NCBI GenBank assembly: GCA_902537215.1 | Contig: CACBAM010000010.1 | Coordinates: forward strand, 1-64,000 | Source: an uncultured Alphaproteobacteria bacterium | GTDB taxonomy: Bacteria > Pseudomonadota > Alphaproteobacteria > Rhodobacterales > Rhodobacteraceae | Reading direction: 5' to 3' | Length of the DNA: 64,000 bases | Shown: positions 1 to 64,000 of the stretch, piece by piece | Layout: every line of letters starts with the position of its first letter | Position numbering within the stretch: the stretch's first letter is position 1 | Made by a program: the position numbers and the translations under genes | Notes under the pieces: model-generated | Databases searched by the model: none | Told to the model about the DNA's origin: nothing | The model's input: only the letters and a program-made list of their open reading frames with translations

Positions 1-1
1 C

Positions 2-523
2 AGAACATACTTCTGGGGAATGACTATAATTTTTTTAACAGCCATACCCATGTCTATTGTTAGTGGTAATGTTTTTTTATTTCTTATTGCTATATTTTCA
101 TTCTACTTAGCTTATGCAGGAATGAGGTTTGCAAGAAACAGAACCGGAATAGCAAATATATTTGATTGGGTTGCCGTCGGTTTAATGATTTTATCAGGGA
201 TGGTAATGTGGTGCTTAGCGATATTCTATTTCATAAACAATAATTCTCAGTACATCACGCTTATTATTTTCGGGTTTATAGCAATTAGTCTGGGGTATAC
301 TGACTTTAGAGGTTACAGAAATAAATCAGCTATCGGTAAGCAAAGAATTGCTAGACATCTAACGAACATGTTAGCGGGTACGATAGCAGTAATCACGGCT
401 GTATTAGTAACAAATATATATATTGAACCAGTTTTTATATTATGGATACTGCCAACAATAGTTATCACTCCGATAATTTTTTGGTGGAACAGAAAATATA
501 CTGTCTCAAACAAAGCTATTTAG
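2..523 (+). CDS. Partial multi-pass membrane protein, 5' end outside the window
   Basis: The frame is open from the first bases of the window; before the ATG at 20 it reads R-T-Y-F-W-G. The 167 residues after that ATG are therefore probably only the C-terminal part of a longer protein, and no ribosome binding site marks that ATG. The visible part is nearly all hydrophobic, with about five membrane segments (around residues 1-30, 48-72, 78-92, 117-135 and 137-153) separated by basic loops such as RFARNRTG. The pattern resembles small DUF2306-type membrane proteins, but I see no diagnostic residues, so the family is tentative and no function is assigned. Confidence 0.55.
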   Translation, partial: RTYFWGMTIIFLTAIPMSIVSGNVFLFLIAIFSFYLAYAGMRFARNRTGIANIFDWVAVGLMILSGMVMWCLAIFYFINNNSQYITLIIFGFIAISLGYTDFRGYRNKSAIGKQRIARHLTNMLAGTIAVITAVLVTNIYIEPVFILWILPTIVITPIIFWWNRKYTVSNKAI

Positions 524-564
524 GAAAAAGTCGATTGAAGATAGCAGATATTATTTTTTATCTC

Positions 565-672
565 ATGAAATATGGAGACTTAATCATTAGGAAGTATTGG
601 GTTTACTCTTATATATTAGGCTTCCTATTATTATTTAATATTGTTTTGATGTTATGGATAGATAACTTTTAA
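565..672 (+). CDS. Possible 35-aa single-span membrane peptide
   Basis: A short frame starting at ATG 565 encodes a basic N-terminus (MKYGDLIIRK) followed by one strongly hydrophobic segment of about 20 residues and a short tail. A longer frame to ATG 442 exists but runs inside the preceding gene and is not credible. There is no clear ribosome binding site and no recognised family. It could equally be a chance frame in AT-rich DNA. Confidence 0.2.
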   Translation: MKYGDLIIRKYWVYSYILGFLLLFNIVLMLWIDNF

Positions 673-738
673 AATATAGTTATATAAATATGTTTCTTAT
701 GCGCTCTAATTTAGAAGATAAAGAGAAGTATAGAGAAA

Positions 739-1071
739 TTATGTTTTTGGTGTAACATCATCCACAAGAACAATACCTCTATTTGCAAACACCTTTACTG
801 CTTGCTCCGCCTTCATATTGCTTTCAATTTCTTGCCATATCTCTTGACAATCTTTATATGCCTTCTCGTTCTTATATTCGAACAGATATCCTATTCTGAA
901 TACGCCTTCCTTATTCCAAACCCTAGTAATTGTGAACCTCAGCATGCCCTTTGCTTGGAGTTTAGGTAAGTACTTATCTCTCTGCTCCTGCCATCTATAT
1001 ATCCGGATTTCCATATCAGCTTTAGTAGAAAAATCTGCAGTGGTATAATTCAATAATGTTGATTCTGTCAT
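739..1071 (-). CDS. Small alpha/beta-barrel-like protein, paralogue of the gene at 56420-56749
   Basis: This 110-aa protein has no signal peptide or membrane span, so it is probably cytosolic. It has the strand-helix-strand spacing of the dimeric ferredoxin-like (ABM/NIPSNAP-type) barrel proteins. It aligns end to end with the product of 56420-56749: both start MTE(S/T), share IWNK or VWNK followed by G, then LFEY and AYKDCQ, and both end with a short IVL or VIL strand. Two copies about 56 kb apart show a real, conserved gene. NIPSNAP-like proteins often bind or transform small molecules, but no catalytic residue is evident and the function is unknown. It lies on the strand opposite to most of the surrounding small genes. 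Confidence 0.7.
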   Translation of the reverse strand: MTESTLLNYTTADFSTKADMEIRIYRWQEQRDKYLPKLQAKGMLRFTITRVWNKEGVFRIGYLFEYKNEKAYKDCQEIWQEIESNMKAEQAVKVFANRGIVLVDDVTPKT

Positions 1072-1159
1072 AGCAATCGTAAAATTTTTTTCCGGACTGA
1101 TGTTAAGGTTACTTATTTTTTAAGTCAATATAGGTGCCATCTTTTATAAGTAATGAGGG

Positions 1160-1176
1160 TCGAGCATCATGCTCGA
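1160..1176. promoter_or_regulatory. 17-nt perfect palindrome (TCGAGCAT-C-ATGCTCGA)
   Basis: Two 8-nt arms flank a single central C, too tight to fold as a hairpin, so a dimeric protein-binding site is more likely. It lies about 85 nt upstream of the start of the minus-strand gene at 739-1071, where an operator could act. A 13-nt part of it (CGAGCATCATGCT) recurs at 13441-13453. No regulator is known for this sequence. Confidence 0.3.
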
Positions 1177-1288
1177 GGGGCAAAGAGAAACACCTAAAGT
1201 TGATTTTTATCTAAAAATATATGCGACCGTGGGTGTGTAAAAAACCTCTTAAGATATTGATTGCTATTAGCTAATCTACAAAAGCTTC

Positions 1289-1303
1289 GCCACTCAAAGT
1301 GGC
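1289..1303 (-). terminator. Weak hairpin downstream of the small minus-strand gene at 1360-1548
   Basis: GCCACT and AGTGGC form a 6-bp stem with a CAA loop. Read on the minus strand it is followed by GAAGCTTTTGT, a poor T tract. It lies 57-71 nt beyond the stop of the gene at 1360-1548 and could end its transcript, but the signal is weak. Confidence 0.25.
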
Positions 1304-1359
1304 TCAATATCGAGTTTTGTCACATCACATGGTAGAGATAGGTAAGCTACCTCTATTTT

Positions 1360-1548
1360 TTATCTATAGTCTCTTTTTCCATCTACTCTTACTCGCTGAT
1401 ACAACGTTTCAGGTAGATTGTAGGCTTGGTAGATATTGTTAGATATTGATGTTCTGTTTTGGTAAACAGTCTTCACAATCCACTTGGCTCCTTTGAAGCC
1501 GAGATATCCCAACATGCCGAGAAACATTAAACTTGTCATTACACACAT
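1360..1548 (-). CDS. Hypothetical 62-aa small membrane-anchored protein
   Basis: The frame encodes an N-terminal hydrophobic stretch (MTSLMFLGMLGYLGF, after a possible alternative start at the third codon) followed by a polar, basic C-terminus with several tyrosines and arginines. This looks like a single membrane anchor with a short cytoplasmic tail. No family is recognised and no ribosome binding site is visible. It stands alone between two small alpha/beta-barrel-like genes. The hydrophobic-then-basic design supports coding, but chance is possible. Confidence 0.35.
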   Translation of the reverse strand: MCVMTSLMFLGMLGYLGFKGAKWIVKTVYQNRTSISNNIYQAYNLPETLYQRVRVDGKRDYR

Positions 1549-1737
1549 GTACTAGAAATAGCATTGTTTTGTAATTTATCAAATGCGACATTTTGAATTA
1601 CCAGGAAATACCAAAAAAAACGAAGTTTTACCCAAATAGTGCATTTTTATTCCAAAAGTTGGAAATTATTACTTTTCAAAGCGTTGAAAGCAACAAACAA
1701 TGGTTACTGTGGTTGTATTAAAATCAAGGAGATATAC

Positions 1738-2052
1738 ATGAGTGTAGCAAGAATAAATATGGTCGATTGGCGTTCTGAGGAATTATTTGTTGAAAAGACA
1801 AAAAACACAGCGTCAACAATGCGTCAATCTTTTCCAAATGCTGAGATAATGCTGCGCATTAAAACTACTCCCACATCGGTGGTGGCTATATCTATATATC
1901 CCAGTCAAGAGAAAGCTGATGACGCAAGAGCGGAGTTAGACAAAAGAATGGCAGACTATGGGGATGCTGTCAAAGACCATTGGTTTTTAGAAGGGGAGGT
2001 TATATCTGCTCATATAAATGAGGAGTGGGTGAAGAATAGTATTAAAAGATAA
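1738..2052 (+). CDS. Small alpha/beta-barrel-like protein (M-S-V-A-R family)
   Basis: The ATG at 1738 is chosen because AAGGAG lies 6 nt upstream; a longer frame to 1639 lacks a binding site. The 104-aa product begins MSVARINMVDW and is related to the protein at 57113-57406 (MAVARTNIINFF) and to the upstream-extended frame at 56783. All three share the V-A/G-R start, a central strand followed by ARAS or TTPTS, a helical stretch near residues 60-78 and a C-terminal strand ending in E-V/I. The fold is probably a dimeric ferredoxin-like barrel. The function is unknown. It is likely soluble and monocistronic. Confidence 0.65.
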   Translation: MSVARINMVDWRSEELFVEKTKNTASTMRQSFPNAEIMLRIKTTPTSVVAISIYPSQEKADDARAELDKRMADYGDAVKDHWFLEGEVISAHINEEWVKNSIKR

Positions 2053-2261
2053 CTGGTGTTTGTTACTTTAAAAATAAAACTACTACCATCTAATTACACT
2101 TTTCTGTTTGATGACCCAAGAACATGAATATGACTTCCTTTTGCTTTCTTTAGCGAAGGTAAGGAAAATAAGTTGAATATTTTTAAAGAAATAGTTGTGT
2201 AACGAAGGTTATTGTAATAGTCCTCGGGGTGGGTTCAGTTTTTTTCCTTATTTAGAGATTA

Positions 2262-2280
2262 GAGGAAATTTATTTTCCTC
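2262..2280 (+). promoter_or_regulatory. Hairpin in the cold-shock gene leader
   Basis: GAGGAAA and TTTCCTC form a perfect 7-bp stem with a TTTAT loop, 32 nt before the ATG of the cold-shock gene. Genes of this family usually have long structured leaders that control translation with temperature, so a role in regulation is plausible. No conserved cold box was identified. Confidence 0.35.
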
Positions 2281-2311
2281 AAACAAATTTAAAACAATAA
2301 GGATAGAAATT

Positions 2312-2518
2312 ATGACAAACGGAATGGTAAAATGGTTCAATACAAATAAGGGGTATGGTTTTATACAACCCGACAACGGTAATAAGGATGTCTTTGTACA
2401 TATAAGCGCCGTCGAAAAGTCTGGATTGAAAACCCTTTTAGAAAATCAAAAAGTTTCTTTTGAAATAAACCAGGATAAGGGTCGGTCATCTGCTGCCAAC
2501 ATAAAAGTTATTGGTTGA
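2312..2518 (+). CDS. Single-domain cold-shock protein (CspA family)
   Basis: The 68-aa product is a complete CSD. It has the RNP1-like KGYGFI motif near residues 13-18, the RNP2-like VFVHIS at 27-32, KWFN at 7-10 and the usual C-terminal AANIKVI strand. Proteins of this family bind single-stranded RNA and DNA and melt RNA structure at low temperature or as growth-phase regulators. The start at 2312 is chosen over 2195 because the upstream extension is not CSD-like and AAGGA precedes this ATG. The roughly 250-nt leader upstream, including the 2262-2280 hairpin, is typical of regulated csp genes. A two-domain relative is at 35822-36322. Confidence 0.92.
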
Positions 2519-2571
2519 TGAAAAAAGTAACTGTTTAAAAATCCTTCTTTTGCATACCTAATAAACGTATG

Positions 2572-2638
2572 ACTTCTTACAGTTCGTCCTAGGCGTGGGA
2601 GAGGTAACTCAATGAGAACAAAAATAGTTCAGTTTTAA
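2572..2638 (+). repeat. Possible degenerate short repeat, related to 4509-4557
   Basis: This stretch and 4509-4557 share CTTCTT, then GTGGGAG-x-GGTA, then AAAAT-x-GTT-x-AGTTT in the same order, with different spacing. Both lie in intergenic DNA of the first accessory block. A weaker relation to 2219-2247 (GTCCT-x-GG-x-GTGGG...TTCAGTTTT) is also visible. The similarity is imperfect and may be a shared promoter or leader motif rather than a mobile repeat. Confidence 0.25.
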
Positions 2639-2684
2639 TACTAATTGTATTAGAGTTTTATATCATACAAAAAGGGGGAAAATT

Positions 2685-3140
2685 GTGACAGAAGAAATAG
2701 TGAGAACTGGAGATTGTCTTTGTGGGAAAAGTCGTTACCAAACGAAGGGAGACTCTCCGAGAGCAAAAATGTGTCATTGCCGATATTGTCAAACATATAC
2801 GGGAAGCGCTTTTGGAACGCAAGTCTGGTTTCCAGAAGATAAGGTTACCTTAACCTCTGGAGAACTATCGAAATATGAAAATAATACTGAGTCAGGAAAT
2901 GTAGTAACCTTAAATTTTTGTAAAAATTGTGGTTCTACCATCTTTTTGAGACTTAATGTTTTTCAAGGTATGGTAGCTATTCCTGGAGGAAGCTTTGACC
3001 CTCCAACATTCTGGTTTGAACCACAAGTTGAAAATTTTTGTCGTACAAAAGCACCATTTATACAAACTTCTACTGCTGAAAAACACGATACACATCCAAT
3101 GTATAACTCGAAAACGCCGGATAATCACCCAGCGAAATAA
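2685..3140 (+). CDS. GFA-family zinc-binding protein (glutathione-dependent formaldehyde-activating/CENP-V type)
   Basis: The 151-aa protein shows the ordered cysteines of the GFA fold: CLCG near residue 11, CHCRYC near 30-35, and CKNCG near 79-83. These should bind structural and active-site zinc. Family members include S-(hydroxymethyl)glutathione-related enzymes, but most are uncharacterised, so the substrate is unknown. The GTG start at 2685 follows AAGGGGGAAA. It is the first of a same-strand series with the methyltransferase-like and DUF1330 genes. The C-terminal 25 residues are polar and probably disordered. A second GFA protein is at 53587-54024, in the other accessory block. Confidence 0.85.
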   Translation: MTEEIVRTGDCLCGKSRYQTKGDSPRAKMCHCRYCQTYTGSAFGTQVWFPEDKVTLTSGELSKYENNTESGNVVTLNFCKNCGSTIFLRLNVFQGMVAIPGGSFDPPTFWFEPQVENFCRTKAPFIQTSTAEKHDTHPMYNSKTPDNHPAK

Positions 3141-3218
3141 CTTGTTAAATAGCGTAAATCAAACACTTAGCCCACTTGGGCTTCTCCGAGACTTAATAAT
3201 TAAGAAGGGAATTTTGAA

Positions 3219-3665
3219 ATGAAAACAAAAGTACCACCACCAATTATAGCACTTGTAATGATAGCCATAATTTATTTATCTTCCCTCATTATTGAACCAA
3301 TTGCTTTTGGTTATCAAACAGTAATCAGTATATTAGTTGTTGTTATTGGCTTGTCATGTGCCATACCTTCTTTTCGGTTGTTTGCAAAACATAAAACAAC
3401 CATTAGTCCTTTTACCCCTTCAGAAACTACTGCACTCGTAACAGAAGGCATGTATCGATATTCAAGAAATCCCATGTACTTAGGGCTTGTCTTATTAACG
3501 ATTGCAGCAACAATTTTTTTCGGAACTTGGTTAGGAGTTGTAATCGTTGTAGCGTTTATTTTTCTCCTAAATTTTTTGCAAATTTTACCTGAAGAGAAAG
3601 CCCTTCTAGATATTTTTGGCGAAGAATATGTGGAGTATCAAAAAAAGGTAAGAAGGTGGATTTGA
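3219..3665 (+). CDS. Isoprenylcysteine carboxyl methyltransferase-like (ICMT/PEMT) membrane protein
   Basis: The 148-aa protein has about four membrane segments and the family hallmark near residues 79-90 (Y-R-Y-S-R-N-P-M-Y-L-G), followed at the C-terminus by EEKALLDIFG and EYVEYQKKVRRWI. These are the SAM-binding elements of bacterial ICMT-like methyltransferases. The start has AGAAGGG upstream. The substrate is unknown in bacteria; lipids or small isoprenoid compounds are possible. It follows the GFA gene by 78 nt and may be co-transcribed with it. Confidence 0.85.
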   Translation: MKTKVPPPIIALVMIAIIYLSSLIIEPIAFGYQTVISILVVVIGLSCAIPSFRLFAKHKTTISPFTPSETTALVTEGMYRYSRNPMYLGLVLLTIAATIFFGTWLGVVIVVAFIFLLNFLQILPEEKALLDIFGEEYVEYQKKVRRWI

Positions 3666-3706
3666 TAAATACTTTTAAGCATACTTAATGACTACGAAAA
3701 TATAGA

Positions 3707-4000
3707 ATGGTGAAGGGCTATTTATTAGGACAAATCACTATTAGTGATAAAAGCCAATATAAAATATATGACTCTAAAATCGGAAAAGTAATCGAAGAGT
3801 TTGGAGGAAAGTACCTAGTGAAAGGCGGATTGCGGATTGTTAAAGAAGGTAATCCTTCCTTTCAAAGAGACGTCTTAGTTGAGTTCAAAGATGTCAAAAC
3901 TGCTCAACGTTTTTTCTCATCGCAGCAATTTAAAGAAATCAGTAAGTTTAGAAAGGCTGGGTCAAATGGGGTTCTGTTACTCTTGAACGGGAAAGAATAG
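3707..4000 (+). CDS. DUF1330 family protein
   Basis: The 97-aa protein has the DUF1330 pattern: YLLGQITI at the N-terminus, YDSKIGKVIEEFGGKYLVKGG in the middle and a FKDVKTAQRFFSS helix before a final strand. DUF1330 proteins are small dimeric alpha/beta-barrel proteins of unknown activity. The gene lies 41 nt after the methyltransferase-like gene on the same strand. The ATG has no strong ribosome binding site. It belongs to the broad set of small alpha/beta-barrel-like proteins in this window but is not close in sequence to the others. Confidence 0.8.
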   Translation: MVKGYLLGQITISDKSQYKIYDSKIGKVIEEFGGKYLVKGGLRIVKEGNPSFQRDVLVEFKDVKTAQRFFSSQQFKEISKFRKAGSNGVLLLLNGKE

Positions 4001-4065
4001 GATTTGGAATATTTTATGAGCCATTGGCATACCAAAATACAGATTAAATATTCAAAAAAAAACGC

Positions 4066-4395
4066 TTATTTCAAATTAGTTAACATTTGTTGGATTTCCT
4101 TTGTATCTGCGATAGGGCGCTTTATTTTAACAGCCATCGTAATAACAAACTCTCCAGCTCCTAATGAGTCTAATTTATCAATTATAGTTTGTTCGCTCTC
4201 TGCATACCAATTGCAAAAAAAGAAATCTGCTTTACCCATGAAAATTTGAACAACTCTGGCTCTTTCATGAAAAGAATTTTGAGGGTCATTCATTCTATCA
4301 ACCCACATATCATTTGTTCTACCTTTGACTCTCTTTAGAAATTCTTTTTTTTTCTCATCGGAATGATACGTGTGAGTAGCTAGATAATAATCCAT
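4066..4395 (-). CDS. Hypothetical 109-aa soluble protein, probably alpha/beta-barrel-like
   Basis: The protein begins MDYYLATHTYHSDEKKKEF, has a basic helix, then strands VVQIFMGKADFFFCNWYAES and GEFVITMAVKIKRP. This is the strand-helix-strand order of small dimeric barrel proteins. It is convergent with the DUF1330 gene (66 nt apart). There is no signal peptide and no recognised catalytic motif. I do not recognise a named family. A few aromatic and His residues near the N-terminus could line a ligand pocket, but this is speculation. Confidence 0.6.
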   Translation of the reverse strand: MDYYLATHTYHSDEKKKEFLKRVKGRTNDMWVDRMNDPQNSFHERARVVQIFMGKADFFFCNWYAESEQTIIDKLDSLGAGEFVITMAVKIKRPIADTKEIQQMLTNLK

Positions 4396-4508
4396 GATTT
4401 CTTTTCTATAAGTGTTATTTATAGTTTACGAGAAACACTTCACAAATCAATATGACAACGACCAAAAATTCTTCATTAGTCAAACTCTTAATAATAATAT
4501 CGGCACAA

Positions 4509-4557
4509 ACTTCTTTCCCCCAGAGTGGGAGGGGTAGACCAAAATGGTTTAGTTTAA
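4509..4557 (+). repeat. Possible degenerate short repeat, related to 2572-2638
   Basis: It shares the ordered words CTTCTT, GTGGGAG-x-GGTA and AAAAT-x-GTT-x-AGTTT with 2572-2638. It lies directly upstream of the tRNA-Leu remnant. The match is short and interrupted. Confidence 0.25.
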
Positions 4558-4594
4558 CAAATAATGCGTGATATAATAAAACCTATTAGCTGAG

Positions 4595-4679
4595 TAATCG
4601 CTTTGTTATTATGGTAGACGCAGCGAACTCAAAATCCGCCGGTAGTAATGCCGTGAGAGTTCGGGTCTCTCCTTGGGCT
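4595..4679 (+). pseudogene. Degenerate tRNA-Leu(CAA): intact 3' half, lost 5' half
   Basis: The 3' half is a good tRNA-Leu: GGTAGACGCAGCG, a CTCAAAA anticodon loop (anticodon CAA), a long variable arm, the GAGAG-TTCGGGT-CTCTC T arm and acceptor strand CTTGGGC. The 5' acceptor strand should be GCCCAAG, but the sequence there (GAGTAATCGCTTTG) cannot pair with it. The anticodon stem has one mismatch (GCGAA against TCCGC), and no CCA is encoded. This is the shape left when an element integrates into a tRNA gene and displaces its original 3' end. The displaced end would lie at the right edge of an element extending left, which fits the accessory genes in 1-4600. Decay of a duplicated tRNA is the alternative. 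Confidence 0.6.
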
Positions 4680-4793
4680 CATTTAGAATAAAAGTATTAT
4701 CGTTTCAGAAAAAAGCTATCAGTACCCATTAAATCTAACCAAAGAGGTTAAAAATTTGTTTTTATCGTCGTTTATGTTATTTATATAAGGGGG

Positions 4794-4835
4794 ACAAACT
4801 AGAGTAGGCGAGATCAAATCATCCTACTGGTTTGT
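4794..4835. other. Interrupted inverted repeat
   Basis: ACAAAC plus GTAGG on the left can pair with CCTAC plus GTTTGT on the right (5 and 6 bp with a small bulge, 14-nt loop). It is 94 nt beyond the stop of the minus-strand efflux gene. There is no T tract on either strand, so a classical terminator is unlikely. A structured 3' region or a site near the integration scar is possible. Confidence 0.3.
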
Positions 4836-4928
4836 TTCCTTCAAGCATAAGATATTCAGTCAAATGTTTGTCTCTTTGCTGTTATGATTATAAAAGACAA
4901 CAGACTTATTATTTATAATTCTGAAATG

Positions 4929-6116
4929 TCATTTTGATCTAGTAAGCAGAGAACAGAAAAATGAAAGAACTCCTACTAATATTAAAAAATAGCACACAAA
5001 ATCTAGTGGGTTTGCTTCTTCAATATAGATACCTGTTAAAAACGCCGCAAATGAAGACATTAGGGTCATTATAGCTGAACCTAAACCAGAAGCGCTTCCC
5101 GCCAGATGTGGTATCGCCTTTACTATTTCAGCATTTGATGCAGGCCAAATAATCCCTGACCCAAAAGTCATTATAAGTATGGGTAGAAAGAAGCTTAAAG
5201 GATGGAAGAAAAAGTTAGAAAGCAATAATGAAAAAAACGGTCCCAAAAACAGTATTAAACTGCCTGATACCATTAAATTTTTCGTTGATACTAAATTAGC
5301 GATTCTGCTGACCAATATATTACCTAACACATACCCAAGAGAAGGAAGCGCTAGGTATATTCCCATAACTGTTGGAGATAAGTTAAAAACTTTTACTGCG
5401 ATGTATGGACCCCCAATAAAAAAAATCCCGAAAATAGAAAAACTTAGAGCGAACGTAGACGCCGGCAACCAAAAGTTTAAGCTAGTGATTAAAGAGGGAT
5501 ATGTTCTTATTTGAGAAAATATATCTTTGCTTTTATGGAAATGAGTCTCTCTAAGATCAATCATTATTAATGTAAGAAGCAAAAGACTAAGGAAAGTAAG
5601 AAAAAGAAAAATACCTCTTGGACCAAAATAGTCATTTATTATTCCACCTGTTAGTGGTGCCAGGGAAGGGGCAATGCCCATTGCAATTGATAATAATCCC
5701 AACATCTCCACAGTATCATCTTTCGTTGAGAAATCGCCAATGATGGCTCTAGATAGAACCAACCCCGCTGCAGAAGAAGATTGACAAAGTCTGCAAAACA
5801 TAAAGCTATTAAGATCTTCTGAAATATAACACCCCAGTGAGGAAGCAAAAAAAATGGAGAAGAACGCCAACATTATTGGACGCCTTCCAAAGCGGTCGGA
5901 TAGTGGACCTGCTATAAAATTTACAAACGCAACACCCAAAAGGTAACCAGAAATAGTATATTGGATGGTTTTATAATCTGTTTTAAACAGTTCTTGCAGG
6001 TCAGTAAGAGAGGGAACAATTATGACTTGGACTAGTATATATGTTCCCGCTAAGAGAGAAAGCGTTAAAAGATGAGGTCTTTTTTTAGTCATAATAATGG
6101 GTTTAGGCAATTGCAA
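4929..6116 (-). CDS. MFS multidrug efflux transporter (Bcr/CflA-like)
   Basis: The 395-aa protein has 12 predicted membrane segments and the MFS signature GPLSDRFGRRP in the first cytoplasmic loop (about residues 66-76). Length and overall pattern fit the drug:H+ antiporter subfamily of Bcr/CflA, inner-membrane pumps for drugs or metabolites. The frame opens with TTG at 6116; a TTG at 6110 (AGGAAG 6 nt upstream) or ATG at 6092 are alternative starts and change only the first few residues. It stands alone, divergent from the rhodanese gene. The substrate cannot be predicted. Confidence 0.88.
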   Translation of the reverse strand: MQLPKPIIMTKKRPHLLTLSLLAGTYILVQVIIVPSLTDLQELFKTDYKTIQYTISGYLLGVAFVNFIAGPLSDRFGRRPIMLAFFSIFFASSLGCYISEDLNSFMFCRLCQSSSAAGLVLSRAIIGDFSTKDDTVEMLGLLSIAMGIAPSLAPLTGGIINDYFGPRGIFLFLTFLSLLLLTLIMIDLRETHFHKSKDIFSQIRTYPSLITSLNFWLPASTFALSFSIFGIFFIGGPYIAVKVFNLSPTVMGIYLALPSLGYVLGNILVSRIANLVSTKNLMVSGSLILFLGPFFSLLLSNFFFHPLSFFLPILIMTFGSGIIWPASNAEIVKAIPHLAGSASGLGSAIMTLMSSFAAFLTGIYIEEANPLDFVCYFLILVGVLSFFCSLLTRSK

Positions 6117-6399
6117 CTTCCTAAACGCCTATCATCCTTGTAAATTCATGTAAAGATTTTGTTTTGGGTTCATGAAGCCTTAAAATGTTTACTTCATAAA
6201 AATACCTATGAAAGCATATGGAAGGGTCCTCTTTCCCTTAATGACTATTATTTTAGTTGGCGTGGCAGCCAAAATTTTTGACTAAGGAATATTAATTTTT
6301 TTGTATGATAAATTTTAGGATTAAACAAATAGAGTAGCTTTAAGTTTTGCCATAAATAAAATAGTCTGTAAATTATCTGTGATAGAGAAGGATAAAAAA

Positions 6400-6774
6400 A
6401 TGAAAACATCTAGTGAATATTTGAAAGAAGCGAATGCGTTAGTTGAAAAAATTGATGTTGAGATGGGAATTGACCGCCATAAATCGGGGAAAGCGATTTT
6501 CATTGATGTTCGAGACAGTGCCGATATCGCGTCAACTGGAACGATAAAAGGTTCGTTGCAAATTCCACGTGGGTTTATTGAGTTTGCTGCCGATGAGTCA
6601 ACGCAATTTTACAACAAAGCACTATCCAAAGATCAAGAAATTATTCTGGTGTGTGGTGCAGGTGGTATGGCTGCACTCACTGGAAAAACTTTGATTGAAA
6701 TGGGTTACAAGAATGTAAAAAACGTTGGAGGGATCGGAGACTGGATCAAAGCTGAAGGACCTGTCGAGAAATAA
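6400..6774 (+). CDS. Rhodanese-like domain protein
   Basis: The 124-aa protein is a single rhodanese domain. It has IDVRDSADI near residue 31-39 (CH2A-like), a GTIKGSLQIPRG segment and the active-site loop C-G-A-G-G-M-A with the catalytic Cys near residue 87, ending with GYKNVKNVGGIGDW. Such enzymes move sulfane sulfur from thiosulfate or a persulfide to a thiol acceptor. ATG 6400 is preferred over 6379 because AGAAGGA lies 8 nt upstream. It is cytosolic, with no signal peptide. It is the last gene before the protocatechuate operon and could instead relate to the sox genes 10 kb away, but nothing in the sequence proves a link. Confidence 0.88.
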   Translation: MKTSSEYLKEANALVEKIDVEMGIDRHKSGKAIFIDVRDSADIASTGTIKGSLQIPRGFIEFAADESTQFYNKALSKDQEIILVCGAGGMAALTGKTLIEMGYKNVKNVGGIGDWIKAEGPVEK

Positions 6775-6833
6775 TAACATGACTTTTTGATTAGTGTTTA
6801 AATGTAAAGGTATAAAGTAGAGAGTTCTCCTGG

Positions 6834-6860
6834 TTCCCTTCAGGGAAACTCCTTTAAAGG
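6834..6860 (+). promoter_or_regulatory. Small hairpin and palindrome in the operon leader
   Basis: TTCCC-TTCA-GGGAA (6834-6847) can form a 5-bp stem, and CCTTTAAAGG (6851-6860) is a perfect 10-nt palindrome. Both lie just upstream of the first gene of the aromatic operon (ATG 6875), and AAAGGGG in the palindrome probably serves as ribosome binding site. It may be a terminator of the rhodanese gene or an operator; no regulator gene is nearby. Confidence 0.3.
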
Positions 6861-6874
6861 GGTTTGCATATTAA

Positions 6875-7780
6875 ATGAGTATAGATAGTTTTACCATAGC
6901 TTTTATAGGTTTGGGAGAAGCCGCCTCTTCAATTATCTCAGGATGGGGAAACCTTCGAAATAATCAAATAAAAGCCTACGATATTAAATTGCATAAAGTT
7001 GAGTCTAAAGAAGAGATACTTGCCAGGGCAAAGGAACTAAATATCCATATAACAGTGTCTATACAAGAACTTGTTGAAGATTCTGATCTAATTTTTTCTA
7101 CAGTTACTGCTGATCAAGCTTTAAAAGTGGCGAGAGAGTCATGCCACTTTATAAAAAATGGGGCATATTTTTTTGATCTCAATTCATGTGCCCCTTCTTC
7201 GAAAAAAAGTGCATGTAAAAGTATTGAGACTAATGGAGGAGGGTACGTAGACGTTGCAGTTATGGCACCTATATATGCAAAAAAAAACCTTGTTCCTCTA
7301 TTAATCTCTGGCGATAAAGCAATTCAGGCACATGCTTTATTAGAAAAGCTTCCAATGGATGTAAAAATTATTGAGGGGCCCGTTGGTAAGGCATCTACCA
7401 TAAAAATGGTTCGTTCTATAATGGTAAAGGGGTTAGAGGCTCTCACCGCCGAGTGTGCTCTCGCAGCAGTCGAAGCTGATGTTTTAGATGAGGTATTCAA
7501 TTCATTATCGGCTGAGCATCCCCACTTTGATATTATCAAGCATTCTATTTACAATTTCGAGAGAAGCATTTCTCATGGCAAGCGTCGAGCAGAAGAGCTC
7601 AAAGAGGTATCCAAAATGCTTGAAGACTTGAGACTTGCAAATCATATGTCAAAAGCAACTGCTGTTTGGCAAAGCAATATTGGTTCATTAGGGAAGACAA
7701 ATTCAAACTCTGAAATCAAAGAAAATTTTGTTTCTTTTGCTAAACAGTTATCCTCTGAACTTAGAGACATAGAAGAGTAA
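6875..7780 (+). CDS. NAD(P)-binding beta-hydroxyacid dehydrogenase-like protein with DUF1932 C-terminal domain
   Basis: The 301-aa protein has an N-terminal Rossmann domain beginning IAFIGLGEAAS (residues 8-18) and the acid stretch DLNSCAPSS near 103-111 typical of the 6-phosphogluconate/3-hydroxyisobutyrate dehydrogenase superfamily. A helical DUF1932 domain follows (about 190-265, with the KMVRS segment containing the usual catalytic-type Lys). It would oxidise a beta-hydroxy acid with NAD(P)+, in the cytosol. It is the first gene of the lig/gal operon, 73 nt before ligA. No step of the protocatechuate 4,5 pathway requires such an enzyme, since the CHMS dehydrogenase is the separate LigC gene, so its substrate is open. 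Confidence 0.85.
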   Translation: MSIDSFTIAFIGLGEAASSIISGWGNLRNNQIKAYDIKLHKVESKEEILARAKELNIHITVSIQELVEDSDLIFSTVTADQALKVARESCHFIKNGAYFFDLNSCAPSSKKSACKSIETNGGGYVDVAVMAPIYAKKNLVPLLISGDKAIQAHALLEKLPMDVKIIEGPVGKASTIKMVRSIMVKGLEALTAECALAAVEADVLDEVFNSLSAEHPHFDIIKHSIYNFERSISHGKRRAEELKEVSKMLEDLRLANHMSKATAVWQSNIGSLGKTNSNSEIKENFVSFAKQLSSELRDIEE

Positions 7781-7853
7781 TAATATTTTTAGACCTTTTC
7801 AAAATTATTATTTAGAATTAACGGGAACTAATTGATTAGGATCTTTTTTATAA

Positions 7854-8246
7854 ATGACTGAGAAAGAATACGATAAAATCCCTGGCACCATTGTCTTTGA
7901 TGCAGATAAATCAAGAGAGGGGTATCATTTAAACCAATTTTGTATATCACTTAGGTTGCAGGAAAATAGAGACGCCTTCAATAAAAATGAAGAGGCTTAT
8001 CTTGACGCCTACCCTATGTCTAAGGAACAGCGCGAAGCTGTTTTGAAGAGGGAGTGGAATCTACTATTAGAATTGGGAGGTAATATTTATTATACCTCCA
8101 AATTAGCGGCTAACGATGGGATTAATTTCCAAAATCTTGCGGGACGAATGACTGGTATGGGTGTAGATTCTTATCGAGAAATGATGCTTAAAGGAGGACG
8201 TTCTATAGAAGGCAATAGAGATAAGTCTGAGTGGGGAGAAGATTAA
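7854..8246 (+). CDS. ligA: Protocatechuate 4,5-dioxygenase alpha subunit
   Basis: The 130-aa protein matches LigA along its whole length: LNQFCISLRLQENR near residues 27-40, AYLDAYPMSKEQ near 48-59, LLELGGNIYYTSKL near 72-85 and a methionine-rich Q-N-L-A-G-R-M-T-G-M helix. LigA is the small, non-metal subunit that caps the LigB active site. Together they cleave protocatechuate between carbons 4 and 5 with O2 to give 4-carboxy-2-hydroxymuconate-6-semialdehyde. Its stop codon overlaps the ligB start (TAATG), a sign of coupled translation of the two subunits. Confidence 0.95.
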   Translation: MTEKEYDKIPGTIVFDADKSREGYHLNQFCISLRLQENRDAFNKNEEAYLDAYPMSKEQREAVLKREWNLLLELGGNIYYTSKLAANDGINFQNLAGRMTGMGVDSYREMMLKGGRSIEGNRDKSEWGED

Positions 8247-9097
8247 TGGCTAAGATTATAGCGGGAGTAGGATGCTCACATGTACCGGCAATTGGTGTTG
8301 CAATGGACACAGGTATAACACATGAGGAATATTGGAAACCAGTTTTTGAAGGGTTTAAAAAATCTAGAGAATGGATGAAAAAACAAAATCCTGACGTAAT
8401 ATTTCTTGTTTACAACGATCATTGTACCGCTTTTGATGCGAGATGCATTCCTACCTTTGCGCTTGGATGTGGGGTTGAATTCCAACCTGCAGATGAAGGA
8501 TGGGGGCCTAGGCCAGTACCACCAGTAAAAAACCATCAAAAAATGGCTAGCCATATAGCACAATCTTTAGTGCTCAATGAATTTGATATTACAATCATGA
8601 ATGAGATGGAAGTTGATCACGGTCTTACCGTTCCTTTGTCAGTGATGTTTGGAGATATAAAGCAGAATGATGAATGGCCTTCTCTAGTCATTCCACTTTG
8701 TGTAAACGTTGTTCAATACCCAGCTCCCACTGGTAATAGGTGCTATAATCTGGGTAAAGCTATACGAAGAGCCATTGAGAGTTATGAAGAAGATTTAAAT
8801 GTTATTATTTTTGGCACAGGGGGTATGAGCCATCAGTTGCAGTATAAGAGGGCTGGGCTTATTAATTCTGATTGGGACAAGCGTTTCCTCGACCTTATGA
8901 CAGAGGATCCAGTTGGAGCCAGCCAAATCACGCACCTTGAGTATCTGAGGGAAACTGGTAGTGAAGGAATTGAAATGGTGATGTGGTTAATTATGAGAGG
9001 TGCTTTGAACGAAAATGTAACCGAAGTCCATCGCCACTATCACGTTCCTGCCTCTAATACAGCTGTTGGACATATAATTTTAGAAAATAATGCATGA
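8246..9097 (+). CDS. ligB: Protocatechuate 4,5-dioxygenase beta (catalytic) subunit
   Basis: This 283-aa class III extradiol dioxygenase carries the non-haem Fe(II) ligands expected for LigB: His12 (GCSHVPAIG), His59 (YNDHCTAF) and Glu240 in GSEGIEMVMW. It also has a likely catalytic base His196 in GGMSHQLQ; the positions correspond to those of the characterised SYK-6 enzyme with an offset of about two residues. The ATG at 8246 is used because it overlaps the ligA stop and has GGGGAG upstream; a longer frame to 8231 lies within ligA. It acts in the cytosol with LigA. Gallate may be an alternative substrate, as in some relatives. Confidence 0.96.
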   Translation: MAKIIAGVGCSHVPAIGVAMDTGITHEEYWKPVFEGFKKSREWMKKQNPDVIFLVYNDHCTAFDARCIPTFALGCGVEFQPADEGWGPRPVPPVKNHQKMASHIAQSLVLNEFDITIMNEMEVDHGLTVPLSVMFGDIKQNDEWPSLVIPLCVNVVQYPAPTGNRCYNLGKAIRRAIESYEEDLNVIIFGTGGMSHQLQYKRAGLINSDWDKRFLDLMTEDPVGASQITHLEYLRETGSEGIEMVMWLIMRGALNENVTEVHRHYHVPASNTAVGHIILENNA

Positions 9098-9107
9098 GGA
9101 AAAATAA

Positions 9108-10058
9108 ATGAGAATTTGTGTTGCGGGAGCCTACGGTGCATTTGGCCTAAAGCATTTAGATGCGTTAAAAAATATTGAGGATATAGAAGTTGTGTCTATT
9201 ATGGGGCCAAACAGAGATAAAATAGCGGCTTTAGCAAACGAGCGGCATATAGAGCACTTCAGTAATAGTCTTGAGGAGTGTATTTCTTTACAAAATGTTG
9301 ATGCTGTTATTCTGTCAACTCCTACCCAGATGCATGCTAATCAAGCGATTGAATGTATGGATGCTGGCAAACATGTTCTTGTAGAAATTCCGATGGCTGA
9401 CACCTTAGCTGATAGCAATCGTATTGTTGATAAGAAAAGGGAAACTGGCCTAGTCTGCATGGCAGGTCACGTGCGGAGGTTCAATCCATCTCATCAATGG
9501 ATAAACAACAAAATTAAAGCAGGGGAACTTAAAATTCAGCAAATGGATGCACAAACCTATTTCTTTCGCAGAACAAATACTAATGCAAAGGGTGAACCAA
9601 GATCATGGACCGATCATTTACTTTGGCATCATGCCTGTCATACGGTTGATCTATTCCAGTACCAAACACAAAGTAAAGTGGTGCGCACCTATGGTTTGCA
9701 AGGACCTTTACACTCAGAACTCGGCATTGCTATGGATATGTCTATCGGTATGAAAACCGAAGATGAGGCAATTTGTACTCTTTCTCTTAGCTTTAACAAT
9801 AATGGGCCTTTTGGTACGTTTTTCAGATATATATGTGATAATGGAACATATTTAGCGAGATATGATGATCTTTATGATGGGGACAATAAACAGATTGATT
9901 TGAGCGGGGTTGATGTTTCAAACAATGGTATAGAGTTAATTGATCGAGAATTTATTTCCGCTATCAAGGAAAACCGCCAACCAAACGCGTGTGTTACCGA
10001 TGCTATTTCAGCAATGCAAACTCTTGATAAAATAGAGAGAGATTTACACAGTGACTGA
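9108..10058 (+). CDS. ligC: 4-carboxy-2-hydroxymuconate-6-semialdehyde dehydrogenase
   Basis: The 316-aa protein is a Gfo/Idh/MocA-family oxidoreductase that matches LigC closely and at the usual length. Features are the dinucleotide motif GAYGAFG (7-13), STPTQMH, VEIPMAD (in place of the EKP of most family members, as in LigC), ETGLVCMAGH, and the strongly conserved blocks QTYFFRR, PRSWTDHLLWHHACHTVDLF and TLSLSFNNNGPFGTFFRYI. It oxidises the ring-cleavage product, as its hemiacetal, to 2-pyrone-4,6-dicarboxylate with NAD(P)+. It starts 10 nt after ligB and its end overlaps galB by 8 nt, placing it firmly in the operon. Confidence 0.95.
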   Translation: MRICVAGAYGAFGLKHLDALKNIEDIEVVSIMGPNRDKIAALANERHIEHFSNSLEECISLQNVDAVILSTPTQMHANQAIECMDAGKHVLVEIPMADTLADSNRIVDKKRETGLVCMAGHVRRFNPSHQWINNKIKAGELKIQQMDAQTYFFRRTNTNAKGEPRSWTDHLLWHHACHTVDLFQYQTQSKVVRTYGLQGPLHSELGIAMDMSIGMKTEDEAICTLSLSFNNNGPFGTFFRYICDNGTYLARYDDLYDGDNKQIDLSGVDVSNNGIELIDREFISAIKENRQPNACVTDAISAMQTLDKIERDLHSD

Positions 10059-10785
10059 AAATAAAACAGCACTGATACTTTCAGCACATGCCGCAGACTT
10101 TGTTTGGCGTTGCGGGGGTGCTATAGCATTGCATGAAAAGCTTGGATATAAAGTTACCATAGCTTGCATGTCATACGGTGAGAGGGGTGAGAGCGCTAAG
10201 CTATGGAAGCAAAGTGAAATGACCTTAGAAAAGGTAAAAAGCAACAGAAAAAGTGAAGCAGAAAAAGCAGCTAAGGCACTAAACGCCCATAATATTATTT
10301 TTTTCGATCTTGGTGATTATCCTTTGGAAATTGATAAAGAAGCAAAGTTAAAAATAGTGGATCTCATTCGAAGTATTCAGCCAAATTTCATGATGAGTCA
10401 TTCTAAATATGACCAGTATAATACAGATCATATGCTTATGACTAAGATAGCGATCGAGACTCGTATGATTGCGCAGGCTTGGGGACACAACCCAGGGGAA
10501 AAGGTGCTAGGCGCCCCTCAACTATATTTATTTGAACCCCATCAAACCGAGCAAATGGGTTGGAGACCCAATGTATTCTTAGATATCACAGAAGTTTGGG
10601 ATAATAAACGAAAAGCAATAGAGTGTATGGAAGGGCAGCATCATTTGTGGAATTATTATACGAATTTGGCAGAAAACCGTGCAAATCATTTTAGGCGTAA
10701 TTCAGGAGGAATGGCTGGAGGTCGTGTTGCTAAATACGCTGAAGCGTTTGAGTCAATGTATCCAGTGTGTAAGGATGAGCTTTGA
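10051..10785 (+). CDS. galB: 4-oxalomesaconate hydratase, GalB (PIG-L fold) type
   Basis: The 244-aa protein has the PIG-L/LmbE fold with zinc ligands expected in SAHAADF (residues 11-17) and the [11 protein letters not shown] segment near 127-137. It also has the blocks [21 protein letters not shown] and DLGDYPL that characterise GalB of the Pseudomonas gallate pathway. GalB hydrates 4-oxalomesaconate to 4-carboxy-4-hydroxy-2-oxoadipate. This enzyme is unrelated to LigJ, the amidohydrolase-type hydratase of Sphingobium, which is not seen in the operon. The gene overlaps ligC upstream and ligK downstream (TGATG). Confidence 0.92.
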
Positions 10786-11459
10786 TGGGAGGAATCGTAG
10801 TACAAAACTTTGAGCGAGTAGAGCAAGAAATTATTGATGGATTACAATCCTGCGGAGTATCTACCATCCATGAAGCACAAGGAAGAAAAGGTTTGCTGGC
10901 AAGTTATATTTCTCCCGTAATTCCGGGAAAAAGAATTGCAGGATCAGCTATAACAATATTAGCTGCGCCTGCCGATAACTGGATGGTGCACGTAGCAATC
11001 GAACAAATAAAGCCTGGTGATATAATGATATTGGGTACGACATCTCCCTCAGATGCGGGGTATTTTGGAGAATTGCTAGCGACATCCGCAATTGCCAGAG
11101 GTTGTAGAGGTTTCGTGCTTGATGGTGGCTGTCGAGATATTGCAGAATTACGAAAAATAGGTTTTCCAGTTTGGTGTAAGGCCCACAATGCGCAAGGGAC
11201 TGTGAAAGAGGTTGTTGGTTCAGTAAATATTCCTATTGTTTGTGCAGGGGCTTCTGTTGATGCAGGTGATGTAATAGTAGCTGATGATGATGGAGTGTGT
11301 ATTGTTAAGAGAGACGAAGCAAAAACGGTTCTCGGACTAGCACAAGAAAGAGAAGAGCTCGAAGTTGAAAAACGAAAAAAATTAGCTTCCGGTGAACTGG
11401 GATTAGATATCTATAATATGCGAGAGAAGCTAAAGAAATACGGTTTAAAATATGTCTGA
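10785..11459 (+). CDS. ligK: 4-carboxy-4-hydroxy-2-oxoadipate aldolase
   Basis: The 224-aa protein belongs to the RraA-like class II pyruvate aldolases (LigK/GalC/ProA type). It shows [12 protein letters not shown] (95-106) and VLDGGCRD with Arg117-Asp118, the residues that hold pyruvate and the divalent metal, and the C-terminal KKYGLKYV tail typical of the CHA aldolases rather than RraA proteins. It cleaves CHA to pyruvate and oxaloacetate, the last step of the pathway. ATG 10785 overlaps the galB stop by one base; a TTG at 10782 is an unlikely alternative. It overlaps galD by 8 nt. Confidence 0.95.
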
Positions 11460-12528
11460 AGGCACCCCAGCGATGTGGATGAGAGGAGGAACATCAAAGG
11501 GGCTATATTTTTTAAAAGACGACATTCCGAATGATATTGCGAAAAGGAAAGACTTTTTACTTTCTGTTTTTGGTTCTCCAGATAATTTACAAATAAATGG
11601 TGTTGGAGGAGGAAACCCCTTAACGTCTAAGGTTGCCATTGTTTCAAAATCAAAAAGGTCTGATGTTGATGTTGACTACCTGTTTCTTCAGGTTGCTGTC
11701 GATGATTATGTGGTATCCTCTACCCAGAATTGTGGCAACATACTCGCTGGTATTGCGCCCTTTGCAATAGAGCGAGGATTGATAAAACCGGAAAAAGATA
11801 AAACATCCGTAAGAATTTTTATGGAGAATTCAAAACAAATTGCCATTGCCACTGTTGACACGCCTGATGGTACGTTAACTTATAATGGAAATACATACAT
11901 AGATGGTGTTACTTTGCCAAGTTCGCCCATTTCATTAGAGTTTCTGGATATTGAGGGATCTCTATGTGGTGAGCTTTTACCGAGCGGTAATATAAAAGAT
12001 GAAGTAGACGGATATACTGTAACAATGATTGATAACGGAATGCCATGCGTAATTATTGAAGCAAGTCAACTAGGTCTTAATGGCAACGAAAAAGTCGAGG
12101 AACTGGAACAAAATAATGCTCTGAGAGGAACTCTTGAATCCCTTCGACTTAAGTGTGGAAAGATAATGAATCTTGGAGATGTGAAAGAGAAAACGGTACC
12201 GAAAATGACAATTGTGAGCAAACCTCTAAACGATGGTATGATAAATACGCGAACATTTATTCCGCACCGGTGCCATCGCTCTATCGGTGTTTTTGGTGCA
12301 ATTTCAGTCGCAACGGCTTGTCTAATAGAAGATACTCCTATCAATAAATTGTCGATAATTCCTAATGGTGAAAAAAAATTATGTTCCATTGAACATCCCT
12401 CAGGACAGATGCATGTTTTAGCAGAGTTGGGAGATAAAAAAATCAAATCTACAGCTATTTTAAGAACGGCCCGAAAGCTATTTGATGGTTTTGTATTCCC
12501 CCATAAAGAGAGTGAGAAGGCTAATTGA
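11452..12528 (+). CDS. galD: 4-oxalomesaconate tautomerase (PrpF superfamily)
   Basis: The 358-aa protein has the PrpF/GalD signature [10 protein letters not shown] at residues 8-17, [16 protein letters not shown] near 49-64, a [11 protein letters not shown] segment near 92-102 (the general base Cys) and the C-terminal HPSGQM near 318-323. GalD isomerises the keto and enol forms of 4-oxalomesaconate so that the hydratase can act. LigU is the functional equivalent in Sphingobium and belongs to the same fold. It overlaps ligK by 8 nt, and ligI starts 4 nt after its stop. Length is normal. Confidence 0.93.
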
Positions 12529-12532
12529 AATC

Positions 12533-13408
12533 ATGGATGCAGATTGGCTACCTTTTCACCCTAATCCTCGTAAACCAAAGTTCAAGGTACCCCGAGGTGC
12601 AGTAGATGCCCACTGCCATGTTTTCGGTCCAGCTGCTCGATTCCCATTCGCTTCAGAAAGAAAGTATACCCCCTGTGATGCATCCAAAGAGCAATTATTT
12701 GCACTCAGAGATTTTTTAGGTTTTGAACGCAGCGTGATAGTGCAGGCGACTTGCCATGGAAAAAATAATGATGCCTTGGAAGATGCTTTGCTGAATTCAA
12801 ATAATATGGCTAGAGGAATTGCCGCAGTTGGACCAGAAATCGATGATCAAACGCTAAAGCGCTTGGACCATGCAGGTGTCAGGGGCGTGAGATTCAATTT
12901 TGTAAAAAGGCTAGTAGATAATACGCCGAAAGATATATTCAAAGATATATCGAATATGATCGCAGAATATGGATGGCACATTGTTGTATACGTTGAGTCA
13001 CAAGACTTAGAGGAGCTGATTCCCTTTTTACAAGCACTTCCAACACGTGTAGTTTTTGATCACATGGCACGACCAGATGTAGCGAAGGGCACCAATGGTA
13101 AGGACTTTAATTTATTAATGAAGCTAATGGAAACAGAAAAATTTTGGTGCAAAACAACTTGTCCTGAAAGACTGACTAAAGTCGGACCAGAAGAAAACTA
13201 TTCCGATGTTTTACCGTTTATGAAAAAACTTGTGGAAAACTTTCCTGACAGAGTTTTATGGGGCACGGATTGGCCTCATCCGAATATGAAGTCGCATATG
13301 CCTGATGACGGTCAGCTAGTGGACATCATAGAACTCTTTGCTCCAAAAGAGGAAGCACAGAAAAAACTCCTGATTGATAATCCATTAGCTCTTTACTGGA
13401 ATGATTGA
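12533..13408 (+). CDS. ligI: 2-pyrone-4,6-dicarboxylate hydrolase
   Basis: The 291-aa amidohydrolase-superfamily protein has the LigI pattern: DAHCHVFGP (25-33), SERKYTPCDAS, VIVQATCHGKNN, DHAGVRGVRFNFV and near the C-terminus GTDWPHPN, which contains the catalytic Asp. LigI opens the PDC lactone to 4-oxalomesaconate and, unlike most of the superfamily, needs no metal. ATG 12533 is chosen because it follows GAGAAGG and gives the normal length; a frame start at 12482 overlaps galD. It is the last gene of the operon. Only 38 nt separate its stop from the convergent TRAP permease. Confidence 0.95.
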   Translation: MDADWLPFHPNPRKPKFKVPRGAVDAHCHVFGPAARFPFASERKYTPCDASKEQLFALRDFLGFERSVIVQATCHGKNNDALEDALLNSNNMARGIAAVGPEIDDQTLKRLDHAGVRGVRFNFVKRLVDNTPKDIFKDISNMIAEYGWHIVVYVESQDLEELIPFLQALPTRVVFDHMARPDVAKGTNGKDFNLLMKLMETEKFWCKTTCPERLTKVGPEENYSDVLPFMKKLVENFPDRVLWGTDWPHPNMKSHMPDDGQLVDIIELFAPKEEAQKKLLIDNPLALYWND

Positions 13409-13446
13409 ACCAAATTAGCGCTTTTTAACTTTTGCTTTGACGAGCA

Positions 13447-14844
13447 TCATGCTAATGACGGTAACCAAAGAACAATGCCTGGAAAAGAAATTAAAACGGC
13501 AATGGTAAAAGCATCCGCAATAAAAAATGGAGTTACTCCTTTAAAAACATCTTGCACACTTAGGTCATCTCGGACACCGGCAACGACGAAGCAATTTAAT
13601 CCAATAGGTGGCGTTATCAAACAGAACTCTGCCATTTTCACAACCAGTATACCAAACCATATCGCGCACATAGTGCCAGACATTCCAAATGCACTATCAG
13701 CGGCTGATACAGTCTCACCTCCATTTAGTGCCATAACAGCTGGGTAAACAACTGGTAGTGTTAATAGCAACATACCTATGGCATCCATGAACATGCCGAG
13801 AACAGCATATCCAAGTAATATGCAAACCAATATCAGTACAGGAGACATATCCAGCGATGTAATCCAAGATGAAAATGCATCTGGAAGCTTCGCAAAACCG
13901 AGGAAGCGAACATAGATTAGCACACCCCAAATAATGGTAAATATCATTATCGTTAATTTTGCAGTTTCTAGAAGAGCTTCCTTAAGCTGTTTTATTCGCA
14001 TGCCTCTGTAAATAGCCATTAAAAAAACAATAAAAGCACCTATGGCCCCTCCCTCTGTAGGTGTTCCCCATGCATCACCGAATGGGTTATAAACGAAAAA
14101 GATTATTATGATTATAACGGCAACAATTGGAAAAGCTGGTGCTAGGCTTTCAAAACGCTCTTTCCAAGTAAATCCGCTAACGGGAGGCCCAACATTCTTA
14201 AAATAAAGAGCAATGCAAACAATTAATCCGCCATAAACTAATGCTGAAACCGCACCTGGAATAAACCCAGCTAGCAATAATTTCCCTACATCCTGTTCCA
14301 CTATTATAGCATAAATTACAAGAATTGCAGAGGGGGGTATTAAAGACGCTAAAGTGCCACCAGCAGCAACAACACCAGCCGCAAATTGTTTGTTATACCC
14401 AATTTTGAGCATCTCAGGAATTGCAATTCGTGCAAATACAGCAGCTGTTGCAACAGAGGCTCCTGATACTGCAGCAAATCCAGCGGTTGCAAAAACAGTT
14501 GATACTGCCAGGCCACCGGGTACCCAAGCAATCCATCGTTTGGCAGCCTCAAACAGAGCAGATGTCAACTTTGCATAATAGGCTAAATATCCAATTAAAA
14601 TAAAAACGGGTATTAGACTTAACACGTGGGCGCTTACTTTAGAGTGAGGGGTGAGGCCTGCAACCTTGACGCTTATCTGAAGTGCTTTTAAAAAACGATT
14701 AGGATCATAATCAAACCCATTCCAACGAAGCCAAACCAAACCAATAAACCCAGCTAAACCCGCAGCAAATGCTACACGCATACCTAGAACAACAAGAAGC
14801 AACATTCCTCCGCTCACCCATAGACCTATAGTTATATTTTCCAT
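13447..14844 (-). CDS. dctM: TRAP transporter large permease (DctM)
   Basis: The 465-aa protein has the DctM architecture of about 12 membrane segments with conserved loops: SVFATAGFAAVSGASVATAA near 117-136, GGTLASLIPPSAILVIYAI near 162-180, TEGGAIGAF near 265 and the LLTLPVVYPAV and ITPPIGLNCFVVAGV segments in the second half. DctM is the channel subunit that uses a Na+ gradient to import the acid delivered by DctP. Its ATG overlaps the stop of dctQ by one base (TGATG). The order is dctP-dctQ-dctM, transcribed toward the lig operon. The substrate is not known from sequence. Confidence 0.95.
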   Translation of the reverse strand: MENITIGLWVSGGMLLLVVLGMRVAFAAGLAGFIGLVWLRWNGFDYDPNRFLKALQISVKVAGLTPHSKVSAHVLSLIPVFILIGYLAYYAKLTSALFEAAKRWIAWVPGGLAVSTVFATAGFAAVSGASVATAAVFARIAIPEMLKIGYNKQFAAGVVAAGGTLASLIPPSAILVIYAIIVEQDVGKLLLAGFIPGAVSALVYGGLIVCIALYFKNVGPPVSGFTWKERFESLAPAFPIVAVIIIIIFFVYNPFGDAWGTPTEGGAIGAFIVFLMAIYRGMRIKQLKEALLETAKLTIMIFTIIWGVLIYVRFLGFAKLPDAFSSWITSLDMSPVLILVCILLGYAVLGMFMDAIGMLLLTLPVVYPAVMALNGGETVSAADSAFGMSGTMCAIWFGILVVKMAEFCLITPPIGLNCFVVAGVRDDLSVQDVFKGVTPFFIADAFTIAVLISFPGIVLWLPSLA

Positions 14845-15473
14845 CAACTAGATCTATCAATTGCATCGGTCTCAAGTTTTGCTTGTTGAGAGGCACTTAA
14901 GACTAAAGGTACTGCTGATGGTTGATCCAATCCTAATACTAAAGCTCTTGTATATCCAATAGCTTGCAAAAATAGACGAAGGGCCAGAACACTAAAAGCA
15001 AAGGGAACCACAAGCTTAGAAGGCCAAATAGGCAATCCAATATCAATAGAACTATCTCGACTACAAAAAGGACGCGCACAATCAAATGACCTATCGAAAT
15101 GCACCCACGCACCCCATGTAAGTGCTAAGATAAGGATTAGGATAAGAACTATCGACAGCAATTCAAAGAGCCAAAGAGCCCGCCCTCTTAAAAAAGAAAC
15201 AAAAATGTCCATCCTAATATGACTTCCATCTCTTTGCACATAAGATACACCCATTATTGCTATTATAGGCATTGCAGCCTCTATATAATCAACGTATCCA
15301 GCTAGGGGAGCATTAAAAAATTTTCGACCCGTAACAGAGTAAACGGCCAAAAACATAAGAGACAAAATCGCTAGGCCACTTATCAAAGCACAAAATTTCT
15401 CAAGCTTTAGCAGATATCTGTCGAGGCGACTCAATAAATGCCCATCCTCAATTACCGCAACTTGGCCAGCCAT
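14844..15473 (-). CDS. dctQ: TRAP transporter small permease (DctQ)
   Basis: The 209-aa protein has four membrane segments and the DctQ pattern: YSVTGRKFFNAPLAGYVDYIE near residues 50-70, followed by YVQRDGSHIRMDIF, and PIWPSKLVVPFAF before the last span. The start at 15473 (MAGQVAVIEDG) is chosen because AAGGA lies 8 nt upstream; an ATG 51 nt further upstream has no binding site. The loop around residues 135-148 contains two Cys and an acidic run and is longer than in short DctQ proteins. It forms the membrane complex with DctM. Confidence 0.92.
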   Translation of the reverse strand: MAGQVAVIEDGHLLSRLDRYLLKLEKFCALISGLAILSLMFLAVYSVTGRKFFNAPLAGYVDYIEAAMPIIAIMGVSYVQRDGSHIRMDIFVSFLRGRALWLFELLSIVLILILILALTWGAWVHFDRSFDCARPFCSRDSSIDIGLPIWPSKLVVPFAFSVLALRLFLQAIGYTRALVLGLDQPSAVPLVLSASQQAKLETDAIDRSS

Positions 15474-15533
15474 TAGATAATCCTTAGTTGAAATGGTTAG
15501 GTCAAAACAAATTGACCTAACCATAAGTCAGTA

Positions 15534-16547
15534 TTAGTTTGAAGCCTTTGCTTTAGCCAAAGTCTTCATAACTAAATCGTACAATTCTTGACCTGGCAAC
15601 CCTTGGGCTTCCATATCTTTTATCCAGGCATCACGAATAGGATCAGCTGCCTTTTTACGAAACTCCGCAATTACTGAATCGCCTATTTCTATCTTTTTAA
15701 CACCTTTTTCAGCAAGCACAGAATCCCACTTGCTTAAAAGTTTCCCATAATTATCTAGATAGTGATCAAGTGCTTCTTCTATTGATCCATCAAGCGCGTT
15801 TTTATGTTTAGATGATAGTCCTTCGTAAGCATCAATGTTGACTACCACTGGGCAATTTACTGTCCCTGGATTAAGGTTAGATGTCCACCAGTCGGCTTGA
15901 TTGATTGTTCCAAATGATAAATGTGCGTGTTGCGCGAAGGCTACTGTATCGACAACGCCTGACTCCATTGCTTGATAAGCTTCTGTAGCAGTTACCGACG
16001 TCGGCACGGCTCCAACTGCTTTAAATGCCTGACCTAAACCACCAGTTGCGCGCACTCTCATCCCGTTAAACTCTTCAAGAGTATCTCTTGGATCCCCAGT
16101 TCCCACCAAGTTATATTGTGGCATAGGTGAAGTCATAAGAAGCTTTGCATTCCATTGTTCCATTTCCTTAGTCGCTGCTGGATGTGCATATACAGCGCTT
16201 GAAACAGCTACTTCTTGTTCTAAAGTCTCTACCCCTAGAAAAGGTAGTTCCAAAACAGTTACTACTCTGTTTTTATCACGGTGATAGCCAGCACAGAATT
16301 GAGCCATCTCAAATGCACCTATACTTATACCATCTAAGTTTTCTTTATTTTTGGATAATCCACCATAAGAGATATTCATAGTGAACTCTCCGTTTGTTTT
16401 CTCGCTTACGAGCTCTGCAAGTTTTTCAATATGTTCGGTGAACGCTCTACGTTTACCCCATACTGAAACATTCCACTCTTCAGCAAATGTCTCTGTGCCA
16501 AAGCAAAAAACTATAGTAACTATGCACAGTTTTTTTAAAAATTTCAT
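15534..16547 (-). CDS. dctP: TRAP transporter periplasmic substrate-binding protein (DctP)
   Basis: The 337-aa protein starts with a Sec signal peptide (MKFLKKLCIVTIVFCFGTETFA, split before residue 23) and has the DctP fold, with the conserved LEEFNGMRVRATGG segment near 157-170 containing the Arg that usually binds the substrate carboxylate. The strong ribosome binding site AAGGAG lies 7 nt before the ATG. It is the first gene of the dctPQM operon. Its position facing a complete protocatechuate catabolic operon suggests an aromatic or organic acid ligand; that is an inference from context only. Confidence 0.93.
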   Translation of the reverse strand: MKFLKKLCIVTIVFCFGTETFAEEWNVSVWGKRRAFTEHIEKLAELVSEKTNGEFTMNISYGGLSKNKENLDGISIGAFEMAQFCAGYHRDKNRVVTVLELPFLGVETLEQEVAVSSAVYAHPAATKEMEQWNAKLLMTSPMPQYNLVGTGDPRDTLEEFNGMRVRATGGLGQAFKAVGAVPTSVTATEAYQAMESGVVDTVAFAQHAHLSFGTINQADWWTSNLNPGTVNCPVVVNIDAYEGLSSKHKNALDGSIEEALDHYLDNYGKLLSKWDSVLAEKGVKKIEIGDSVIAEFRKKAADPIRDAWIKDMEAQGLPGQELYDLVMKTLAKAKASN

Positions 16548-16852
16548 ACTCTTCTCCTTAGTGATTCCTTTTTTGCATCAATTATTATGTTATATAATGT
16601 ACTAGTTAACCCCCATCTAGCTAGCTTAAAGAGTCCATTTTAATCGAGCCAGATAGCACACATACAATAATATTGGATTTGCTTTATCAGACAAGACGTT
16701 ATCGTAGAAAATTTAATTGGCTCGGAGTGCTTATTGCTTCTTAAAGAATAAAAAACTTAGTGATAAATTTAAAAAATGATAAAAACTTCTGATATTAGTT
16801 TTGAAAATATTACTCATAGATAAATTGTGAAAATAGAAAGCCGTATTCAATT
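16548..16852. promoter_or_regulatory. 305-nt divergent promoter region between dctP (minus) and soxS (plus)
   Basis: No gene is visible. It is AT-rich and must hold the promoters of both operons; on the minus strand TATAAC-like words lie about 45 nt before the dctP start. CGAGCCA at 16645-16651 and its reverse complement TGGCTCG at 16718-16724 form a pair of 7-nt inverted half-sites 66 nt apart that a looping regulator could use. No regulator gene adjoins either operon. Confidence 0.4.
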
Positions 16853-17296
16853 ATGACAGAGGGGTTGTTTGGAAAATATGTTTTAACAGCGATTATCCCC
16901 ATTACCTTTAAAGAATTTTTTGGTTTGAAAAAAAACCCTTTTTTTCTTTTCCTGATTATTTGTTTTTGTGGCTACATAAACAGTACCTATGCAGAAGTTA
17001 GAGGTAAATTGTTGTATTTTTATTCTGATACATGCGCTTATTGTAAAGTATGGGAGAATGAAATCGCCAATATTTATCTTAAAACAGAATTCGAAGACGA
17101 ATTTAAACTTAGTTTTATTAATTTTTTTTCTAATGTTGAATTAGAAAAATATGGAATTTCAAAAACAGTAAAAGTTACTCCGACCTTTATATTCGTAAAA
17201 GACCAAACGGAAGTTGGCAGAATAGAGGGATACAACGGCAAAGAGTTATTTTGGTGGCAAGTTGATGAAATAATTAAAAGCAGTAGTATAAAGTAA
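16853..17296 (+). CDS. soxS: SoxS-like periplasmic thioredoxin-fold protein
   Basis: The 147-aa protein has a hydrophobic signal-like segment (about residues 28-47) and then a thioredoxin domain with active site CAYC (near residues 61-64), KVTPTFIF (the cis-Pro loop) and RIEGYNGKELFWWQ. The CAYC-x-W-x-x-E-I pattern and the C-terminal GYxGxxFFW block match SoxS of Paracoccus, a thiol-disulfide protein that keeps the SoxY Cys reactive. The N-terminus is long; a TTG at 16925 would give a tidier signal peptide. It is the first gene of the sox operon, 83 nt before soxY. Confidence 0.8.
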   Translation: MTEGLFGKYVLTAIIPITFKEFFGLKKNPFFLFLIICFCGYINSTYAEVRGKLLYFYSDTCAYCKVWENEIANIYLKTEFEDEFKLSFINFFSNVELEKYGISKTVKVTPTFIFVKDQTEVGRIEGYNGKELFWWQVDEIIKSSSIK

Positions 17297-17379
17297 AATT
17301 TTTGCAAGTAATTATGTCTAGGAAACCGTTGCTCTTCCTGTATGAGTAATATATGATTAAAACGTAGTTAGGGGGAATT

Positions 17380-17829
17380 GTGAATATAAGCCGTAGAAAA
17401 GCTGTAAAAATGATTGCTGTTTCCAGTGCACTTTTCTGCTCTGGCGTTGGCGACGTTTTAGCCGGTAAGCCTGAAGTGTCTGATCAAATTAATAACATAA
17501 TTTCTGGATCACAGGCTAGAGAAGTGGACGTTTTTTTAGATGTTCCCGAAATTGCTGAAAACGGAAATCAGGTTAAGGTTGCATTTGAGATAGAGAGTCC
17601 AATGTCTGAATCAGATTTTGTGCAAGAAGTTTATATAATGGCAGATGGGAACCCGGCTCCAAATGTTGCTAAATTCAATTTTACTCCCTATTCAGGTGAA
17701 TGTTTTGCATCAACAAGGATGAGGCTCTCTAAAACTCAGGATGTTTATTTGGTTGCAAAGTTTAATGACGGCACCCACTCAATAACTCAATCAACTATAA
17801 AAGTTACAATAGGGGGCTGTGGAGGATAG
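17380..17829 (+). CDS. soxY: Thiosulfate oxidation carrier protein SoxY
   Basis: The 149-aa protein has a twin-arginine signal (SRRKAVKMIAVSS) and a SoxY domain, and ends in the hallmark G-G-C-G-G swinging arm with Cys147. In the Sox system that cysteine carries the thiosulfate-derived sulfur as a persulfide while SoxAX, SoxB and SoxCD act on it. The GTG start follows GGGGG. The stop is two bases before the soxZ ATG, so the two partner proteins are translationally coupled. Like SoxY elsewhere it would be exported as a complex with SoxZ, which lacks its own signal. Confidence 0.95.
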   Translation: MNISRRKAVKMIAVSSALFCSGVGDVLAGKPEVSDQINNIISGSQAREVDVFLDVPEIAENGNQVKVAFEIESPMSESDFVQEVYIMADGNPAPNVAKFNFTPYSGECFASTRMRLSKTQDVYLVAKFNDGTHSITQSTIKVTIGGCGG

Positions 17830-17831
17830 TA

Positions 17832-18158
17832 ATGTCAAAAATTAAACCAAGAGCCAAGATACCAAAAGAAGCAGAGCTTGACGAAGTAATAGAGATTAAG
17901 ACCCTTATTAGACACCCAATGCATAGTGGAAGAGTAAAGGACGTCGATGGTAAAACAATTCCTCGCCTAATTATTAATAAATTCAATGCAATGTTCAATG
18001 GTAAGGTTGTGTTTACCGTAAATTTAGAGCCATCCATTTCGAGCAATCCATACATATCTTTTCCCTTTAAAGTAAAAGAGGAAGGTACCTTTGAACTTTC
18101 ATGGGAAGAAGATGGTGGCAACCAGTATAAATTGACGAAGAGTTTAAAAGTCATCTAG
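17832..18158 (+). CDS. soxZ: Thiosulfate oxidation carrier protein SoxZ
   Basis: The 108-aa immunoglobulin-like protein has the SoxZ pattern: PRAKIP at the N-terminus, EIKTLIRHPMHSGRVKD near 20-36, IPRLIINKFNAMFNG near 42-56 and F-x-L-S-W-x-E-D-G-G near the C-terminus. It has no signal peptide and is normally carried out by the SoxY Tat signal. SoxYZ is the sulfur-carrier complex of the periplasm. It follows soxY with 2 nt between stop and start and is 31 nt from soxC. Confidence 0.94.
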   Translation: MSKIKPRAKIPKEAELDEVIEIKTLIRHPMHSGRVKDVDGKTIPRLIINKFNAMFNGKVVFTVNLEPSISSNPYISFPFKVKEEGTFELSWEEDGGNQYKLTKSLKVI

Positions 18159-18189
18159 CAGCAAATTGGTTTGATAGAAGGTAAAATAC

Positions 18190-19443
18190 TTGAAATTCAG
18201 TCGCCGAAACTTGATTAAATCCTTCGCTGCTCTTGGCTCAGTAGGCTTTTCGACTAGGGTTCTAGCTCAAGACAAACCAAATCCAAACAACCTTCCTCCA
18301 AACTTACCTGAATGGACACCAGACTTAGGTGCGGGGGTTGATGAAAATCCTTATGGAAGTCCCTCAGAGTTTGAAAGTAATGTTATTAGACGAAATGTCC
18401 CTTGGCTTACTGCTTCGCCTCAGTCATCAGTTAATTTTACACCTTTGCAGGATCTTGAAGGTATCGTAACCCCAAATGGCCTATGCTTTGAAAGACATCA
18501 TGGTGGAGTAGCTGAAATTAATCCAACTGATTACCGCCTAATGATAAATGGATTGGTGGATAGAGAGATGATCTTCAGTCTTGATGATTTGAAGAGGTTT
18601 CCTCAGGTCAATAAATTTTATTTCCTGGAATGTGCTGCTAACGGGGGTATGGAATGGAAAGGGGCTCAACTTAATGGGTGCCAATATACTTTTGGTATGG
18701 TTCATAACGTGCAATATACTGGGGTGAAGCTAAGTGATCTACTTAGAGAGACGGGATTAAAGCCAAAGGCAAAATGGGTTTTGGCTGAAGGTAGTGATAC
18801 TTCAGGAATGACGCGATCAATTCCCATCGAAAAGATTTTGGATGATTGTTTGATTGCGTGGGCGATGAATGGTGAAGCTTTAAGACCAGAGCAAGGCTAC
18901 CCTGCTCGCCTTGTAGTGCCCGGGTGGGAAGGTAATATGTGGGTTAAATGGATAAGGAGACTTGAGTTTGGTGACAAGCCTTACATGACAAGAGAAGAGA
19001 CATCAAAATATACGGACTTACTCACAGACGGAAAGGCAAGAATGTTTACATGGGTTATGGAAGCAAAGTCAGTAGTTACATCGCCAAGCCCTGAAAAGCC
19101 AATCCTACACAAGGGAATTCAACAATTAAGAGGATTAGCTTGGTCTGGAAAAGGAAAAATAAAAAGGGTTGATGTCTCTTTAGATGGTGGGAAAAATTGG
19201 AGAACCGCTCAGCTACATGCACCAATAATGTCCAAATCTTTAGTAAGATTCACACTCCCATTTGAATGGAGTGGTGAGGAGCTTTTGATCCAATCGAGAG
19301 CAATAGACGAAACTGGATATGTCCAGCCATATATCCAGGAACTTCAAAAGATAAGAGGTAAAAATTCAATTTACCATAATAATTCAATTGCTACTTGGTT
19401 GGTAAGTAAATCTGGCAAGGTCGACAATGTACGTTTGGGTTAA
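18190..19443 (+). CDS. soxC: Sulfane dehydrogenase molybdenum subunit SoxC
   Basis: The 417-aa protein starts with a Tat signal (SRRNLIKSFAAL) at a TTG codon and has an oxidoreductase molybdopterin domain with the Mo-ligand Cys in FLECAANGGMEW near residues 149-160, characteristic of SoxC rather than plain sulfite oxidases. A C-terminal dimerisation domain follows (about 300-400, with RVDVSLDGGKNWRTAQL). SoxCD oxidises the sulfane sulfur on SoxY and passes electrons to cytochrome c, which lets thiosulfate go fully to sulfate. It overlaps soxD by 17 nt. Confidence 0.94.
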   Translation: MKFSRRNLIKSFAALGSVGFSTRVLAQDKPNPNNLPPNLPEWTPDLGAGVDENPYGSPSEFESNVIRRNVPWLTASPQSSVNFTPLQDLEGIVTPNGLCFERHHGGVAEINPTDYRLMINGLVDREMIFSLDDLKRFPQVNKFYFLECAANGGMEWKGAQLNGCQYTFGMVHNVQYTGVKLSDLLRETGLKPKAKWVLAEGSDTSGMTRSIPIEKILDDCLIAWAMNGEALRPEQGYPARLVVPGWEGNMWVKWIRRLEFGDKPYMTREETSKYTDLLTDGKARMFTWVMEAKSVVTSPSPEKPILHKGIQQLRGLAWSGKGKIKRVDVSLDGGKNWRTAQLHAPIMSKSLVRFTLPFEWSGEELLIQSRAIDETGYVQPYIQELQKIRGKNSIYHNNSIATWLVSKSGKVDNVRLG

Positions 19444-20065
19444 GATAGTATCAGCATTGATGCTGACTAGTTTAATAAGTACATTTTCTTCGGACGCATC
19501 AGACAGAGCATTTAATCTAGGGAGTATAGCAACAAGTCAACAAGTAAAAGGCTGGGACATTGATGTAAGACCAGACGGGGTAGGTGCTCCCATTGGCTCA
19601 GGTACAGCTTTTGATGGTGAAGAAGTTTTTGCAGAGCAATGTGCGTCGTGCCATGGAGACTTTGGAGAGGGAGTAGATAGATGGCCTGAATTAGTTGGGG
19701 GTGATGGAACTCTAAACACCCATGATCCTTTAAAGACGACTGGCAGCTATTGGCCTTATGCTTCGACAATATTTGATTATATTTATAGGGCGATGCCTTT
19801 TGGTGCATCACAATCTCTTTCCTACGATGAAACCTATCAGATAGTTGCCTATCTTTTATATATGAATGATATAATTGACGATGATTTTGTTCTATCTGAT
19901 CAAAACATTGGGTTAATCAAAATGCCTAACCAAGATGGCTTTCTTTTACCAGACCCCAGACCAGATGTATCCAACATTAATGGCAATCCCTGTATGGAAA
20001 ACTGTAATGTACCAGTGAAGATAATCGGAAAAGCAAAAGATATCGACGTAACTCCAGAAGACTAA
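19427..20065 (+). CDS. soxD: Short SoxD: monohaem c-type cytochrome subunit of sulfane dehydrogenase
   Basis: The 212-aa protein has a signal peptide (about 1-24) and one haem-binding motif C-A-S-C-H near residues 73-77 with a downstream Met ligand candidate in AMPFG. It has the SoxD-type tail LPDPRPDVSNINGNPCMENC. Paracoccus SoxD is nearly twice as long and carries a second haem domain, which is absent here. The protein would accept electrons from SoxC and pass them to a soluble cytochrome. The start overlaps soxC, so expression is coupled. No second CxxCH exists downstream, and the frame closes normally before soxB, so this is a naturally short form, not a frameshift. Confidence 0.88.
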   Translation: MYVWVKIVSALMLTSLISTFSSDASDRAFNLGSIATSQQVKGWDIDVRPDGVGAPIGSGTAFDGEEVFAEQCASCHGDFGEGVDRWPELVGGDGTLNTHDPLKTTGSYWPYASTIFDYIYRAMPFGASQSLSYDETYQIVAYLLYMNDIIDDDFVLSDQNIGLIKMPNQDGFLLPDPRPDVSNINGNPCMENCNVPVKIIGKAKDIDVTPED

Positions 20066-20110
20066 CTTTTTTCATTTTTATATTTAAGAAATTATCATTA
20101 CACTGAGGTA

Positions 20111-21799
20111 ATGTTTAGCAGAAGAGAATTTCTACAATATTTGTCGGTAATGGGTGGTCTTTTTTCTACCAGTAGCTTCCCAACAATCGCCTCTCCAAAA
20201 AACATAACGGAAGCTGACCTTCTAAAATTCGACTCAAAGGGGCAAGTTACCTTGTTACACATGACCGACATGCACGCACAATTGAAGCCAATATATTTCC
20301 GACCACCATCAGAAAACTATGGAGTAGGAGACTTTGAAGGGATTCCACCTCATTTGGTAGGCAGGGATTTTTTGCGACATTTTGCAATAGAAAAAAATAC
20401 GCCTTTGGCTTATGCGCATACCATGGTGGATTATGTAAGCCTTGCCAAAGAGTATGGGAAATTGGGGGGACTGGATCGAACCGCTTACCTAATTAAATCT
20501 ATTCGTGAAGAAAGAGGAAATGATAGGGTTCTGCTATTGGACGGTGGCGATACATGGCAAGGATCATACACATCTCTTCAAACACAGGGTATGGATATGG
20601 TCTCTGCTATGAACCTACTTTCACCAGATGCCATGGTAGGGCACTGGGAGTTTACACTCGGGAAGGAGAGGCTAAAAGAACTTACTGAATATCTTGACTG
20701 CCCATTTATAGGTGGAAACGTTTTTGATACAGAATGGGAAGAACAAGTTTTTGATAGTACATCATTTTTTGAAAAAGGGGGGGTAAAGGTAGCAGTTATT
20801 GGCCAGCATTTCCCATATACGGCTATTGCAAACCCGAGCTACTTGGTTAAAGGGTGGTCGTTTGGAATACGCACTGAGTTGCTACAGGAGAATGTAAATA
20901 AAGCGAGAGAAAATGGTGCAGAGGTAGTGGTTTTGCTTTCGCATAATGGGTTCGATGTAGATCAAAAACTTGCCAGAATTATAAGTGGTATAGATGTCAT
21001 TTTGACAGGCCATACTCATGATGCCATACCCCATGCAATTAGATTAAACAATACTCTCTTGTTATCTTCGGGGTCTCATGGGAAGTACTTGGGGCGAATA
21101 GATTTAAAGGTTAGTAACGGAAAAGTTGTTGATAGCACATCATCATTAATTCCAGTTTTTTCTGAAATATTAAAGTCAGACCAAGAGATGATGGAGAAGA
21201 TAAATGAGGTAAGAGCTCCTTTCGAAATGGCTTCTCAGAAAGTCATTGGCCGAACGGGGGTACTATTATACAGGAGGGGTAATTTTAACGGAACCTGGGA
21301 TGATGTGATTTGTGACTCAATAATTGAACAAAGAGATAGTGAAATTTCATTAAGTCCAGGTTTTCGATGGGGAACGACCCTTTTACCTAACCAAAAAATA
21401 ACTATTGAGGATATTTACAGTCAAACTGCTATAAACTATCCGGAAGTCTACAAAATTAAAATGACGGGGAAAGCAATCAAAGAACTACTTGAAGATGTTT
21501 GCGATAATATTTTTAATCCTGATCCGTTTTTTCAGCAAGGTGGAGATATGGTCAGAGTGGGTGGCATGACATATGAGTGCTACCCAAAAGAAAAGATGGG
21601 GCATCGCATAAAAAATTTAAAATTAATACGAAATGGTAAACATATTGAGAAAACCAAAGAGTATATAGTGTCTGGCTGGGGATCCGTAAATGAAAACGTA
21701 GAAGGTCCTCCTATATACGAGGTACTAGAAAACTACATATTTGATAAACAGGAAATAAAACCAGAAAAGCCCTCACCAGTAAGGGTCATTGGAATGTAA
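20111..21799 (+). CDS. soxB: Thiosulfohydrolase SoxB
   Basis: The 562-aa protein is a di-manganese 5'-nucleotidase-fold enzyme. It has a Tat-type N-terminus (SRREFLQYLSVMGG), metal-binding MTDMHAQL near 51-58, LLDGGDTWQGS near 142-152, VGHWEFTLG near 177-185 (the SoxB form of the family GNHEF motif) and VILTGHTHD near 296-304. It hydrolyses the sulfate group from the SoxY-bound conjugate in the periplasm. It is the last gene of soxSYZCDB, followed directly by a strong bidirectional terminator. Confidence 0.95.
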   Translation: MFSRREFLQYLSVMGGLFSTSSFPTIASPKNITEADLLKFDSKGQVTLLHMTDMHAQLKPIYFRPPSENYGVGDFEGIPPHLVGRDFLRHFAIEKNTPLAYAHTMVDYVSLAKEYGKLGGLDRTAYLIKSIREERGNDRVLLLDGGDTWQGSYTSLQTQGMDMVSAMNLLSPDAMVGHWEFTLGKERLKELTEYLDCPFIGGNVFDTEWEEQVFDSTSFFEKGGVKVAVIGQHFPYTAIANPSYLVKGWSFGIRTELLQENVNKARENGAEVVVLLSHNGFDVDQKLARIISGIDVILTGHTHDAIPHAIRLNNTLLLSSGSHGKYLGRIDLKVSNGKVVDSTSSLIPVFSEILKSDQEMMEKINEVRAPFEMASQKVIGRTGVLLYRRGNFNGTWDDVICDSIIEQRDSEISLSPGFRWGTTLLPNQKITIEDIYSQTAINYPEVYKIKMTGKAIKELLEDVCDNIFNPDPFFQQGGDMVRVGGMTYECYPKEKMGHRIKNLKLIRNGKHIEKTKEYIVSGWGSVNENVEGPPIYEVLENYIFDKQEIKPEKPSPVRVIGM

Positions 21800-21801
21800 A
21801 T

Positions 21802-21829
21802 AGGAAGGCAGTTGAAAGACTGCCTTCCT
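21802..21829. terminator. Bidirectional terminator between soxB and the flavocytochrome c gene
   Basis: AGGAAGGCAGT and ACTGCCTTCCT form a perfect 11-bp stem with a TGAAAG-type 6-nt loop, 2 nt after the soxB stop and 9 nt after the convergent fccB stop. T-rich tracts are weak on either strand, but the length and position argue for transcription stop of both operons. Confidence 0.75.
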
Positions 21830-21838
21830 CAACAAAAA

Positions 21839-23107
21839 CTATGAGAACATATCGGTAGTTATACCGTTGTACCACCCTATAGACTCTTCGTAGGTCTTCT
21901 TACGCTTAGCGTTGCCCTCATCTGTTTTAGAGACGAATTTATCTACTACTTCGATCTTTTCTTCTCCAGCTTTGTAATTCGCTCCAACCTTTATTCCGTC
22001 ATTAGTTGCTACCAAGGACCAACATGTATTTGAGAATTTTGCAGGAAATACTCTGCTATCAGTTAGTTCGCCCCTTATATGATTTGCTGCAACCTTTGCT
22101 TGGCTATTCGCAGAGAAACCAGATTTTGGCATTGCTGACGCAACTGATGCATCCCCCAGAACGTAAATATTACTATCTGCCTTGGTTTGCATAGATGCAG
22201 GAACTATTGGGCTCCAATCTCCATCTGTTACACCGGCATTCATTGCTATAGCACCCGCCCTCTGGGCTGGTACCACACAAGCAACGTCCGCTTTAAATGT
22301 ATCAAGATCAGTCTCAATTTCCATTGTTTCTGGGTTTACGTTTTTAATGCCACCGTGAGTATCGTTATCAATCCACTCAACCATTCCAGGATAGTGCTTT
22401 TCCCAGCCGGCCATAAATAGACCTTGTTTAGAAAACTTATCTTTTGGATCTATAACAACAATTTTCGCAGTGGGATTTTTTTCTTTAAGTATATGAGCAA
22501 CCATAGAAATACGCTCGTAAGGCCCCGGAGGACATCTGTATGGGTTTGGTGGAGGAACCATAGCAAAGGTACCACCCTTAGGCATATTTAAGACTTGATC
22601 TCTCAAAACCTTGACTTGAGTTCCAGACTTCCAAGCATGAGGCATTTTTGTTTGTGCTTCGACCGAGTACCCGTCAATACTGTCATATTTTATATCGATC
22701 CCTGGTGATAATACCAACCTATCATAACTGACAGTGGCCCCGGAGCCTAATCTCACTTTGCGTGCAGACGAGTCTACAGATATAGCCCAATCATGTACTA
22801 CATTAACTCCATGATTAGCGCTTAAATTATCGTATGAATGACCAATTGAATCATAGTCTCGAAAACCTCCTAAATAAAGGTTCGAGTAAAAACATGTGTA
22901 ATAATGTTTTGATGCTTCAATTAACGTCACATCAATCGCGCCTTTCGAGTCTTTTGCAATGTATCTTGCAGCCGTTGCTCCACCTGCACCACCGCCAACA
23001 ACAACGACCTTAGGTCGAGCTGATCCTGTAGAAATAGCAGGCATAGCTAACAAAGATGTTGAAGCAAGAGCAAAAGATACAAAGGAACGTCTAGATAGAT
23101 TATTCAT
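21839..23107 (-). CDS. fccB: Flavocytochrome c sulfide dehydrogenase flavoprotein (FccB/SoxF)
   Basis: The 422-aa protein has a Tat signal (LSRRSFVSFALAST), the FAD motif VVVVGGGAGGATAARYI near residues 34-50, and the pair of redox Cys expected in YRCPPGPYER and NTCWSLV. It matches the FCSD flavoprotein chain (SoxF in sox clusters), which oxidises sulfide to sulfur or polysulfide in the periplasm and passes electrons to a cytochrome c subunit. The partner cytochrome is encoded just upstream on the same strand (109-nt gap). A standard sulfide:quinone reductase is less likely because of the export signal and partner. Confidence 0.93.
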   Translation of the reverse strand: MNNLSRRSFVSFALASTSLLAMPAISTGSARPKVVVVGGGAGGATAARYIAKDSKGAIDVTLIEASKHYYTCFYSNLYLGGFRDYDSIGHSYDNLSANHGVNVVHDWAISVDSSARKVRLGSGATVSYDRLVLSPGIDIKYDSIDGYSVEAQTKMPHAWKSGTQVKVLRDQVLNMPKGGTFAMVPPPNPYRCPPGPYERISMVAHILKEKNPTAKIVVIDPKDKFSKQGLFMAGWEKHYPGMVEWIDNDTHGGIKNVNPETMEIETDLDTFKADVACVVPAQRAGAIAMNAGVTDGDWSPIVPASMQTKADSNIYVLGDASVASAMPKSGFSANSQAKVAANHIRGELTDSRVFPAKFSNTCWSLVATNDGIKVGANYKAGEEKIEVVDKFVSKTDEGNAKRKKTYEESIGWYNGITTDMFS

Positions 23108-23128
23108 CGTGTCCTCCCTATATTATTT

Positions 23129-23140
23129 TTTTAAGTGTAA
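23129..23140 (+). repeat. 12-nt direct repeat TTTAAGTGTAAC, copy 1
   Basis: An identical 12-nt word lies at 23690-23701. Both flank the fccA gene region, one upstream of fccB on the minus strand and one within the putative thiolase promoter. It may be a regulator site or chance. Confidence 0.2.
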
Positions 23141-23216
23141 CAGGATTATTATTTTTTTGAAAATAAAATTGAACAAGTGTTAATTGTTTCTTTACATATT
23201 TTTGATTAAGTTCAGT

Positions 23217-23537
23217 TTATTTTTCCAAGCTATTAAAATAAATCGCTAAAGACGCTATTTGCTCTTTGTCTAGAGCACCAGCAACCAATTGCATTACTTC
23301 ATTCTCCAGCTCTTTATTTTTATATAATATTAGCTTCTTAGCGATATAAAGGGCTTCGGCACCATTTATTGCAGGAATACCTTCATCAGATGAGTTTTGA
23401 TGACACGTTAAACATTGTCCTGATAAATATTCACCATAATCAAAGTCAGCTCCATCAAGTAACGGTTCTGCTAGTAGTCCCCGAAATATCAGCAAACAAG
23501 AAATGGCTATAAAAAATTTAAAAACAATATTTACCAC
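23217..23537 (-). CDS. fccA: Monohaem c-type cytochrome, partner of FccB
   Basis: The 106-aa protein has a signal peptide (about residues 1-23) and one haem motif C-L-T-C-H near residues 42-46, and resembles the small FccA/SoxE-type cytochromes (TCHQNSSDEGIPAINGAEA, LYIAKKLI, EQIASLAIYF). The sixth haem ligand is expected to be the Met in the LVAGALD helix region (EVMQLVAG). It would accept electrons from FccB in the periplasm. It is upstream of fccB on the same strand, so the two form an operon. Larger diheme FccA proteins exist in other organisms; this is the short single-haem form. Confidence 0.85.
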   Translation of the reverse strand: MVNIVFKFFIAISCLLIFRGLLAEPLLDGADFDYGEYLSGQCLTCHQNSSDEGIPAINGAEALYIAKKLILYKNKELENEVMQLVAGALDKEQIASLAIYFNSLEK

Positions 23538-23681
23538 GTAGTAAGTTTACTCTCCGAAAAGCAAAATTGTAAATGACTTTTATACCCAGGAACAAAATTT
23601 ACACATATGGCTATAGATCATCCTTATGAGCTTACTGGCCAAATCTTAGATTGTTTATTTTCTTGGTTTATAATCGGAAAG

Positions 23682-23710
23682 TTGACCTCTTTAAGTGTAA
23701 CTTATAAACT
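23682..23710 (+). promoter_or_regulatory. Candidate promoter for the thiolase gene
   Basis: TTGACC (23682-23687) and TAAACT (23705-23710) are 17 nt apart and lie 31 nt before the thiolase start. The element overlaps the 12-nt repeat at 23690-23701. It is a reasonable sigma70 match read by eye. Confidence 0.35.
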
Positions 23711-23740
23711 AATAGATGTTTAGAAATGACGGAGCCCAAA

Positions 23741-24940
23741 ATGACAAATAAATCAACTGGAAATAAAGTAATAGTAGCGGGAGTTGGAATGATTCCTTTT
23801 GCTAAGCCTGGAGCTTCAGAGACCTATGATATTATGGGTGCAAAAGCAGCTAAGTTAGCGCTCCGAGACAGTGGTGTAGACTATAAAAAAATCCAAAGTG
23901 CCTTTGTTGGATATGTATTTGGAGATTCCACATCAGGTCAGCGGGCTTTGTATCATGTTGGCATGACAGGTATTCCTATTATAAATGTAAACAATAACTG
24001 TTCCACAGGTTCCACAGCACTCTATTTGGCAAGGCAAGCGATAGAAAGTGGTTCTAGTGATTGTATTCTGGCTCTGGGCTTTGAGCAAATGCGACCTGGA
24101 GCGCTAGGTGACATCTACACTGACAGGCCAAGTCCTTTTGGTGAATTTAATGAAACCTGCGAACAGTTAGTAGGGAATGCAGAAATTCCATTAGCGTTAC
24201 GTTACTTTGGAGGTGCTGGAAAATCACATATGGATAAGTATGGTACCACCATGAAAGATTTTGCAAAAATTAGAGCTAAGGCAAGCAGACATGCTGCTAA
24301 AAATCCGTTAGCCCTATTCAAAAAAGAGGTCAGTGAGGAAGAAGTAATGGAGTCTCCAATTATGTGGCCAGGTGTTATGACCAGATTAATGGCTTGCCCA
24401 CCAACCTGTGGTGGGGCTGCTGCTGTCTTAGTTTCTGAAAAGTTTGCGAATAAACACAATATCGATTCCAGTGTGAAGATTTTAGCGCAAGCGATGACAA
24501 CTGATTACGAGTCTACTTTTTCAGAGAAGGATATGATGCAATTAGTAGGCTACGACATGACTAAGGAGGCGGCAAAAAATGTATATCAGCAAACTGGGAT
24601 TGATGTTAAAGATGTGGACGTAGTGGAACTACATGATTGTTTTGCCCACAATGAGCTTATAACTTATGAAGCTCTTGGCTTATGTGAAGAAGGCGAGGCG
24701 CAAAAGTTTGTTCAAGATGGAGATAATACTTTCGGGGGCAAGTTTGTCACCAATCCTTCCGGAGGATTACTTTCAAAGGGACATCCATTGGGGGCAACTG
24801 GATTAGCACAGTGTTTTGAGTTGACCCAGCAACTTCGTGGGAACGCAGGCGAAAAGCAAGTTGATGGCGCTAAAACAGCTCTACAGCATAATCTCGGCTT
24901 GGGTGGGGCGTGTGTAACTACGCTTTACCAAAGCACATAA
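23741..24940 (+). CDS. Thiolase-family protein (SCP-x-like acetyl-CoA acetyltransferase/lipid-transfer type)
   Basis: The 399-aa protein has the thiolase fold with the catalytic Cys in NVNNNCSTGSTA near residues 78-89, VELHDCFAHNE near 298-308 (His-Asp-Cys of the SCP-x subfamily) and GHPLGATGLAQC near 347-358. The missing C-terminal SCP-2 domain and the CSTGS and HDCF motifs place it with the SCPx-thiolase-like enzymes rather than with biosynthetic thiolases. ATG 23741 is used because GGAG precedes it by 6 nt; 23726 is an alternative. The substrate is unknown; beta-ketoacyl-CoA cleavage is expected. It is convergent with htpG (5-nt gap). Confidence 0.9.
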   Translation: MTNKSTGNKVIVAGVGMIPFAKPGASETYDIMGAKAAKLALRDSGVDYKKIQSAFVGYVFGDSTSGQRALYHVGMTGIPIINVNNNCSTGSTALYLARQAIESGSSDCILALGFEQMRPGALGDIYTDRPSPFGEFNETCEQLVGNAEIPLALRYFGGAGKSHMDKYGTTMKDFAKIRAKASRHAAKNPLALFKKEVSEEEVMESPIMWPGVMTRLMACPPTCGGAAAVLVSEKFANKHNIDSSVKILAQAMTTDYESTFSEKDMMQLVGYDMTKEAAKNVYQQTGIDVKDVDVVELHDCFAHNELITYEALGLCEEGEAQKFVQDGDNTFGGKFVTNPSGGLLSKGHPLGATGLAQCFELTQQLRGNAGEKQVDGAKTALQHNLGLGGACVTTLYQST

Positions 24941-24945
24941 TTTGA

Positions 24946-26820
24946 TCAGCTTAGAGCTATACCCAAGAATTTTGACATTCTTTGGTTAAATTTTGCTATG
25001 TCGTTAGGGAGCTCTCCTTCCACCATCTTTGCCTGATCAAACAGTAGAAAAGAGGCATCATTTAAAGCATCTTTGTCTGTATCCTTAATCTTATTTAGTT
25101 TCTTAATAATATTATGGTTAGGATTTATCTCTAATATTCTGGGCATACCCTTGAAATCTTTATTTTGAATCTTCATTATTCTTTCCATTTGAACATCCAT
25201 CCCAGTATCAGGTGCTACTAGACAGCATGCGCTGTCAACCAGTTTTGTAGACACTTTAACATCCTGTACGTTTTCACCTAGTATTTCTTTTATTTTTTCG
25301 ACAAGGCCCTTCATGCCTGCCGGTGGCTTCTTCTCTTTCTCTTTTTTATCGTCTGAAAAAGCTGTTAGGTCTATATCACCTTTGGTAATTGAAACAAACT
25401 TTCGGTCTTGAAATTCACCTGCCATAGATAACCAAAATGTATCGATCGGGTCCGTTAGAAATAAGACGTCAAGCTTCTTTTTCTTGAATACTTCGAGATG
25501 CGGGCTGCCTTCAGCCATCTCTTTATTCTCTGCTGCCAAATAGTATATATCTTTCTGTTCAGTGTTCATTTTTTCGATATAGTCCGATAAAAACACGAGC
25601 TTGTTCTCATTCATGGACTGGAACTTTGATAATTCCAGAAGTTCTATCTTTAGGTCAAAATCCTCATAAATTCCTTCTTTAAGAACTATGCCAAATTCAT
25701 TCCAAAAAGACGAATATTTTTCTTGGTCTTTATCTTTCATCTTTTTCAGTTCGTTAATGACCCTCTTCTTCAATGCCTTAGAGATTTTGTTCAAGGTGAC
25801 ATTATGTTGTAGCATTTCTCTACTAACATTAAGGTCAACGTCTGAGGTGTCGACTATACCTTTAACGAACCGAAGCCATCTTGGTAAAATGCTTTCAGAG
25901 TCATCGGTTATTAGGACCCGGTTTGAATAAAGTTTGATCTTAGATTTTACATCCATTTGAAACAAATCAAATGGTCTTGAATCCGGTATAAAGAGAAGAT
26001 TTATATAACTCAATGTTCCTTCAACTTTATTGTGTAAGGTGAGTAAAGGTTTATTAAATCCAGCACCTATTTGTTTGTAAAACTCTTCATATTGTTCGGC
26101 AGAAATATCTTTCTTCTCTCTTGTCCAAATAGCTGAAGCTTTATTAAGCAATTCAGGTTCATTCTTTTCATCAATAAAATTTACAGAATACATTAAATGA
26201 TCTGAATACTTTCGAGTTACAAAACCTATCCTTTCTTTATCAAGATATTCCTTTTCGCTCTTTTTTATATGGAGGGTGATTTCTGTTCCGACCTCCTCTT
26301 TATTAGCTTCAGAAATTTCGTATCCTGAAATACCATCAGATTCCCATTTGTTTGCTTTTGTTTGCCCAACACCCTTGCTTACAACTTCAACTTTGTCAGC
26401 AACCATAAAAGCGGAATAAAAACCCACACCAAACTGGCCTATAAGATTAACATCTTTTTTCTTCTTGTCTTTTCCTGCGTTTTTTTCAAGCTCTGCCAAG
26501 AATTCTGTGGTTCCGGATTTAGCAATGGTTCCCAAAGAATTTTCTAATTCTTCTTTGCTCATACCGACTCCGTTATCTTTTATCATGAGTGTGCTATCCT
26601 TTTTACTTGCTTGGATCTCAATTTTAAGATCGTCTGTCCCAACGTTATCATTTTTGTCAGTCAGAGAAAGAAAACGGCGCTTATCAAGCGCATCACTGCT
26701 ATTAGAAATCAATTCTCTAAGAAAGATCTCTTTTTCCGAGTAGAGTGAATTGATTACAATGTTGAGAACGCGCCCAGTATCTGCTTCAAAAGCCTTTTTC
26801 ATTTGAGAAATTTCCTTCAT
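24946..26820 (-). CDS. htpG: Molecular chaperone HtpG (Hsp90)
   Basis: The 624-aa protein has the GHKL ATPase domain with RELISNSSDALDK near 35-47, DNGVGMS near 83-89 and GQFGVGFYSAFM near 131-142, then the Hsp90 middle domain (GFNKPLLTLHNKVEG, VSREMLQHN) and a C-terminal dimerisation part. Its role is ATP-driven folding of client proteins in the cytosol. The frame offers two starts: ATG 26820, and ATG 26802 with AAGGA upstream; the second would remove six residues. The charged linker near 485-497 (KKEKEKKPPAG) is lysine-rich. Confidence 0.97.
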   Translation of the reverse strand: MKEISQMKKAFEADTGRVLNIVINSLYSEKEIFLRELISNSSDALDKRRFLSLTDKNDNVGTDDLKIEIQASKKDSTLMIKDNGVGMSKEELENSLGTIAKSGTTEFLAELEKNAGKDKKKKDVNLIGQFGVGFYSAFMVADKVEVVSKGVGQTKANKWESDGISGYEISEANKEEVGTEITLHIKKSEKEYLDKERIGFVTRKYSDHLMYSVNFIDEKNEPELLNKASAIWTREKKDISAEQYEEFYKQIGAGFNKPLLTLHNKVEGTLSYINLLFIPDSRPFDLFQMDVKSKIKLYSNRVLITDDSESILPRWLRFVKGIVDTSDVDLNVSREMLQHNVTLNKISKALKKRVINELKKMKDKDQEKYSSFWNEFGIVLKEGIYEDFDLKIELLELSKFQSMNENKLVFLSDYIEKMNTEQKDIYYLAAENKEMAEGSPHLEVFKKKKLDVLFLTDPIDTFWLSMAGEFQDRKFVSITKGDIDLTAFSDDKKEKEKKPPAGMKGLVEKIKEILGENVQDVKVSTKLVDSACCLVAPDTGMDVQMERIMKIQNKDFKGMPRILEINPNHNIIKKLNKIKDTDKDALNDASFLLFDQAKMVEGELPNDIAKFNQRMSKFLGIALS

Positions 26821-26977
26821 TATTGAATTGGTTGATCTTATTTATGTATTGAATATTCAGTAGTCAATAAGAACAAACGATTTTTTTTCGCTTTTTTTAG
26901 TATTGTTCAGGTTGTTTTTTAGGCCCAATAAGTGTAAGACCTACCTTGGCAATAATTTTAGTCACAAAGGAATGTGG

Positions 26978-28315
26978 ATGGACTGGGATAAAAAAGGTTG
27001 GCGTGGGAAACCAAGAGTTCAGATGCCTACTTATGGTAATCTAGATGAGTTAGCATCTGTAGAGAGTAGCCTAGAAGCATTGCCCCCGTTAGTTTTCGCT
27101 GGAGAGGTGAGAAATTTAAGGGAACAGCTTGCTAAAGTAGGCACGGGCGAAGCTTTTTTACTTCAGGGAGGAGATTGCGCTGAAAGCTTTTCAGAATTTT
27201 CGGCAAACTTAATAAGAGATACGTTTAAAGTAATGCTCCAAATGGCCGTTGTGCTTACCTTTGGCTCAAAAAAGCCAGTGGTAAAAATTGGTCGTATGGC
27301 AGGACAGTTTGCGAAGCCTCGGTCTGCAGACTATGAAACAATCAATGATCAAAAACTACCATCATACCGAGGAGATATTATCAATGATATTGCGCCGGAC
27401 TTTAAAAGTAGAGAGCCTGATCCAAAGAGAATGCTTCAAGCATACACGCAATCAGCAGCCTCTGTAAATCTATTGAGAGCATTTTCTCAAGGAGGCTTTG
27501 CTGATATCCGTCAAGTTCACTCTTGGACCCTAGAGAACACCAGGACAGGAAGCAGATATACACAGTTTTCAGAGCTTGCTGAGAGAATTTCTGAGGCTCT
27601 TGACTTCATGGAAGCGGCTGGTGTTTCTCCCAACAATACCCAGACACTTAGAAAAGTTGATTTCTATACAAGCCACGAGGCATTGCTTTTGGAATATGAA
27701 GAGGCACTTTGCAGAATTGACAGCCTCACAGGTAATCCAATTGCGGGTTCAGGCCATATGATTTGGATCGGGGATAGAACCAGAGATCCAGATGGGGCTC
27801 ATGTCGACTTTTGTAGTGGTGTGGAGAATCCAATAGGACTTAAGTGTGGACCAAGTATATCCAAAGACGATTTGGTGAGACTAGTTCAAAAGCTCAATCC
27901 AAAAAATGAAATGGGTAGGCTCACTTTAATAACTAGATTCGGTCATAACAAAGTTTTAGATTATCTACCGGGACTAATAAAGATTGTTCGATCAGAAGGG
28001 CTAAATGTTGTTTGGTGCTGTGATCCCATGCATGGAAACACTGTTAAGTCAACCAGTGGGTTCAAGACTAGACCATTTGATCATGTATTGGCTGAGGTGC
28101 AAAATTCGTTCACAGCTCATCGATCTGAAGGGACTTATCTTGGCGGTGTACATTTTGAAATGACAGGAAAAGATGTAACCGAGTGTACTGGTGGACTTCA
28201 ATTAATTGATGATGAAGACCTTTCCTTGCGGTATCACACTGCCTGTGACCCCAGATTGAATGCTTCTCAATCCCTTGAGCTAGCATTTTTAGTAGCGGAA
28301 CAATTGGAAAAATAA
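26978..28315 (+). CDS. Class II 3-deoxy-7-phosphoheptulonate synthase
   Basis: The 445-aa protein matches the plant-like class II DAHP synthases common in alphaproteobacteria. It has LQGGDCAESF near residues 54-63, KIGRMAGQFAKPRS near 103-116, and a segment CDPMHGNT with the metal-binding Cys and His near 350-357, followed by HRSEGTYLGGVHFEMTGKDVTEC, read here as separate conserved blocks. It condenses phosphoenolpyruvate and erythrose 4-phosphate, the first step of aromatic amino acid synthesis. The start ATG 26978 has AAAGGA 6 nt upstream; the frame opens at 26903, but the extra residues are not part of the family. Promoter sequences were not resolved. Confidence 0.95.
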   Translation: MDWDKKGWRGKPRVQMPTYGNLDELASVESSLEALPPLVFAGEVRNLREQLAKVGTGEAFLLQGGDCAESFSEFSANLIRDTFKVMLQMAVVLTFGSKKPVVKIGRMAGQFAKPRSADYETINDQKLPSYRGDIINDIAPDFKSREPDPKRMLQAYTQSAASVNLLRAFSQGGFADIRQVHSWTLENTRTGSRYTQFSELAERISEALDFMEAAGVSPNNTQTLRKVDFYTSHEALLLEYEEALCRIDSLTGNPIAGSGHMIWIGDRTRDPDGAHVDFCSGVENPIGLKCGPSISKDDLVRLVQKLNPKNEMGRLTLITRFGHNKVLDYLPGLIKIVRSEGLNVVWCCDPMHGNTVKSTSGFKTRPFDHVLAEVQNSFTAHRSEGTYLGGVHFEMTGKDVTECTGGLQLIDDEDLSLRYHTACDPRLNASQSLELAFLVAEQLEK

Positions 28316-28340
28316 AACAAGGCGAGTATCCACTTTTGTA

Positions 28341-29201
28341 ATGCTAAATTTTTGTGTAGTAACATCGCATAAAGAAATACTAGCTTCTGAAATAGCTTTA
28401 TTGAAGAACCATTTGAACGCCAAAAAAGTAGATGTGCTAGGTTCCTGTGGCGTTCAATTTCAAGTGGATCCAGAAAATATCACTGAGGAGCTTAAGTTAA
28501 AAAGAAGTAAAAAAATTGACATAAATTTTATTACTGAGGATGAAAGAAGTGTTCATCTGTTAGCTTCCGATATGGATGGAACTATTTTAGAAGAAGAATG
28601 CATTGATGAGATTGCTGATCTTGTAGGAAAAGGGTCAGAAGTTAGGAGGATTACGGCACAAGCAATGAAAGAGGGGTTGAATTTTGACGAATCTTTGCAA
28701 AAAAGATTAGCTTTGCTAAAGGGCACGGAATTAGAAGTTCTAGAGCATTGTTTGTCCAAAAAAATTAATGTCAGGCCTGGTGCCGTCACTCTTTTTAGAA
28801 CATTTAAAAAACATTTTGGAAAAACCGCTATTCTTTCTGGAGGATTTACTTATTTTTCTGATCATATTCAGAAAGAATTGGACGCAGACTTCTCATTTGC
28901 AAATGTTTTGGAATACAAGGAGAATCGCTTAACCGGAAAATCATTAGGAACAATAGTAAACGCAGAGAAAAAGCTTGAATTGATGAAGCAATTAATTGCT
29001 CGGCAAGGGAAAAATAACTCAAGAGTTGTGGCGGTAGGTGATGGGAACAATGATGTAAGAATGATTTCAGAATCTGGAGTGGGTATTTCGTTTAAGGGGA
29101 GTGATCATCTTAATCTTTCTGCAAAACATGTGTTAAAGAATTCAGATATATCGGCTATCCTATACTTACTTGGACTAAGAGAAGAGCAGTTTGTTTATTA
29201 A
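28341..29201 (+). CDS. serB: Phosphoserine phosphatase
   Basis: The 286-aa HAD-family enzyme has SDMDGTILEEE with nucleophile Asp77 and acid Asp79, then SGGFTYF near 165-171 and VGDGNNDVRM near 231-240, the motifs of SerB. The N-terminal 70 residues form a small non-catalytic domain often seen in proteobacterial SerB. It converts phosphoserine to serine. It is the first gene of a plus-strand run with gmk, a gamma-carbonic anhydrase-like gene and plsC, spaced by 9 nt, minus 4 nt and 16 nt. Length is normal. Confidence 0.95.
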   Translation: MLNFCVVTSHKEILASEIALLKNHLNAKKVDVLGSCGVQFQVDPENITEELKLKRSKKIDINFITEDERSVHLLASDMDGTILEEECIDEIADLVGKGSEVRRITAQAMKEGLNFDESLQKRLALLKGTELEVLEHCLSKKINVRPGAVTLFRTFKKHFGKTAILSGGFTYFSDHIQKELDADFSFANVLEYKENRLTGKSLGTIVNAEKKLELMKQLIARQGKNNSRVVAVGDGNNDVRMISESGVGISFKGSDHLNLSAKHVLKNSDISAILYLLGLREEQFVY

Positions 29202-29210
29202 ATTTAATTT

Positions 29211-29867
29211 GTGGAGAAATTGAGCTTGTCAGAAAAAGGCGTATTAGTGATTTTGTCTTCTCCATCGGGAGCAGGTAAGACAAGCATTGCGCGTGCTTTG
29301 GTTGAAGAAAATAAAAACTTTTTATTTTCCGTTTCGGCTACTACTAGAAAATCTAGGCCAGGTGAAGTAAATGGCAGAGAGTACCATTTTTTAACCGTTG
29401 ACGAATTCAGAGATAAAATTAATGACGGTCAATTTTTAGAGCACGCCAAAGTTTTTGGAAATTTATATGGGACCCCTTTAGAGCCTGTAATGGAGTCCAT
29501 TAATGATGGTAAAGATTTGATTTTTGATGTTGACTGGCAAGGAGGCAAACAAATTCGTAGTTCATCTCTTAGTAAATTTGTTATTTCCATATTTATTTTA
29601 CCTCCATCAATCAAAGCGCTAAAAGAGAGACTGATGAAGCGAGCTCAAGATTCTTCAGAAACTGTCAAAGATAGAATGACAAAATCTATTGGTGAAATAA
29701 TGCACTGGAAAGAATATGATTATGTTATTATAAACAATAATTTTGAGCAAACCCTTCATGAAGTAAAATCGATAATTACATCTGAAAAGTTGCGACGCGT
29801 TAGAAATAGCAAATTGGAGGATTTTGTTGAAACACTTACATACGAATTTAAGGAATTGAAGTCATGA
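29211..29867 (+). CDS. gmk: Guanylate kinase
   Basis: The 218-aa protein has the P-loop SSPSGAGKTSI near residues 16-26, the GMP-binding TTRKSRPGEVNGREYHF split over 40-57, and DVDWQGGKQI near 105-114. It phosphorylates GMP to GDP with ATP. The GTG at 29211 opens the frame, but in-frame TTG codons at 29220 and 29226 lie behind GGAG and could be the true start. It overlaps the next gene by 4 nt (ATGA). Confidence 0.95.
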   Translation: MEKLSLSEKGVLVILSSPSGAGKTSIARALVEENKNFLFSVSATTRKSRPGEVNGREYHFLTVDEFRDKINDGQFLEHAKVFGNLYGTPLEPVMESINDGKDLIFDVDWQGGKQIRSSSLSKFVISIFILPPSIKALKERLMKRAQDSSETVKDRMTKSIGEIMHWKEYDYVIINNNFEQTLHEVKSIITSEKLRRVRNSKLEDFVETLTYEFKELKS

Positions 29868-30400
29868 CAACTATTTATGAGCTCGGAAATATGAAACCTA
29901 CGCTGCCAGAAAATAATGATTTTTGGATCGCTCCGAGTGCATTTGTTATAGGTAATGTGATTATGAAAGAAGGAACATCTGTTTGGTTTGGAACAACTAT
30001 AAGAGGGGATAACGAAACAGTAACAATAATGGATGGCACCAATATACAAGAGAACACAATTCTCCACACAGACTTAGGATTCCCGATTGAAATAGGTAAA
30101 AACTGCACAATAGGCCATAAAGCGATGCTTCATGGATGCATTATTGAAGATAATACTCTTATTGGTATGGGGTCGACAATATTAAATGGTGCTCGAATAG
30201 CAAAAAATTGTTTAGTAGGTGCCTGCTCCCTAGTAACCGAGGGAAAAACGTTTCCAGAAAACTCTCTCATTATGGGATCCCCAGCAAAGGTCGTCAGGCA
30301 ATTAACAGAAAAAGAGATTGAGGGAATTACGAATTCTGCGCAATGGTACCAACAAAACATGAGACGTTTCAACTTAGAAATGAAAGCTATTAAATTATAA
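29864..30400 (+). CDS. Gamma-carbonic anhydrase-like hexapeptide protein
   Basis: The 178-aa left-handed beta-helix protein has the three metal-binding histidines of the gamma class: one in NTILHTDL near residue 69 and two in IGHKAMLHGC near 86 and 91. A C-terminal helix follows. Homologues are often annotated transferases, yet the His triad supports zinc binding. The role is uncertain; CO2/bicarbonate or coenzyme-linked chemistry is possible. Translation is coupled to gmk by a 4-nt overlap. Confidence 0.85.
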   Translation: MTTIYELGNMKPTLPENNDFWIAPSAFVIGNVIMKEGTSVWFGTTIRGDNETVTIMDGTNIQENTILHTDLGFPIEIGKNCTIGHKAMLHGCIIEDNTLIGMGSTILNGARIAKNCLVGACSLVTEGKTFPENSLIMGSPAKVVRQLTEKEIEGITNSAQWYQQNMRRFNLEMKAIKL

Positions 30401-30416
30401 GCAATTGGAAGGTTAG

Positions 30417-31193
30417 ATGAGTTCAATTGCTATATTCAGAGTTTCAATCGTTTTTGCTTTGACAATAACGCTTCTGCCTATGTATCTGCTTGGGTTAGCT
30501 CTAGATTATTTATTCGGACAAAGGATTGTTGTTTTGCTTATTAAAAAGTTTTGGTCTAGAGCTGTAATGAAGATAATTGGAATAGAATGGGAACTAGTAG
30601 GGCTCAAGAGAGAGGCGCATATTTTTGTCTCCAACCACATTTCTTGGATCGATATTTTGGCTATAAATAGCATTCTAGATGTAGTCTTTATTGCAAAAAA
30701 AGAAGTTAGATCTTGGCCAGGCTTGGGAGTCCTCGCTGCTTTAGGGCAAACAATATTTATAGAAAGAAAATCTTTAAATGCACTGTCGCACAAGTGGGCT
30801 GTAGAAGAATGTTTAAAAAAAGGACAAAGCATATTCTTCTTTCCAGAAGGCACAAGTACCGATGGTTCAATTATTAAGCAATTTAAATCATCCCTATTTG
30901 AAGTTTGTTATGGTGAAACGTTTAAAGAAAAGATTTTAGGGTCCGTTCAGCCTTTAACAATCATCTACAAGTCACCAATAAAAAATGATCCTGCTTTTTA
31001 TAGTTTCTGGAGAGAAGAGGATACAATCTTCGAGAACATAAAAAAAATCATCAAGACAGTACGCCAAGGTAGGGTCCGGTTGGTATTCCATAAGCCCATT
31101 GAATTTACAAAATGCGGTGATCGAAAGCGTTTAAGTTACGCTTGTTACAAAGCGGTTAAGAACGGTTTAGTAAGCCCAGAAAACTCATTTTAG
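30417..31193 (+). CDS. plsC: 1-acyl-sn-glycerol-3-phosphate acyltransferase (PlsC-like)
   Basis: The 258-aa protein has an N-terminal membrane anchor (about 5-30), the acyltransferase motifs N-H-I-S-W-I-D near residues 70-76 and [10 protein letters not shown] near 140-149, and a membrane-bound topology typical of lysophosphatidate acyltransferases. It adds the second acyl chain to make phosphatidate. It is the last gene of the serB-gmk run and its 3' end overlaps the end of the convergent enolase by 9 nt. Hydrolase or lyso-ornithine acyltransferase roles are less likely. Confidence 0.88.
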
Positions 31194-32462
31194 GATATCA
31201 GTACCAATATACTCAGCATTTTGCCCAATTTCTTCCTCTATTCGTAAAAGTTGGTTATATTTTGCCAACCTGTCACTTCTCGATAACGATCCAGTCTTTA
31301 TTTGAGTACACCCGGTAGCCACTGCTAGATCAGCTATAAACGTATCCTCTGTTTCTCCAGATCTGTGAGACATTATACAGGAATAATTATTTTCCTGAGC
31401 TAGTGAAATTGTCTCTATTGTTTCGCTCAATGTGCCAATTTGATTTGGTTTTATAAGGATTGCATTCCCTGCACCCCTTTCTATCCCCTCTCTGAGTCGG
31501 ATTTTGTTGGTAACAAATAAGTCATCTCCCACCAATTGTACTTTTGGACTTAGGGTTTCAGTGAGTAGTTCCCACCCTTCCCAATCATCCTCAGCCATTC
31601 CATCTTCAATAGAGAAAATAGGGTACAACTTGCATAGCCTCTCCAAGTTTGCAGCATTTTCGTCAACTGATAAAGATTTATTTTCACCCACCAAGTTATA
31701 TCTCTGGTTTTCGAAATATTCTGTTGATGCACAATCAAGAGCTAAATAGAAATCTTTCTCTAAATGGTATCCACAAGATTTGATTGCCTTCACAACTGCA
31801 TCTAGGGCTCTCTCAGTACTTTCTAAAGCGGGAGCAAAACCTCCTTCATCTCCTATATTTGTATTAAATCCATCTGTCTTTAGATTATTTTTGAGGGTTT
31901 GAAAAACTTCGCATGACATTTGTATGGCCATACTGAAAGTTTTTGCCCCGACGGGCATAATCATAAACTCTTGGAAATCGATGGTGTTATCCGCGTGACT
32001 ACCCCCGTTAATTATATTCATTAACGGCACTGGGAGTTTATACTCCTTAACAGATCCTAGGTACTTAAAGAGTGACTGATTTTTCGAATTAGATGCTGCT
32101 CTAGCCGTTGCTAGAGAAACTCCCAACATAGCGTTGCCGCCTAAATTGGACTTATTTGGTGTGCCGTCCAATTGAATTAACATTTCGTCTATATTCTTTT
32201 GGTTTAATGGATCATGGCCTCTTAAGTGCTGATTTATTTTTTCGTTAATATTGTTAACAGCTGTTCTTACCCCTTTCCCCAAATACCTTGTTGAGTTATT
32301 ATCTCGCAACTCTAGCGCTTCGTGGCTGCCAGTAGAGGCTCCAGAGGGAACTGAAGCTCTACCAAATGAACCATTTATCAGAGATACATCAACTTCAATG
32401 GTAGGGTTCCCTCTACTATCAATTATCTCACGTGCTATTATTCGATCAATGGTTCTTGTCAT
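31185..32462 (-). CDS. eno: Enolase
   Basis: The 425-aa protein is a full-length enolase. It shows [16 protein letters not shown] near residues 11-26, [18 protein letters not shown] in the loop near 37-54, [10 protein letters not shown] near 202-211, [14 protein letters not shown] near 280-293, and [17 protein letters not shown] near 364-380. It interconverts 2-phosphoglycerate and phosphoenolpyruvate. Start ATG 32462 is used (GGAAAG 4 nt upstream). It begins inside the end of the fur-family gene (17-nt overlap), so the two are co-transcribed. Its distal end overlaps plsC, so the two stop codons are interlocked. Confidence 0.97.
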
Positions 32463-32904
32463 TTTTCTTTCCGTATAGTTCAAGTTTATGGCCGATTAGC
32501 TCATAGCCTAGCCTCTTAGCTATTTTCTTTTGGATATGCTCAATTTCTTCATCAATGAACTCTATGACTTTACCAGTATCTAGATCGATTAAATGATCAT
32601 GATGTTTTCTAACCGCATCTTCGAATCGTGATCGACCGTCGTTAAATTCTAATTTTTCAAGAATACCTGCATTTTTTAAAGTTTTAACCGTCCTATAAAC
32701 CGTTGCTATTGATACTTTATTGTCGATTTTGTTCGCTCTTTCGAATAGAGTTTCAACATCTGGATGATCATCAGAGTCCTCTAACACCTTAATGATTAAT
32801 CGCCTCTGCCCGGTCATTCTGATGCCAACTTTTTTACATCTGGAAGATATTGTTTCAAATATCATTTTTTTTGAGCAAGTCTTTAGCATGCTCCCATATT
32901 TCAT
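32446..32904 (-). CDS. fur: Fur-family transcriptional regulator (Mur/Fur type)
   Basis: The 152-aa protein has an N-terminal winged helix ([16 protein letters not shown] near residues 29-44, [18 protein letters not shown] near 65-82) and the C-terminal metal-sensing and dimer domain with [17 protein letters not shown] near 99-115. The usual zinc CxxC of Fur is replaced by DLDTG, as in alphaproteobacterial Mur/Fur proteins. It would repress metal uptake genes when Fe or Mn is bound. The exact start is uncertain (ATGs at 32904, 32889 and 32865). It lies between mazG and eno with overlaps on both sides. Confidence 0.9.
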
Positions 32905-33697
32905 GTAATTTTTTATCTGTCAGGTGTTTATCAGATACTTTCTCAGCCTTGATTAATTTAATTGACTCACTTATTCTTTTTTTGAATTTTTTGATTGAAA
33001 CACTTAAGCTTTTCTCTGGGTCTACATCAAGTTTTCGGCCCAGATTAACAATAGAAAACAGGACATCTCCAAACTCTTCCTCTATGTCAATTTTTTTATC
33101 AGTTTCACAAGCATGCCAAAGTTCTTTCACTTCTTCGTTTATCTTGCTAAGAATTTCCGAAGAATTGGTCCAATCAAAATTTAGTTGTGACGCTTTTTTT
33201 TGAACCTTTGCGGCATGAGCTAGTGCAGGAAGTGATAAGGGCACGTCTTCAAAAAATCTCTCTGGATCTTTTGTATTATTTTTTTCCAGAGATTTAATTT
33301 TTTCCCAATTATCTTTCACTTCTTTTGTGGAAATACTTCCTCCGTCTCGTTTTTCTTTGTTAAATACATGAGGATGCCGGAAAATCATTTTATCACAAAC
33401 ATCTTGGACTACATCATCAAAGGTGAAGCCATAATCTTTCTCAGCTATATGGCAATGAAATGCTATCTGAAATAAAAGATCTCCAAGCTCACTTTTTATT
33501 GCGTCCTTTTTATTCAAAGAAATGGCGTGCTGAAGTTCGTGTGCTTCTTCTATACAATAATGTGCTATACTTTTGTTATCTTGCTCAATATCCCAAGGGC
33601 ACCCAAATATAGGATCTCTCAGTCTCTCAACTAATGACTCTAGCCTTTCCATTCCAATGTTACGGTTGTAGACTTTGCCATTTTTTGATTTGTCCAT
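32855..33697 (-). CDS. mazG: Nucleoside triphosphate pyrophosphohydrolase MazG
   Basis: The 280-aa protein carries two MazG domains. The first contains CPWDIEQDN and HYCIEEAHEL with ELGDLLFQIAFH (about residues 31-85); the second has EEVKELWHACE and EEFGDVLFSIVNLGRK (about 190-230). These E-E-x-x-E/E-x-x-D sets hold Mg. MazG removes abnormal or excess NTPs. The start is set at ATG 33697 (AGGAT upstream); an earlier in-frame start would run into gpt. The distal end overlaps fur by about 50 nt if fur starts at 32904. Confidence 0.92.
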   Translation of the reverse strand: MDKSKNGKVYNRNIGMERLESLVERLRDPIFGCPWDIEQDNKSIAHYCIEEAHELQHAISLNKKDAIKSELGDLLFQIAFHCHIAEKDYGFTFDDVVQDVCDKMIFRHPHVFNKEKRDGGSISTKEVKDNWEKIKSLEKNNTKDPERFFEDVPLSLPALAHAAKVQKKASQLNFDWTNSSEILSKINEEVKELWHACETDKKIDIEEEFGDVLFSIVNLGRKLDVDPEKSLSVSIKKFKKRISESIKLIKAEKVSDKHLTDKKLHEIWEHAKDLLKKNDI

Positions 33698-33717
33698 GTA
33701 AATATTTATCCTGTTAT

Positions 33718-34218
33718 CTAACCTTCGCCTTTGTAAGGGGCCACATACTGTAGGGCCATATCCCAAGGGAAAAATATCCAAGTATCTTGACTGACTTCTG
33801 TTATAAAAGTGTCTAGCGAATCTTTGCCCAATGGTTTGGCATAAACCGCTGCGTAGTGTGCTTTTGGATATAAGCTTCTTATGGTATGAAAGGTTTTTCC
33901 CGTATCGACCAAGTCATCAACGATGAGTATTCCATCTCCGTTCCCTATATAAACTTCTGCAGGGCTCTTTAGAATTTGCGCTTCAGACTGCACTTGATGG
34001 TCATAAGATTTAACGCTTATTGTTTCCACAACTCTTAAGTCTAGCTCTCTCGCTACAACCATTGCGGGAACCATACCGCCCCTTGTAACAGCCACTACAG
34101 CTTTCCAACTACCCTTTTGAGGAGATATTTTCTCCAAGCGCCATGCAAGCGCCCTTGAGTCTCTATGTATTTGCTCCCAAGATATATGAAATCCTTTTTC
34201 GTGAGGTAACGTTTCCAT
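33718..34218 (-). CDS. gpt: Xanthine-guanine phosphoribosyltransferase
   Basis: The 166-aa protein has a PRPP-binding loop [13 protein letters not shown] near residues 96-108 and the N-terminal [19 protein letters not shown] pattern of Gpt (ordered blocks near 10-28). It also has [10 protein letters not shown] near 43-52 and the purine-binding WIFFPWDMA near 148-156. It salvages xanthine and guanine to their nucleotides. It sits 5 nt after the fabI stop codon, between fabI and mazG on the minus strand, forming a housekeeping run with fabI, mazG, fur and eno. Length is normal. Confidence 0.95.
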
Positions 34219-34223
34219 ATTTT

Positions 34224-35039
34224 TTACTCTTTTCTGCCGGTAACGACATCTATATCAGGGGCATCTTCCGCCTTCATTCCAACAATATTATATCCGGCAT
34301 CGACATGCAAATTTTCACCAGTAATTCCAGAAGATAGGTCTGATAAAAGAAAAAGCGCAGCGTTCCCCACTTCATCCTGAGTAACATTTCGTCTCAAAGG
34401 CGAATTTAGTTCATTCCATTTCATAATATATCTAAAGTCCCCAATTCCAGAGGCAGCTAATGTTTTTACTGTCCCTGCACTTATCGCGTTTACTCTAATA
34501 TTTTTTTTACCTAAATCCATCGCCATGTATCGTACGGATGCTTCTAATGCGGCTTTTGCAACACCCATAACGTTATAATGAGGTAGCACCTTCTCAGCGC
34601 CGTAGTATGTCAATGTTATTATTGAGCCTCCTTGTGGCATTATTTTTTCTGCCTCCTGAGCGACGGCAGTGAAAGAGTATACAGAAATGTCCATTGTGGA
34701 TAAGAAATTTTGTTTTGACGTGTCTACATATCTTCCTCTCAATTCATTTTTGTCTGAAAAACCAATAGCGTGAACCAGAAAGTCGATATCGCTCCATTCA
34801 TCTTTTATTTTTGCGAAAGTTTCTTTTATCGCGCTCTGGTCCGCGACATCACACTCTAAGGTGAAATTAGACCCAACACTTTCGGCTAGTGGTGTTATTC
34901 TCTTTTTTAGAGCTTCACCTTGGTAAGTGAAAGCTAATTTTGCCCCCTGGGAGCTGCATGATTTTGCTATACCCCATGCTATCGACCTTTCATTTGCCAC
35001 GCCCATTATCAAGCCTTTTTTACCAGATAGCAGACCCAT
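34224..35039 (-). CDS. fabI: Enoyl-ACP reductase FabI
   Basis: The 271-aa protein is a FabI-type SDR with [13 protein letters not shown] near residues 13-25 and the catalytic Tyr-x6-Lys in Y-N-V-M-G-V-A-K near 155-162. It reduces the trans-2 double bond in each round of fatty acid elongation, with NADH, and is the triclosan target in other species. GGGAG lies 9 nt upstream of the ATG. It is divergent from pdxH, as in several alphaproteobacteria, and heads the minus-strand run to eno. Confidence 0.96.
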
Positions 35040-35137
35040 TTGTTAATACTCCCTGTGAATCTATTGAAATAAAATTATATAAAGGATAGTGATTTTTTTT
35101 TTAAATGCCATAACTGAGATTAAAAATTGGGAATAAA

Positions 35138-35749
35138 ATGGAAAGTAAGTTTGATGAAAAGTTATTTGCGGGGGAGGAACCTTTTACAATCTTCCGCAGA
35201 TGGTTAGAAGAAGCAAGAGAGACAGAGATTAATGACCCTGATGCGATTGCGTTAGCTACTGTCGATAAAGATGGTTTGCCTAACGTGAGAATGGTATTGC
35301 TGCGAATCATTGAGGATGATGCTTTTGTTTTTTTTACTAATTACGGTTCAAAAAAAGCGCAAGAAGCGTTTTTTACTAATAAAGTAGCGTTCAATATACA
35401 TTGGAAGTCATTAAGAAGGCAGATAAGAGTTAGAGGTGATGTAGAGAAGGAAGATGGAATGATCGCAGATAAATATTTTTCCGAAAGAGAGATTGGTTCC
35501 CAAACTGCGGCTTGGGCTTCTAAACAAAGCGAGACATTAAATGATCGGCAGGAGCTCATACAAAGATGGCAATCTTATAAAAATCAATTTGAGAAAAATG
35601 TACGAAGGCCAGATTTTTGGGGAGGTATACGCATAAAACCACTTCAAATTGAATTTTGGGCTGATGGACAATACAGACTGCATGATAGGTTTCTTTGGGA
35701 AAGAGAGCTTGGTGAAGAGTCTTGGAGTGTTCGTAGGTTGTATCCTTAA
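35138..35749 (+). CDS. pdxH: Pyridoxamine 5'-phosphate oxidase
   Basis: The 203-aa protein has the PdxH pattern: ALATVDKDGLPNVRMVLLR near residues 38-56, FFTNYGSKKA near 66-75, RQIRVRGD near 94-101, SQTAAWAS, and the C-terminal FWADGQYRLHDRF and SWSVRRLYP. It oxidises pyridoxamine or pyridoxine phosphate to PLP with FMN. It is divergent from fabI with about 98 nt between the starts. A ribosome binding site (GGGAAT) precedes the ATG. Confidence 0.95.
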   Translation: MESKFDEKLFAGEEPFTIFRRWLEEARETEINDPDAIALATVDKDGLPNVRMVLLRIIEDDAFVFFTNYGSKKAQEAFFTNKVAFNIHWKSLRRQIRVRGDVEKEDGMIADKYFSEREIGSQTAAWASKQSETLNDRQELIQRWQSYKNQFEKNVRRPDFWGGIRIKPLQIEFWADGQYRLHDRFLWERELGEESWSVRRLYP

Positions 35750-35753
35750 TTCT

Positions 35754-35785
35754 TTTACTGTTTTTTTTTTAAATTCTGGTATAAT
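35754..35785 (+). promoter_or_regulatory. Candidate promoter of the double cold-shock gene
   Basis: A perfect TATAAT lies at 35780-35785. TTTACT at 35754-35759 is a poor and rather distant -35 (20-nt spacing). A run of T lies between pdxH and this site. The downstream leader is about 30 nt, with AGGAG before the TTG start. Confidence 0.4.
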
Positions 35786-35821
35786 TTAAATAGAAAGTCC
35801 TTGTAGCGTAGGAGTGGTTGA

Positions 35822-36322
35822 TTGAGTGTTAAATTGAAGGGAACAGTTAAGTGGTTTGACACTACAAAGGGTTTTGGTTTTTTGCTTGTTGATGACAATA
35901 AGGGCGACGTCCTTCTGCACGCAAATGTATTAAGAAATTTTGGGAGAGGGTCAGTTGTTGAAGGTTCAGCAGTAGAGTTTGAAGTTCAGGATACTGACAA
36001 GGGTAGACAGGTGTCAATAATTCATAGCCTGAATGTTCCTAATGAGACTACTGACGGTTTAGAAGAGAGCGAAGAATTTGGTATACCAGATGTGTCTGGA
36101 GTTGAGATGGTCCCAGCCCGTGTTAAATGGTTTGATAAATCAAAGGGGTTCGGCTTCGCAAATGTTTATAAGTCGCATGAAGACATCTTTCTCCACATGG
36201 AGATCCTTAGGCATTTCGGTTTTTCTGATCTTCAAGCTGGAGAAGCTGTGGTACTGCAAGTAGTTGACGGTCCAAGAGGAAAAATGGCCGGAGCTGTACA
36301 TTCATGGGATAATATTTCTTGA
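35822..36322 (+). CDS. Two-domain cold-shock protein
   Basis: The 166-aa protein has two cold-shock domains. Domain 1 (about 4-71) shows GTVKWFDTTKGFGFL and VLLHANVL. Domain 2 (about 98-165) shows ARVKWFDKSKGFGFANV and IFLHMEIL. An acidic linker of about 25 residues joins them. Such double-CSD proteins are typical of alphaproteobacteria and bind single-stranded nucleic acid. It starts at TTG 35822 with AGGAG about 7 nt upstream. It is monocistronic and lies upstream of tRNA-Pro. Confidence 0.93.
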   Translation: MSVKLKGTVKWFDTTKGFGFLLVDDNKGDVLLHANVLRNFGRGSVVEGSAVEFEVQDTDKGRQVSIIHSLNVPNETTDGLEESEEFGIPDVSGVEMVPARVKWFDKSKGFGFANVYKSHEDIFLHMEILRHFGFSDLQAGEAVVLQVVDGPRGKMAGAVHSWDNIS

Positions 36323-36382
36323 AAGATAGCTATTTTTGGTCCAACAATAATGCACGAAGTTTGCATGATTTCCGATGATTCG

Positions 36383-36459
36383 CGGGGCGTGGCGCAGCCT
36401 GGTAGCGCGACGGTTTTGGGTACCGTAGGTCGTGAGTTCGAATCTCGCCGCCCCGACCA
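36383..36459 (+). tRNA. tRNA-Pro (anticodon TGG)
   Basis: All arms pair: acceptor CGGGGCG with CGCCCCG, the D arm GCGC...GCGC, the anticodon stem ACGGT/ACCGT around TTTGGGT (anticodon TGG), and T arm GTGAG-TTCGAAT-CTCGC. The CCA end is encoded. It stands between the double cold-shock gene and nrdJ. It is an intact gene, unlike the tRNA-Leu remnant at 4595. Confidence 0.97.
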
Positions 36460-36530
36460 CCTCAAATGGCGAGAGTATTTGGAGGCTGGCTAAAGTATAA
36501 AAAATAGCAGTCTTTTCCCAAGAATAGATG

Positions 36531-36571
36531 TCAACAAAAAAATTTTTATTTTTTTAAAAAATTTTTGTTGA
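36531..36571. promoter_or_regulatory. AT-rich inverted repeat between tRNA-Pro and nrdJ
   Basis: TCAACAAAAA and TTTTTGTTGA are perfect 10-nt arms around 21 nt of A and T runs. It lies about 150 nt before the nrdJ start and 72 nt after tRNA-Pro. As RNA it would form a long A-U hairpin; as DNA it is a curved, symmetric site. It may end the tRNA transcript or bind a regulator of nrdJ. Confidence 0.4.
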
Positions 36572-36721
36572 CCAGAGGGTGCTTTATCGCGCAAGTTGTA
36601 TGTCAGGCTGAAAAAAGATCAACATATAGTATTTGAGACAACATAACGAGAGTTGAGCCAGTTACACAAATCTGTTGTTGGGCCAAAAAACCATTGTAGA
36701 AAAAAATTGGGGACGAGCATT

Positions 36722-39700
36722 ATGAAATTCGAACGAAAAAACACTATTGAAGAAAGAGAAGTCTACGACAGCATGGACTTCAAAACGACTGATTCAGAAA
36801 TCAGAAATCCAGATGGGTCAATTGTGTTTAGCGCAAAGAATATTGAAATTCCAGAGGCTTGGAGTCAAGTAGCAGCTGATGTACTAGCTCAAAAATATTT
36901 CAGAAAAGCAGGCGTACCGAAGATACTAAAGAAAGTTAATGAGGAAGGAGTGCCAATTTTTCTTCAACGAAGTGTCGAAGACAAAAATGCTTTAGAGAAA
37001 TTAGACCCTGACCATAGATATTCTAGTGAAACAACAGCAAGACAAGTTTTTGATAGATTGGCAGGTGCTTGGGCATATTGGGGCTGGAAGGGAAATTACT
37101 TCGACAGCGAAAGAGATGCAAGAATATACTATGATGAGATGAGGTATATCCTTGCCAATCAAATGGGAGCACCTAACTCTCCCCAGTGGTTCAATACAGG
37201 GTTGCATTGGGCTTATGGGATAGATGGCCCGAGTCAAGGCCATTTTTATGTTGATTATAAGACACACAAATTAACAATGTCGACATCTGCATATGAGCAC
37301 CCCCAGCCCCACGCATGTTTTATTCAATCAATCCAAGACGATTTAGTGAACGAAGGCGGAATAATGGATCTGTGGAAAAGAGAGGCAAGACTATTCAAGT
37401 ATGGCTCCGGAACGGGAACAAATTTCTCAACATTGAGGGGAAGTGCTGAAGGTTTAACAGGTGGAGGAAAGTCTTCTGGGCTAATGTCCTTTTTAAAAAT
37501 AGGTGATCGATCCGCAGGTGCGATAAAATCGGGCGGAACCACAAGGCGAGCCGCAAAAATGGTGATTTGCGATGTAGATCACCCTGATATTGAGGAATTT
37601 ATAAACTGGAAAGTAATTGAGGAGCAAAAAGTAGCCGCATTGGTTGCAGGGTCAAAGTTACACGAAAAAATGCTTAACAAGATATTCGCTGCGGTCGACG
37701 TGGAAGGTGTCGATAAAAAAAATAGCACAAACCCAAAGTTGAATAAGGAGCTTAACAAAGCAATTAGAGAAGCACGTCAAAGTATGATACCCGATACCTA
37801 CATAAACAGAATATTGGAGTACGCAAGACAAGGGTATAAAGAGATAACTTTCCCAACCTATGACACCGATTGGGACTCTGAAGCATATTTGACTGTATCC
37901 GGCCAAAACTCAAATAATTCAGTGAGAGTGACAGACAGATTTCTAAAAGCTGTAAAAGAAAATAAAGATTGGGAACTTTTAAAAAGAACAGATGGCAAAG
38001 CGCTTAAAAAGGTTAAAGCACGAGAACTGTGGGATCAGATATCACATGCAGCGTGGTCCTGTGCGGATCCGGGCATCCAATATCACGATACTATCAATGC
38101 ATGGCATACTTGCCCAGAAGATGGAAATATACGAGCTTCTAATCCGTGTTCAGAATATATGTTTCTTGATGATACAGCCTGCAATTTGGCATCAATTAAT
38201 CTTCTTAAATATTTGAAAGAAGGGAAATTTGACCATGATAGTTTTATGCATTCGGTAGAACTATGGACTCTGAGTTTAGAAATTTCCGTTATGATGGCAC
38301 AATTTCCTAGCAAGGAAATAGCGGTGGGATCTTTTGATTATAGAACTCTGGGGTTAGGCTATGCTAATCTTGGAGGGTTGCTTATGAATATGGGACTATC
38401 ATATGACAGTAAAGGAGGTAGGGCTATCTGCGGAGCAATAACTGCTTTAATGACAGGTACCTCTTACAAAACATCAGCAAAACTTGCTAGAGAGGTTGGA
38501 TCGTTCAAAAGATTCACAAAAAATAAAAAACATATGCTGAGAGTTATAAAAAATCATAAGAGGGCAGCGTTTGGTAAGGACAGCGGCTACGATAAGGTGA
38601 ATGTCAATCCGGTACCTCTAGATATAAAAAATTGCCCGGACCCAAGTCTTATTGCCGTTGCTCAAGAGGAGTGGACACAAGCATTGTCTCTTGGAGAAAA
38701 GTTTGGATTTAGAAATGCTCAGGTTTCTGTGATTGCGCCTACTGGAACGATTGGTCTGATAATGGATTGTGATACAACAGGAATTGAGCCTGACTTCGCT
38801 CTTGTTAAGTTCAAGAAGCTTGCAGGAGGCGGATATTTCAAAATAATAAACCAATCGGTCCCCAGCGCGCTAAAAGTACTTGGTTACGACCAGGAAAAAA
38901 TTGACTCCATAGTTAACTATGCTGTAGGCAATGGATCTTTAGAAAACTGCCCAAAAATAAACCCAACCTCCTTGTTAGGACATGGGTTCTCCTTAAAAGA
39001 AATTGAAAAAATTGAAAAAGCTCTGCCAACTGCTTTCGATATCAAGTTTGTTTTCAATCAATGGACATTGGGACAAGAATTTTGCCGAGATACACTAGGA
39101 GTACCGATGGACAAACTTAATGACCCAAGTTTTAGTCTACTAGCACACCTAGGCTTTAGTAACGAAGATATATCTCAAGCAAATGATTATGTTTGTGGAA
39201 CAATGACTTTAGAAGGCGCTCCATTCCTAGACGAAGCACACCTGCCAGTTTTTGATTGCGCCAACCCATGTGGAAAGAATGGGAAACGATATCTTTCAGT
39301 GGAGAGCCATATTTACATGATGGCTGCTGCACAATCATTTATTTCTGGGGCTATTTCAAAAACAATAAATATGCCAGGAGATTCATCTATTAAGGATTGT
39401 AAGGATGCCTACGAATTAAGCTGGTCCCTCGGCGTTAAGGCTAATGCGCTTTACAGAGATGGTTCAAAGCTTTCTCAACCTCTGTCATCAGCATTAATTG
39501 AGGATGAAGCTGATGAGTTAGAAGAAAATATGATCGAAGAAACCAACGCTCAAAAAGTATTGGAACAGATTGTTTATAAAGAGTTAGTAAAAGGTCGGTC
39601 AAAGCTTCCTGAGAGACGAAAGGGATATACACAAAAAGCAGTTGTAGGAGGTCATAAAGTTTATCTTCGTACAGGAGAATATGGTGACGGAAAGCTGGGG

Positions 39701-40315
39701 GAGATATTCATAGATATGCATAAAGAGGGTGCAGCTTTTCGAGCTATGATGAACAACTTCGCTATTGCAGTCTCGGTAGGGTTACAATACGGTGTACCCC
39801 TTGATGAGTTTGTAGAGGCTTTTACATTCACTAGATTTGAACCTGCCGGGCTTGTGCAAGGTAATGATACAATTAGAAATGCCACTTCAATTTTGGATTA
39901 TATTTTCAGAGAGTTGGCTATCTCTTACCTAGATAGAACAGATTTGGCTCATTCCATACCTGATGATAACCTCGACACTTTAGGCGATAAAGTAGAGGCT
40001 AGTAAAGCCGTAAAAAATAATGGCATAGGGAAAGCGGAGGGTTCTCTCGAAATGATTAAAGAGCTTTCCAGCTCCGGATATCTGAGAAAAAGATTTCCAA
40101 CGGTGAGTGATAAACCACAAGGGAAGGTGGCAACCGCAGGCAATTTAACAGGTGCTAATGTAAAAGGATCTCTGCAAGTTTCAGATCAAATAACGAAAGC
40201 AAAGATGCAAGGATATGAAGGCGACCCCTGCAATGAGTGTGGTAATTTCACGTTGGTGAGAAATGGAACTTGTTTGAAATGCAACACGTGTGGGAGTACC
40301 TCTGGCTGCAGCTAA
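36722..40315 (+). CDS. nrdJ: Vitamin B12-dependent (class II) ribonucleotide reductase
   Basis: The roughly 1197-aa protein is the long NrdJ form. It has an ATP-cone-free N-terminal region with [30 protein letters not shown] and WAYWGWKG, then the barrel with [30 protein letters not shown], and the hallmark [33 protein letters not shown] follows, then a C-terminal zinc-like CNEC...CLKCNTC motif. It reduces ribonucleotides to deoxyribonucleotides using adenosylcobalamin, so growth needs B12 or its synthesis. ATG 36722 (GGGGA upstream) is chosen over 36653. It is convergent with ilvN (5-nt gap). Confidence 0.97.
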
Positions 40316-40320
40316 CAACG

Positions 40321-40887
40321 CTAGTTAGAATTGTCGCCTCTAAGTAACGCAACTATTCCTGTTCTGGCTATTTCTTTTAGACCCAAAGGAGCCATTAGCT
40401 CCGCAAAAGCGTCTATCTTCTCTGAAGTACCCGTAAGTTCGAAAGTAAAGCTTTTCAGAGTGCTGTCCACAACTTTTGCCCTAAACACATCTGCGAGCCT
40501 CAAAGACTCCACTCGCTGATTGCCGTTGGCAACAACCTTGAATATTGCAAGCTCTCGTTGAACAGCCTTACCTTTGAGAGTGAGATCTATTACTTCGTGA
40601 ACAGGAACCATTCTGTCGAGTTGTGCTTTAATTTGGTTTATTACTTTTGGGGTTCCAGTTGTAACTATCGTAATTCTGGACCTATGTCCATCGGGATCCA
40701 CCTCTGCAACCGTTAAGCTATCAATGTTATAACCTCTGCCAGAAAATAGGCCAATAACCCGTGCTAAAACACCAGATTCGTTATCAACAATAATAGAAAG
40801 AGTATGTGCAGCTTCATAGTCAAGATTAGGATCCCTAAGATTGTAAGCGCTTTGTTTATTTACCCCTTTTTTCAATTTCAAAGACAT
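40321..40887 (-). CDS. ilvN: Acetolactate synthase small (regulatory) subunit
   Basis: The 188-aa protein has an N-terminal ACT domain (HTLSIIVDNESGVLARVIGLFSGRGYNIDSLTV spanning about 28-60) and a second ACT-like half, the usual IlvN/IlvH layout. It gives valine feedback control to the IlvB catalytic subunit. It begins 24 nt after ilvB, so the two form an operon. The N-terminal 20 residues are polar and probably disordered. Confidence 0.94.
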   Translation of the reverse strand: MSLKLKKGVNKQSAYNLRDPNLDYEAAHTLSIIVDNESGVLARVIGLFSGRGYNIDSLTVAEVDPDGHRSRITIVTTGTPKVINQIKAQLDRMVPVHEVIDLTLKGKAVQRELAIFKVVANGNQRVESLRLADVFRAKVVDSTLKSFTFELTGTSEKIDAFAELMAPLGLKEIARTGIVALLRGDNSN

Positions 40888-40911
40888 TCTTCTAAGCTCT
40901 TTCCGTATTAG

Positions 40912-42672
40912 TTAGACCAATACAGCACCATCATCTGAGATACTGTTTTCTTCAGTTTGTTCCCCAAGAATCATTTCGTTATGGGCTTTACCAGATGGGA
41001 TCATGGGAAAACAATTTTCATGTTTTTCGACCAAGCAATCAAATATTACTGGGCCAGGATAGTCAATCATCTCTCTGATATTATCATCCAGCATAGCAGG
41101 ATCTTCACATCTTATGCCTCTTATCCCATACGCCTCTGCTAGCTTTACAAAATCAGGTAAAGCATCAGACCAGCTATGAGAATAACGTTCTCCATGTAAC
41201 AATTCCTGCCACTGTCTTACCATGCCTAGTCTCTCATTATTTAAAATAAACTGCTTTACTGGTAATCGGTATTGTACTGCGGTTCCTAATTCTTGCATGT
41301 TCATCAGCCAGCTCGCCTCTCCAGCGACATTGATTACAAGAGAGGTTGGGTGGGCGATTTGGATTCCAATTGATGCTGGAAAACCATACCCCATTGTCCC
41401 TAATCCGCCGGATGTCATCCACCTATTAGGTTCTTCAAATCCCATAAATTGTGCAGCCCACATTTGGTGTTGACCAACCTCAGTCGATACAAATCGATTA
41501 TAAGACTTAGTCAGTTCCTCTAACCTTTGAACGGCATATTGAGGCTTTATAACACTGGAAGAATTCTCGTAGCCTAGTGATTGAACTCCTTTCCAATTAT
41601 TTATGGATTTCCACCAAGCGCTTAATTTTTTCTTGTTTACTTTAGAACCTCTTTCCTTCCACCTACCAATTAGTACGCTTAGTATCTGTGAAACATCTCC
41701 AATCAAAGGTGCATCTACAGTTATGTTTTTATTTATAGAAGAAGGGTCAATGTCTAAGTGAACCTTGTAAGAGTTTGGACTAAAAGCGTCAATTCGTCCT
41801 GTTATCCGGTCGTCAAAGCGTGCGCCAATACAAAGCATAAAGTCACAGTCGTGCATAGACATATTGGCTTCATAAGTACCATGCATACCTAACATTCCTA
41901 ACCAGTTTTTCCCTGAAGCAGGATAACTACCCAACCCCATTAGAGTAGAAGTTATAGGGAAATTTGTACCAGCGACCAAATTCCTGAGTGAGTTTACTGC
42001 GGATTGACCGGAATTTATAACGCCGCCTCCACTATAAATTATAGGCCTCTCTGCTAGCTCTAATCTACTTATTGCTTCATCCAACATGTTGAGATCAATA
42101 GAGGGCTCTTTTTTAATAAGGTTCTTTTTAATTTCGTTTTTCTTAGTGTAGAGACCAGAAGCAAACTGAACGTCTTTTGGGATATCTACCAAAACGGGCC
42201 CTGGCCTCCCAGTTCCTGCAACTTCGAAGGCTTTGTGTATAGTTTCGGCTAGTTTGTTTGTATCTTTAACAAGCCAGTTATGTTTTGTACAGGGTCTAGT
42301 GATACCCACGGTATCCGCTTCCTGAAAAGCATCATTTCCTATCATAAAGGTAGGCACTTGACCACTTATAACCACTATTGGGACACTGTCCATTAGGGCA
42401 TCTGTAAGCCCCGTTACTGAGTTTGTTGCACCAGGTCCAGAAGTGACAAAAACCACACCAATTTTTCCAGTAGATCTTGCGTATCCTTCGGCAGCATGAG
42501 TAGCGGCTTGCTCGTGTCTGACAAGAATATGTTTAATTTTCTTTTGCTGAAATAGTTCATCATAAATTGGCAGAATCGCCCCCCCAGGATACCCAAATAC
42601 TGTATCCACACCCTGATCAATCAAAGCTTTTATCACTATTTCTGCACCAGTAATTTTATTTGCCTGTGTCAT
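40912..42672 (-). CDS. ilvB: Acetolactate synthase large (catalytic) subunit
   Basis: The 586-aa protein has the three ThDP-enzyme domains. VFGYPGGAILPIYDE and RHEQAATHAAEGYARSTGK (the cofactor-activating Glu near residue 54) lie in the first. GLGTMGYGFPASIG and NVAGEASWLMN lie in the PP domain, with NNERLGMVRQWQ after. The metal-binding loop reads G-E-A-S instead of the common G-D-x-S, but the rest of the site is normal. It makes acetolactate from pyruvate or acetohydroxybutyrate, for valine, leucine and isoleucine. Its C-terminus carries an extra acidic tail (EQTEENSISDDG). Confidence 0.96.
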   Translation of the reverse strand: MTQANKITGAEIVIKALIDQGVDTVFGYPGGAILPIYDELFQQKKIKHILVRHEQAATHAAEGYARSTGKIGVVFVTSGPGATNSVTGLTDALMDSVPIVVISGQVPTFMIGNDAFQEADTVGITRPCTKHNWLVKDTNKLAETIHKAFEVAGTGRPGPVLVDIPKDVQFASGLYTKKNEIKKNLIKKEPSIDLNMLDEAISRLELAERPIIYSGGGVINSGQSAVNSLRNLVAGTNFPITSTLMGLGSYPASGKNWLGMLGMHGTYEANMSMHDCDFMLCIGARFDDRITGRIDAFSPNSYKVHLDIDPSSINKNITVDAPLIGDVSQILSVLIGRWKERGSKVNKKKLSAWWKSINNWKGVQSLGYENSSSVIKPQYAVQRLEELTKSYNRFVSTEVGQHQMWAAQFMGFEEPNRWMTSGGLGTMGYGFPASIGIQIAHPTSLVINVAGEASWLMNMQELGTAVQYRLPVKQFILNNERLGMVRQWQELLHGERYSHSWSDALPDFVKLAEAYGIRGIRCEDPAMLDDNIREMIDYPGPVIFDCLVEKHENCFPMIPSGKAHNEMILGEQTEENSISDDGAVLV

Positions 42673-42943
42673 ATTATGGTCTCTTTGATTAAAAAACGTT
42701 CTTTGCTCTATGACTTTAAGGCAATCGTTCTTATTTTTAAAGAGTTTATTTGAATCACGACTTTTAATGACTCTTAATTGAATCAGCCTTTAATGTTTAA
42801 AATGATAAAACTTTAAAGATCGCTAAATAATTTATTTAAGGATTATATTTTTTCTATGCTTGAATTTACAAATTATCTAGGCTATACCAATAGGTTATTT
42901 ATACCGATTACTTGTTTATAATCTATATAATTTTGGAGGAAAT

Positions 42944-44041
42944 ATGAAACGACGTGATTTTATTACCAAGGCGGGGCTTGGAACCGCCGCAGTAGCGGGC
43001 GCTACATTAGCAGCACCGGCTATAGCTCAAGAGAGAAAAGTCCTAACTTGCGTGTCCAGCTGGCCAAGAGACTTACCTGGCCTAGGAGCTTCGGCCCAAA
43101 GGTTAATGGAGAGAATAACTCAACTCTCCGAAGGAAGACTTACTATGGAGTATTTCGCAGCCGGTGAAAAGGTTGGGGGATTAGATGTATTTGATGAAGT
43201 TGCCTCTGGTAATTCTTCGTGCTACATATCCGCTGACTACTATTTCACTGGTAAACACCCAGGTTTGGCCTATTGGACATCTGTTCCCTTTGGCATGACG
43301 ACGCCTGAGTGGTGTGCGTGGGTAAAATTTGGTGGCGGTCAAGCTCTATGGGACGAAGTTTCAGGCGAATTTGGTCTGAAAGCGATAACATGTGGAGCAA
43401 CCGGAACTCAGGCAGGAGGTTGGTTCAACAAAGAGATAAACAGTGCCGATGATCTTAAAGGCCTTAAAATGCGTATACCAGGACTTGGTGGGCAGGTGAT
43501 CTCGAAGCTTGGTGGTACAACTGTTACACTTCCTGGAGGTCAAATATATGAAAACCTCGTTTCTGGCGCTATCGACGCAACTGAATGGGTAGGACCTTAC
43601 AATGACTACTTCATGAAGTTTTATGAAGCAGCTAAATACTATTACACAGCTGGTATGCATGAGCCTGGTGGAGGCCTCTCTTTTGCCTTTAATGCGAGTA
43701 CTTGGGGTAGCTTTAGTGAGTGGGAAAAAGCTCTTTTAACAGCTGCGGCCTATGAAGAGCAGGCTGCACAATATGAAGAGGCTTTGGCAAATAATGGTCA
43801 GTACCTTAAGAAACTTGTAGATGAGCAGGGAATCGAGGTAAGAGCCTTTAACGACGAGGTTTGGGATTCATTTGGTGAAGCTTCAGCAGAACTTTTTGAA
43901 GAAATAAGAGACCATAGCCCATTGGCCAAAAAGATCGATGATGCCTTCCAAAAGGCACTCAGAGAAATAGGGGGAACAATCGCTCAGTTCGAGGGTACGT
44001 TTGTGAACCAGAGAAATAGATTTTTAGGTCTTGAAGCTTAA
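42944..44041 (+). CDS. dctP: TRAP transporter substrate-binding protein (TakP-like)
   Basis: The 365-aa protein begins with a Tat-like signal (KRRDFITKAGLGTAAVAG) cut after AIAQ. It then follows TakP, the 2-keto-acid-binding protein of Rhodobacter: ITQLSEGRLTMEYFAAGE, YYFTGKHPGLAYWTSVPFG, GGWFNKEINSADDLKGLKMRIPG with the substrate-binding Arg near residue 171, and DATEWVGPYND near 207-217. TakP-type proteins bind pyruvate and other 2-oxo acids; the exact substrate here is an inference. GGAGG lies 5 nt upstream of the ATG. First gene of a three-gene TRAP operon. Confidence 0.95.
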   Translation: MKRRDFITKAGLGTAAVAGATLAAPAIAQERKVLTCVSSWPRDLPGLGASAQRLMERITQLSEGRLTMEYFAAGEKVGGLDVFDEVASGNSSCYISADYYFTGKHPGLAYWTSVPFGMTTPEWCAWVKFGGGQALWDEVSGEFGLKAITCGATGTQAGGWFNKEINSADDLKGLKMRIPGLGGQVISKLGGTTVTLPGGQIYENLVSGAIDATEWVGPYNDYFMKFYEAAKYYYTAGMHEPGGGLSFAFNASTWGSFSEWEKALLTAAAYEEQAAQYEEALANNGQYLKKLVDEQGIEVRAFNDEVWDSFGEASAELFEEIRDHSPLAKKIDDAFQKALREIGGTIAQFEGTFVNQRNRFLGLEA

Positions 44042-44109
44042 TTGAACTATTAAATATAACGTAGTTGGTGGGCTATTCTTTTGTCCGCCAATTGCGGAAC
44101 GGAACTTTA

Positions 44110-45096
44110 ATGAGTGATACAGCCGTAAACGAAGAGACAGTTAGCGGGGCTTGGAAGAGATACCTCGGTTGGATAACTATTTTTTTATTGGCGGCTTTTC
44201 TGATTAACAATTTTCTTAACATCTATGTGGCATTCAATGGCGTCACATCTTTGCTATCGAAGCTTTCCTTCTCGGGTATAATTTCTACACTGATTTATAT
44301 ATTTTGCATTGCATTAGGCATTTGGCAGGTCAATCGCACTATGCATGAAAATTATCGAATGCAGGCAAAAAAGCTTCACGATTTTAATGTCTATTTTTTG
44401 AGAGGGTGCTTCTTTGCCGTATTATTCGTTGGATGCATCGATTTTTCACTAGCTTTGGTCAGATCTTTGGATATTTTAGTCTATTTGGTCGGAGAAAGTG
44501 CTAATAGGGCACTTGGGTTAGGAAATATAGTTGGTCCATTTTTACACGTACCATTAATAATACTCGGGTTCATTGTCGCATATTTTACTAAAACTTTAGG
44601 ATGGACGTGGTTAGCATTATTGATAGTTTTTGCCGAACTCATCATAGTTATCTCTAGGTATTTATTTTCATACGAGCAATCTTTTATGGCCGATTTGGTA
44701 AGGTATTGGTATGCAGCTCTTTTTCTCTTTGCCTCTGCCTATACTCTTTACGACGAAGGCCATGTTAGGGTAGATGTGATTTATGCGGGATTTAGTGATA
44801 AGGTAAAAGCATATGTTAATGCTTGGGGATCATATCTACTTGGAGTATTAACCTGCATGGTCATTGTGACTATTGGCTTTAACGGTAAAACATCTATTAT
44901 AAACTCTCCTTTATTGGTATTCGAAATTACTAACCAAGGTATCAATGGAATGTTTATAAAGTATCAGATGGCTATGTTTTTAGGGATTTTTGGTGCGACA
45001 ATGCTAGTACAATTTATTGTTCAGTTTTTCGATAGTCTTGCCGATATAAACGAAGAGCCTGGGAAACGAGATACATCAATAAAAATTGGGCATTAA
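44110..45096 (+). CDS. dctQ: TRAP transporter small permease with extended N-terminus
   Basis: The 328-aa protein is longer than the roughly 170-aa DctQ usual for the family. The DctQ-like domain with VFAELIIVISRYLFS and YTLYDEGHVRVDVIYAGF lies in the last 160 residues; four extra membrane segments precede it. This matches the small permeases paired with TakP-type systems. ATG 44110 (MSDTAVNEE) is the likely start; the frame runs to 44065. It is joined directly to the large permease (GTG begins right after its stop). Confidence 0.88.
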   Translation: MSDTAVNEETVSGAWKRYLGWITIFLLAAFLINNFLNIYVAFNGVTSLLSKLSFSGIISTLIYIFCIALGIWQVNRTMHENYRMQAKKLHDFNVYFLRGCFFAVLFVGCIDFSLALVRSLDILVYLVGESANRALGLGNIVGPFLHVPLIILGFIVAYFTKTLGWTWLALLIVFAELIIVISRYLFSYEQSFMADLVRYWYAALFLFASAYTLYDEGHVRVDVIYAGFSDKVKAYVNAWGSYLLGVLTCMVIVTIGFNGKTSIINSPLLVFEITNQGINGMFIKYQMAMFLGIFGATMLVQFIVQFFDSLADINEEPGKRDTSIKIGH

Positions 45097-47757
45097 GTGG
45101 AATTATTTTTCTTAGCTTTTTTATTTTTGACTATGGCCTTTGCTTTGGGCTCTGGTTATCCTGTTGCCTTTTCTCTTCCTGGCGCCGCGATTATATCAAT
45201 TATAGCAGCGGGGTTAGTTGGTTATCTGATTGAAGGAGAAGCAGCAGCATACTTTCACAGCGGTGGTCCGTATGAGTGGTTATCCGCTGGAGTAACTAAC
45301 CTGAGATTTGTTTACTGGGATGTAGAAAGAGATACACTTATCGCAATACCGTTATTTATCTTTATGGGCATAATGCTCCAAAAGTCAAAGATTGCAGAAG
45401 ATTTATTAGTAACGATGGCCAACCTTTTCGGTCCGGTTCCAGGAGGGCTAGGTATATCGGTCGTTTTTGTTGGTGCCCTCCTAGCAGCTACGACGGGCAT
45501 AGTAGGTGCAACCGTGGTCGCTATGGGATTGATATCCTTGCCGGTCATGTTACGCAATAAATACTCTCCAGCTCTTGCTACAGGCACAATTGCAGCGTCT
45601 GGAACGTTGGGACAAATTATACCTCCATCGATTGTACTTATCATATTAGCTGACCAGCTCGGATCAGCTGCAGATCAGGCCAGTTCTCTTCGTAAAGCTT
45701 TCCATAAAGAAGCTACAGGAGACTTAACGATGCCCTCTGTCATGGATGTAACTTCAACTAGTGCAGGTGAAATGTTCCTGGGAGCTTTTGTACCAGGTAT
45801 AGTACTTGTTTTACTCTATATGATCTTTATTTTGGTGCTTGCTTTGTTTTTTCCGCGTTTGGCCCCTTCTGTTCCTTATCAGGGTAAGATGAATGCCGCA
45901 TTCTGGATCAGGGTAGGCTTTATCTTGATACCTCCCCTTACGCTGATCGTTTTGGTGCTGGGGTCCATTATTACAGGAATAGCAACGGTAAATCAGGCTG
46001 GTGCTATTGGCGCTGCAGGAGCACTTGTGATGGCAAGCTACAGGCTCAACCCGAAGCAGGATTATACAGCATATCTTCCGGCAATACTCTTGTTGATTTC
46101 TATTCTTATAATGGCATTGGCTCTCTCAAACTTCGAAATGAATATTTTACTCATTAGAAACTCAACGGACTTAGTAGGAATACTGGTGGGTCTGGTGGGA
46201 GCTACTTTGTTTGTTATCTCGTTAATATGGAGCTCTATTAGACTTTACAAGATAGAGGGAACCTTAAACGACGTCATGTTGGATACAGCAAAGACTACGT
46301 CGTTAGTTTTTATTATTTTATTAGGAGCGGCCGTTCTCACTGCCGCTTTTAGAGCATTCGGTGGTGAAGAATTGGTAAGAGAATTCCTTAATTCTTTGCC
46401 TGGTGGCTTCTGGGCGAAATTTATTATTGTTATGGCAGTCATATTTGTTCTTGGATTTTTTCTAGATTTTATTGAAATTGCTGTTGTAGTAGTTCCGATT
46501 GTTGCACCTATTTTGTTGGCTGATCCATCAGCTAACATTACGGCAGTTTGGTTAGGTGTCATGATTGGCCTTAATATTCAAACCTCTTTTCTTACTCCAC
46601 CTTTTGGCTTTGCGCTATTTTATTTGAGGGGAGTTGCACCTGCTATTGTGAAAACTGTTCAAATGTATAAGGGTGTCGTGCCTTTCATCTTGCTACAAAT
46701 TCTTGCTCTTTTTATAGTAGGCTCTTATCCTGCATTGGTTAACTATTTACCCAATAGAACGAGTTATTTGTCAGACAATGCGCCCCCTCCGAAAAACCCA
46801 AGATTACAATATTGTTTAGAGAATTATAGTGCAGATATCCTATTCTCTGGAGAGGATTACGTTCAAGATGCTGTTAGAGAATTAAAAGAACTTGATCTAG
46901 AAAATCTCCCCAAAAAAGTAAAAGCTACAATTGAGGGAGCCTCTAGTGATGCTATAAAAGCAATCGTAAGTCTTGAGGAGGCCTTAGCTCAAGAAGAAAA
47001 AATAAAAATAGCATCAACCGAATATCGACCAGTATTGAATAAGGTAAGAAGAATTGAAAGCAAAATAAACCGAAAATTGCGAGAGATAAAAGAATTAAAA
47101 AAAGACCAAGTTCTGCAGAAAACGCTTAAAGACGAAGCGTCTGTCGAATTGATTGAGAGAGAAATAGGTGAAATTCAAATTGAAATAGACGATCTTAAAA
47201 AGGAAATACCGTCTGATTGGGTAGAAAGGTATAAGACCTTTAGCGCTCTGATGAAAGAAGAGCAGAAACTAAGAAATATGTATAGGCGCTCAGGAGACAG
47301 CTCTTATCAAGAGATAACAGAATTAACGTTAATTTTGGCTTCAAGTGAGCAGATTACCAAGCTCAAAAATGATTATGTGGAACTACTGGACTCTCTAGGT
47401 AGCCTGGACAAGGAAGAGAAATTACAAGCTGTGAGAAATTTCTCCAAAATTGTTAGCAATGTGAATGGTACCAGTTCTTTTAAAAGTATGCTCTCAAAAG
47501 CAATTAGAGAGTTAAAAAAGAAAAATGTTAATGATGAAAAAGTAAAAAAGAATCTTGACGCTGCTTTGATTGAAATCAATGACTTAGATGCTTGGGTTAT
47601 TGAAGCAAAAACTTCTATAGAAATACCGCTTAATACTTATTTAGAAAAAACCAAAACTTCTATCGGTCTAAGGTCCCAAGATGGGTTTAGCAGAGATCTA
47701 GCTTTGTACCTAGCAAGCTGTAACGCAAATCATAGAGATCTTTCTCTTAGCTTCTAA
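45097..47757 (+). CDS. dctM: TRAP transporter large permease with C-terminal coiled-coil extension
   Basis: The 886-aa protein has a DctM-type channel region in about residues 1-565: FVGALLAATTGIVGATVVAMG near 127-147, SGTLGQIIPPSIVLIILADQ near 168-187, NQAGAIGA near 308, a three-span insertion near 320-385, and IGLNIQTSFLTPPFGFALFYL near 487-507. The remaining about 310 residues are hydrophilic, rich in Lys, Glu and Leu, with long heptad-like stretches (such as NKVRRIESKINRKLREIKEL), and look like a cytoplasmic coiled-coil domain. Ordinary DctM proteins end soon after the last span. GTG start directly follows dctQ. No frameshift is evident; a fusion with a cytoplasmic domain is the simplest reading. 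Confidence 0.9.
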   Translation: MELFFLAFLFLTMAFALGSGYPVAFSLPGAAIISIIAAGLVGYLIEGEAAAYFHSGGPYEWLSAGVTNLRFVYWDVERDTLIAIPLFIFMGIMLQKSKIAEDLLVTMANLFGPVPGGLGISVVFVGALLAATTGIVGATVVAMGLISLPVMLRNKYSPALATGTIAASGTLGQIIPPSIVLIILADQLGSAADQASSLRKAFHKEATGDLTMPSVMDVTSTSAGEMFLGAFVPGIVLVLLYMIFILVLALFFPRLAPSVPYQGKMNAAFWIRVGFILIPPLTLIVLVLGSIITGIATVNQAGAIGAAGALVMASYRLNPKQDYTAYLPAILLLISILIMALALSNFEMNILLIRNSTDLVGILVGLVGATLFVISLIWSSIRLYKIEGTLNDVMLDTAKTTSLVFIILLGAAVLTAAFRAFGGEELVREFLNSLPGGFWAKFIIVMAVIFVLGFFLDFIEIAVVVVPIVAPILLADPSANITAVWLGVMIGLNIQTSFLTPPFGFALFYLRGVAPAIVKTVQMYKGVVPFILLQILALFIVGSYPALVNYLPNRTSYLSDNAPPPKNPRLQYCLENYSADILFSGEDYVQDAVRELKELDLENLPKKVKATIEGASSDAIKAIVSLEEALAQEEKIKIASTEYRPVLNKVRRIESKINRKLREIKELKKDQVLQKTLKDEASVELIEREIGEIQIEIDDLKKEIPSDWVERYKTFSALMKEEQKLRNMYRRSGDSSYQEITELTLILASSEQITKLKNDYVELLDSLGSLDKEEKLQAVRNFSKIVSNVNGTSSFKSMLSKAIRELKKKNVNDEKVKKNLDAALIEINDLDAWVIEAKTSIEIPLNTYLEKTKTSIGLRSQDGFSRDLALYLASCNANHRDLSLSF

Positions 47758-47763
47758 GAAAAT

Positions 47764-48570
47764 TTACTGATCCGAAGGTAAGTAGATAGGCACGCCTAGT
47801 TTTTCTTTGGAGCCATTTACATTATTGGGTTTTGTATGACCAACTTTGCTAGAGCAAATCCACTTATCTTTTGTGAATACCTCAAGCGGACTAAACCTTT
47901 TTTTATAGTCCATTTTAGAGCTTCCTTTTACCCAATAGCCCAGATAAACAAACTTTAGAGTCATTTCTAATGCCAGTCTGTTATGATCTATAATCATGTA
48001 TGTCCCAAGGCTTCTCTCCTTGAGGTATGGGTTAAATACTGAATAGACCATAGAGATACCATCATCCAAAATGTCGACTAACGAAAAACTAATAAGTTCT
48101 AACTCTCCATTTTTTTTTGCATAGTATTCAATTAACTTAGATTCAACATTAGTTTCTTCAATCATTGCGGTAAAGTCATTAGCATCCATATCCGACATTC
48201 CTCCATCGGGATGTCTTGTATTTATATATTGTTTGAAAAGATTATATTGGGCATCGGTTGCTAGTGCAGGATTTACAACTCTTACAATATCTAAGTTTTT
48301 TGAAAGTATTCTCTTTTGTGACTTTGTAGGTTTGAACTCTCTACTTGAAATTCTAGCTGACATACAAGCGCTACAGTTAGCGCAAGAAGGTCTATATAAA
48401 ACATTTTGCGATCTTCTAAACCCTTGTTTTGACAAAGAATTATTTAGGCGTCTAGAATTGACTCCATATAAGGCTGTAAACAGTTTTCTTTCGACCTGAT
48501 TATCTAAATAAGGACAATCTTGAGGGGCCGTAACATAAAATTGTGGAGTTTGAGGCAGAGAGTGTCGCAT
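47764..48570 (-). CDS. bpt: Aspartate/glutamate leucyltransferase (Bpt)
   Basis: The 268-aa protein matches Bpt/Ate enzymes: CPYLDNQVERKLF near residues 19-31, LSKQGFRRSQNVLYRPSCANCSACMSARI near 46-74, YINTRHPDGGMSDM near 115-128, SMVYSVFNPYLKERSLGTYMI near 172-192 and YLGYWVKGSSKMDYKKRF near 209-226. It adds leucine from leucyl-tRNA to N-terminal Asp or Glu, marking proteins for ClpS/ClpAP degradation (N-degron pathway). It is convergent with the TRAP permease (6-nt gap). Confidence 0.93.
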   Translation of the reverse strand: MRHSLPQTPQFYVTAPQDCPYLDNQVERKLFTALYGVNSRRLNNSLSKQGFRRSQNVLYRPSCANCSACMSARISSREFKPTKSQKRILSKNLDIVRVVNPALATDAQYNLFKQYINTRHPDGGMSDMDANDFTAMIEETNVESKLIEYYAKKNGELELISFSLVDILDDGISMVYSVFNPYLKERSLGTYMIIDHNRLALEMTLKFVYLGYWVKGSSKMDYKKRFSPLEVFTKDKWICSSKVGHTKPNNVNGSKEKLGVPIYLPSDQ

Positions 48571-48596
48571 AGCTTAGGATAACCTTAAATTTATGG

Positions 48597-49517
48597 TTAT
48601 TTCAAGCCAATCTTTTCTATCTCAAAAGGAGTAGTCTGATAAATCTCGTTTATCCAGTTACCGTATAAAAGATGTGCATGACTGCGCCACCTATTTATCG
48701 GATCTTGTTTTGGGTCATCATTTGGGAAATAGTTTTTGGGAACCTGAAATTTTTTTTCAGTATCTTTATCTCTTAAATATTCATCATTAAGAGTATTGCT
48801 GTCATATTCCAAATGATTAAGTAAAAATAAAAAGTTCTTTTCCTTATCTTCTATAAGACATGGTCCAACTTCATCGGAGTCCAAAAGTATTTCTAGATTT
48901 TTTTTCTCAGCGATCTCACCTCTAGATATAGTTGTCCAGCGACTGACAGGCACGATCAAATCGTCTGAAAAACCTCTCAAAAAATGCGAGTTAACTTTTC
49001 TGTTCTTATGCCGAAATAGTCCTAAAGCCTTTCTTGCCAGCATAAGTTTTTCTATTTCATAATAATAATAAAGCATAGCCATTGCTCCCCAACAAACACC
49101 AAATACGGAGTGCACCGACGTTTTTGCCCATTCTAAAATATCTCTCAATTCTCCCCAATAATCGACTGCTTCAAATGGAAGGTGCTCTATTGGTGCACCT
49201 GTGATAATTAGTCCGTCATATTTGTAATCACGCACATTATCAAAAGTCTTATAAAAGTTTTCCAGGTGTTCTTTAGACGTATTTTTTGAAACATGTGATG
49301 ATACTCTTAATAAGGTAAATTCTATTTGAAGAGGCGTTGCTCCGATGAGTCGCGCGAATTGAGTCTCCGTTTTTATTTTTTCTGGCATTAAGTTAAGTAA
49401 TATTATCTTTAGAGGGCGAATATCTTGCTTTTCCGCTAGTTGACTAGACATTACCATAACACCCTCATTTCGAAGAATATCGAAGGCTGGTAAACTTTTA
49501 GGAATTTTTATCGGCAT
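48597..49517 (-). CDS. metA: Homoserine O-acyltransferase MetA, predicted to use acetyl-CoA
   Basis: The 306-aa protein is a MetA of the glutamine-amidotransferase-like fold with nucleophile Cys142 in [11 protein letters not shown]. The specificity residue at position 111, in [11 protein letters not shown], is Glu. In characterised MetA enzymes Glu111 goes with acetyl-CoA and Gly111 with succinyl-CoA, so acetylation of homoserine is predicted. ATG 49517 ([10 protein letters not shown]) follows AAAGGG and gives the usual start; the frame begins at 49547 within the upstream gene. The upstream P-loop gene stops inside the leader, so no room exists for a SAM riboswitch. Confidence 0.94.
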
Positions 49518-49527
49518 TATTGGCCCT

Positions 49528-50310
49528 TTACTTGACTCTGATCGCACACTCGATAGCCCTAATTAAATCAGCAGCACATTTTACTTCACGTAATTGTTCA
49601 AAGTTTAATGATATACCCCAATTTTTAGAGATTGTATCGAAAATCGCTTTTCTTCTTTTAATAAGTGCTTTAAATCCATAGATCATGAAGTCATCTGGGT
49701 TTATTTCATCACAAATAGACGAAGTATCATCTCTAAAACGTTGCCATAGAGAGTGTAAGAAATTTTCCTCATAATACATTGGTTTAGGTTTGGCTAGAAA
49801 TCTGTCAATTAATACTTGATACATAGTGTCAGGTGCTTCAAGACAGATTATAAGAAAGTTTTTGGATAAGGATGAAAGTATTTTATCATTTTTGTCCAGT
49901 GGATTGACCAGTTCACAGATAGAGCCAGATGTATCACACATAAAGTGCGACAACTCCGGTGAGTGTTCTACTAGTGAACTTGCATTGAGTGTTGCCTTAA
50001 TTTCTGCATCGCGATGAAGTTGTTGACGTTTCAAATACTCTGAAAATAATATCCCTCCCATCGACCGAGAGCCAGGTTTGCCAAGGAAATTCGATAGATT
50101 TGTTAGATTACCTATTTCAAAACCATCAAGTAAGTGCTTATGCTTGTTTTTAAAGAGGAGCTTACCTATTTCGTAATCCACTGAATAGTGTGACCATCTG
50201 TCTTTGTTCACCAGTTTGCGAGAGATAAATGTCTTCCCGAGCCCAGACATACCAAGCAATGCAAAACGCTTAAACTGGTATCCAGAGGTTTCATTAGCAA
50301 CTAATTTCAT
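49528..50310 (-). CDS. Uncharacterised P-loop ATPase/kinase-like protein
   Basis: The 260-aa protein has a Walker A motif G-M-S-G-L-G-K-T at residues 20-27 in a nucleotide-kinase-like fold, followed by the [11 protein letters not shown] and [14 protein letters not shown] segments and a C-terminal helical part. It lies just upstream of metA (10-nt gap to the preferred metA start) and downstream of the DUF2244 gene on the same strand, so they may form an operon. I recognise no named family. A Walker A match without a clear Walker B leaves catalysis unproved. Confidence 0.75.
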
Positions 50311-50343
50311 GTGACGTCAAGAATATCAATTAAGTTTGATATA

Positions 50344-50847
50344 TCATGAACTATTAGCTTTAGCTAGGGCATTCTGAATTTTATCTCTTAGCTCAAGGCG
50401 TTCATTTGGACTCAAAAATGCTCCCAATTCAATATGCCTTCCTTTTCCAGCTAATGTTAAGTAATTTTTTAATTTTGGATTGTTAATGTCGAGATGTACC
50501 TTGGTCCAATAAGGATTACACTCCCAAGTCATTTGCTCTTTATTCTTTTCTTGGTGCACTACTTTAATTCTATTTTTTGAAATTAAGACCTCTTCGAAAG
50601 TACTACCCTGTTGAAAGTTTTTTTGAAGCAGGGTTAGAAAAATATAGAATGTCAAGCCTGAAAAAATCGTTAGTGTTGTTCCTATTGGACTGCCAATAAA
50701 AGGTATTATAGGAAGCAAAAAACCACACGCTATTAAAGCAAAGACCACTTTAGTTCCATATGAATCTAGGGATCTATTTGGCACCAAACGAATATTTATA
50801 AATGGTGCCTCATTTGCGTCGCCCCAATTATCCAGAATTTTCAACAT
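50344..50847 (-). CDS. DUF2244 membrane protein
   Basis: The 167-aa protein has INIRLVPNRSLDSYG near the N-terminus, two membrane spans (about 32-50 and 56-74) and a cytoplasmic domain with WECNPYWTKVHLDINNPKLKNYLTL and GKGRHIELGAFLSPNERLEL. These blocks define DUF2244, a family found near cytochrome oxidase genes in alphaproteobacteria. It is 11 nt downstream of ctaD on the same strand, which supports a role linked to the oxidase, though none is shown. Confidence 0.85.
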   Translation of the reverse strand: MLKILDNWGDANEAPFINIRLVPNRSLDSYGTKVVFALIACGFLLPIIPFIGSPIGTTLTIFSGLTFYIFLTLLQKNFQQGSTFEEVLISKNRIKVVHQEKNKEQMTWECNPYWTKVHLDINNPKLKNYLTLAGKGRHIELGAFLSPNERLELRDKIQNALAKANSS

Positions 50848-50858
50848 AATAATTCTAA

Positions 50859-52505
50859 CTAGTGGCTAGTTGACTTGGACTCCCACATATCTCGTGTAGG
50901 TAGTGTTTCAAAGGTATGCTCGGGTGGTGGATTTGGTAATGTCCACTCCAAAGTGTCAGCGTGTTTTCCCCAATAAGCTTCCTCTGTTAGACGTCTACCC
51001 CACATTAATGTATAAAAAATTATGCCAAAGAAAAATATAAATGATCCAAACGATATGAAAGCTCCAATAGATGATACATAATTCCATAATGCAAATTGCT
51101 CTGGGTAATCTATATACCGTCGAGGCATACCTTGTCTCCCTAGAAAATGTTGTGGGAAGAACGTGATATTTGATCCAATGAACATGGTCCAGAAGTGTAA
51201 TTTTCCTGCCCATTCAGGATATTGACGACCAGACATTTTCCCTATCCAATAGTATATCCCAGCAAATATACAAAATACGGCGCCTAAAGACATAACATAG
51301 TGAAAGTGAGCTACAACGTAATATGTATCATGATATGCTCTGTCGATTCCCGCTTGGCTTAAAACTATGCCTGTTACTCCACCAACGGTGAAAAGAAATA
51401 GGAAGCCTATCGACCATAACATTGGTGTTTTGAACTCAACTGATCCTCCCCACATTGTTGCAATCCATGAAAAAATTTTTATCCCGGTAGGAACCGCTAT
51501 AACCATTGTTGCAAGCATAAAATAAGCTTGTTGCGTAACAGACATACCGACAGTATACATGTGATGGGCCCAGACAACAAAACCTAAGGCACCTATTGCT
51601 ATCATAGCGTAAACCATTGGTAGATAGCCGAATACCGGCTTCTTGGAAAATGTTGAAATAACATGGCTTACTATTCCAAAGCCAGGAATTACAATCATAT
51701 AAACTTCTGGGTGGCCAAAAAACCATAATAAATGCTGATAAAGTACTGGATCGCCACCTCCCGCAGGATCAAAAAACGTCGTGCCAAAATTTCTATCCGT
51801 TAAGAGCATTGTAATCGCACCGGCTAGTACAGGTAGTGATAAAAGTATGAGAAAAGCCGTAACTACTATTGACCAAGGAAAAAGAGGTGTTTTGTGAAGT
51901 GTCATGCCCGGTGCACGCATATTTAAAAAAGTTGTAATCATGTTTATGGCGCTTAAGATAGACGAAGCTCCAGATAAATGGATGGCGAATATTGCTAAAT
52001 CCATTGACATCCCCTGCTCAGAGGTTGACAAAGGAGCATACAACACCCATCCGACACCAGATCCTAATTGACCATTTCCTCCCGGTGCTAATAAGCTACA
52101 TATCGCGAGAGATGAACCTGCAACGTACAGCCAATAAGATAAGTTATTCATTCTTGGGAACGCCATATCAGGTGCACCAATCATTAACGGCATGAAGTAG
52201 TTGCCAAAACCACCGAAGAGAGCTGGAATGACAACGAAAAACATCATTAATACACCGTGGCCAGTAATTAAAACATTCCACATATGCCCGTTTGGCTCAC
52301 CATCGGCGTTAGTCATATACTGAACACCAGGTTCCATTAGCTCTAATCTCATGTAGACGGTAAATGCCACCGCTATAAAACCCAAAAGAGCCGCAGTAAA
52401 TATATATAAAATACCTATATCTTTATGATTTGTTGACATAAACCAACGAGTGAAGAAATTTTTCTTTTCGTGTTCATGTGAAATTTGATCTGTAACATCA
52501 ACCAT
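50859..52505 (-). CDS. ctaD: Cytochrome c oxidase subunit I (aa3 type)
   Basis: The 548-aa protein has twelve membrane spans and all landmark residues of CoxI: haem and Cu ligand segments [16 protein letters not shown] near 262-277, [10 protein letters not shown] near 311-320, [13 protein letters not shown] near 342-354 and the double-His region [10 protein letters not shown] near 401-410. It is the catalytic subunit reducing O2 to water with proton pumping. The gene stands without coxII, ctaB, ctaG or coxIII in the window: lipB follows upstream and DUF2244 downstream. A GGGGGCG site lies before the ATG. Confidence 0.97.
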
Positions 52506-52621
52506 TAAAAGACGCCCCCTTTTACGATAGCATTAAATTAATAATCTAAATATATATAGTACATACTTATTAATTTTTCCACCCAAAATTTAGAGACCGT
52601 TCGACGCACGTGAGAGTTTTC

Positions 52622-53281
52622 TCATTCTGTAAAAATTGTTGAAAAAGTTCTCTTAAATACCTTATCTACATCAGCCGTCTTTATTTTAATTCCAAGCTCA
52701 TTTAAAGAGGTAACTCCTTTCTCAGATATACCGCATGGATTAATGTTGGTGAAAAAGTTGAGGTTGGGGTTTACGTTTAATGCTAAGCCATGGAATGTCA
52801 CCCATTTCTTTACCCTTAATCCGAGTGCTGCTATTTTCTTATCACGAGTTCCATCTATGTTAACGCTGCCAGGATCCTCAACCCAAACTCCAACCATTCC
52901 GGGAATTCTATACCCCAAAACGCCTAGGTCTTTAAGGACCAAAATTATCCATTCTTCAATATTCCATACTAATTTTTTTATATCTTTTTTTCCGTTTCTC
53001 AAATCCAGCATAAGATAGACGATTCGTTGTCCAGGACCATGATAGGTTGTCTGCCCACCCCTTTTTGTTTTATGCATCGGAATATTGACATGGTTCTTAA
53101 AGTCGCTCATTTTTGCGGATGTGCCGAGAGTAAAAACGTTGTCATGCTCTAGAAACCATATTAGCTCTGTCTTTTGATTTGAAATTATTTTTTCAACTCG
53201 TTTAGACATCGTATGCTCGGCAATTTTGTAATCTACAAAATTTATATCGTGCTTCCATTCTATCATTTGTGCCATTAACAT
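52622..53281 (-). CDS. lipB: Octanoyltransferase LipB
   Basis: The 219-aa protein has RGGQTTYHGPGQRIVYLMLDL near residues 73-93, the catalytic Lys in KIAALGLRV near 148-156 and the catalytic Cys in NPCGI near 182-186. It transfers octanoate from ACP to lipoyl domains, the first step of lipoate assembly. Several in-frame ATGs cluster at the start (53281, 53275, 53266). It is divergent from tRNA-Leu. No LipA is seen here. Confidence 0.93.
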   Translation of the reverse strand: MLMAQMIEWKHDINFVDYKIAEHTMSKRVEKIISNQKTELIWFLEHDNVFTLGTSAKMSDFKNHVNIPMHKTKRGGQTTYHGPGQRIVYLMLDLRNGKKDIKKLVWNIEEWIILVLKDLGVLGYRIPGMVGVWVEDPGSVNIDGTRDKKIAALGLRVKKWVTFHGLALNVNPNLNFFTNINPCGISEKGVTSLNELGIKIKTADVDKVFKRTFSTIFTE

Positions 53282-53345
53282 TATCGTATTGCTTTTTTTT
53301 GGAAAATATCATATCTAACAGCAGATTGAAAATGGTATTGAAAAC

Positions 53346-53432
53346 GCGGCTGTGGCGGAATCGGTAGACGCGCAGCGTTGAGGTCGCTGTGGGGTAAAAC
53401 CCGTGGAAGTTCAAGTCTTCTCAGCCGCACCA
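53346..53432 (+). tRNA. tRNA-Leu (anticodon GAG)
   Basis: Acceptor GCGGCTG pairs with CAGCCGC, the anticodon loop TTGAGGT gives GAG, the long variable arm of class II tRNAs is present, the T arm GGAAG-TTCAAGT-CTTCT is close to full pairing, and CCA is encoded. The gene is intact. The accessory block 53433-64000 begins directly after it, a common place for island insertion. Confidence 0.96.
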
Positions 53433-53586
53433 TGATGTAGAGTTAATTTTACCTAAAGCGATGATTTATAAGCACTAGACAATTTTTATGTAATTAGGTG
53501 TGAAATAAACTAGAAAACCTATTATTTGGCTTCCATAAAAATTTTTTGCAGCTAAAATCATATTAAAAAACTGGTGAGGTTTCAAG

Positions 53587-54024
53587 ATGGCTGAACATAA
53601 TGGTGGATGCCACTGTGGAAAAATAAAATTCACTGCCAAGGATCCAATAATTAGTGTGGCTTGCAATTGCCAAAGGTGTCGTAAATTAAGTGGTAGCCTT
53701 CATATTGGTGTGATTTTTAGTGAGGAAAATTTCTCTGTAGATGGAAAGTTATCTTCTTATGAGTATATCGGCGGAAGTGGAAATAGAGTACATAGTAAAT
53801 TCTGTGGAACTTGTGGCAGTAAAATTTATTCAAAGGCTGAATTGTTTGAGGGCCTTGTTAGTGTTAAACTCGGAGTGTTGGACGATGCGCTCGATTTCCC
53901 CCCGCAGATGGAAGTGTTTACTAATTACAAACTTAATTGGCTGAAGGATAATGGTTGTATAAAGGAAAGCTTTGAAGAGGCAGCGGTTGCTGAGAGGCTA
54001 ACAAGTATACTAGAAAAATTGTAG
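53587..54024 (+). CDS. GFA-family zinc-binding protein
   Basis: The 145-aa protein has the GFA zinc pattern GCHCGKIKF near residues 7-15, CNCQRCRK near 27-34 and CGTCGSKIYSKAE near 78-90, with the fold completed by a final helix. It is related to the GFA protein at 2685-3140 but differs strongly in the middle and C-terminus. The activity is unknown; a thiol-linked aldehyde reaction is the family precedent. It is the first gene after tRNA-Leu. Confidence 0.85.
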   Translation: MAEHNGGCHCGKIKFTAKDPIISVACNCQRCRKLSGSLHIGVIFSEENFSVDGKLSSYEYIGGSGNRVHSKFCGTCGSKIYSKAELFEGLVSVKLGVLDDALDFPPQMEVFTNYKLNWLKDNGCIKESFEEAAVAERLTSILEKL

Positions 54025-54148
54025 AGAATTGAAAACAAATTAAATTAAGAAAGAAAACGGCCATTATCAGGCACGAATATATCTATGGTATGTGAAGTAA
54101 GTAGGCTTGATTATGCGAACAAAGTCGGTTCTTAGGTATTGTTAAAAA

Positions 54149-54586
54149 TTGATTAATTCAAAAAAATTGATGGAAACTTATTTAATTGAGGTTGGTCAGA
54201 ATGGTCGGTTGGAGTTAATTGAGACTATTACACAACCAGATATGGTTGATGAAGCCAATAGAGCCTTTGGTGGACCAATAGGAAGAGATGGGCTTATAGC
54301 TCATGTCAAAAAATTTCGGAGTCAGATAGGAGAATTAAAACTTGAGATAAAGCAGATAGTAGGAAATGAAAATGAAGTCATGGCTCATTGGTTCTTTACC
54401 GGGATCCATATAGGTCCCTGGTTAAAACGTGAGGCAACAGGGAAAGAAGTTTCAGCAGATGTATTTAGCTTCTTTACATTGAAAGACGGACTAATTAGTT
54501 ATTATCGTCTTTGGCTACATGCTATGATTGATGGGCCCGTAATTTTCGATTCATCTTGCCCACGCATAGAAAAAAGAAAAATTTAA
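54149..54586 (+). CDS. SnoaL-like (NTF2-fold) polyketide cyclase family protein
   Basis: The 145-aa protein follows the SnoaL/ester cyclase pattern: an N-terminal helix LMETYLIEVGQNGRLELIE, FGGPIGRDGLIAHVKKFRSQIG near 40-61, VMAHWFFTGIHIGPW near 78-92 and a DGLISYYRLWLHA strand near 116-128. NTF2-fold proteins bind small hydrophobic ligands, often as hydrolases or isomerases. A TTG at 54149 or ATG at 54170 can start it; the former keeps the whole N-terminal helix. The biological role is unknown. Confidence 0.75.
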   Translation: MINSKKLMETYLIEVGQNGRLELIETITQPDMVDEANRAFGGPIGRDGLIAHVKKFRSQIGELKLEIKQIVGNENEVMAHWFFTGIHIGPWLKREATGKEVSADVFSFFTLKDGLISYYRLWLHAMIDGPVIFDSSCPRIEKRKI

Positions 54587-54636
54587 AAGTATAAGGTATA
54601 TATCTTTAACTAATTTTTAATATTGAGTCTTAAAAA

Positions 54637-55782
54637 ATGCTCGCTAAATCGATATTGATTATATTCCTAGGCCTATGTCTTTCAGTACCAGCTCTTGGAA
54701 AGCAATACTGGCCAACCATAGAATGGAAATCAAGCTCACCTCAGTCGCAAGATTTTGATCCTAGATCGATACGAGAAATGTTTCAATTTATACAGAAAAA
54801 ACAATTTCCAATAGACAGTGTCGTAATTGTTAAAAATGGGTATTTGATTGGCGAGTTTTATTCAAATAACACAAATGAGCACACGCTCAGTAATATATAT
54901 TCCGTGACAAAAAGTTTCACTTCAGCGCTTGTCGGTATTGCAATCGATAAAGGCCATATTAAAAGTGAAAAGCAGACATTAGGTTCAATATTTCCAAGAA
55001 ATAATGTAATTAAAAATAACCCAAAGCTGAAAGATATTAGAGTTAGAAATTTATTGACAATGACCTCTGGTTTAAAAACTAGAGATAATCATCTTTCAAA
55101 TTATGCAGGAGTTTTTGCCCTTAGAAATTCAACAAATTGGGTTGACTATATTTTTTCATTGGGGACAGAAGAAAAACAAGGTCAATATTACAACTATAGT
55201 AACGGTGGCTCTCATATATTATCAGCCATTCTTTTTGAAATTGCAAAAGTTCCAGTGGAAAAATATGCAGAAAGGTATCTGTTTTCGCATATTGGAATAA
55301 AAAATTATAAATGGGAAAAGGATCCGCAAGGGATTAATCATGGGTATTCCAATCTTGAGTTGTCTGCTAGAGATATGGCAAAATTAGGTTTACTTTATTT
55401 AAATAAAGGGCAATGGGACAAAAAACAGATTATAAGCGCATCATGGATAGAAAAATCTTTAAAAACCCATTCCTATCCAAATAAGGGACGGTTTAATCCC
55501 CTCAAACTCTATCCCTATAATGGATATGGCTATCAATGGTGGAGCAGTGAAACTGCTTGGAAGGCTGATCTTAGTTATCGTAAGGCTTGGGGAATGGGAA
55601 ATAACTCAGTGCAACAATCTGAGTACTTTTTAGCATTAGGATATGAAGGACAATATGTGTTTATAGTACCTGATCATAACATGGTAATAGCTTTTAAATC
55701 GCAATTAAAAATTGCCAGAGATATTTTGATTCCAAAAGCATTAGTTGAAGAATTCCTTTTAAATTATAAAGTGGACAAATAG
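54637..55782 (+). CDS. Serine hydrolase of the beta-lactamase class C/esterase family
   Basis: The 381-aa protein has a signal peptide (about residues 1-21) and the class C motifs S-V-T-K at residues 89-92 (nucleophile Ser89, Lys92) and YNYSNGG near 183-189 (Tyr of the Y-x-N motif). NGYGYQWWSS and GYEGQYVFIVPDHNMVIAF fill the rest. It is exported and probably acts as an esterase, amidase or peptidase; a true beta-lactamase is not implied. It stands with small accessory genes after tRNA-Leu. Confidence 0.85.
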   Translation: MLAKSILIIFLGLCLSVPALGKQYWPTIEWKSSSPQSQDFDPRSIREMFQFIQKKQFPIDSVVIVKNGYLIGEFYSNNTNEHTLSNIYSVTKSFTSALVGIAIDKGHIKSEKQTLGSIFPRNNVIKNNPKLKDIRVRNLLTMTSGLKTRDNHLSNYAGVFALRNSTNWVDYIFSLGTEEKQGQYYNYSNGGSHILSAILFEIAKVPVEKYAERYLFSHIGIKNYKWEKDPQGINHGYSNLELSARDMAKLGLLYLNKGQWDKKQIISASWIEKSLKTHSYPNKGRFNPLKLYPYNGYGYQWWSSETAWKADLSYRKAWGMGNNSVQQSEYFLALGYEGQYVFIVPDHNMVIAFKSQLKIARDILIPKALVEEFLLNYKVDK

Positions 55783-55839
55783 GCAAAACGGTTGCCTAAT
55801 ACTATAAGTTCATAAAATAAACTAAAAAAGGAGAGCAGA

Positions 55840-56196
55840 ATGAATGTAGATCAAGTACTTGTAGCGGCAAATAATAGGATACACGATGTATATAAAACAC
55901 TTTATGTATCGATAGCTAGCTATCTAATAATAATAATAGGGTTAACAGTATCAGATTCTGGTGAAGTAGACTTAATTTGTGCTGTATTAGCGGTTGCAAT
56001 AGCTATTGTGCAAATCGCTGCAGGAGACGGCGCCATCAGAGATATTGAGGCTTTAAGAAGTGATATGCCTAAGGAAATGCAAAATTCGAATTATGCAGAA
56101 AGTTGGCGATCACAACCGATCGGGCTATTTAGATTATTAAATTTAATCGTGCCGATAGCCGTGAGTGGAGCAACGCTCTTAACTATTTACAACTAA
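55840..56196 (+). CDS. Hypothetical membrane protein with three spans
   Basis: The 118-aa protein has hydrophobic segments near residues 21-37, 43-62 and 96-116. An amphipathic stretch lies between (GAIRDIEALRSDMPKEMQNSN). A good ribosome binding site (AAAGGAGAGC) precedes the ATG. I recognise no family. The gene starts 58 nt after the serine hydrolase on the same strand, but a functional link is not shown. Confidence 0.6.
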   Translation: MNVDQVLVAANNRIHDVYKTLYVSIASYLIIIIGLTVSDSGEVDLICAVLAVAIAIVQIAAGDGAIRDIEALRSDMPKEMQNSNYAESWRSQPIGLFRLLNLIVPIAVSGATLLTIYN

Positions 56197-56419
56197 TAAA
56201 AACAAATTGGAGTGGCATTTCCAATACGTGCGGTCCTTTACCCACTTGAGAAAGCCATTCTGTTATCAAAAGTAGCTATTGAGTTTTTTAAATTAGTATA
56301 GCTGTCAAGCTTAAAAAAAATTAAATATTTTTATATTCAAATACGTCCGATCTTTTTGTGATAACTCAAATAACTTAATTAGTAAGTTTTGAATAATATT
56401 TAATATTAAAATTTTTCAC

Positions 56420-56749
56420 TCAGAACAGATCTTGAAGAATGACGTTTCTACTGGACTCGATAACCGGGCTAATAGCTTCAAGCTCTTTCATTATGCTTTG
56501 CCGGAAATTATCAATGGCTTTTTGACAATCCTTATATGCTTGTGGACTATTATATTCAAAAAGTGTTGATGTCTTATAAGTACCCTTTTTATTCCAAATT
56601 TGATTGTAGCAGAATCTTGTACATCCTTTTTGTTTAAGCATTGCAAAAAGGAGTTTTCCTTTTTCTTCCCATAACCTTATGTGAAGAAGCATTTGAGCCT
56701 CAGTTTTAAATTTAAAAGTGTTGTACGACATGAGATTGGTTTCAGTCAT
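56420..56749 (-). CDS. Small alpha/beta-barrel-like protein, paralogue of the gene at 739-1071
   Basis: The 109-aa protein (start ATG 56749 with GAGAGG upstream) shares with the product of 739-1071 MTET-x-L, QIWNKKGTY compared with RVWNKEGVF, TLFEYNSPQAYKDCQ compared with YLFEYKNEKAYKDCQ and a C-terminal NVILQD strand. The two genes lie in different accessory blocks. The family resembles NIPSNAP/ABM-like barrels. The function is unknown. It is part of a minus-strand cluster of similarly sized genes up to 58210. Confidence 0.7.
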   Translation of the reverse strand: MTETNLMSYNTFKFKTEAQMLLHIRLWEEKGKLLFAMLKQKGCTRFCYNQIWNKKGTYKTSTLFEYNSPQAYKDCQKAIDNFRQSIMKELEAISPVIESSRNVILQDLF

Positions 56750-56782
56750 TTTATTGCCTCTCATAAGCTAAGTATGAAATAA

Positions 56783-57052
56783 TTATTGCTTCCTTAATTG
56801 TTGGATAACATCACCGTCAAATACAATGGTATCTGTGATCTTAAAATCGTATTGTTCCCTCCATTTTGACATTTCGCTAAAAAATAAGTCACCTTTTTCC
56901 TTAGTTTCAAAAATAACAAACATCAAAACTGAGTCTTGACTAGCTCTAACCCAAGTGATTTCTAATAAACCACGTTCTAAGAGTTCGGGAACTTTGGTAG
57001 TATGCATCGCAATAAATATCTCACAGTCTGCCTCTGTGAAAAAGTTAAACAT
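56783..57052 (-). CDS. Small alpha/beta-barrel-like protein, start possibly at an upstream ATT codon
   Basis: From ATG 57052 the protein has 89 residues (MFNFFTEADCEIFIAMH...). Extended upstream in frame, the sequence continues I-S-V-G-R-V-G-M-F-N-F-F from an ATT codon at 57071-57073, which aligns residue for residue with M-A-V-A-R-T-N-I-I-N-F-F of the next gene (57113-57406). Either translation starts at ATT, which is known but rare, or the first strand has been lost. The gene lies 30 nt downstream of... its neighbour at 56749 on the same strand is close, so the four genes probably form an operon. The function is unknown. Confidence 0.65.
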   Translation of the reverse strand: MFNFFTEADCEIFIAMHTTKVPELLERGLLEITWVRASQDSVLMFVIFETKEKGDLFFSEMSKWREQYDFKITDTIVFDGDVIQQLRKQ

Positions 57053-57112
57053 GCCAACCCTACCAACACTAATATTGCGAAATTATTCCCTTACCTTGAT
57101 TAGATAACAATA

Positions 57113-57406
57113 CTAATTTTTCATTTTACCATATTCATAAAGGATTTCTCCATCAAAGGTAATTACGTCAACCTTAAAGTCGTACTTTTTACGCCATTCA
57201 TTCGCCCTTCTTAATATCTCTTGAGCGCCTTCTTCGGTTTCAACGACAGAAAAATATAGAAGTGAGGTTGTACTTGCTCTTACATACGTTGCTTCAAGAA
57301 GACCACATTCATCCAAGGAACTTGCAAACTCTTTATGAAGAGCAAAATATTTATCGAAATCTTCTTCCGAAAAAAAGTTTATAATATTAGTCCTAGCTAC
57401 AGCCAT
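57113..57406 (-). CDS. Small alpha/beta-barrel-like protein (M-A-V-A-R family)
   Basis: The 97-aa protein begins MAVARTNIINFFSEEDFDKYF and continues with a strand TYVRASTTSLLYFSVVE, a helix EEGAQEILRRANEWRKKYDF and a final strand VDVITFDGEIL. It is closely related to 56783-57052 (WVRASQDSVLMFVIF; KWREQYDFKITDTIVFDGDVI) and distantly to 1738-2052 and 57908-58210. The fold is a probable dimeric barrel. No catalytic residue or ligand is recognised. Confidence 0.7.
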   Translation of the reverse strand: MAVARTNIINFFSEEDFDKYFALHKEFASSLDECGLLEATYVRASTTSLLYFSVVETEEGAQEILRRANEWRKKYDFKVDVITFDGEILYEYGKMKN

Positions 57407-57444
57407 TTTTACTATTTATTTAGAAAGCTTTTTTCATTTAAATT

Positions 57445-57780
57445 TTAGATGCGACCTACCTTCTCCAAATCACGAACGCTGACAACATCTCTCCAGACTT
57501 TATTATCTTTCCATAATTGCACATTGGTAGTTTCCCACTTTTTACCTCCGTGTTCTATTAGGACGTCCCTCCATGCCAATAGATCTTTATTTTCAATTAT
57601 AAGCTCAAGTTTTTCAAAAGTTAAACCATCCTCAAATCTTTTTTTTATGAACGATACCATCTCATCTTTGGATATCAATGTAGTTTCTCTTAGATATAAA
57701 TATTCATCGTGTAAAATATCCTGAAGTCCCTCAAAGTCTTTATTCTCAATCAGGCTTTTAATTATGTTCCATTTGTTCAT
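57445..57780 (-). CDS. NTF2-like (SnoaL/DUF4440-type) protein
   Basis: From ATG 57780 (GAGG about 5 nt upstream) the protein has 111 residues: MNKWNIIKSLIENKDFEGLQDIL, DEYLYLRETTLISKDEMVSFIKKRF, EKLELIIENKDLLAWRD, WETTNVQLWKDNKVWRDVVSV. This is the cone-shaped NTF2 fold used by ketosteroid isomerase-like and DUF4440 proteins. It sits inside the cluster of small barrel-like genes on the same strand. A frame start at 57837 is less likely. Substrate unknown. Confidence 0.65.
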   Translation of the reverse strand: MNKWNIIKSLIENKDFEGLQDILHDEYLYLRETTLISKDEMVSFIKKRFEDGLTFEKLELIIENKDLLAWRDVLIEHGGKKWETTNVQLWKDNKVWRDVVSVRDLEKVGRI

Positions 57781-57907
57781 TAGCGCCTCAAATTGCTTTT
57801 TACATCGATAATAAATTTTATTGATTAGCCCTGCCAAAAGAAATTTTATAAAAAAATTTTATTTAAATTCATCACATATTCAGCAATATATATCTAAGCA
57901 GTAGCTT

Positions 57908-58210
57908 TTACCTTCCTAGTGATAGAACTTGGTCGACCTCCCAATTATATGAAATTGTTTTTGGTGCTAGTCGATCTCTAAAAGGTACGATTATTTGCTC
58001 TCCTATTTTCATAATAACTTTTTGGTCTGCTTTTTGTTTAAAGGTCCAGAGTGCTAACATTCTATTCGGCATATCTATATCTTTAACTATTTCCAGAGTG
58101 CTCTCGGGAACTGAGTCTTTATATTTAGGCCACTGCTGTTTTAATACCATAATGAACATTTCACATTCATCTTCGGAAGAAAATGTATTTATGATAGTTG
58201 TCTTAAACAT
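57908..58210 (-). CDS. Small alpha/beta-barrel-like protein
   Basis: The 100-aa protein begins MFKTTIINTFSSEDECEMFI, very like IINFFSEEDFDKYF of 57113-57406 at the N-terminus, then diverges (ESTLEIVKDIDMPNRMLALWTF, VPFRDRLAPKTISYNWEVDQVL). This matches the same strand-helix-strand-helix-strand plan. It is the upstream gene of the minus-strand group 57908, 57445, 57113, 56783, 56420. No function is known. Confidence 0.65.
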   Translation of the reverse strand: MFKTTIINTFSSEDECEMFIMVLKQQWPKYKDSVPESTLEIVKDIDMPNRMLALWTFKQKADQKVIMKIGEQIIVPFRDRLAPKTISYNWEVDQVLSLGR

Positions 58211-58311
58211 ACTTTATTTAACTACTATATGATATGACTTTCAACGGTGAAGTTTATTAAAAAAATAGCGCCATTAGTGCTAAAAGATTTAATCAAAAAA
58301 AACAATGCGTA

Positions 58312-58566
58312 TCAATTGCTGCGAGTTGGATAGCAATAGTACCGGTGGTCGCCAAGCACTTCATCCGAATTCTGAAAATTCTCCAAGACCTCCCCATTGT
58401 TTTTTATATAGAACCGTGGGTCTTTTTTAAGTTCATATGCTTGTCTCATACATTCATTTTTAGATAAGTTATTTTGTATGATATGAGACTGAAAATTCGC
58501 ATTTGGCGTAATCCCAACGTTCGGGGTAAGGTTAATAATCAATATAAGTGAATACCAAACAGTCAT
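58312..58566 (-). CDS. Small secreted hypothetical protein
   Basis: From ATG 58566 (GGAG upstream) the 84-aa protein has a hydrophobic signal-like segment (about residues 2-18) followed by a polar region with two cysteines (NECMRQ and YYCYP) about 50 residues apart. This suggests a small exported protein that may form a disulfide. No family is recognised. A frame start at 58602 has no binding site. Confidence 0.45.
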   Translation of the reverse strand: MTVWYSLILIINLTPNVGITPNANFQSHIIQNNLSKNECMRQAYELKKDPRFYIKNNGEVLENFQNSDEVLGDHRYYCYPTRSN

Positions 58567-58625
58567 ATAGGTCTCCGTTAAGTTTTTTGCTTTTAAATGC
58601 ATTAGCTGAAAGCATAGAAATTACT

Positions 58626-59315
58626 TTAAATTTGGTCCTTTAACCATACCTTCAAAGCCGATATAGTTTTAAGCTCGACAACCCTCTGTAAATCAAAAGT
58701 ACTTTTAACTTCCTCATGTTTCCATGTAAATTTATGGGGAATATAAATTCCCGTTCCCCCAATATTTCTAACAGGTAGAACATCAGATTTTAATGAATTT
58801 CCAACCATTAAAAAGTCCTTCGGTGAAATATTATTCTTTTCCAAAATTTCCAAATATGCTTGCTCATCCTTCTCTGAGACGATTTCTGTTGAGCTAAAGT
58901 ATTTCAAAAGCCCAGATTTTTCTATTTTTCTCTGCTGATCAAGTAAATCTCCTTTTGTTATCATTATAAGCGTATAGTGCTCTGAAAGATGTCGAAGTGT
59001 TTCTTCAACTTCAGGTAAAAGCTGAATAGTCTGTGCAAGCATATCTTTTCCAATTTTTATTATTCTATCTATATTCTGAAAATCGGTTTGCTTATTGGAG
59101 TATCGTACTGATGCTTCTAATAATGAAAGTATAAATCCTTTTATTCCATAGCCATAAAACTTGATATTTTCCTTTTCAATTTGAAGTATCACTTCTTCAG
59201 GATCTATGATATGGGGATGTAGTTCGTTAAACTGCATCAGTGCTCGCTGAAAAAAAACTTCATTTTCCCAAAGAGTATCATCTGCGTCGAAACCTATTAT
59301 TTGTTTATTCTTCAT
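58626..59315 (-). CDS. HAD-superfamily hydrolase
   Basis: The 229-aa protein has the nucleophile motif D-A-D-D-T-L-W at residues 10-16, TLIMITKGD near 116-124 (motif II Thr), a Lys in the SEKDEQAYLEILEKN helix region and VGNSLKSDVLP near 171-181 (motif IV). It would be a phosphatase-type HAD enzyme of subclass I. The physiological substrate is unknown. It sits 3 nt from the GNAT gene on the same strand, so the two are likely co-transcribed. Confidence 0.88.
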   Translation of the reverse strand: MKNKQIIGFDADDTLWENEVFFQRALMQFNELHPHIIDPEEVILQIEKENIKFYGYGIKGFILSLLEASVRYSNKQTDFQNIDRIIKIGKDMLAQTIQLLPEVEETLRHLSEHYTLIMITKGDLLDQQRKIEKSGLLKYFSSTEIVSEKDEQAYLEILEKNNISPKDFLMVGNSLKSDVLPVRNIGGTGIYIPHKFTWKHEEVKSTFDLQRVVELKTISALKVWLKDQI

Positions 59316-59318
59316 TAC

Positions 59319-59759
59319 TTACTTTTCAATCCGCTCGAATTGTAATTCTGGTATTCCATCCGAACCGTGTTCTTTTCTATTTTTGAACTTAAATCCTTCT
59401 CTTTTATAAAACTTATGTGCCGAGTTATTAAATTCATGACCCCACAGTTGTAAATATTTGTGGTCCGATTTTATTTGGTCAAGAAGTATTTTTTTCATGA
59501 CTTCGTCTTTTTTGTCGACATACAATGCGGAAATTTGTGAAGACTCAGGATTATAAGAAATATACCCATTAATTGGCTGACCAATTACCCATACTTCTCT
59601 CAGTGGAATTGCATTTCTAATCATTTCGGTAAGCTTGTGTTTGTCAAAAAGACGTGGCATCTCTGCCGTTTTTTCAATCCAGTCATCAAGTATTAATGCA
59701 CATGCTGATGCATCATCAATAGTTGCCCGCCTTAATGTGTAAATTTCATTGTCTATCAT
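59319..59759 (-). CDS. GNAT-family N-acetyltransferase
   Basis: The 146-aa protein has the GNAT plan: TLRRATIDDASACALIL near residues 8-24, IGQPINGYISYNPESSQISALYV spanning strands beta4-beta5 near 60-82, and NSAHKFYKREGFKF near 111-124, the usual acetyl-CoA-binding end. The central acetyl-CoA loop (usually Q/R-x-x-G-x-G/A) is degenerate here (DEVMKKILLDQIK), so activity is likely but not certain. It is upstream of the HAD gene (3 nt). Confidence 0.78.
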   Translation of the reverse strand: MIDNEIYTLRRATIDDASACALILDDWIEKTAEMPRLFDKHKLTEMIRNAIPLREVWVIGQPINGYISYNPESSQISALYVDKKDEVMKKILLDQIKSDHKYLQLWGHEFNNSAHKFYKREGFKFKNRKEHGSDGIPELQFERIEK

Positions 59760-59875
59760 TACTCTATTTTCCTAATCGCAAGCAGATTCGATAGTAATTA
59801 AATTGCGTTGTTTTACAATTGTGTAAAAAATAGAATGTTATTGCCAAGTCCAGTAAATAAATAGATAAGTTAATC

Positions 59876-60427
59876 ATGTTCAATAATTTTTTTAAGAGCC
59901 ATGCAATTGGTTGCTTTCTATTAAAGAGATGCATTTTTTGGGTTTTACTAGCACTCTTTCCAGTATGTCTTATACCAGCATATGCTTCTGAGTTTGAATT
60001 GAAGGGAATCACAGTTAGCAATCCACACTTAGTAGTTTTTGGAAAAAATGCTAAATCTGGGGCGGGCTATTTTGTTATTTCAAACAAAAATTCTGATCCT
60101 GTAATTTTAAAAAAAGTTACAGCTGATTTTGGAAAGGCTATGTTGCATAAGACCGACGTCGATAAAAAAGGTGTCGCTAAAATGAAGCACTTAAAAAATA
60201 TAGCAGTTCCAGGTAATGATTTATTGAAACTTGAGCCTGGGGGAACCCACATAATGTTTATGAATATTTCGATTGAGTTTGATGAAAGCCGCAAATATCC
60301 TGTAACCTTGGTTTTTGAGGAGCAGGGGTCATTAGACATTGATCTTAAACTTAAAGGCGCAAAGAAAAGCCAAAAAGCGCACAAACACAAACATGGACAC
60401 GCGCATTATCATAAGCACGATCACTGA
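59876..60427 (+). CDS. Periplasmic copper chaperone PCu(A)C with His-rich tail
   Basis: The 183-aa protein has an N-terminal signal-like segment (about 18-37, cut near AYAS) and the PCu(A)C domain with H-x(n)-M ligands in MLHKTDVDKKGVAKM near 89-103 and GTHIMFM near 122-128. The C-terminal 20 residues are almost all His, Lys and Gly (HKHKHGHAHYHKHDH) and should bind metal. PCu(A)C delivers copper to the CuA or CuB sites of cytochrome oxidase. ATG 59876 has no strong binding site. Confidence 0.85.
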   Translation: MFNNFFKSHAIGCFLLKRCIFWVLLALFPVCLIPAYASEFELKGITVSNPHLVVFGKNAKSGAGYFVISNKNSDPVILKKVTADFGKAMLHKTDVDKKGVAKMKHLKNIAVPGNDLLKLEPGGTHIMFMNISIEFDESRKYPVTLVFEEQGSLDIDLKLKGAKKSQKAHKHKHGHAHYHKHDH

Positions 60428-60466
60428 ATAGCTATGTCCATTTATATTTCAAGAACGAGTTAAATT

Positions 60467-61219
60467 TTGGAAATAAATATACTATTTCTATTTACTGTAG
60501 TACCTGCAATTATTTTATTTGGCATTGCAAAATCTGGACTCGGCGGGTCTGTGTCGTTGATATCCATTCCTCTGATGACTTTTATGATGCCATTAAATCA
60601 GGCTTTGGCAATCCTTTTACCTATATTGATTTTTTCTGACTTCATTTCAGCCTTTAGATTTCGTAAGGAATTTGATCTCAATACACTAAAGTTGATGGTT
60701 CCCTTCGCTTCGGTTGGAGCAATCATGGGGGCATCTACGTTCTCATTTTTTTCTGAGGATTATCTCAAATTTATCTTAGGTATAATGGGTTTTTTATTCT
60801 CATTTCATTATTTTCTTTTAAAAAAAGATGCTGATAAACCAGCAAAAAAAAATTTCATAAAAGGCGCTATTTGCTCTTCCATTGCCGGTTTCACCTCTTT
60901 TTGTGCTCACTCGGGAGGTACGCCTACTAGCATATATTTGCTTCCATTAAGATTACGAAAAGAGATTTATGTTGGAACCAGAATAATGTTTTTTACGTGT
61001 ATAAATTTGGTAAAACTACCTTTTTATATTCATCTATCAATGGTCAATTCTAGTTCTTTAATCCATTCTCTCGCGCTTTTACCTTTATCTGTTATTGGTA
61101 TATTTATTGGGTATAGGCTTTTAAAGGTGATAAAAGAAAGTATCTTTTATAATGCTATTTACACTTTGATTTTAGTAGCAAGCGCCAAATTAATAATTGA
61201 TTTCTTTTATCCTCTTTGA
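60467..61219 (+). CDS. TauE/SafE-family membrane exporter
   Basis: The 250-aa protein has about eight membrane segments and the TauE/SafE repeated patterns: AKSGLGGSVSLISIPLM near 20-36, PILIFSDFISAFRFRKEFD near 51-69, AGFTSFCAHSGGTP near 138-151, and LRLRKEIYVGTRIMFF near 158-173. The family exports organic sulfur acids or sulfite; the substrate is unknown here. It begins at TTG 60467, 37 nt after the PCu(A)C stop, so it may be co-transcribed with it. Confidence 0.85.
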   Translation: MEINILFLFTVVPAIILFGIAKSGLGGSVSLISIPLMTFMMPLNQALAILLPILIFSDFISAFRFRKEFDLNTLKLMVPFASVGAIMGASTFSFFSEDYLKFILGIMGFLFSFHYFLLKKDADKPAKKNFIKGAICSSIAGFTSFCAHSGGTPTSIYLLPLRLRKEIYVGTRIMFFTCINLVKLPFYIHLSMVNSSSLIHSLALLPLSVIGIFIGYRLLKVIKESIFYNAIYTLILVASAKLIIDFFYPL

Positions 61220-61363
61220 ATTAAATCAAAAAATTACCACTTTTAGGATTGTCCATAGTTAGCCTAAACCACGGAGCTTTATAAATATAGATTTTGCTGA
61301 ACAATGTTCTTCCTTTAAACTAAAAAATTGATTTTGATTAACAGAAGAAATGAGTGGGATTGT

Positions 61364-62218
61364 ATGGTTGATTTTGTCTCCCTTTTAGGAGTAAAAGGTG
61401 GCCCGGCAATAAGACCGGGGTCGAATATGCCTACCTCTACTTTAATTCACATCGACGGAAAAAATTTTTTAGTAGATACAGGTTTAGGAGTCTCACGATC
61501 AATCTGTGACCAGGGCGTCGAACTTAATGAGATAGATGCTATTTTCATTACGCATATGCATTCAGATCATTACCTCGAGCTCGGACCTTTGATTCACACA
61601 GCATGGGTATCAGGTCGCGTAAAACCTATATCTATCTATGGTCCAAAACGGCTAAAGCATTATTGGAGAGCTTTTCTTGATTCAATGGTTGATGATATTG
61701 CGCTTAGAATAGAGGATGAGGGACGAATTGATTTAGAGAAACTACCGACATTTTATAGTTTTGAAGATAGACAGTTTTTATCATTATCCAATATCAATAT
61801 CCGAGTTATGCGCAATCTACATCCCCCGATACTGGATAGTTTTGCACTGCGTTTTGAGTGGGAACATTATTCAATTGTGTTGTCCGGCGACACAGCTTAC
61901 ATGCCAGAGATGATAGATTTTGCTGATCAAGCCGATCTCTTAATACACGAGGTGATGTTATCGGAAGGAATTGACTTGATAATGAATCGTTTAGGGCATG
62001 AAGATGATAAGCTTAGAAACCATCTCCTACAAAGCCATACGCTTGCTAAGAATGTCGGATTAATCGCCAAGTGCGCCAAAGTAAAATGCTTAGCCTTAAA
62101 TCACTTTGTTCCCGATGGATTTGCAGAGTTCAATGACGAAGATTGGTTACAGGCTATTAGAAGGCACTGGTCTGGAAAAGTTATCCTTGGAAGAGATGGA
62201 ATTAGAATTCCTTTATGA
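61364..62218 (+). CDS. Metallo-beta-lactamase-fold hydrolase
   Basis: The 284-aa protein has the metal-binding H-M-H-S-D-H motif at residues 64-69, LSGDTAYM near 180-187 (the bridging Asp), and a C-terminal His (LNHFVPD). GKNFLVDTGLG near 32-42 is the strand before the first motif. It looks like an exported or soluble tRNase Z/arylsulfatase-like or other MBL hydrolase; the sequence lacks a signal peptide. ATG 61364 is used (GTGGGATT upstream); a frame start at 61328 is less likely. The substrate is unknown. Confidence 0.85.
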   Translation: MVDFVSLLGVKGGPAIRPGSNMPTSTLIHIDGKNFLVDTGLGVSRSICDQGVELNEIDAIFITHMHSDHYLELGPLIHTAWVSGRVKPISIYGPKRLKHYWRAFLDSMVDDIALRIEDEGRIDLEKLPTFYSFEDRQFLSLSNINIRVMRNLHPPILDSFALRFEWEHYSIVLSGDTAYMPEMIDFADQADLLIHEVMLSEGIDLIMNRLGHEDDKLRNHLLQSHTLAKNVGLIAKCAKVKCLALNHFVPDGFAEFNDEDWLQAIRRHWSGKVILGRDGIRIPL

Positions 62219-62248
62219 AACTTCTCGAATTTTATGCGTCTAATAGGG

Positions 62249-62611
62249 CTAGTACGACCAAACTTTTTTGATATTTCTAATATTAAATCCAGACACGTTA
62301 GCAAATTGTTTAGTTGCTATTGACCTAGCCTCTCCTAAGGAACACGCTTCTACTATCCATATACTACTCTTATTAACAATTTTTCCATTACATACCGAAC
62401 TGATCCAATAATCAATTTCATACTCTGATTTCCAATGGGAGATACTTTTTTTGCTGAAAGTACATTCAACTATTGTTTTAAACGAGAATTTCTCTTGGAA
62501 CCGTTTTGTAGACACTAAAACCCAATTCTTTTTTGCCATTGAGTTTAGAGCATTACTAAAATAGGGCTCCTCTTCGTAAAGGGTAAGCTTTTTCGTCTTC
62601 AATGGTGTCAT
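62249..62611 (-). CDS. Hypothetical 120-aa soluble protein
   Basis: The protein has a basic N-terminus (MTPLKTKKLTLYEEE) and no signal peptide. Its C-terminal part reads WIVEACSLGEARSIATKQFANVSGFNIRNIKKV, a strand-helix-strand that could belong to a small nucleotide- or ligand-binding fold. No family is recognised. It is convergent with the metallo-beta-lactamase gene. The base composition is similar to the neighbours. Confidence 0.5.
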   Translation of the reverse strand: MTPLKTKKLTLYEEEPYFSNALNSMAKKNWVLVSTKRFQEKFSFKTIVECTFSKKSISHWKSEYEIDYWISSVCNGKIVNKSSIWIVEACSLGEARSIATKQFANVSGFNIRNIKKVWSY

Positions 62612-62843
62612 CCGAAAATTATCTATCCTCGAGAAATAGCGCTATTTAGTAAATTTGCAAAGTTTAATTTTATTAAAAAGGTCTTACTCCCTTTAAAAAA
62701 AATCCATAAATAATCTCACTCAAAAATAAAATTAACTGAAGTAGCCAAAGAATTTCAGGGTAATACCTTCTTAAAAATGAAACCTTGTAGAAGTAACAAA
62801 TATGCATTACGTGTACGATAGAGAACATTAATTTATAGCCTAT

Positions 62844-63275
62844 ATGATGAATAATAAGATTTATATCGCAGGACCGCTATTCAATGATCATGAGAGACAT
62901 TTTTTAGAGGCCATAGCACTCAATCTTGAAAAAGAAGGCTTCAAATGTTTTCTCCCACACCGAGACTTAACGGGTGTTGAAGAATCTGAACTAAAGACAA
63001 CATCTATGACTCAAGAGACAAAGGACAAAATATTTGTTGCAGATTTAAACGCACTAAGAGAGTCGGATTTAACGGTTGCGTTAATAACGGGTTGGGACAT
63101 AGACTCAGGGACCTCTGCCGAAATAGGGTATACGTTTGCACAAGGAAAACCGATTATTGGTATTGATGCTTCGGAAAGAAGGTTTAGAAATTTATTTGTA
63201 GAGGGAATGATTACCGAGAAGGTTCAAAGTATCAGCGCTATCATTCCGGCTATTAAAAGAACATTATCTGAATAG
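62844..63275 (+). CDS. Nucleoside 2-deoxyribosyltransferase-family protein
   Basis: The 143-aa protein has KIYIAGPLFND near residues 5-15 and SGTSAEIGYTFAQGKPIIG near 88-106, the NDT pattern with a likely catalytic Glu in SAEIGY. Lactobacillus enzymes of the family exchange bases between deoxynucleosides; many relatives are hydrolases of damaged or modified nucleosides. Cytosolic. Two ATGs at the start (62844 and 62847) cannot be resolved. It lies between two gene-poor intervals. Confidence 0.82.
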   Translation: MMNNKIYIAGPLFNDHERHFLEAIALNLEKEGFKCFLPHRDLTGVEESELKTTSMTQETKDKIFVADLNALRESDLTVALITGWDIDSGTSAEIGYTFAQGKPIIGIDASERRFRNLFVEGMITEKVQSISAIIPAIKRTLSE

Positions 63276-63279
63276 TTTA

Positions 63280-63981
63280 TTAGATATGCCTTGTAACACC
63301 TCCATCGACCCTTATACTTTGTCCGGTTATATAGCTGCTATCATTTGAAAGTAAAAAAGCTGCAGTTTTTGCCTGCTCCTCTGCTCTAGCGAACCTTTTT
63401 AATACAGACATTTGAGATAGTTTTTCTGGCAAATCCAGACTGTCTGTAAATCCAGGTAATAAGCAATTCATTCTAATATTTTCTGGCCCATACCGATCAG
63501 AGTAAAGTTTGGTGTAGGACGATACGCCCACTCTATAAACGCTTGACGTTGGAAACATTAAGCTAGGTTCAAAGACCGAAAATGTTGTTATGTTTACGAT
63601 TGAGCCACCTCCTTGAGATTGCATAATAGGGGTTATTAACTTAGATAACCGGATTACAGGCATTAGCACCATTTCATTAGCTTTTTTCCAATCATCCTCT
63701 GATATTTCAAGAAGATCGCCCTTAGGTGGGCCACCTACATGAATTAAAAGGCAATCTATTCTACCAAATTTCTCCATTGTAAATTTTATAAGGTTATCGG
63801 TATCTCTAGAGTTTTCGGCCCTGCCACGATATGATATGCCGTTAAGCTCTTCAGCAAGAGTTTCACAATTATCTGATGGAGACATCAATGAAAGCCTGTA
63901 GTTTCTTTTTTTCATTTCACGCGCAATCGCTGCGCCCATTCCCTTGCCTCCACCAACAACAACACAAACTTGATCGGTCAT
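63280..63981 (-). CDS. Short-chain dehydrogenase/reductase (SDR), atypical active site
   Basis: The 233-aa protein has the Rossmann start VCVVVGGGKGMGAAIA near residues 5-20 and an SDR-like IVNITTFSV before the active-site region. The region that should hold Y-x-x-x-K reads S-S-V-Y-R-V-G-V-S-S-Y-T-K, so the Lys is not four residues after the first Tyr. A Lys does occur three residues after the second Tyr but out of pattern. The C-terminal RVDGGVTRHI is usual. NAD(P) is expected to bind, yet catalysis is uncertain. It is convergent with the NDT-family gene (4-nt gap). Confidence 0.8.
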   Translation of the reverse strand: MTDQVCVVVGGGKGMGAAIAREMKKRNYRLSLMSPSDNCETLAEELNGISYRGRAENSRDTDNLIKFTMEKFGRIDCLLIHVGGPPKGDLLEISEDDWKKANEMVLMPVIRLSKLITPIMQSQGGGSIVNITTFSVFEPSLMFPTSSVYRVGVSSYTKLYSDRYGPENIRMNCLLPGFTDSLDLPEKLSQMSVLKRFARAEEQAKTAAFLLSNDSSYITGQSIRVDGGVTRHI

Positions 63982-64000
63982 GATAAGCTCCTTATTTAAT

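Follow-up and report, generated by a model that had tools for sequence, protein, structure and literature searches.

Dimeric barrels of marine origin are the closest described relatives of two of the protein families considered here, DUF6974 by sequence and family A by predicted fold. 2OP5 and 2OD6 are proteins of uncultured marine organisms, and the DUF6974 relatives whose structures date from 2007 represented novel ocean-metagenome families (PMC2557142). A further paper lists 2OD6, which is related to DUF6974 (E 1e-12), as having 10-oxohexadecanoic acid bound (PMC2954221). This ligand may have been a lipid that the expression host supplied, and it says nothing direct about the two other families treated below, A and C. 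A literature search for the name DUF6974 returned no paper, and no activity for proteins of family A, family C or DUF6974 was found in the literature consulted. Among the matches listed, papers on 10-oxohexadecanoic acid are metabolomics studies by title, and no title on dimeric alpha/beta barrel (DABB) proteins with NTF2-like proteins, or with Rhodobacteraceae, concerns such pairs.

A sequence-only reading of the window (the whole 64-kb stretch of DNA analysed) had claimed about eight genes for small barrel-like proteins. All eight open reading frames are present, with the coordinates and strands given here along with those of the NTF2-like gene.

739..1071, minus strand: P0001, a DUF6974 protein (family B) of 110 aa, PF22388 at 71.1 bits
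1738..2052, plus strand: P0002, a family A protein of the P0002 type, 104 aa, with no credible Pfam or NCBIfam match
3707..4000, plus strand: P0003, a DUF1330 protein of 97 aa, PF07045 at 78.1 bits
4066..4395, minus strand: P0004, a family C protein of 109 aa with a T-H-T-x-H-S motif at the N-terminus
56420..56749, minus strand: P0005, a DUF6974 protein of 109 aa, PF22388 at 32.9 bits, last gene of the run
56783..57052, minus strand: P0006, a family A protein, 89 aa as annotated, 41% identical to P0007
57113..57406, minus strand: P0007, a family A protein of 97 aa with an AlphaFold model
57445..57837, minus strand: P0009, an NTF2/SnoaL-like protein (family D) with weak SnoaL_3 and SnoaL_2 matches
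57908..58210, minus strand: P0008, a family E protein of 100 aa with a probable distant relationship to family A; the run starts with this gene

The minus-strand run had been described as five barrel genes and an NTF2-like gene; it holds four, which with the NTF2-like gene make five in total. The statement that the genes sit only in two accessory blocks is correct for the window but not for the genome, where additional copies lie on contigs C1, C2, C4 and C7. Orthologues of P0006 start seven codons upstream of its annotated ATG. In-frame upstream codons exist in the window, but the first is ATT; in the P0007 model, the seven residues correspond to the initial half of strand 1. The conserved start of P0009 is probably the ATG at about 57780.

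The paralogy proposed for 739 with 56420 and for 57113 with 56783 was confirmed. P0001 and P0005 are 36% identical over 107 aa (local-alignment z 31, with none of 300 shuffles as high), and P0007 and P0006 align over 88 aa with z 30. More distant paralogy had been suggested for P0002 and P0008, and the suggestion stands for the first of these. P0002 aligns to P0006 with z 7.5 and to P0007 with z 5.9 (0 of 300 shuffles as high in each case), and a profile made from P0002-type proteins alone (A8), built without P0007, picks up P0007 in its own genome at E 1.2e-5. These two lines of evidence independently place P0002 in family A; matches to the A3 profile cannot do so, because P0002 was in the A3 seed. 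The case for P0008 is weak (pairwise z 3.6, with 1 of 300 shuffles as high; profile match at E 0.22 in a genome-wide search). P0002, P0006 and P0007 form one family (A) that lacks a Pfam or NCBIfam name, with P0008 (family E) as a probable remote relative.

Profile-profile comparison (hhalign) of 10 family pairs gave suggestive similarities between family A and P0008 (P 2.4e-4, over only 31 columns) and between family A and DUF6974 (P 3.8e-4, 95 columns). Family C showed no detectable similarity to any other family in these pairs, and a common sequence family for all eight proteins is rejected. What had been called a family of unknown function comprises at least four sequence families (A, DUF6974, DUF1330 and C). 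P0001 and P0005 exceed the gathering cut-off of PF22388 (26 bits), and P0001 is homologous to the solved 2op5 (E 1.3e-11) and 2od6 (E 1.9e-11). P0003 exceeds that of PF07045 (23 bits) and has a solved homologue, 2fiu (E 6e-10); DUF1330 is presumably a barrel family.

The shared subunit plan that had been proposed applies to families A and C, whose AlphaFold2 models show a ferredoxin-like beta-alpha-beta-beta-alpha-beta subunit, and to DUF6974, which is homologous to 2op5 and 2od6, entries titled dimeric ferredoxin-like. All three families thereby have the predicted subunit of the dimeric alpha/beta barrel superfamily. In the family C model the first helix is followed by an additional one before strand 2. 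A PDB sequence search with families A, C and E, and with P0002 alone, gave no credible match. Among the best 50 Foldseek matches of the family A model, the closest solved folds are 2OP5, 2OD4 and 2OD6, and the marine dimeric barrels reach TM 0.69-0.79 by query length with rmsd 2.2-3.3 A. Many of the same 50 places go to SbtB and other chains of the PII-like type (best E about 4e-5), as would be expected of PII-like (SbtB-type) signalling proteins, but these superpose less well (TM by query length 0.46-0.59, rmsd 3.3-5.7 A). We regard a signalling role of this kind as highly improbable. No PII or SbtB protein is among the 50 listed matches of the VIA structure comparison, a result compatible with either view.

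The fold would also suit cofactor-independent monooxygenases of the ABM/SnoaB/YgiN kind, a reading of family A and DUF6974 that we consider unlikely. At E 0.1 the Pfam ABM profile (PF03992) finds none of the 15 A3 members, and even at E 1 it misses all eight window proteins, although ABM genes do exist near A genes elsewhere (L146, L069). The near-invariant A3 columns are only F11, S48, D80 and G86, whereas SnoaB uses Asn18, Asn63 and Trp67 (PMC8093152), an apparent difference that counts only provisionally against this reading. Family C, in its predicted fold, seems nearest to the nickel-binding SCO4226, which would point to metal-handling proteins. Two of 12 family C members match the SCO4226-like profile PF14026, with a best E of 0.045 that is below the cut-off, and we think a metal-handling function very unlikely.

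The expansion of these genes is borne out by counts across the genus. All 22 genus genomes carry family A and DUF6974, and 20 of the 22 carry family C, each as many diverged paralogues with many copies per genome. Outside the genus, the sampled genomes of the class hold almost no family A or DUF6974 genes (the order and class searches covered samples of 292 and 385 genomes), and the A8 profile detected relatives in 4 of the 384 other genomes in the class sample. The searches for families C and D covered the genus and a few stretches beyond it. The bacterium itself probably lives in the ocean. The genus genomes, some under AG- records that we take to be ocean single-cell genomes, are 1.0-2.3 Mb and many are incomplete, compared with 2.3-5.6 Mb for other listed genera of the family.

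A new finding is the recurrent pairing of family D with A or C genes. Family D is NTF2/SnoaL-like by profile: 7 of 11 members match SnoaL_2 at E <= 0.1 (best 1.2e-6) and 6 of 11 match DUF4440 (best 5e-6), one of these (L050:11892-12218) over the cut-off. The sequence-only reading noticed one NTF2-like gene and missed the recurrence. In the genus, 34 of the 99 D matches lie no more than 150 bp from an A or C gene on the same strand, against about 0.58 expected on either strand by simple random placing from rounded genome sizes, an expectation with neither permutation nor hot-spot control and set against a count in which orthologous loci recur many times. The count took in all 50 DUF6974, 99 D and 119 A rows and 58 of 63 family C rows (the other five being short fragments), with broken genes counted as two rows; it did not extend to remote A-like genes found by iterated profile only (e.g., L150:1792-2097). 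In relatives, genes of the P0008 type likewise lie upstream of the NTF2-like one. D and A are not obligate partners, because 58 of the 99 D matches lack any A, B or C neighbour within 150 bp, whichever strand is considered, and 87 of the 119 A matches lack a D gene within 300 bp. No DUF6974 gene in the genus count has a D gene within 300 bp.

Such clustering could have a different source. Unrelated small accessory-metabolism enzymes may gather in recombination hot spots, where neither adjacency nor a common fold need imply that they work in one pathway. Some A genes (L053, L054) have resolvase genes close by, so that residence in the same hot spot might account for some of the clustering; broken copies and patchy presence among relatives, and the sharing of just a fold by at least four sequence families, also fit. 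Coincidence of this kind does not readily account for D and A genes that lie 2-38 bp apart on the same strand, in several arrangements that include either gene order and A genes of different clusters, for one D pair in another alphaproteobacterial family, or for the excess over random placing. Nor does it predict the strong purifying selection on the run, where dN/dS is 0.05-0.07 (P0005 0.056, P0006 0.068, P0009 0.061, P0008 0.049). These values come from copies that look intact (7-11 per gene, window included), after dropping pairs with dS 0, dS >= 2 or a failed calculation (kept: 46 of 55, 36 of 36, 45 of 55, 30 of 36 and 20 of 21). We hold the hot-spot account to be doubtful, though a serious competitor. 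Counting against the enzyme-or-carrier reading given below, all five run genes are open frames in only 5 of the 15 loci compared, and some copies are broken. A promoter and terminator scan of the run was uninformative, with 13 promoter-like sites (shuffle mean 11.4) and two terminator-like sites (1.1).

An origin in phages, plasmids or defence systems was considered and rejected on the basis of profile searches and of searches of viral contigs and phages with P0007 only and of plasmids with P0001 only, none of which found either protein. Of the nine proteins compared with PADLOC defence profiles, P0002 alone matched anything at E 0.1, with two partial, weak hits (best 0.0056), and PHROGs profiles gave nothing convincing (best E 0.037).

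We tentatively favour, at somewhat less than an even chance, enzyme or carrier pairs of barrel and NTF2-like proteins for oxygenated hydrophobic molecules. Two-part enzymes or carriers for oily molecules are suggested because barrel genes often adjoin pocket-protein genes. The small ferredoxin-like subunits would be expected to pair into dimeric alpha/beta barrels with an internal pocket. Genes of family A, and sometimes C, repeatedly adjoin an NTF2/SnoaL-like gene, whose product is likewise predicted to have a pocket fold, and are probably transcribed together with that gene. The two products may act on the same molecule (oxo-fatty-acid-like or aromatic), forming either an enzyme pair that works in two steps without a cofactor or an enzyme plus carrier, with paralogues covering different substrates. 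The earlier suggestion that the expansion reflects binding of related small ligands gains one outside support, the oxo-fatty acid listed with 2OD6 (PMC2954221). A broader proposal, which we offer as doubtful speculation, is a hitherto undescribed two-part system of ocean bacteria, in which interchangeable barrels (A, C and perhaps DUF6974) and NTF2-like proteins would form a diversified cofactor-free enzyme or carrier kit for oxidised lipids or related hydrophobics, maintained in many copies despite genomes smaller than those of related genera.

Streamlined ocean genomes are expected to hold few redundant genes. Despite this, a genus with small genomes retains three unexplained families of small proteins, each in many diverged copies. 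The recurrent NTF2-like neighbour is a definite partner that can be put to the test, and the 2OD6 ligand indicates which class of compounds to try first.

Compared with known systems, P0003 is an unremarkable member of DUF1330, with 2fiu as its solved relative. Family C seems nearest in predicted fold to the SCO4226-like nickel-responsive proteins, to which it also has a weak profile match, but falls below their cut-off and carries the THTxHS motif. ABM-type oxygenases (SnoaB, YgiN, LsrG and MhuD) and the polyketide cyclase OAC likewise have a small, ferredoxin-like subunit of the dimeric-barrel type, although their identity to family A is about 8-14% in VIA alignments and no ABM profile match links them. 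Family D members match SnoaL_2 and DUF4440, whereas P0009 itself is below the Pfam cut-offs. The solved folds closest to family A are those of 2OP5, 2OD6 and 2OD4 (2OD4 belonging with the DUF6974 group by fold only), although a family A profile finds no match to their sequences up to E 10 and the family has no credible Pfam match. P0001 and P0005 are, by Pfam cut-off, members of the DUF6974/2OP5/2OD6 group itself.

All eight small open reading frames listed by the sequence-only reading were found as described, and that observation is confirmed with small corrections. Its interpretation was partly right: those examined share a common fold plan, but the eight proteins form several families rather than a single scattered one. 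Named by start coordinate, the genes and the NTF2-like gene among them are assigned as follows:

739 and 56420 (both minus strand): DUF6974, above the curated Pfam cut-offs
3707: DUF1330, above the curated Pfam cut-off
1738, 56783 and 57113 (the last two minus strand): family A
4066 (minus strand): family C
57445 (minus strand): NTF2-like gene, family D
57908 (minus strand): family E

No credible Pfam match was found for 1738, 4066, 56783, 57113 or 57908, and NCBIfam gave none for any of the eight proteins. Family A is treated as one family because a profile made solely from 1738-type proteins recovers 57113 (E 1.2e-5). Pairwise tests supported the claimed paralogy of 739 with 56420 (36% identity) and of 57113 with 56783 (41% identity), gave weaker support to the distant paralogy of 1738 with 56783 and 57113 (z 7.5 and 5.9), and left 57908 borderline as a distant paralogue. 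Profile-profile comparison of 10 pairs suggests two relatives for family A, namely DUF6974 (P 3.8e-4 over 95 columns) and family E (P 2.4e-4 over 31 columns); no relative of family C appeared among these pairs. At 60% identity, the compared proteins form 20 clusters for family A (three being singletons that come from genomes beyond the genus), 9 each for DUF6974 and family C, and 11 for family D.

Family A and DUF6974 are rare beyond the genus in the genomes sampled. Within the genus (22 genomes, the window's included), family A has 119 matches in 22/22 genomes and DUF6974 has 50 in 22/22 (21 genomes over the cut-off). Families C and D, searched within the genus only, have 63 and 99 matches, each in 20/22 genomes. 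In the window's own 2.1 Mb genome the matches number 8 for A, 5 for DUF6974 (4 of these over the cut-off), 5 for C and 8 for D. As sole query, 57113 matched in 0/79 genomes outside the genus, and the family A profile matched only the window's genome in an order sample of 292. Across the class sample, matches occurred in 3 (family A profile), 4 (1738-type profile) and 1 (DUF6974) of 384 other genomes. The 15 named records retrieved with 57113 comprise 14 uncultured Alphaproteobacteria and one Rhodobacteraceae.

The minus-strand run is real, though it holds four such genes plus the NTF2-like gene instead of the claimed five, and its order, E-D-A-A-DUF6974, recurs among relatives. In 15 loci retrieved with 57113, where an A gene is hence present by construction, E, D and the 57113-type gene are consecutive on one strand in 11 and occur as fragments in one more (L049); all five genes are open frames in 5/15. 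D and A lie exactly 38 bp apart in the window and in seven of these loci. For copies selected because they looked intact, the dN/dS values are 0.049 (57908), 0.061 (NTF2-like), 0.055 (57113), 0.068 (56783) and 0.056 (56420), thus the proteins of the run are under strong constraint; broken copies are present in some genomes. The annotated start of 56783-57052 lies 7 codons inside the orthologous start and the upstream codons are in frame, beginning with ATT, so the window's 56783 may use a rare start codon or be missing the initial half of strand 1.

More telling than recurrence of the run is the pairing of D with differing A clusters elsewhere. An A gene precedes D by 2-80 bp at five loci (L052, L053, L054, L067 and L069). 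At L050, D precedes a 1738-type gene (19 bp gap or 11-nt overlap, depending on the start), at L150 it precedes a remote A-like gene by 21 bp, and in a genome from another alphaproteobacterial family (L115/L137) a 1738-type gene precedes D by 24 bp. Within the genus, 34/99 D matches lie no more than 150 bp from an A (31) or C (3) gene on the same strand; with both strands considered the figure is 41/99, versus 0.58 predicted by random placing. These counts are inflated by orthologous loci; five distinct A-D arrangements are left despite this. The partnership is therefore frequent, not obligate, as 87/119 A matches lack a D gene within 300 bp and, in the genus adjacency count, every DUF6974 match lacks one. 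Apart from that count, one DUF6974-D neighbour was seen (L140, 205 bp between open frames).

Neighbouring genes include those for GFA and SnoaL in the window and, at other loci, for GST, DsbA-type and Rieske proteins, surroundings that suit accessory small-molecule metabolism. A clear SnoaL-like gene (54149-54586, E 4e-18), outside family D as defined, is flanked by GFA and beta-lactamase-fold genes. Another cluster of the window's genome (L050, G000:C4:50000-69000, at ~9357-12525) adjoins two ribosomal protein genes (named by eye) and has two A genes next to DsbA-type and GST genes, as well as one gene each of family C, of the NTF2-like kind and of 1738-type A. In the relative G021 (L048, 1844-4849), 1738-, 56783- and 57113-type genes, C and D lie within ~3 kb; thus, genes from both accessory blocks of the window stand together there. 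Pfam also places ABM and ydhR-type genes near family A (L069 4278-4625, L146 9937-10239, L052 7257-7562), and therefore several small barrel-type families collect in these regions. Resolvase genes (L053 10503-11045, L054 4077-4628; Pfam Resolvase, E ~1e-40) lie ~0.5-1.7 kb from family A genes, which would fit a recombination hot spot.

NTF2-like proteins and barrels such as these commonly act on hydrophobic, oxygenated small molecules (SnoaL and OAC, respectively). SnoaB is a barrel-type example acting on such compounds, according to PMC8093152, and the ligand of 2OD6, a solved homolog of DUF6974, is given as 10-oxohexadecanoic acid in PMC2954221. Profile comparison does not support a role as monooxygenases. 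Given the 2OD6 ligand, the SnoaB, OAC and SnoaL substrates and the neighbouring genes, we favour two-part enzymes or carriers, in which the dimeric alpha/beta barrel (DABB) and NTF2-like proteins would together handle hydrophobic, oxygenated small molecules; here we infer both the ligand class and any catalysis. 2OD4, 2OD6 and 2OP5 are presented in PMC2557142 as structures from novel ocean-metagenome families. The proteins are of known kinds; what the analysis usefully adds is the DABB/NTF2-like pairing and the connection with these solved ocean proteins.
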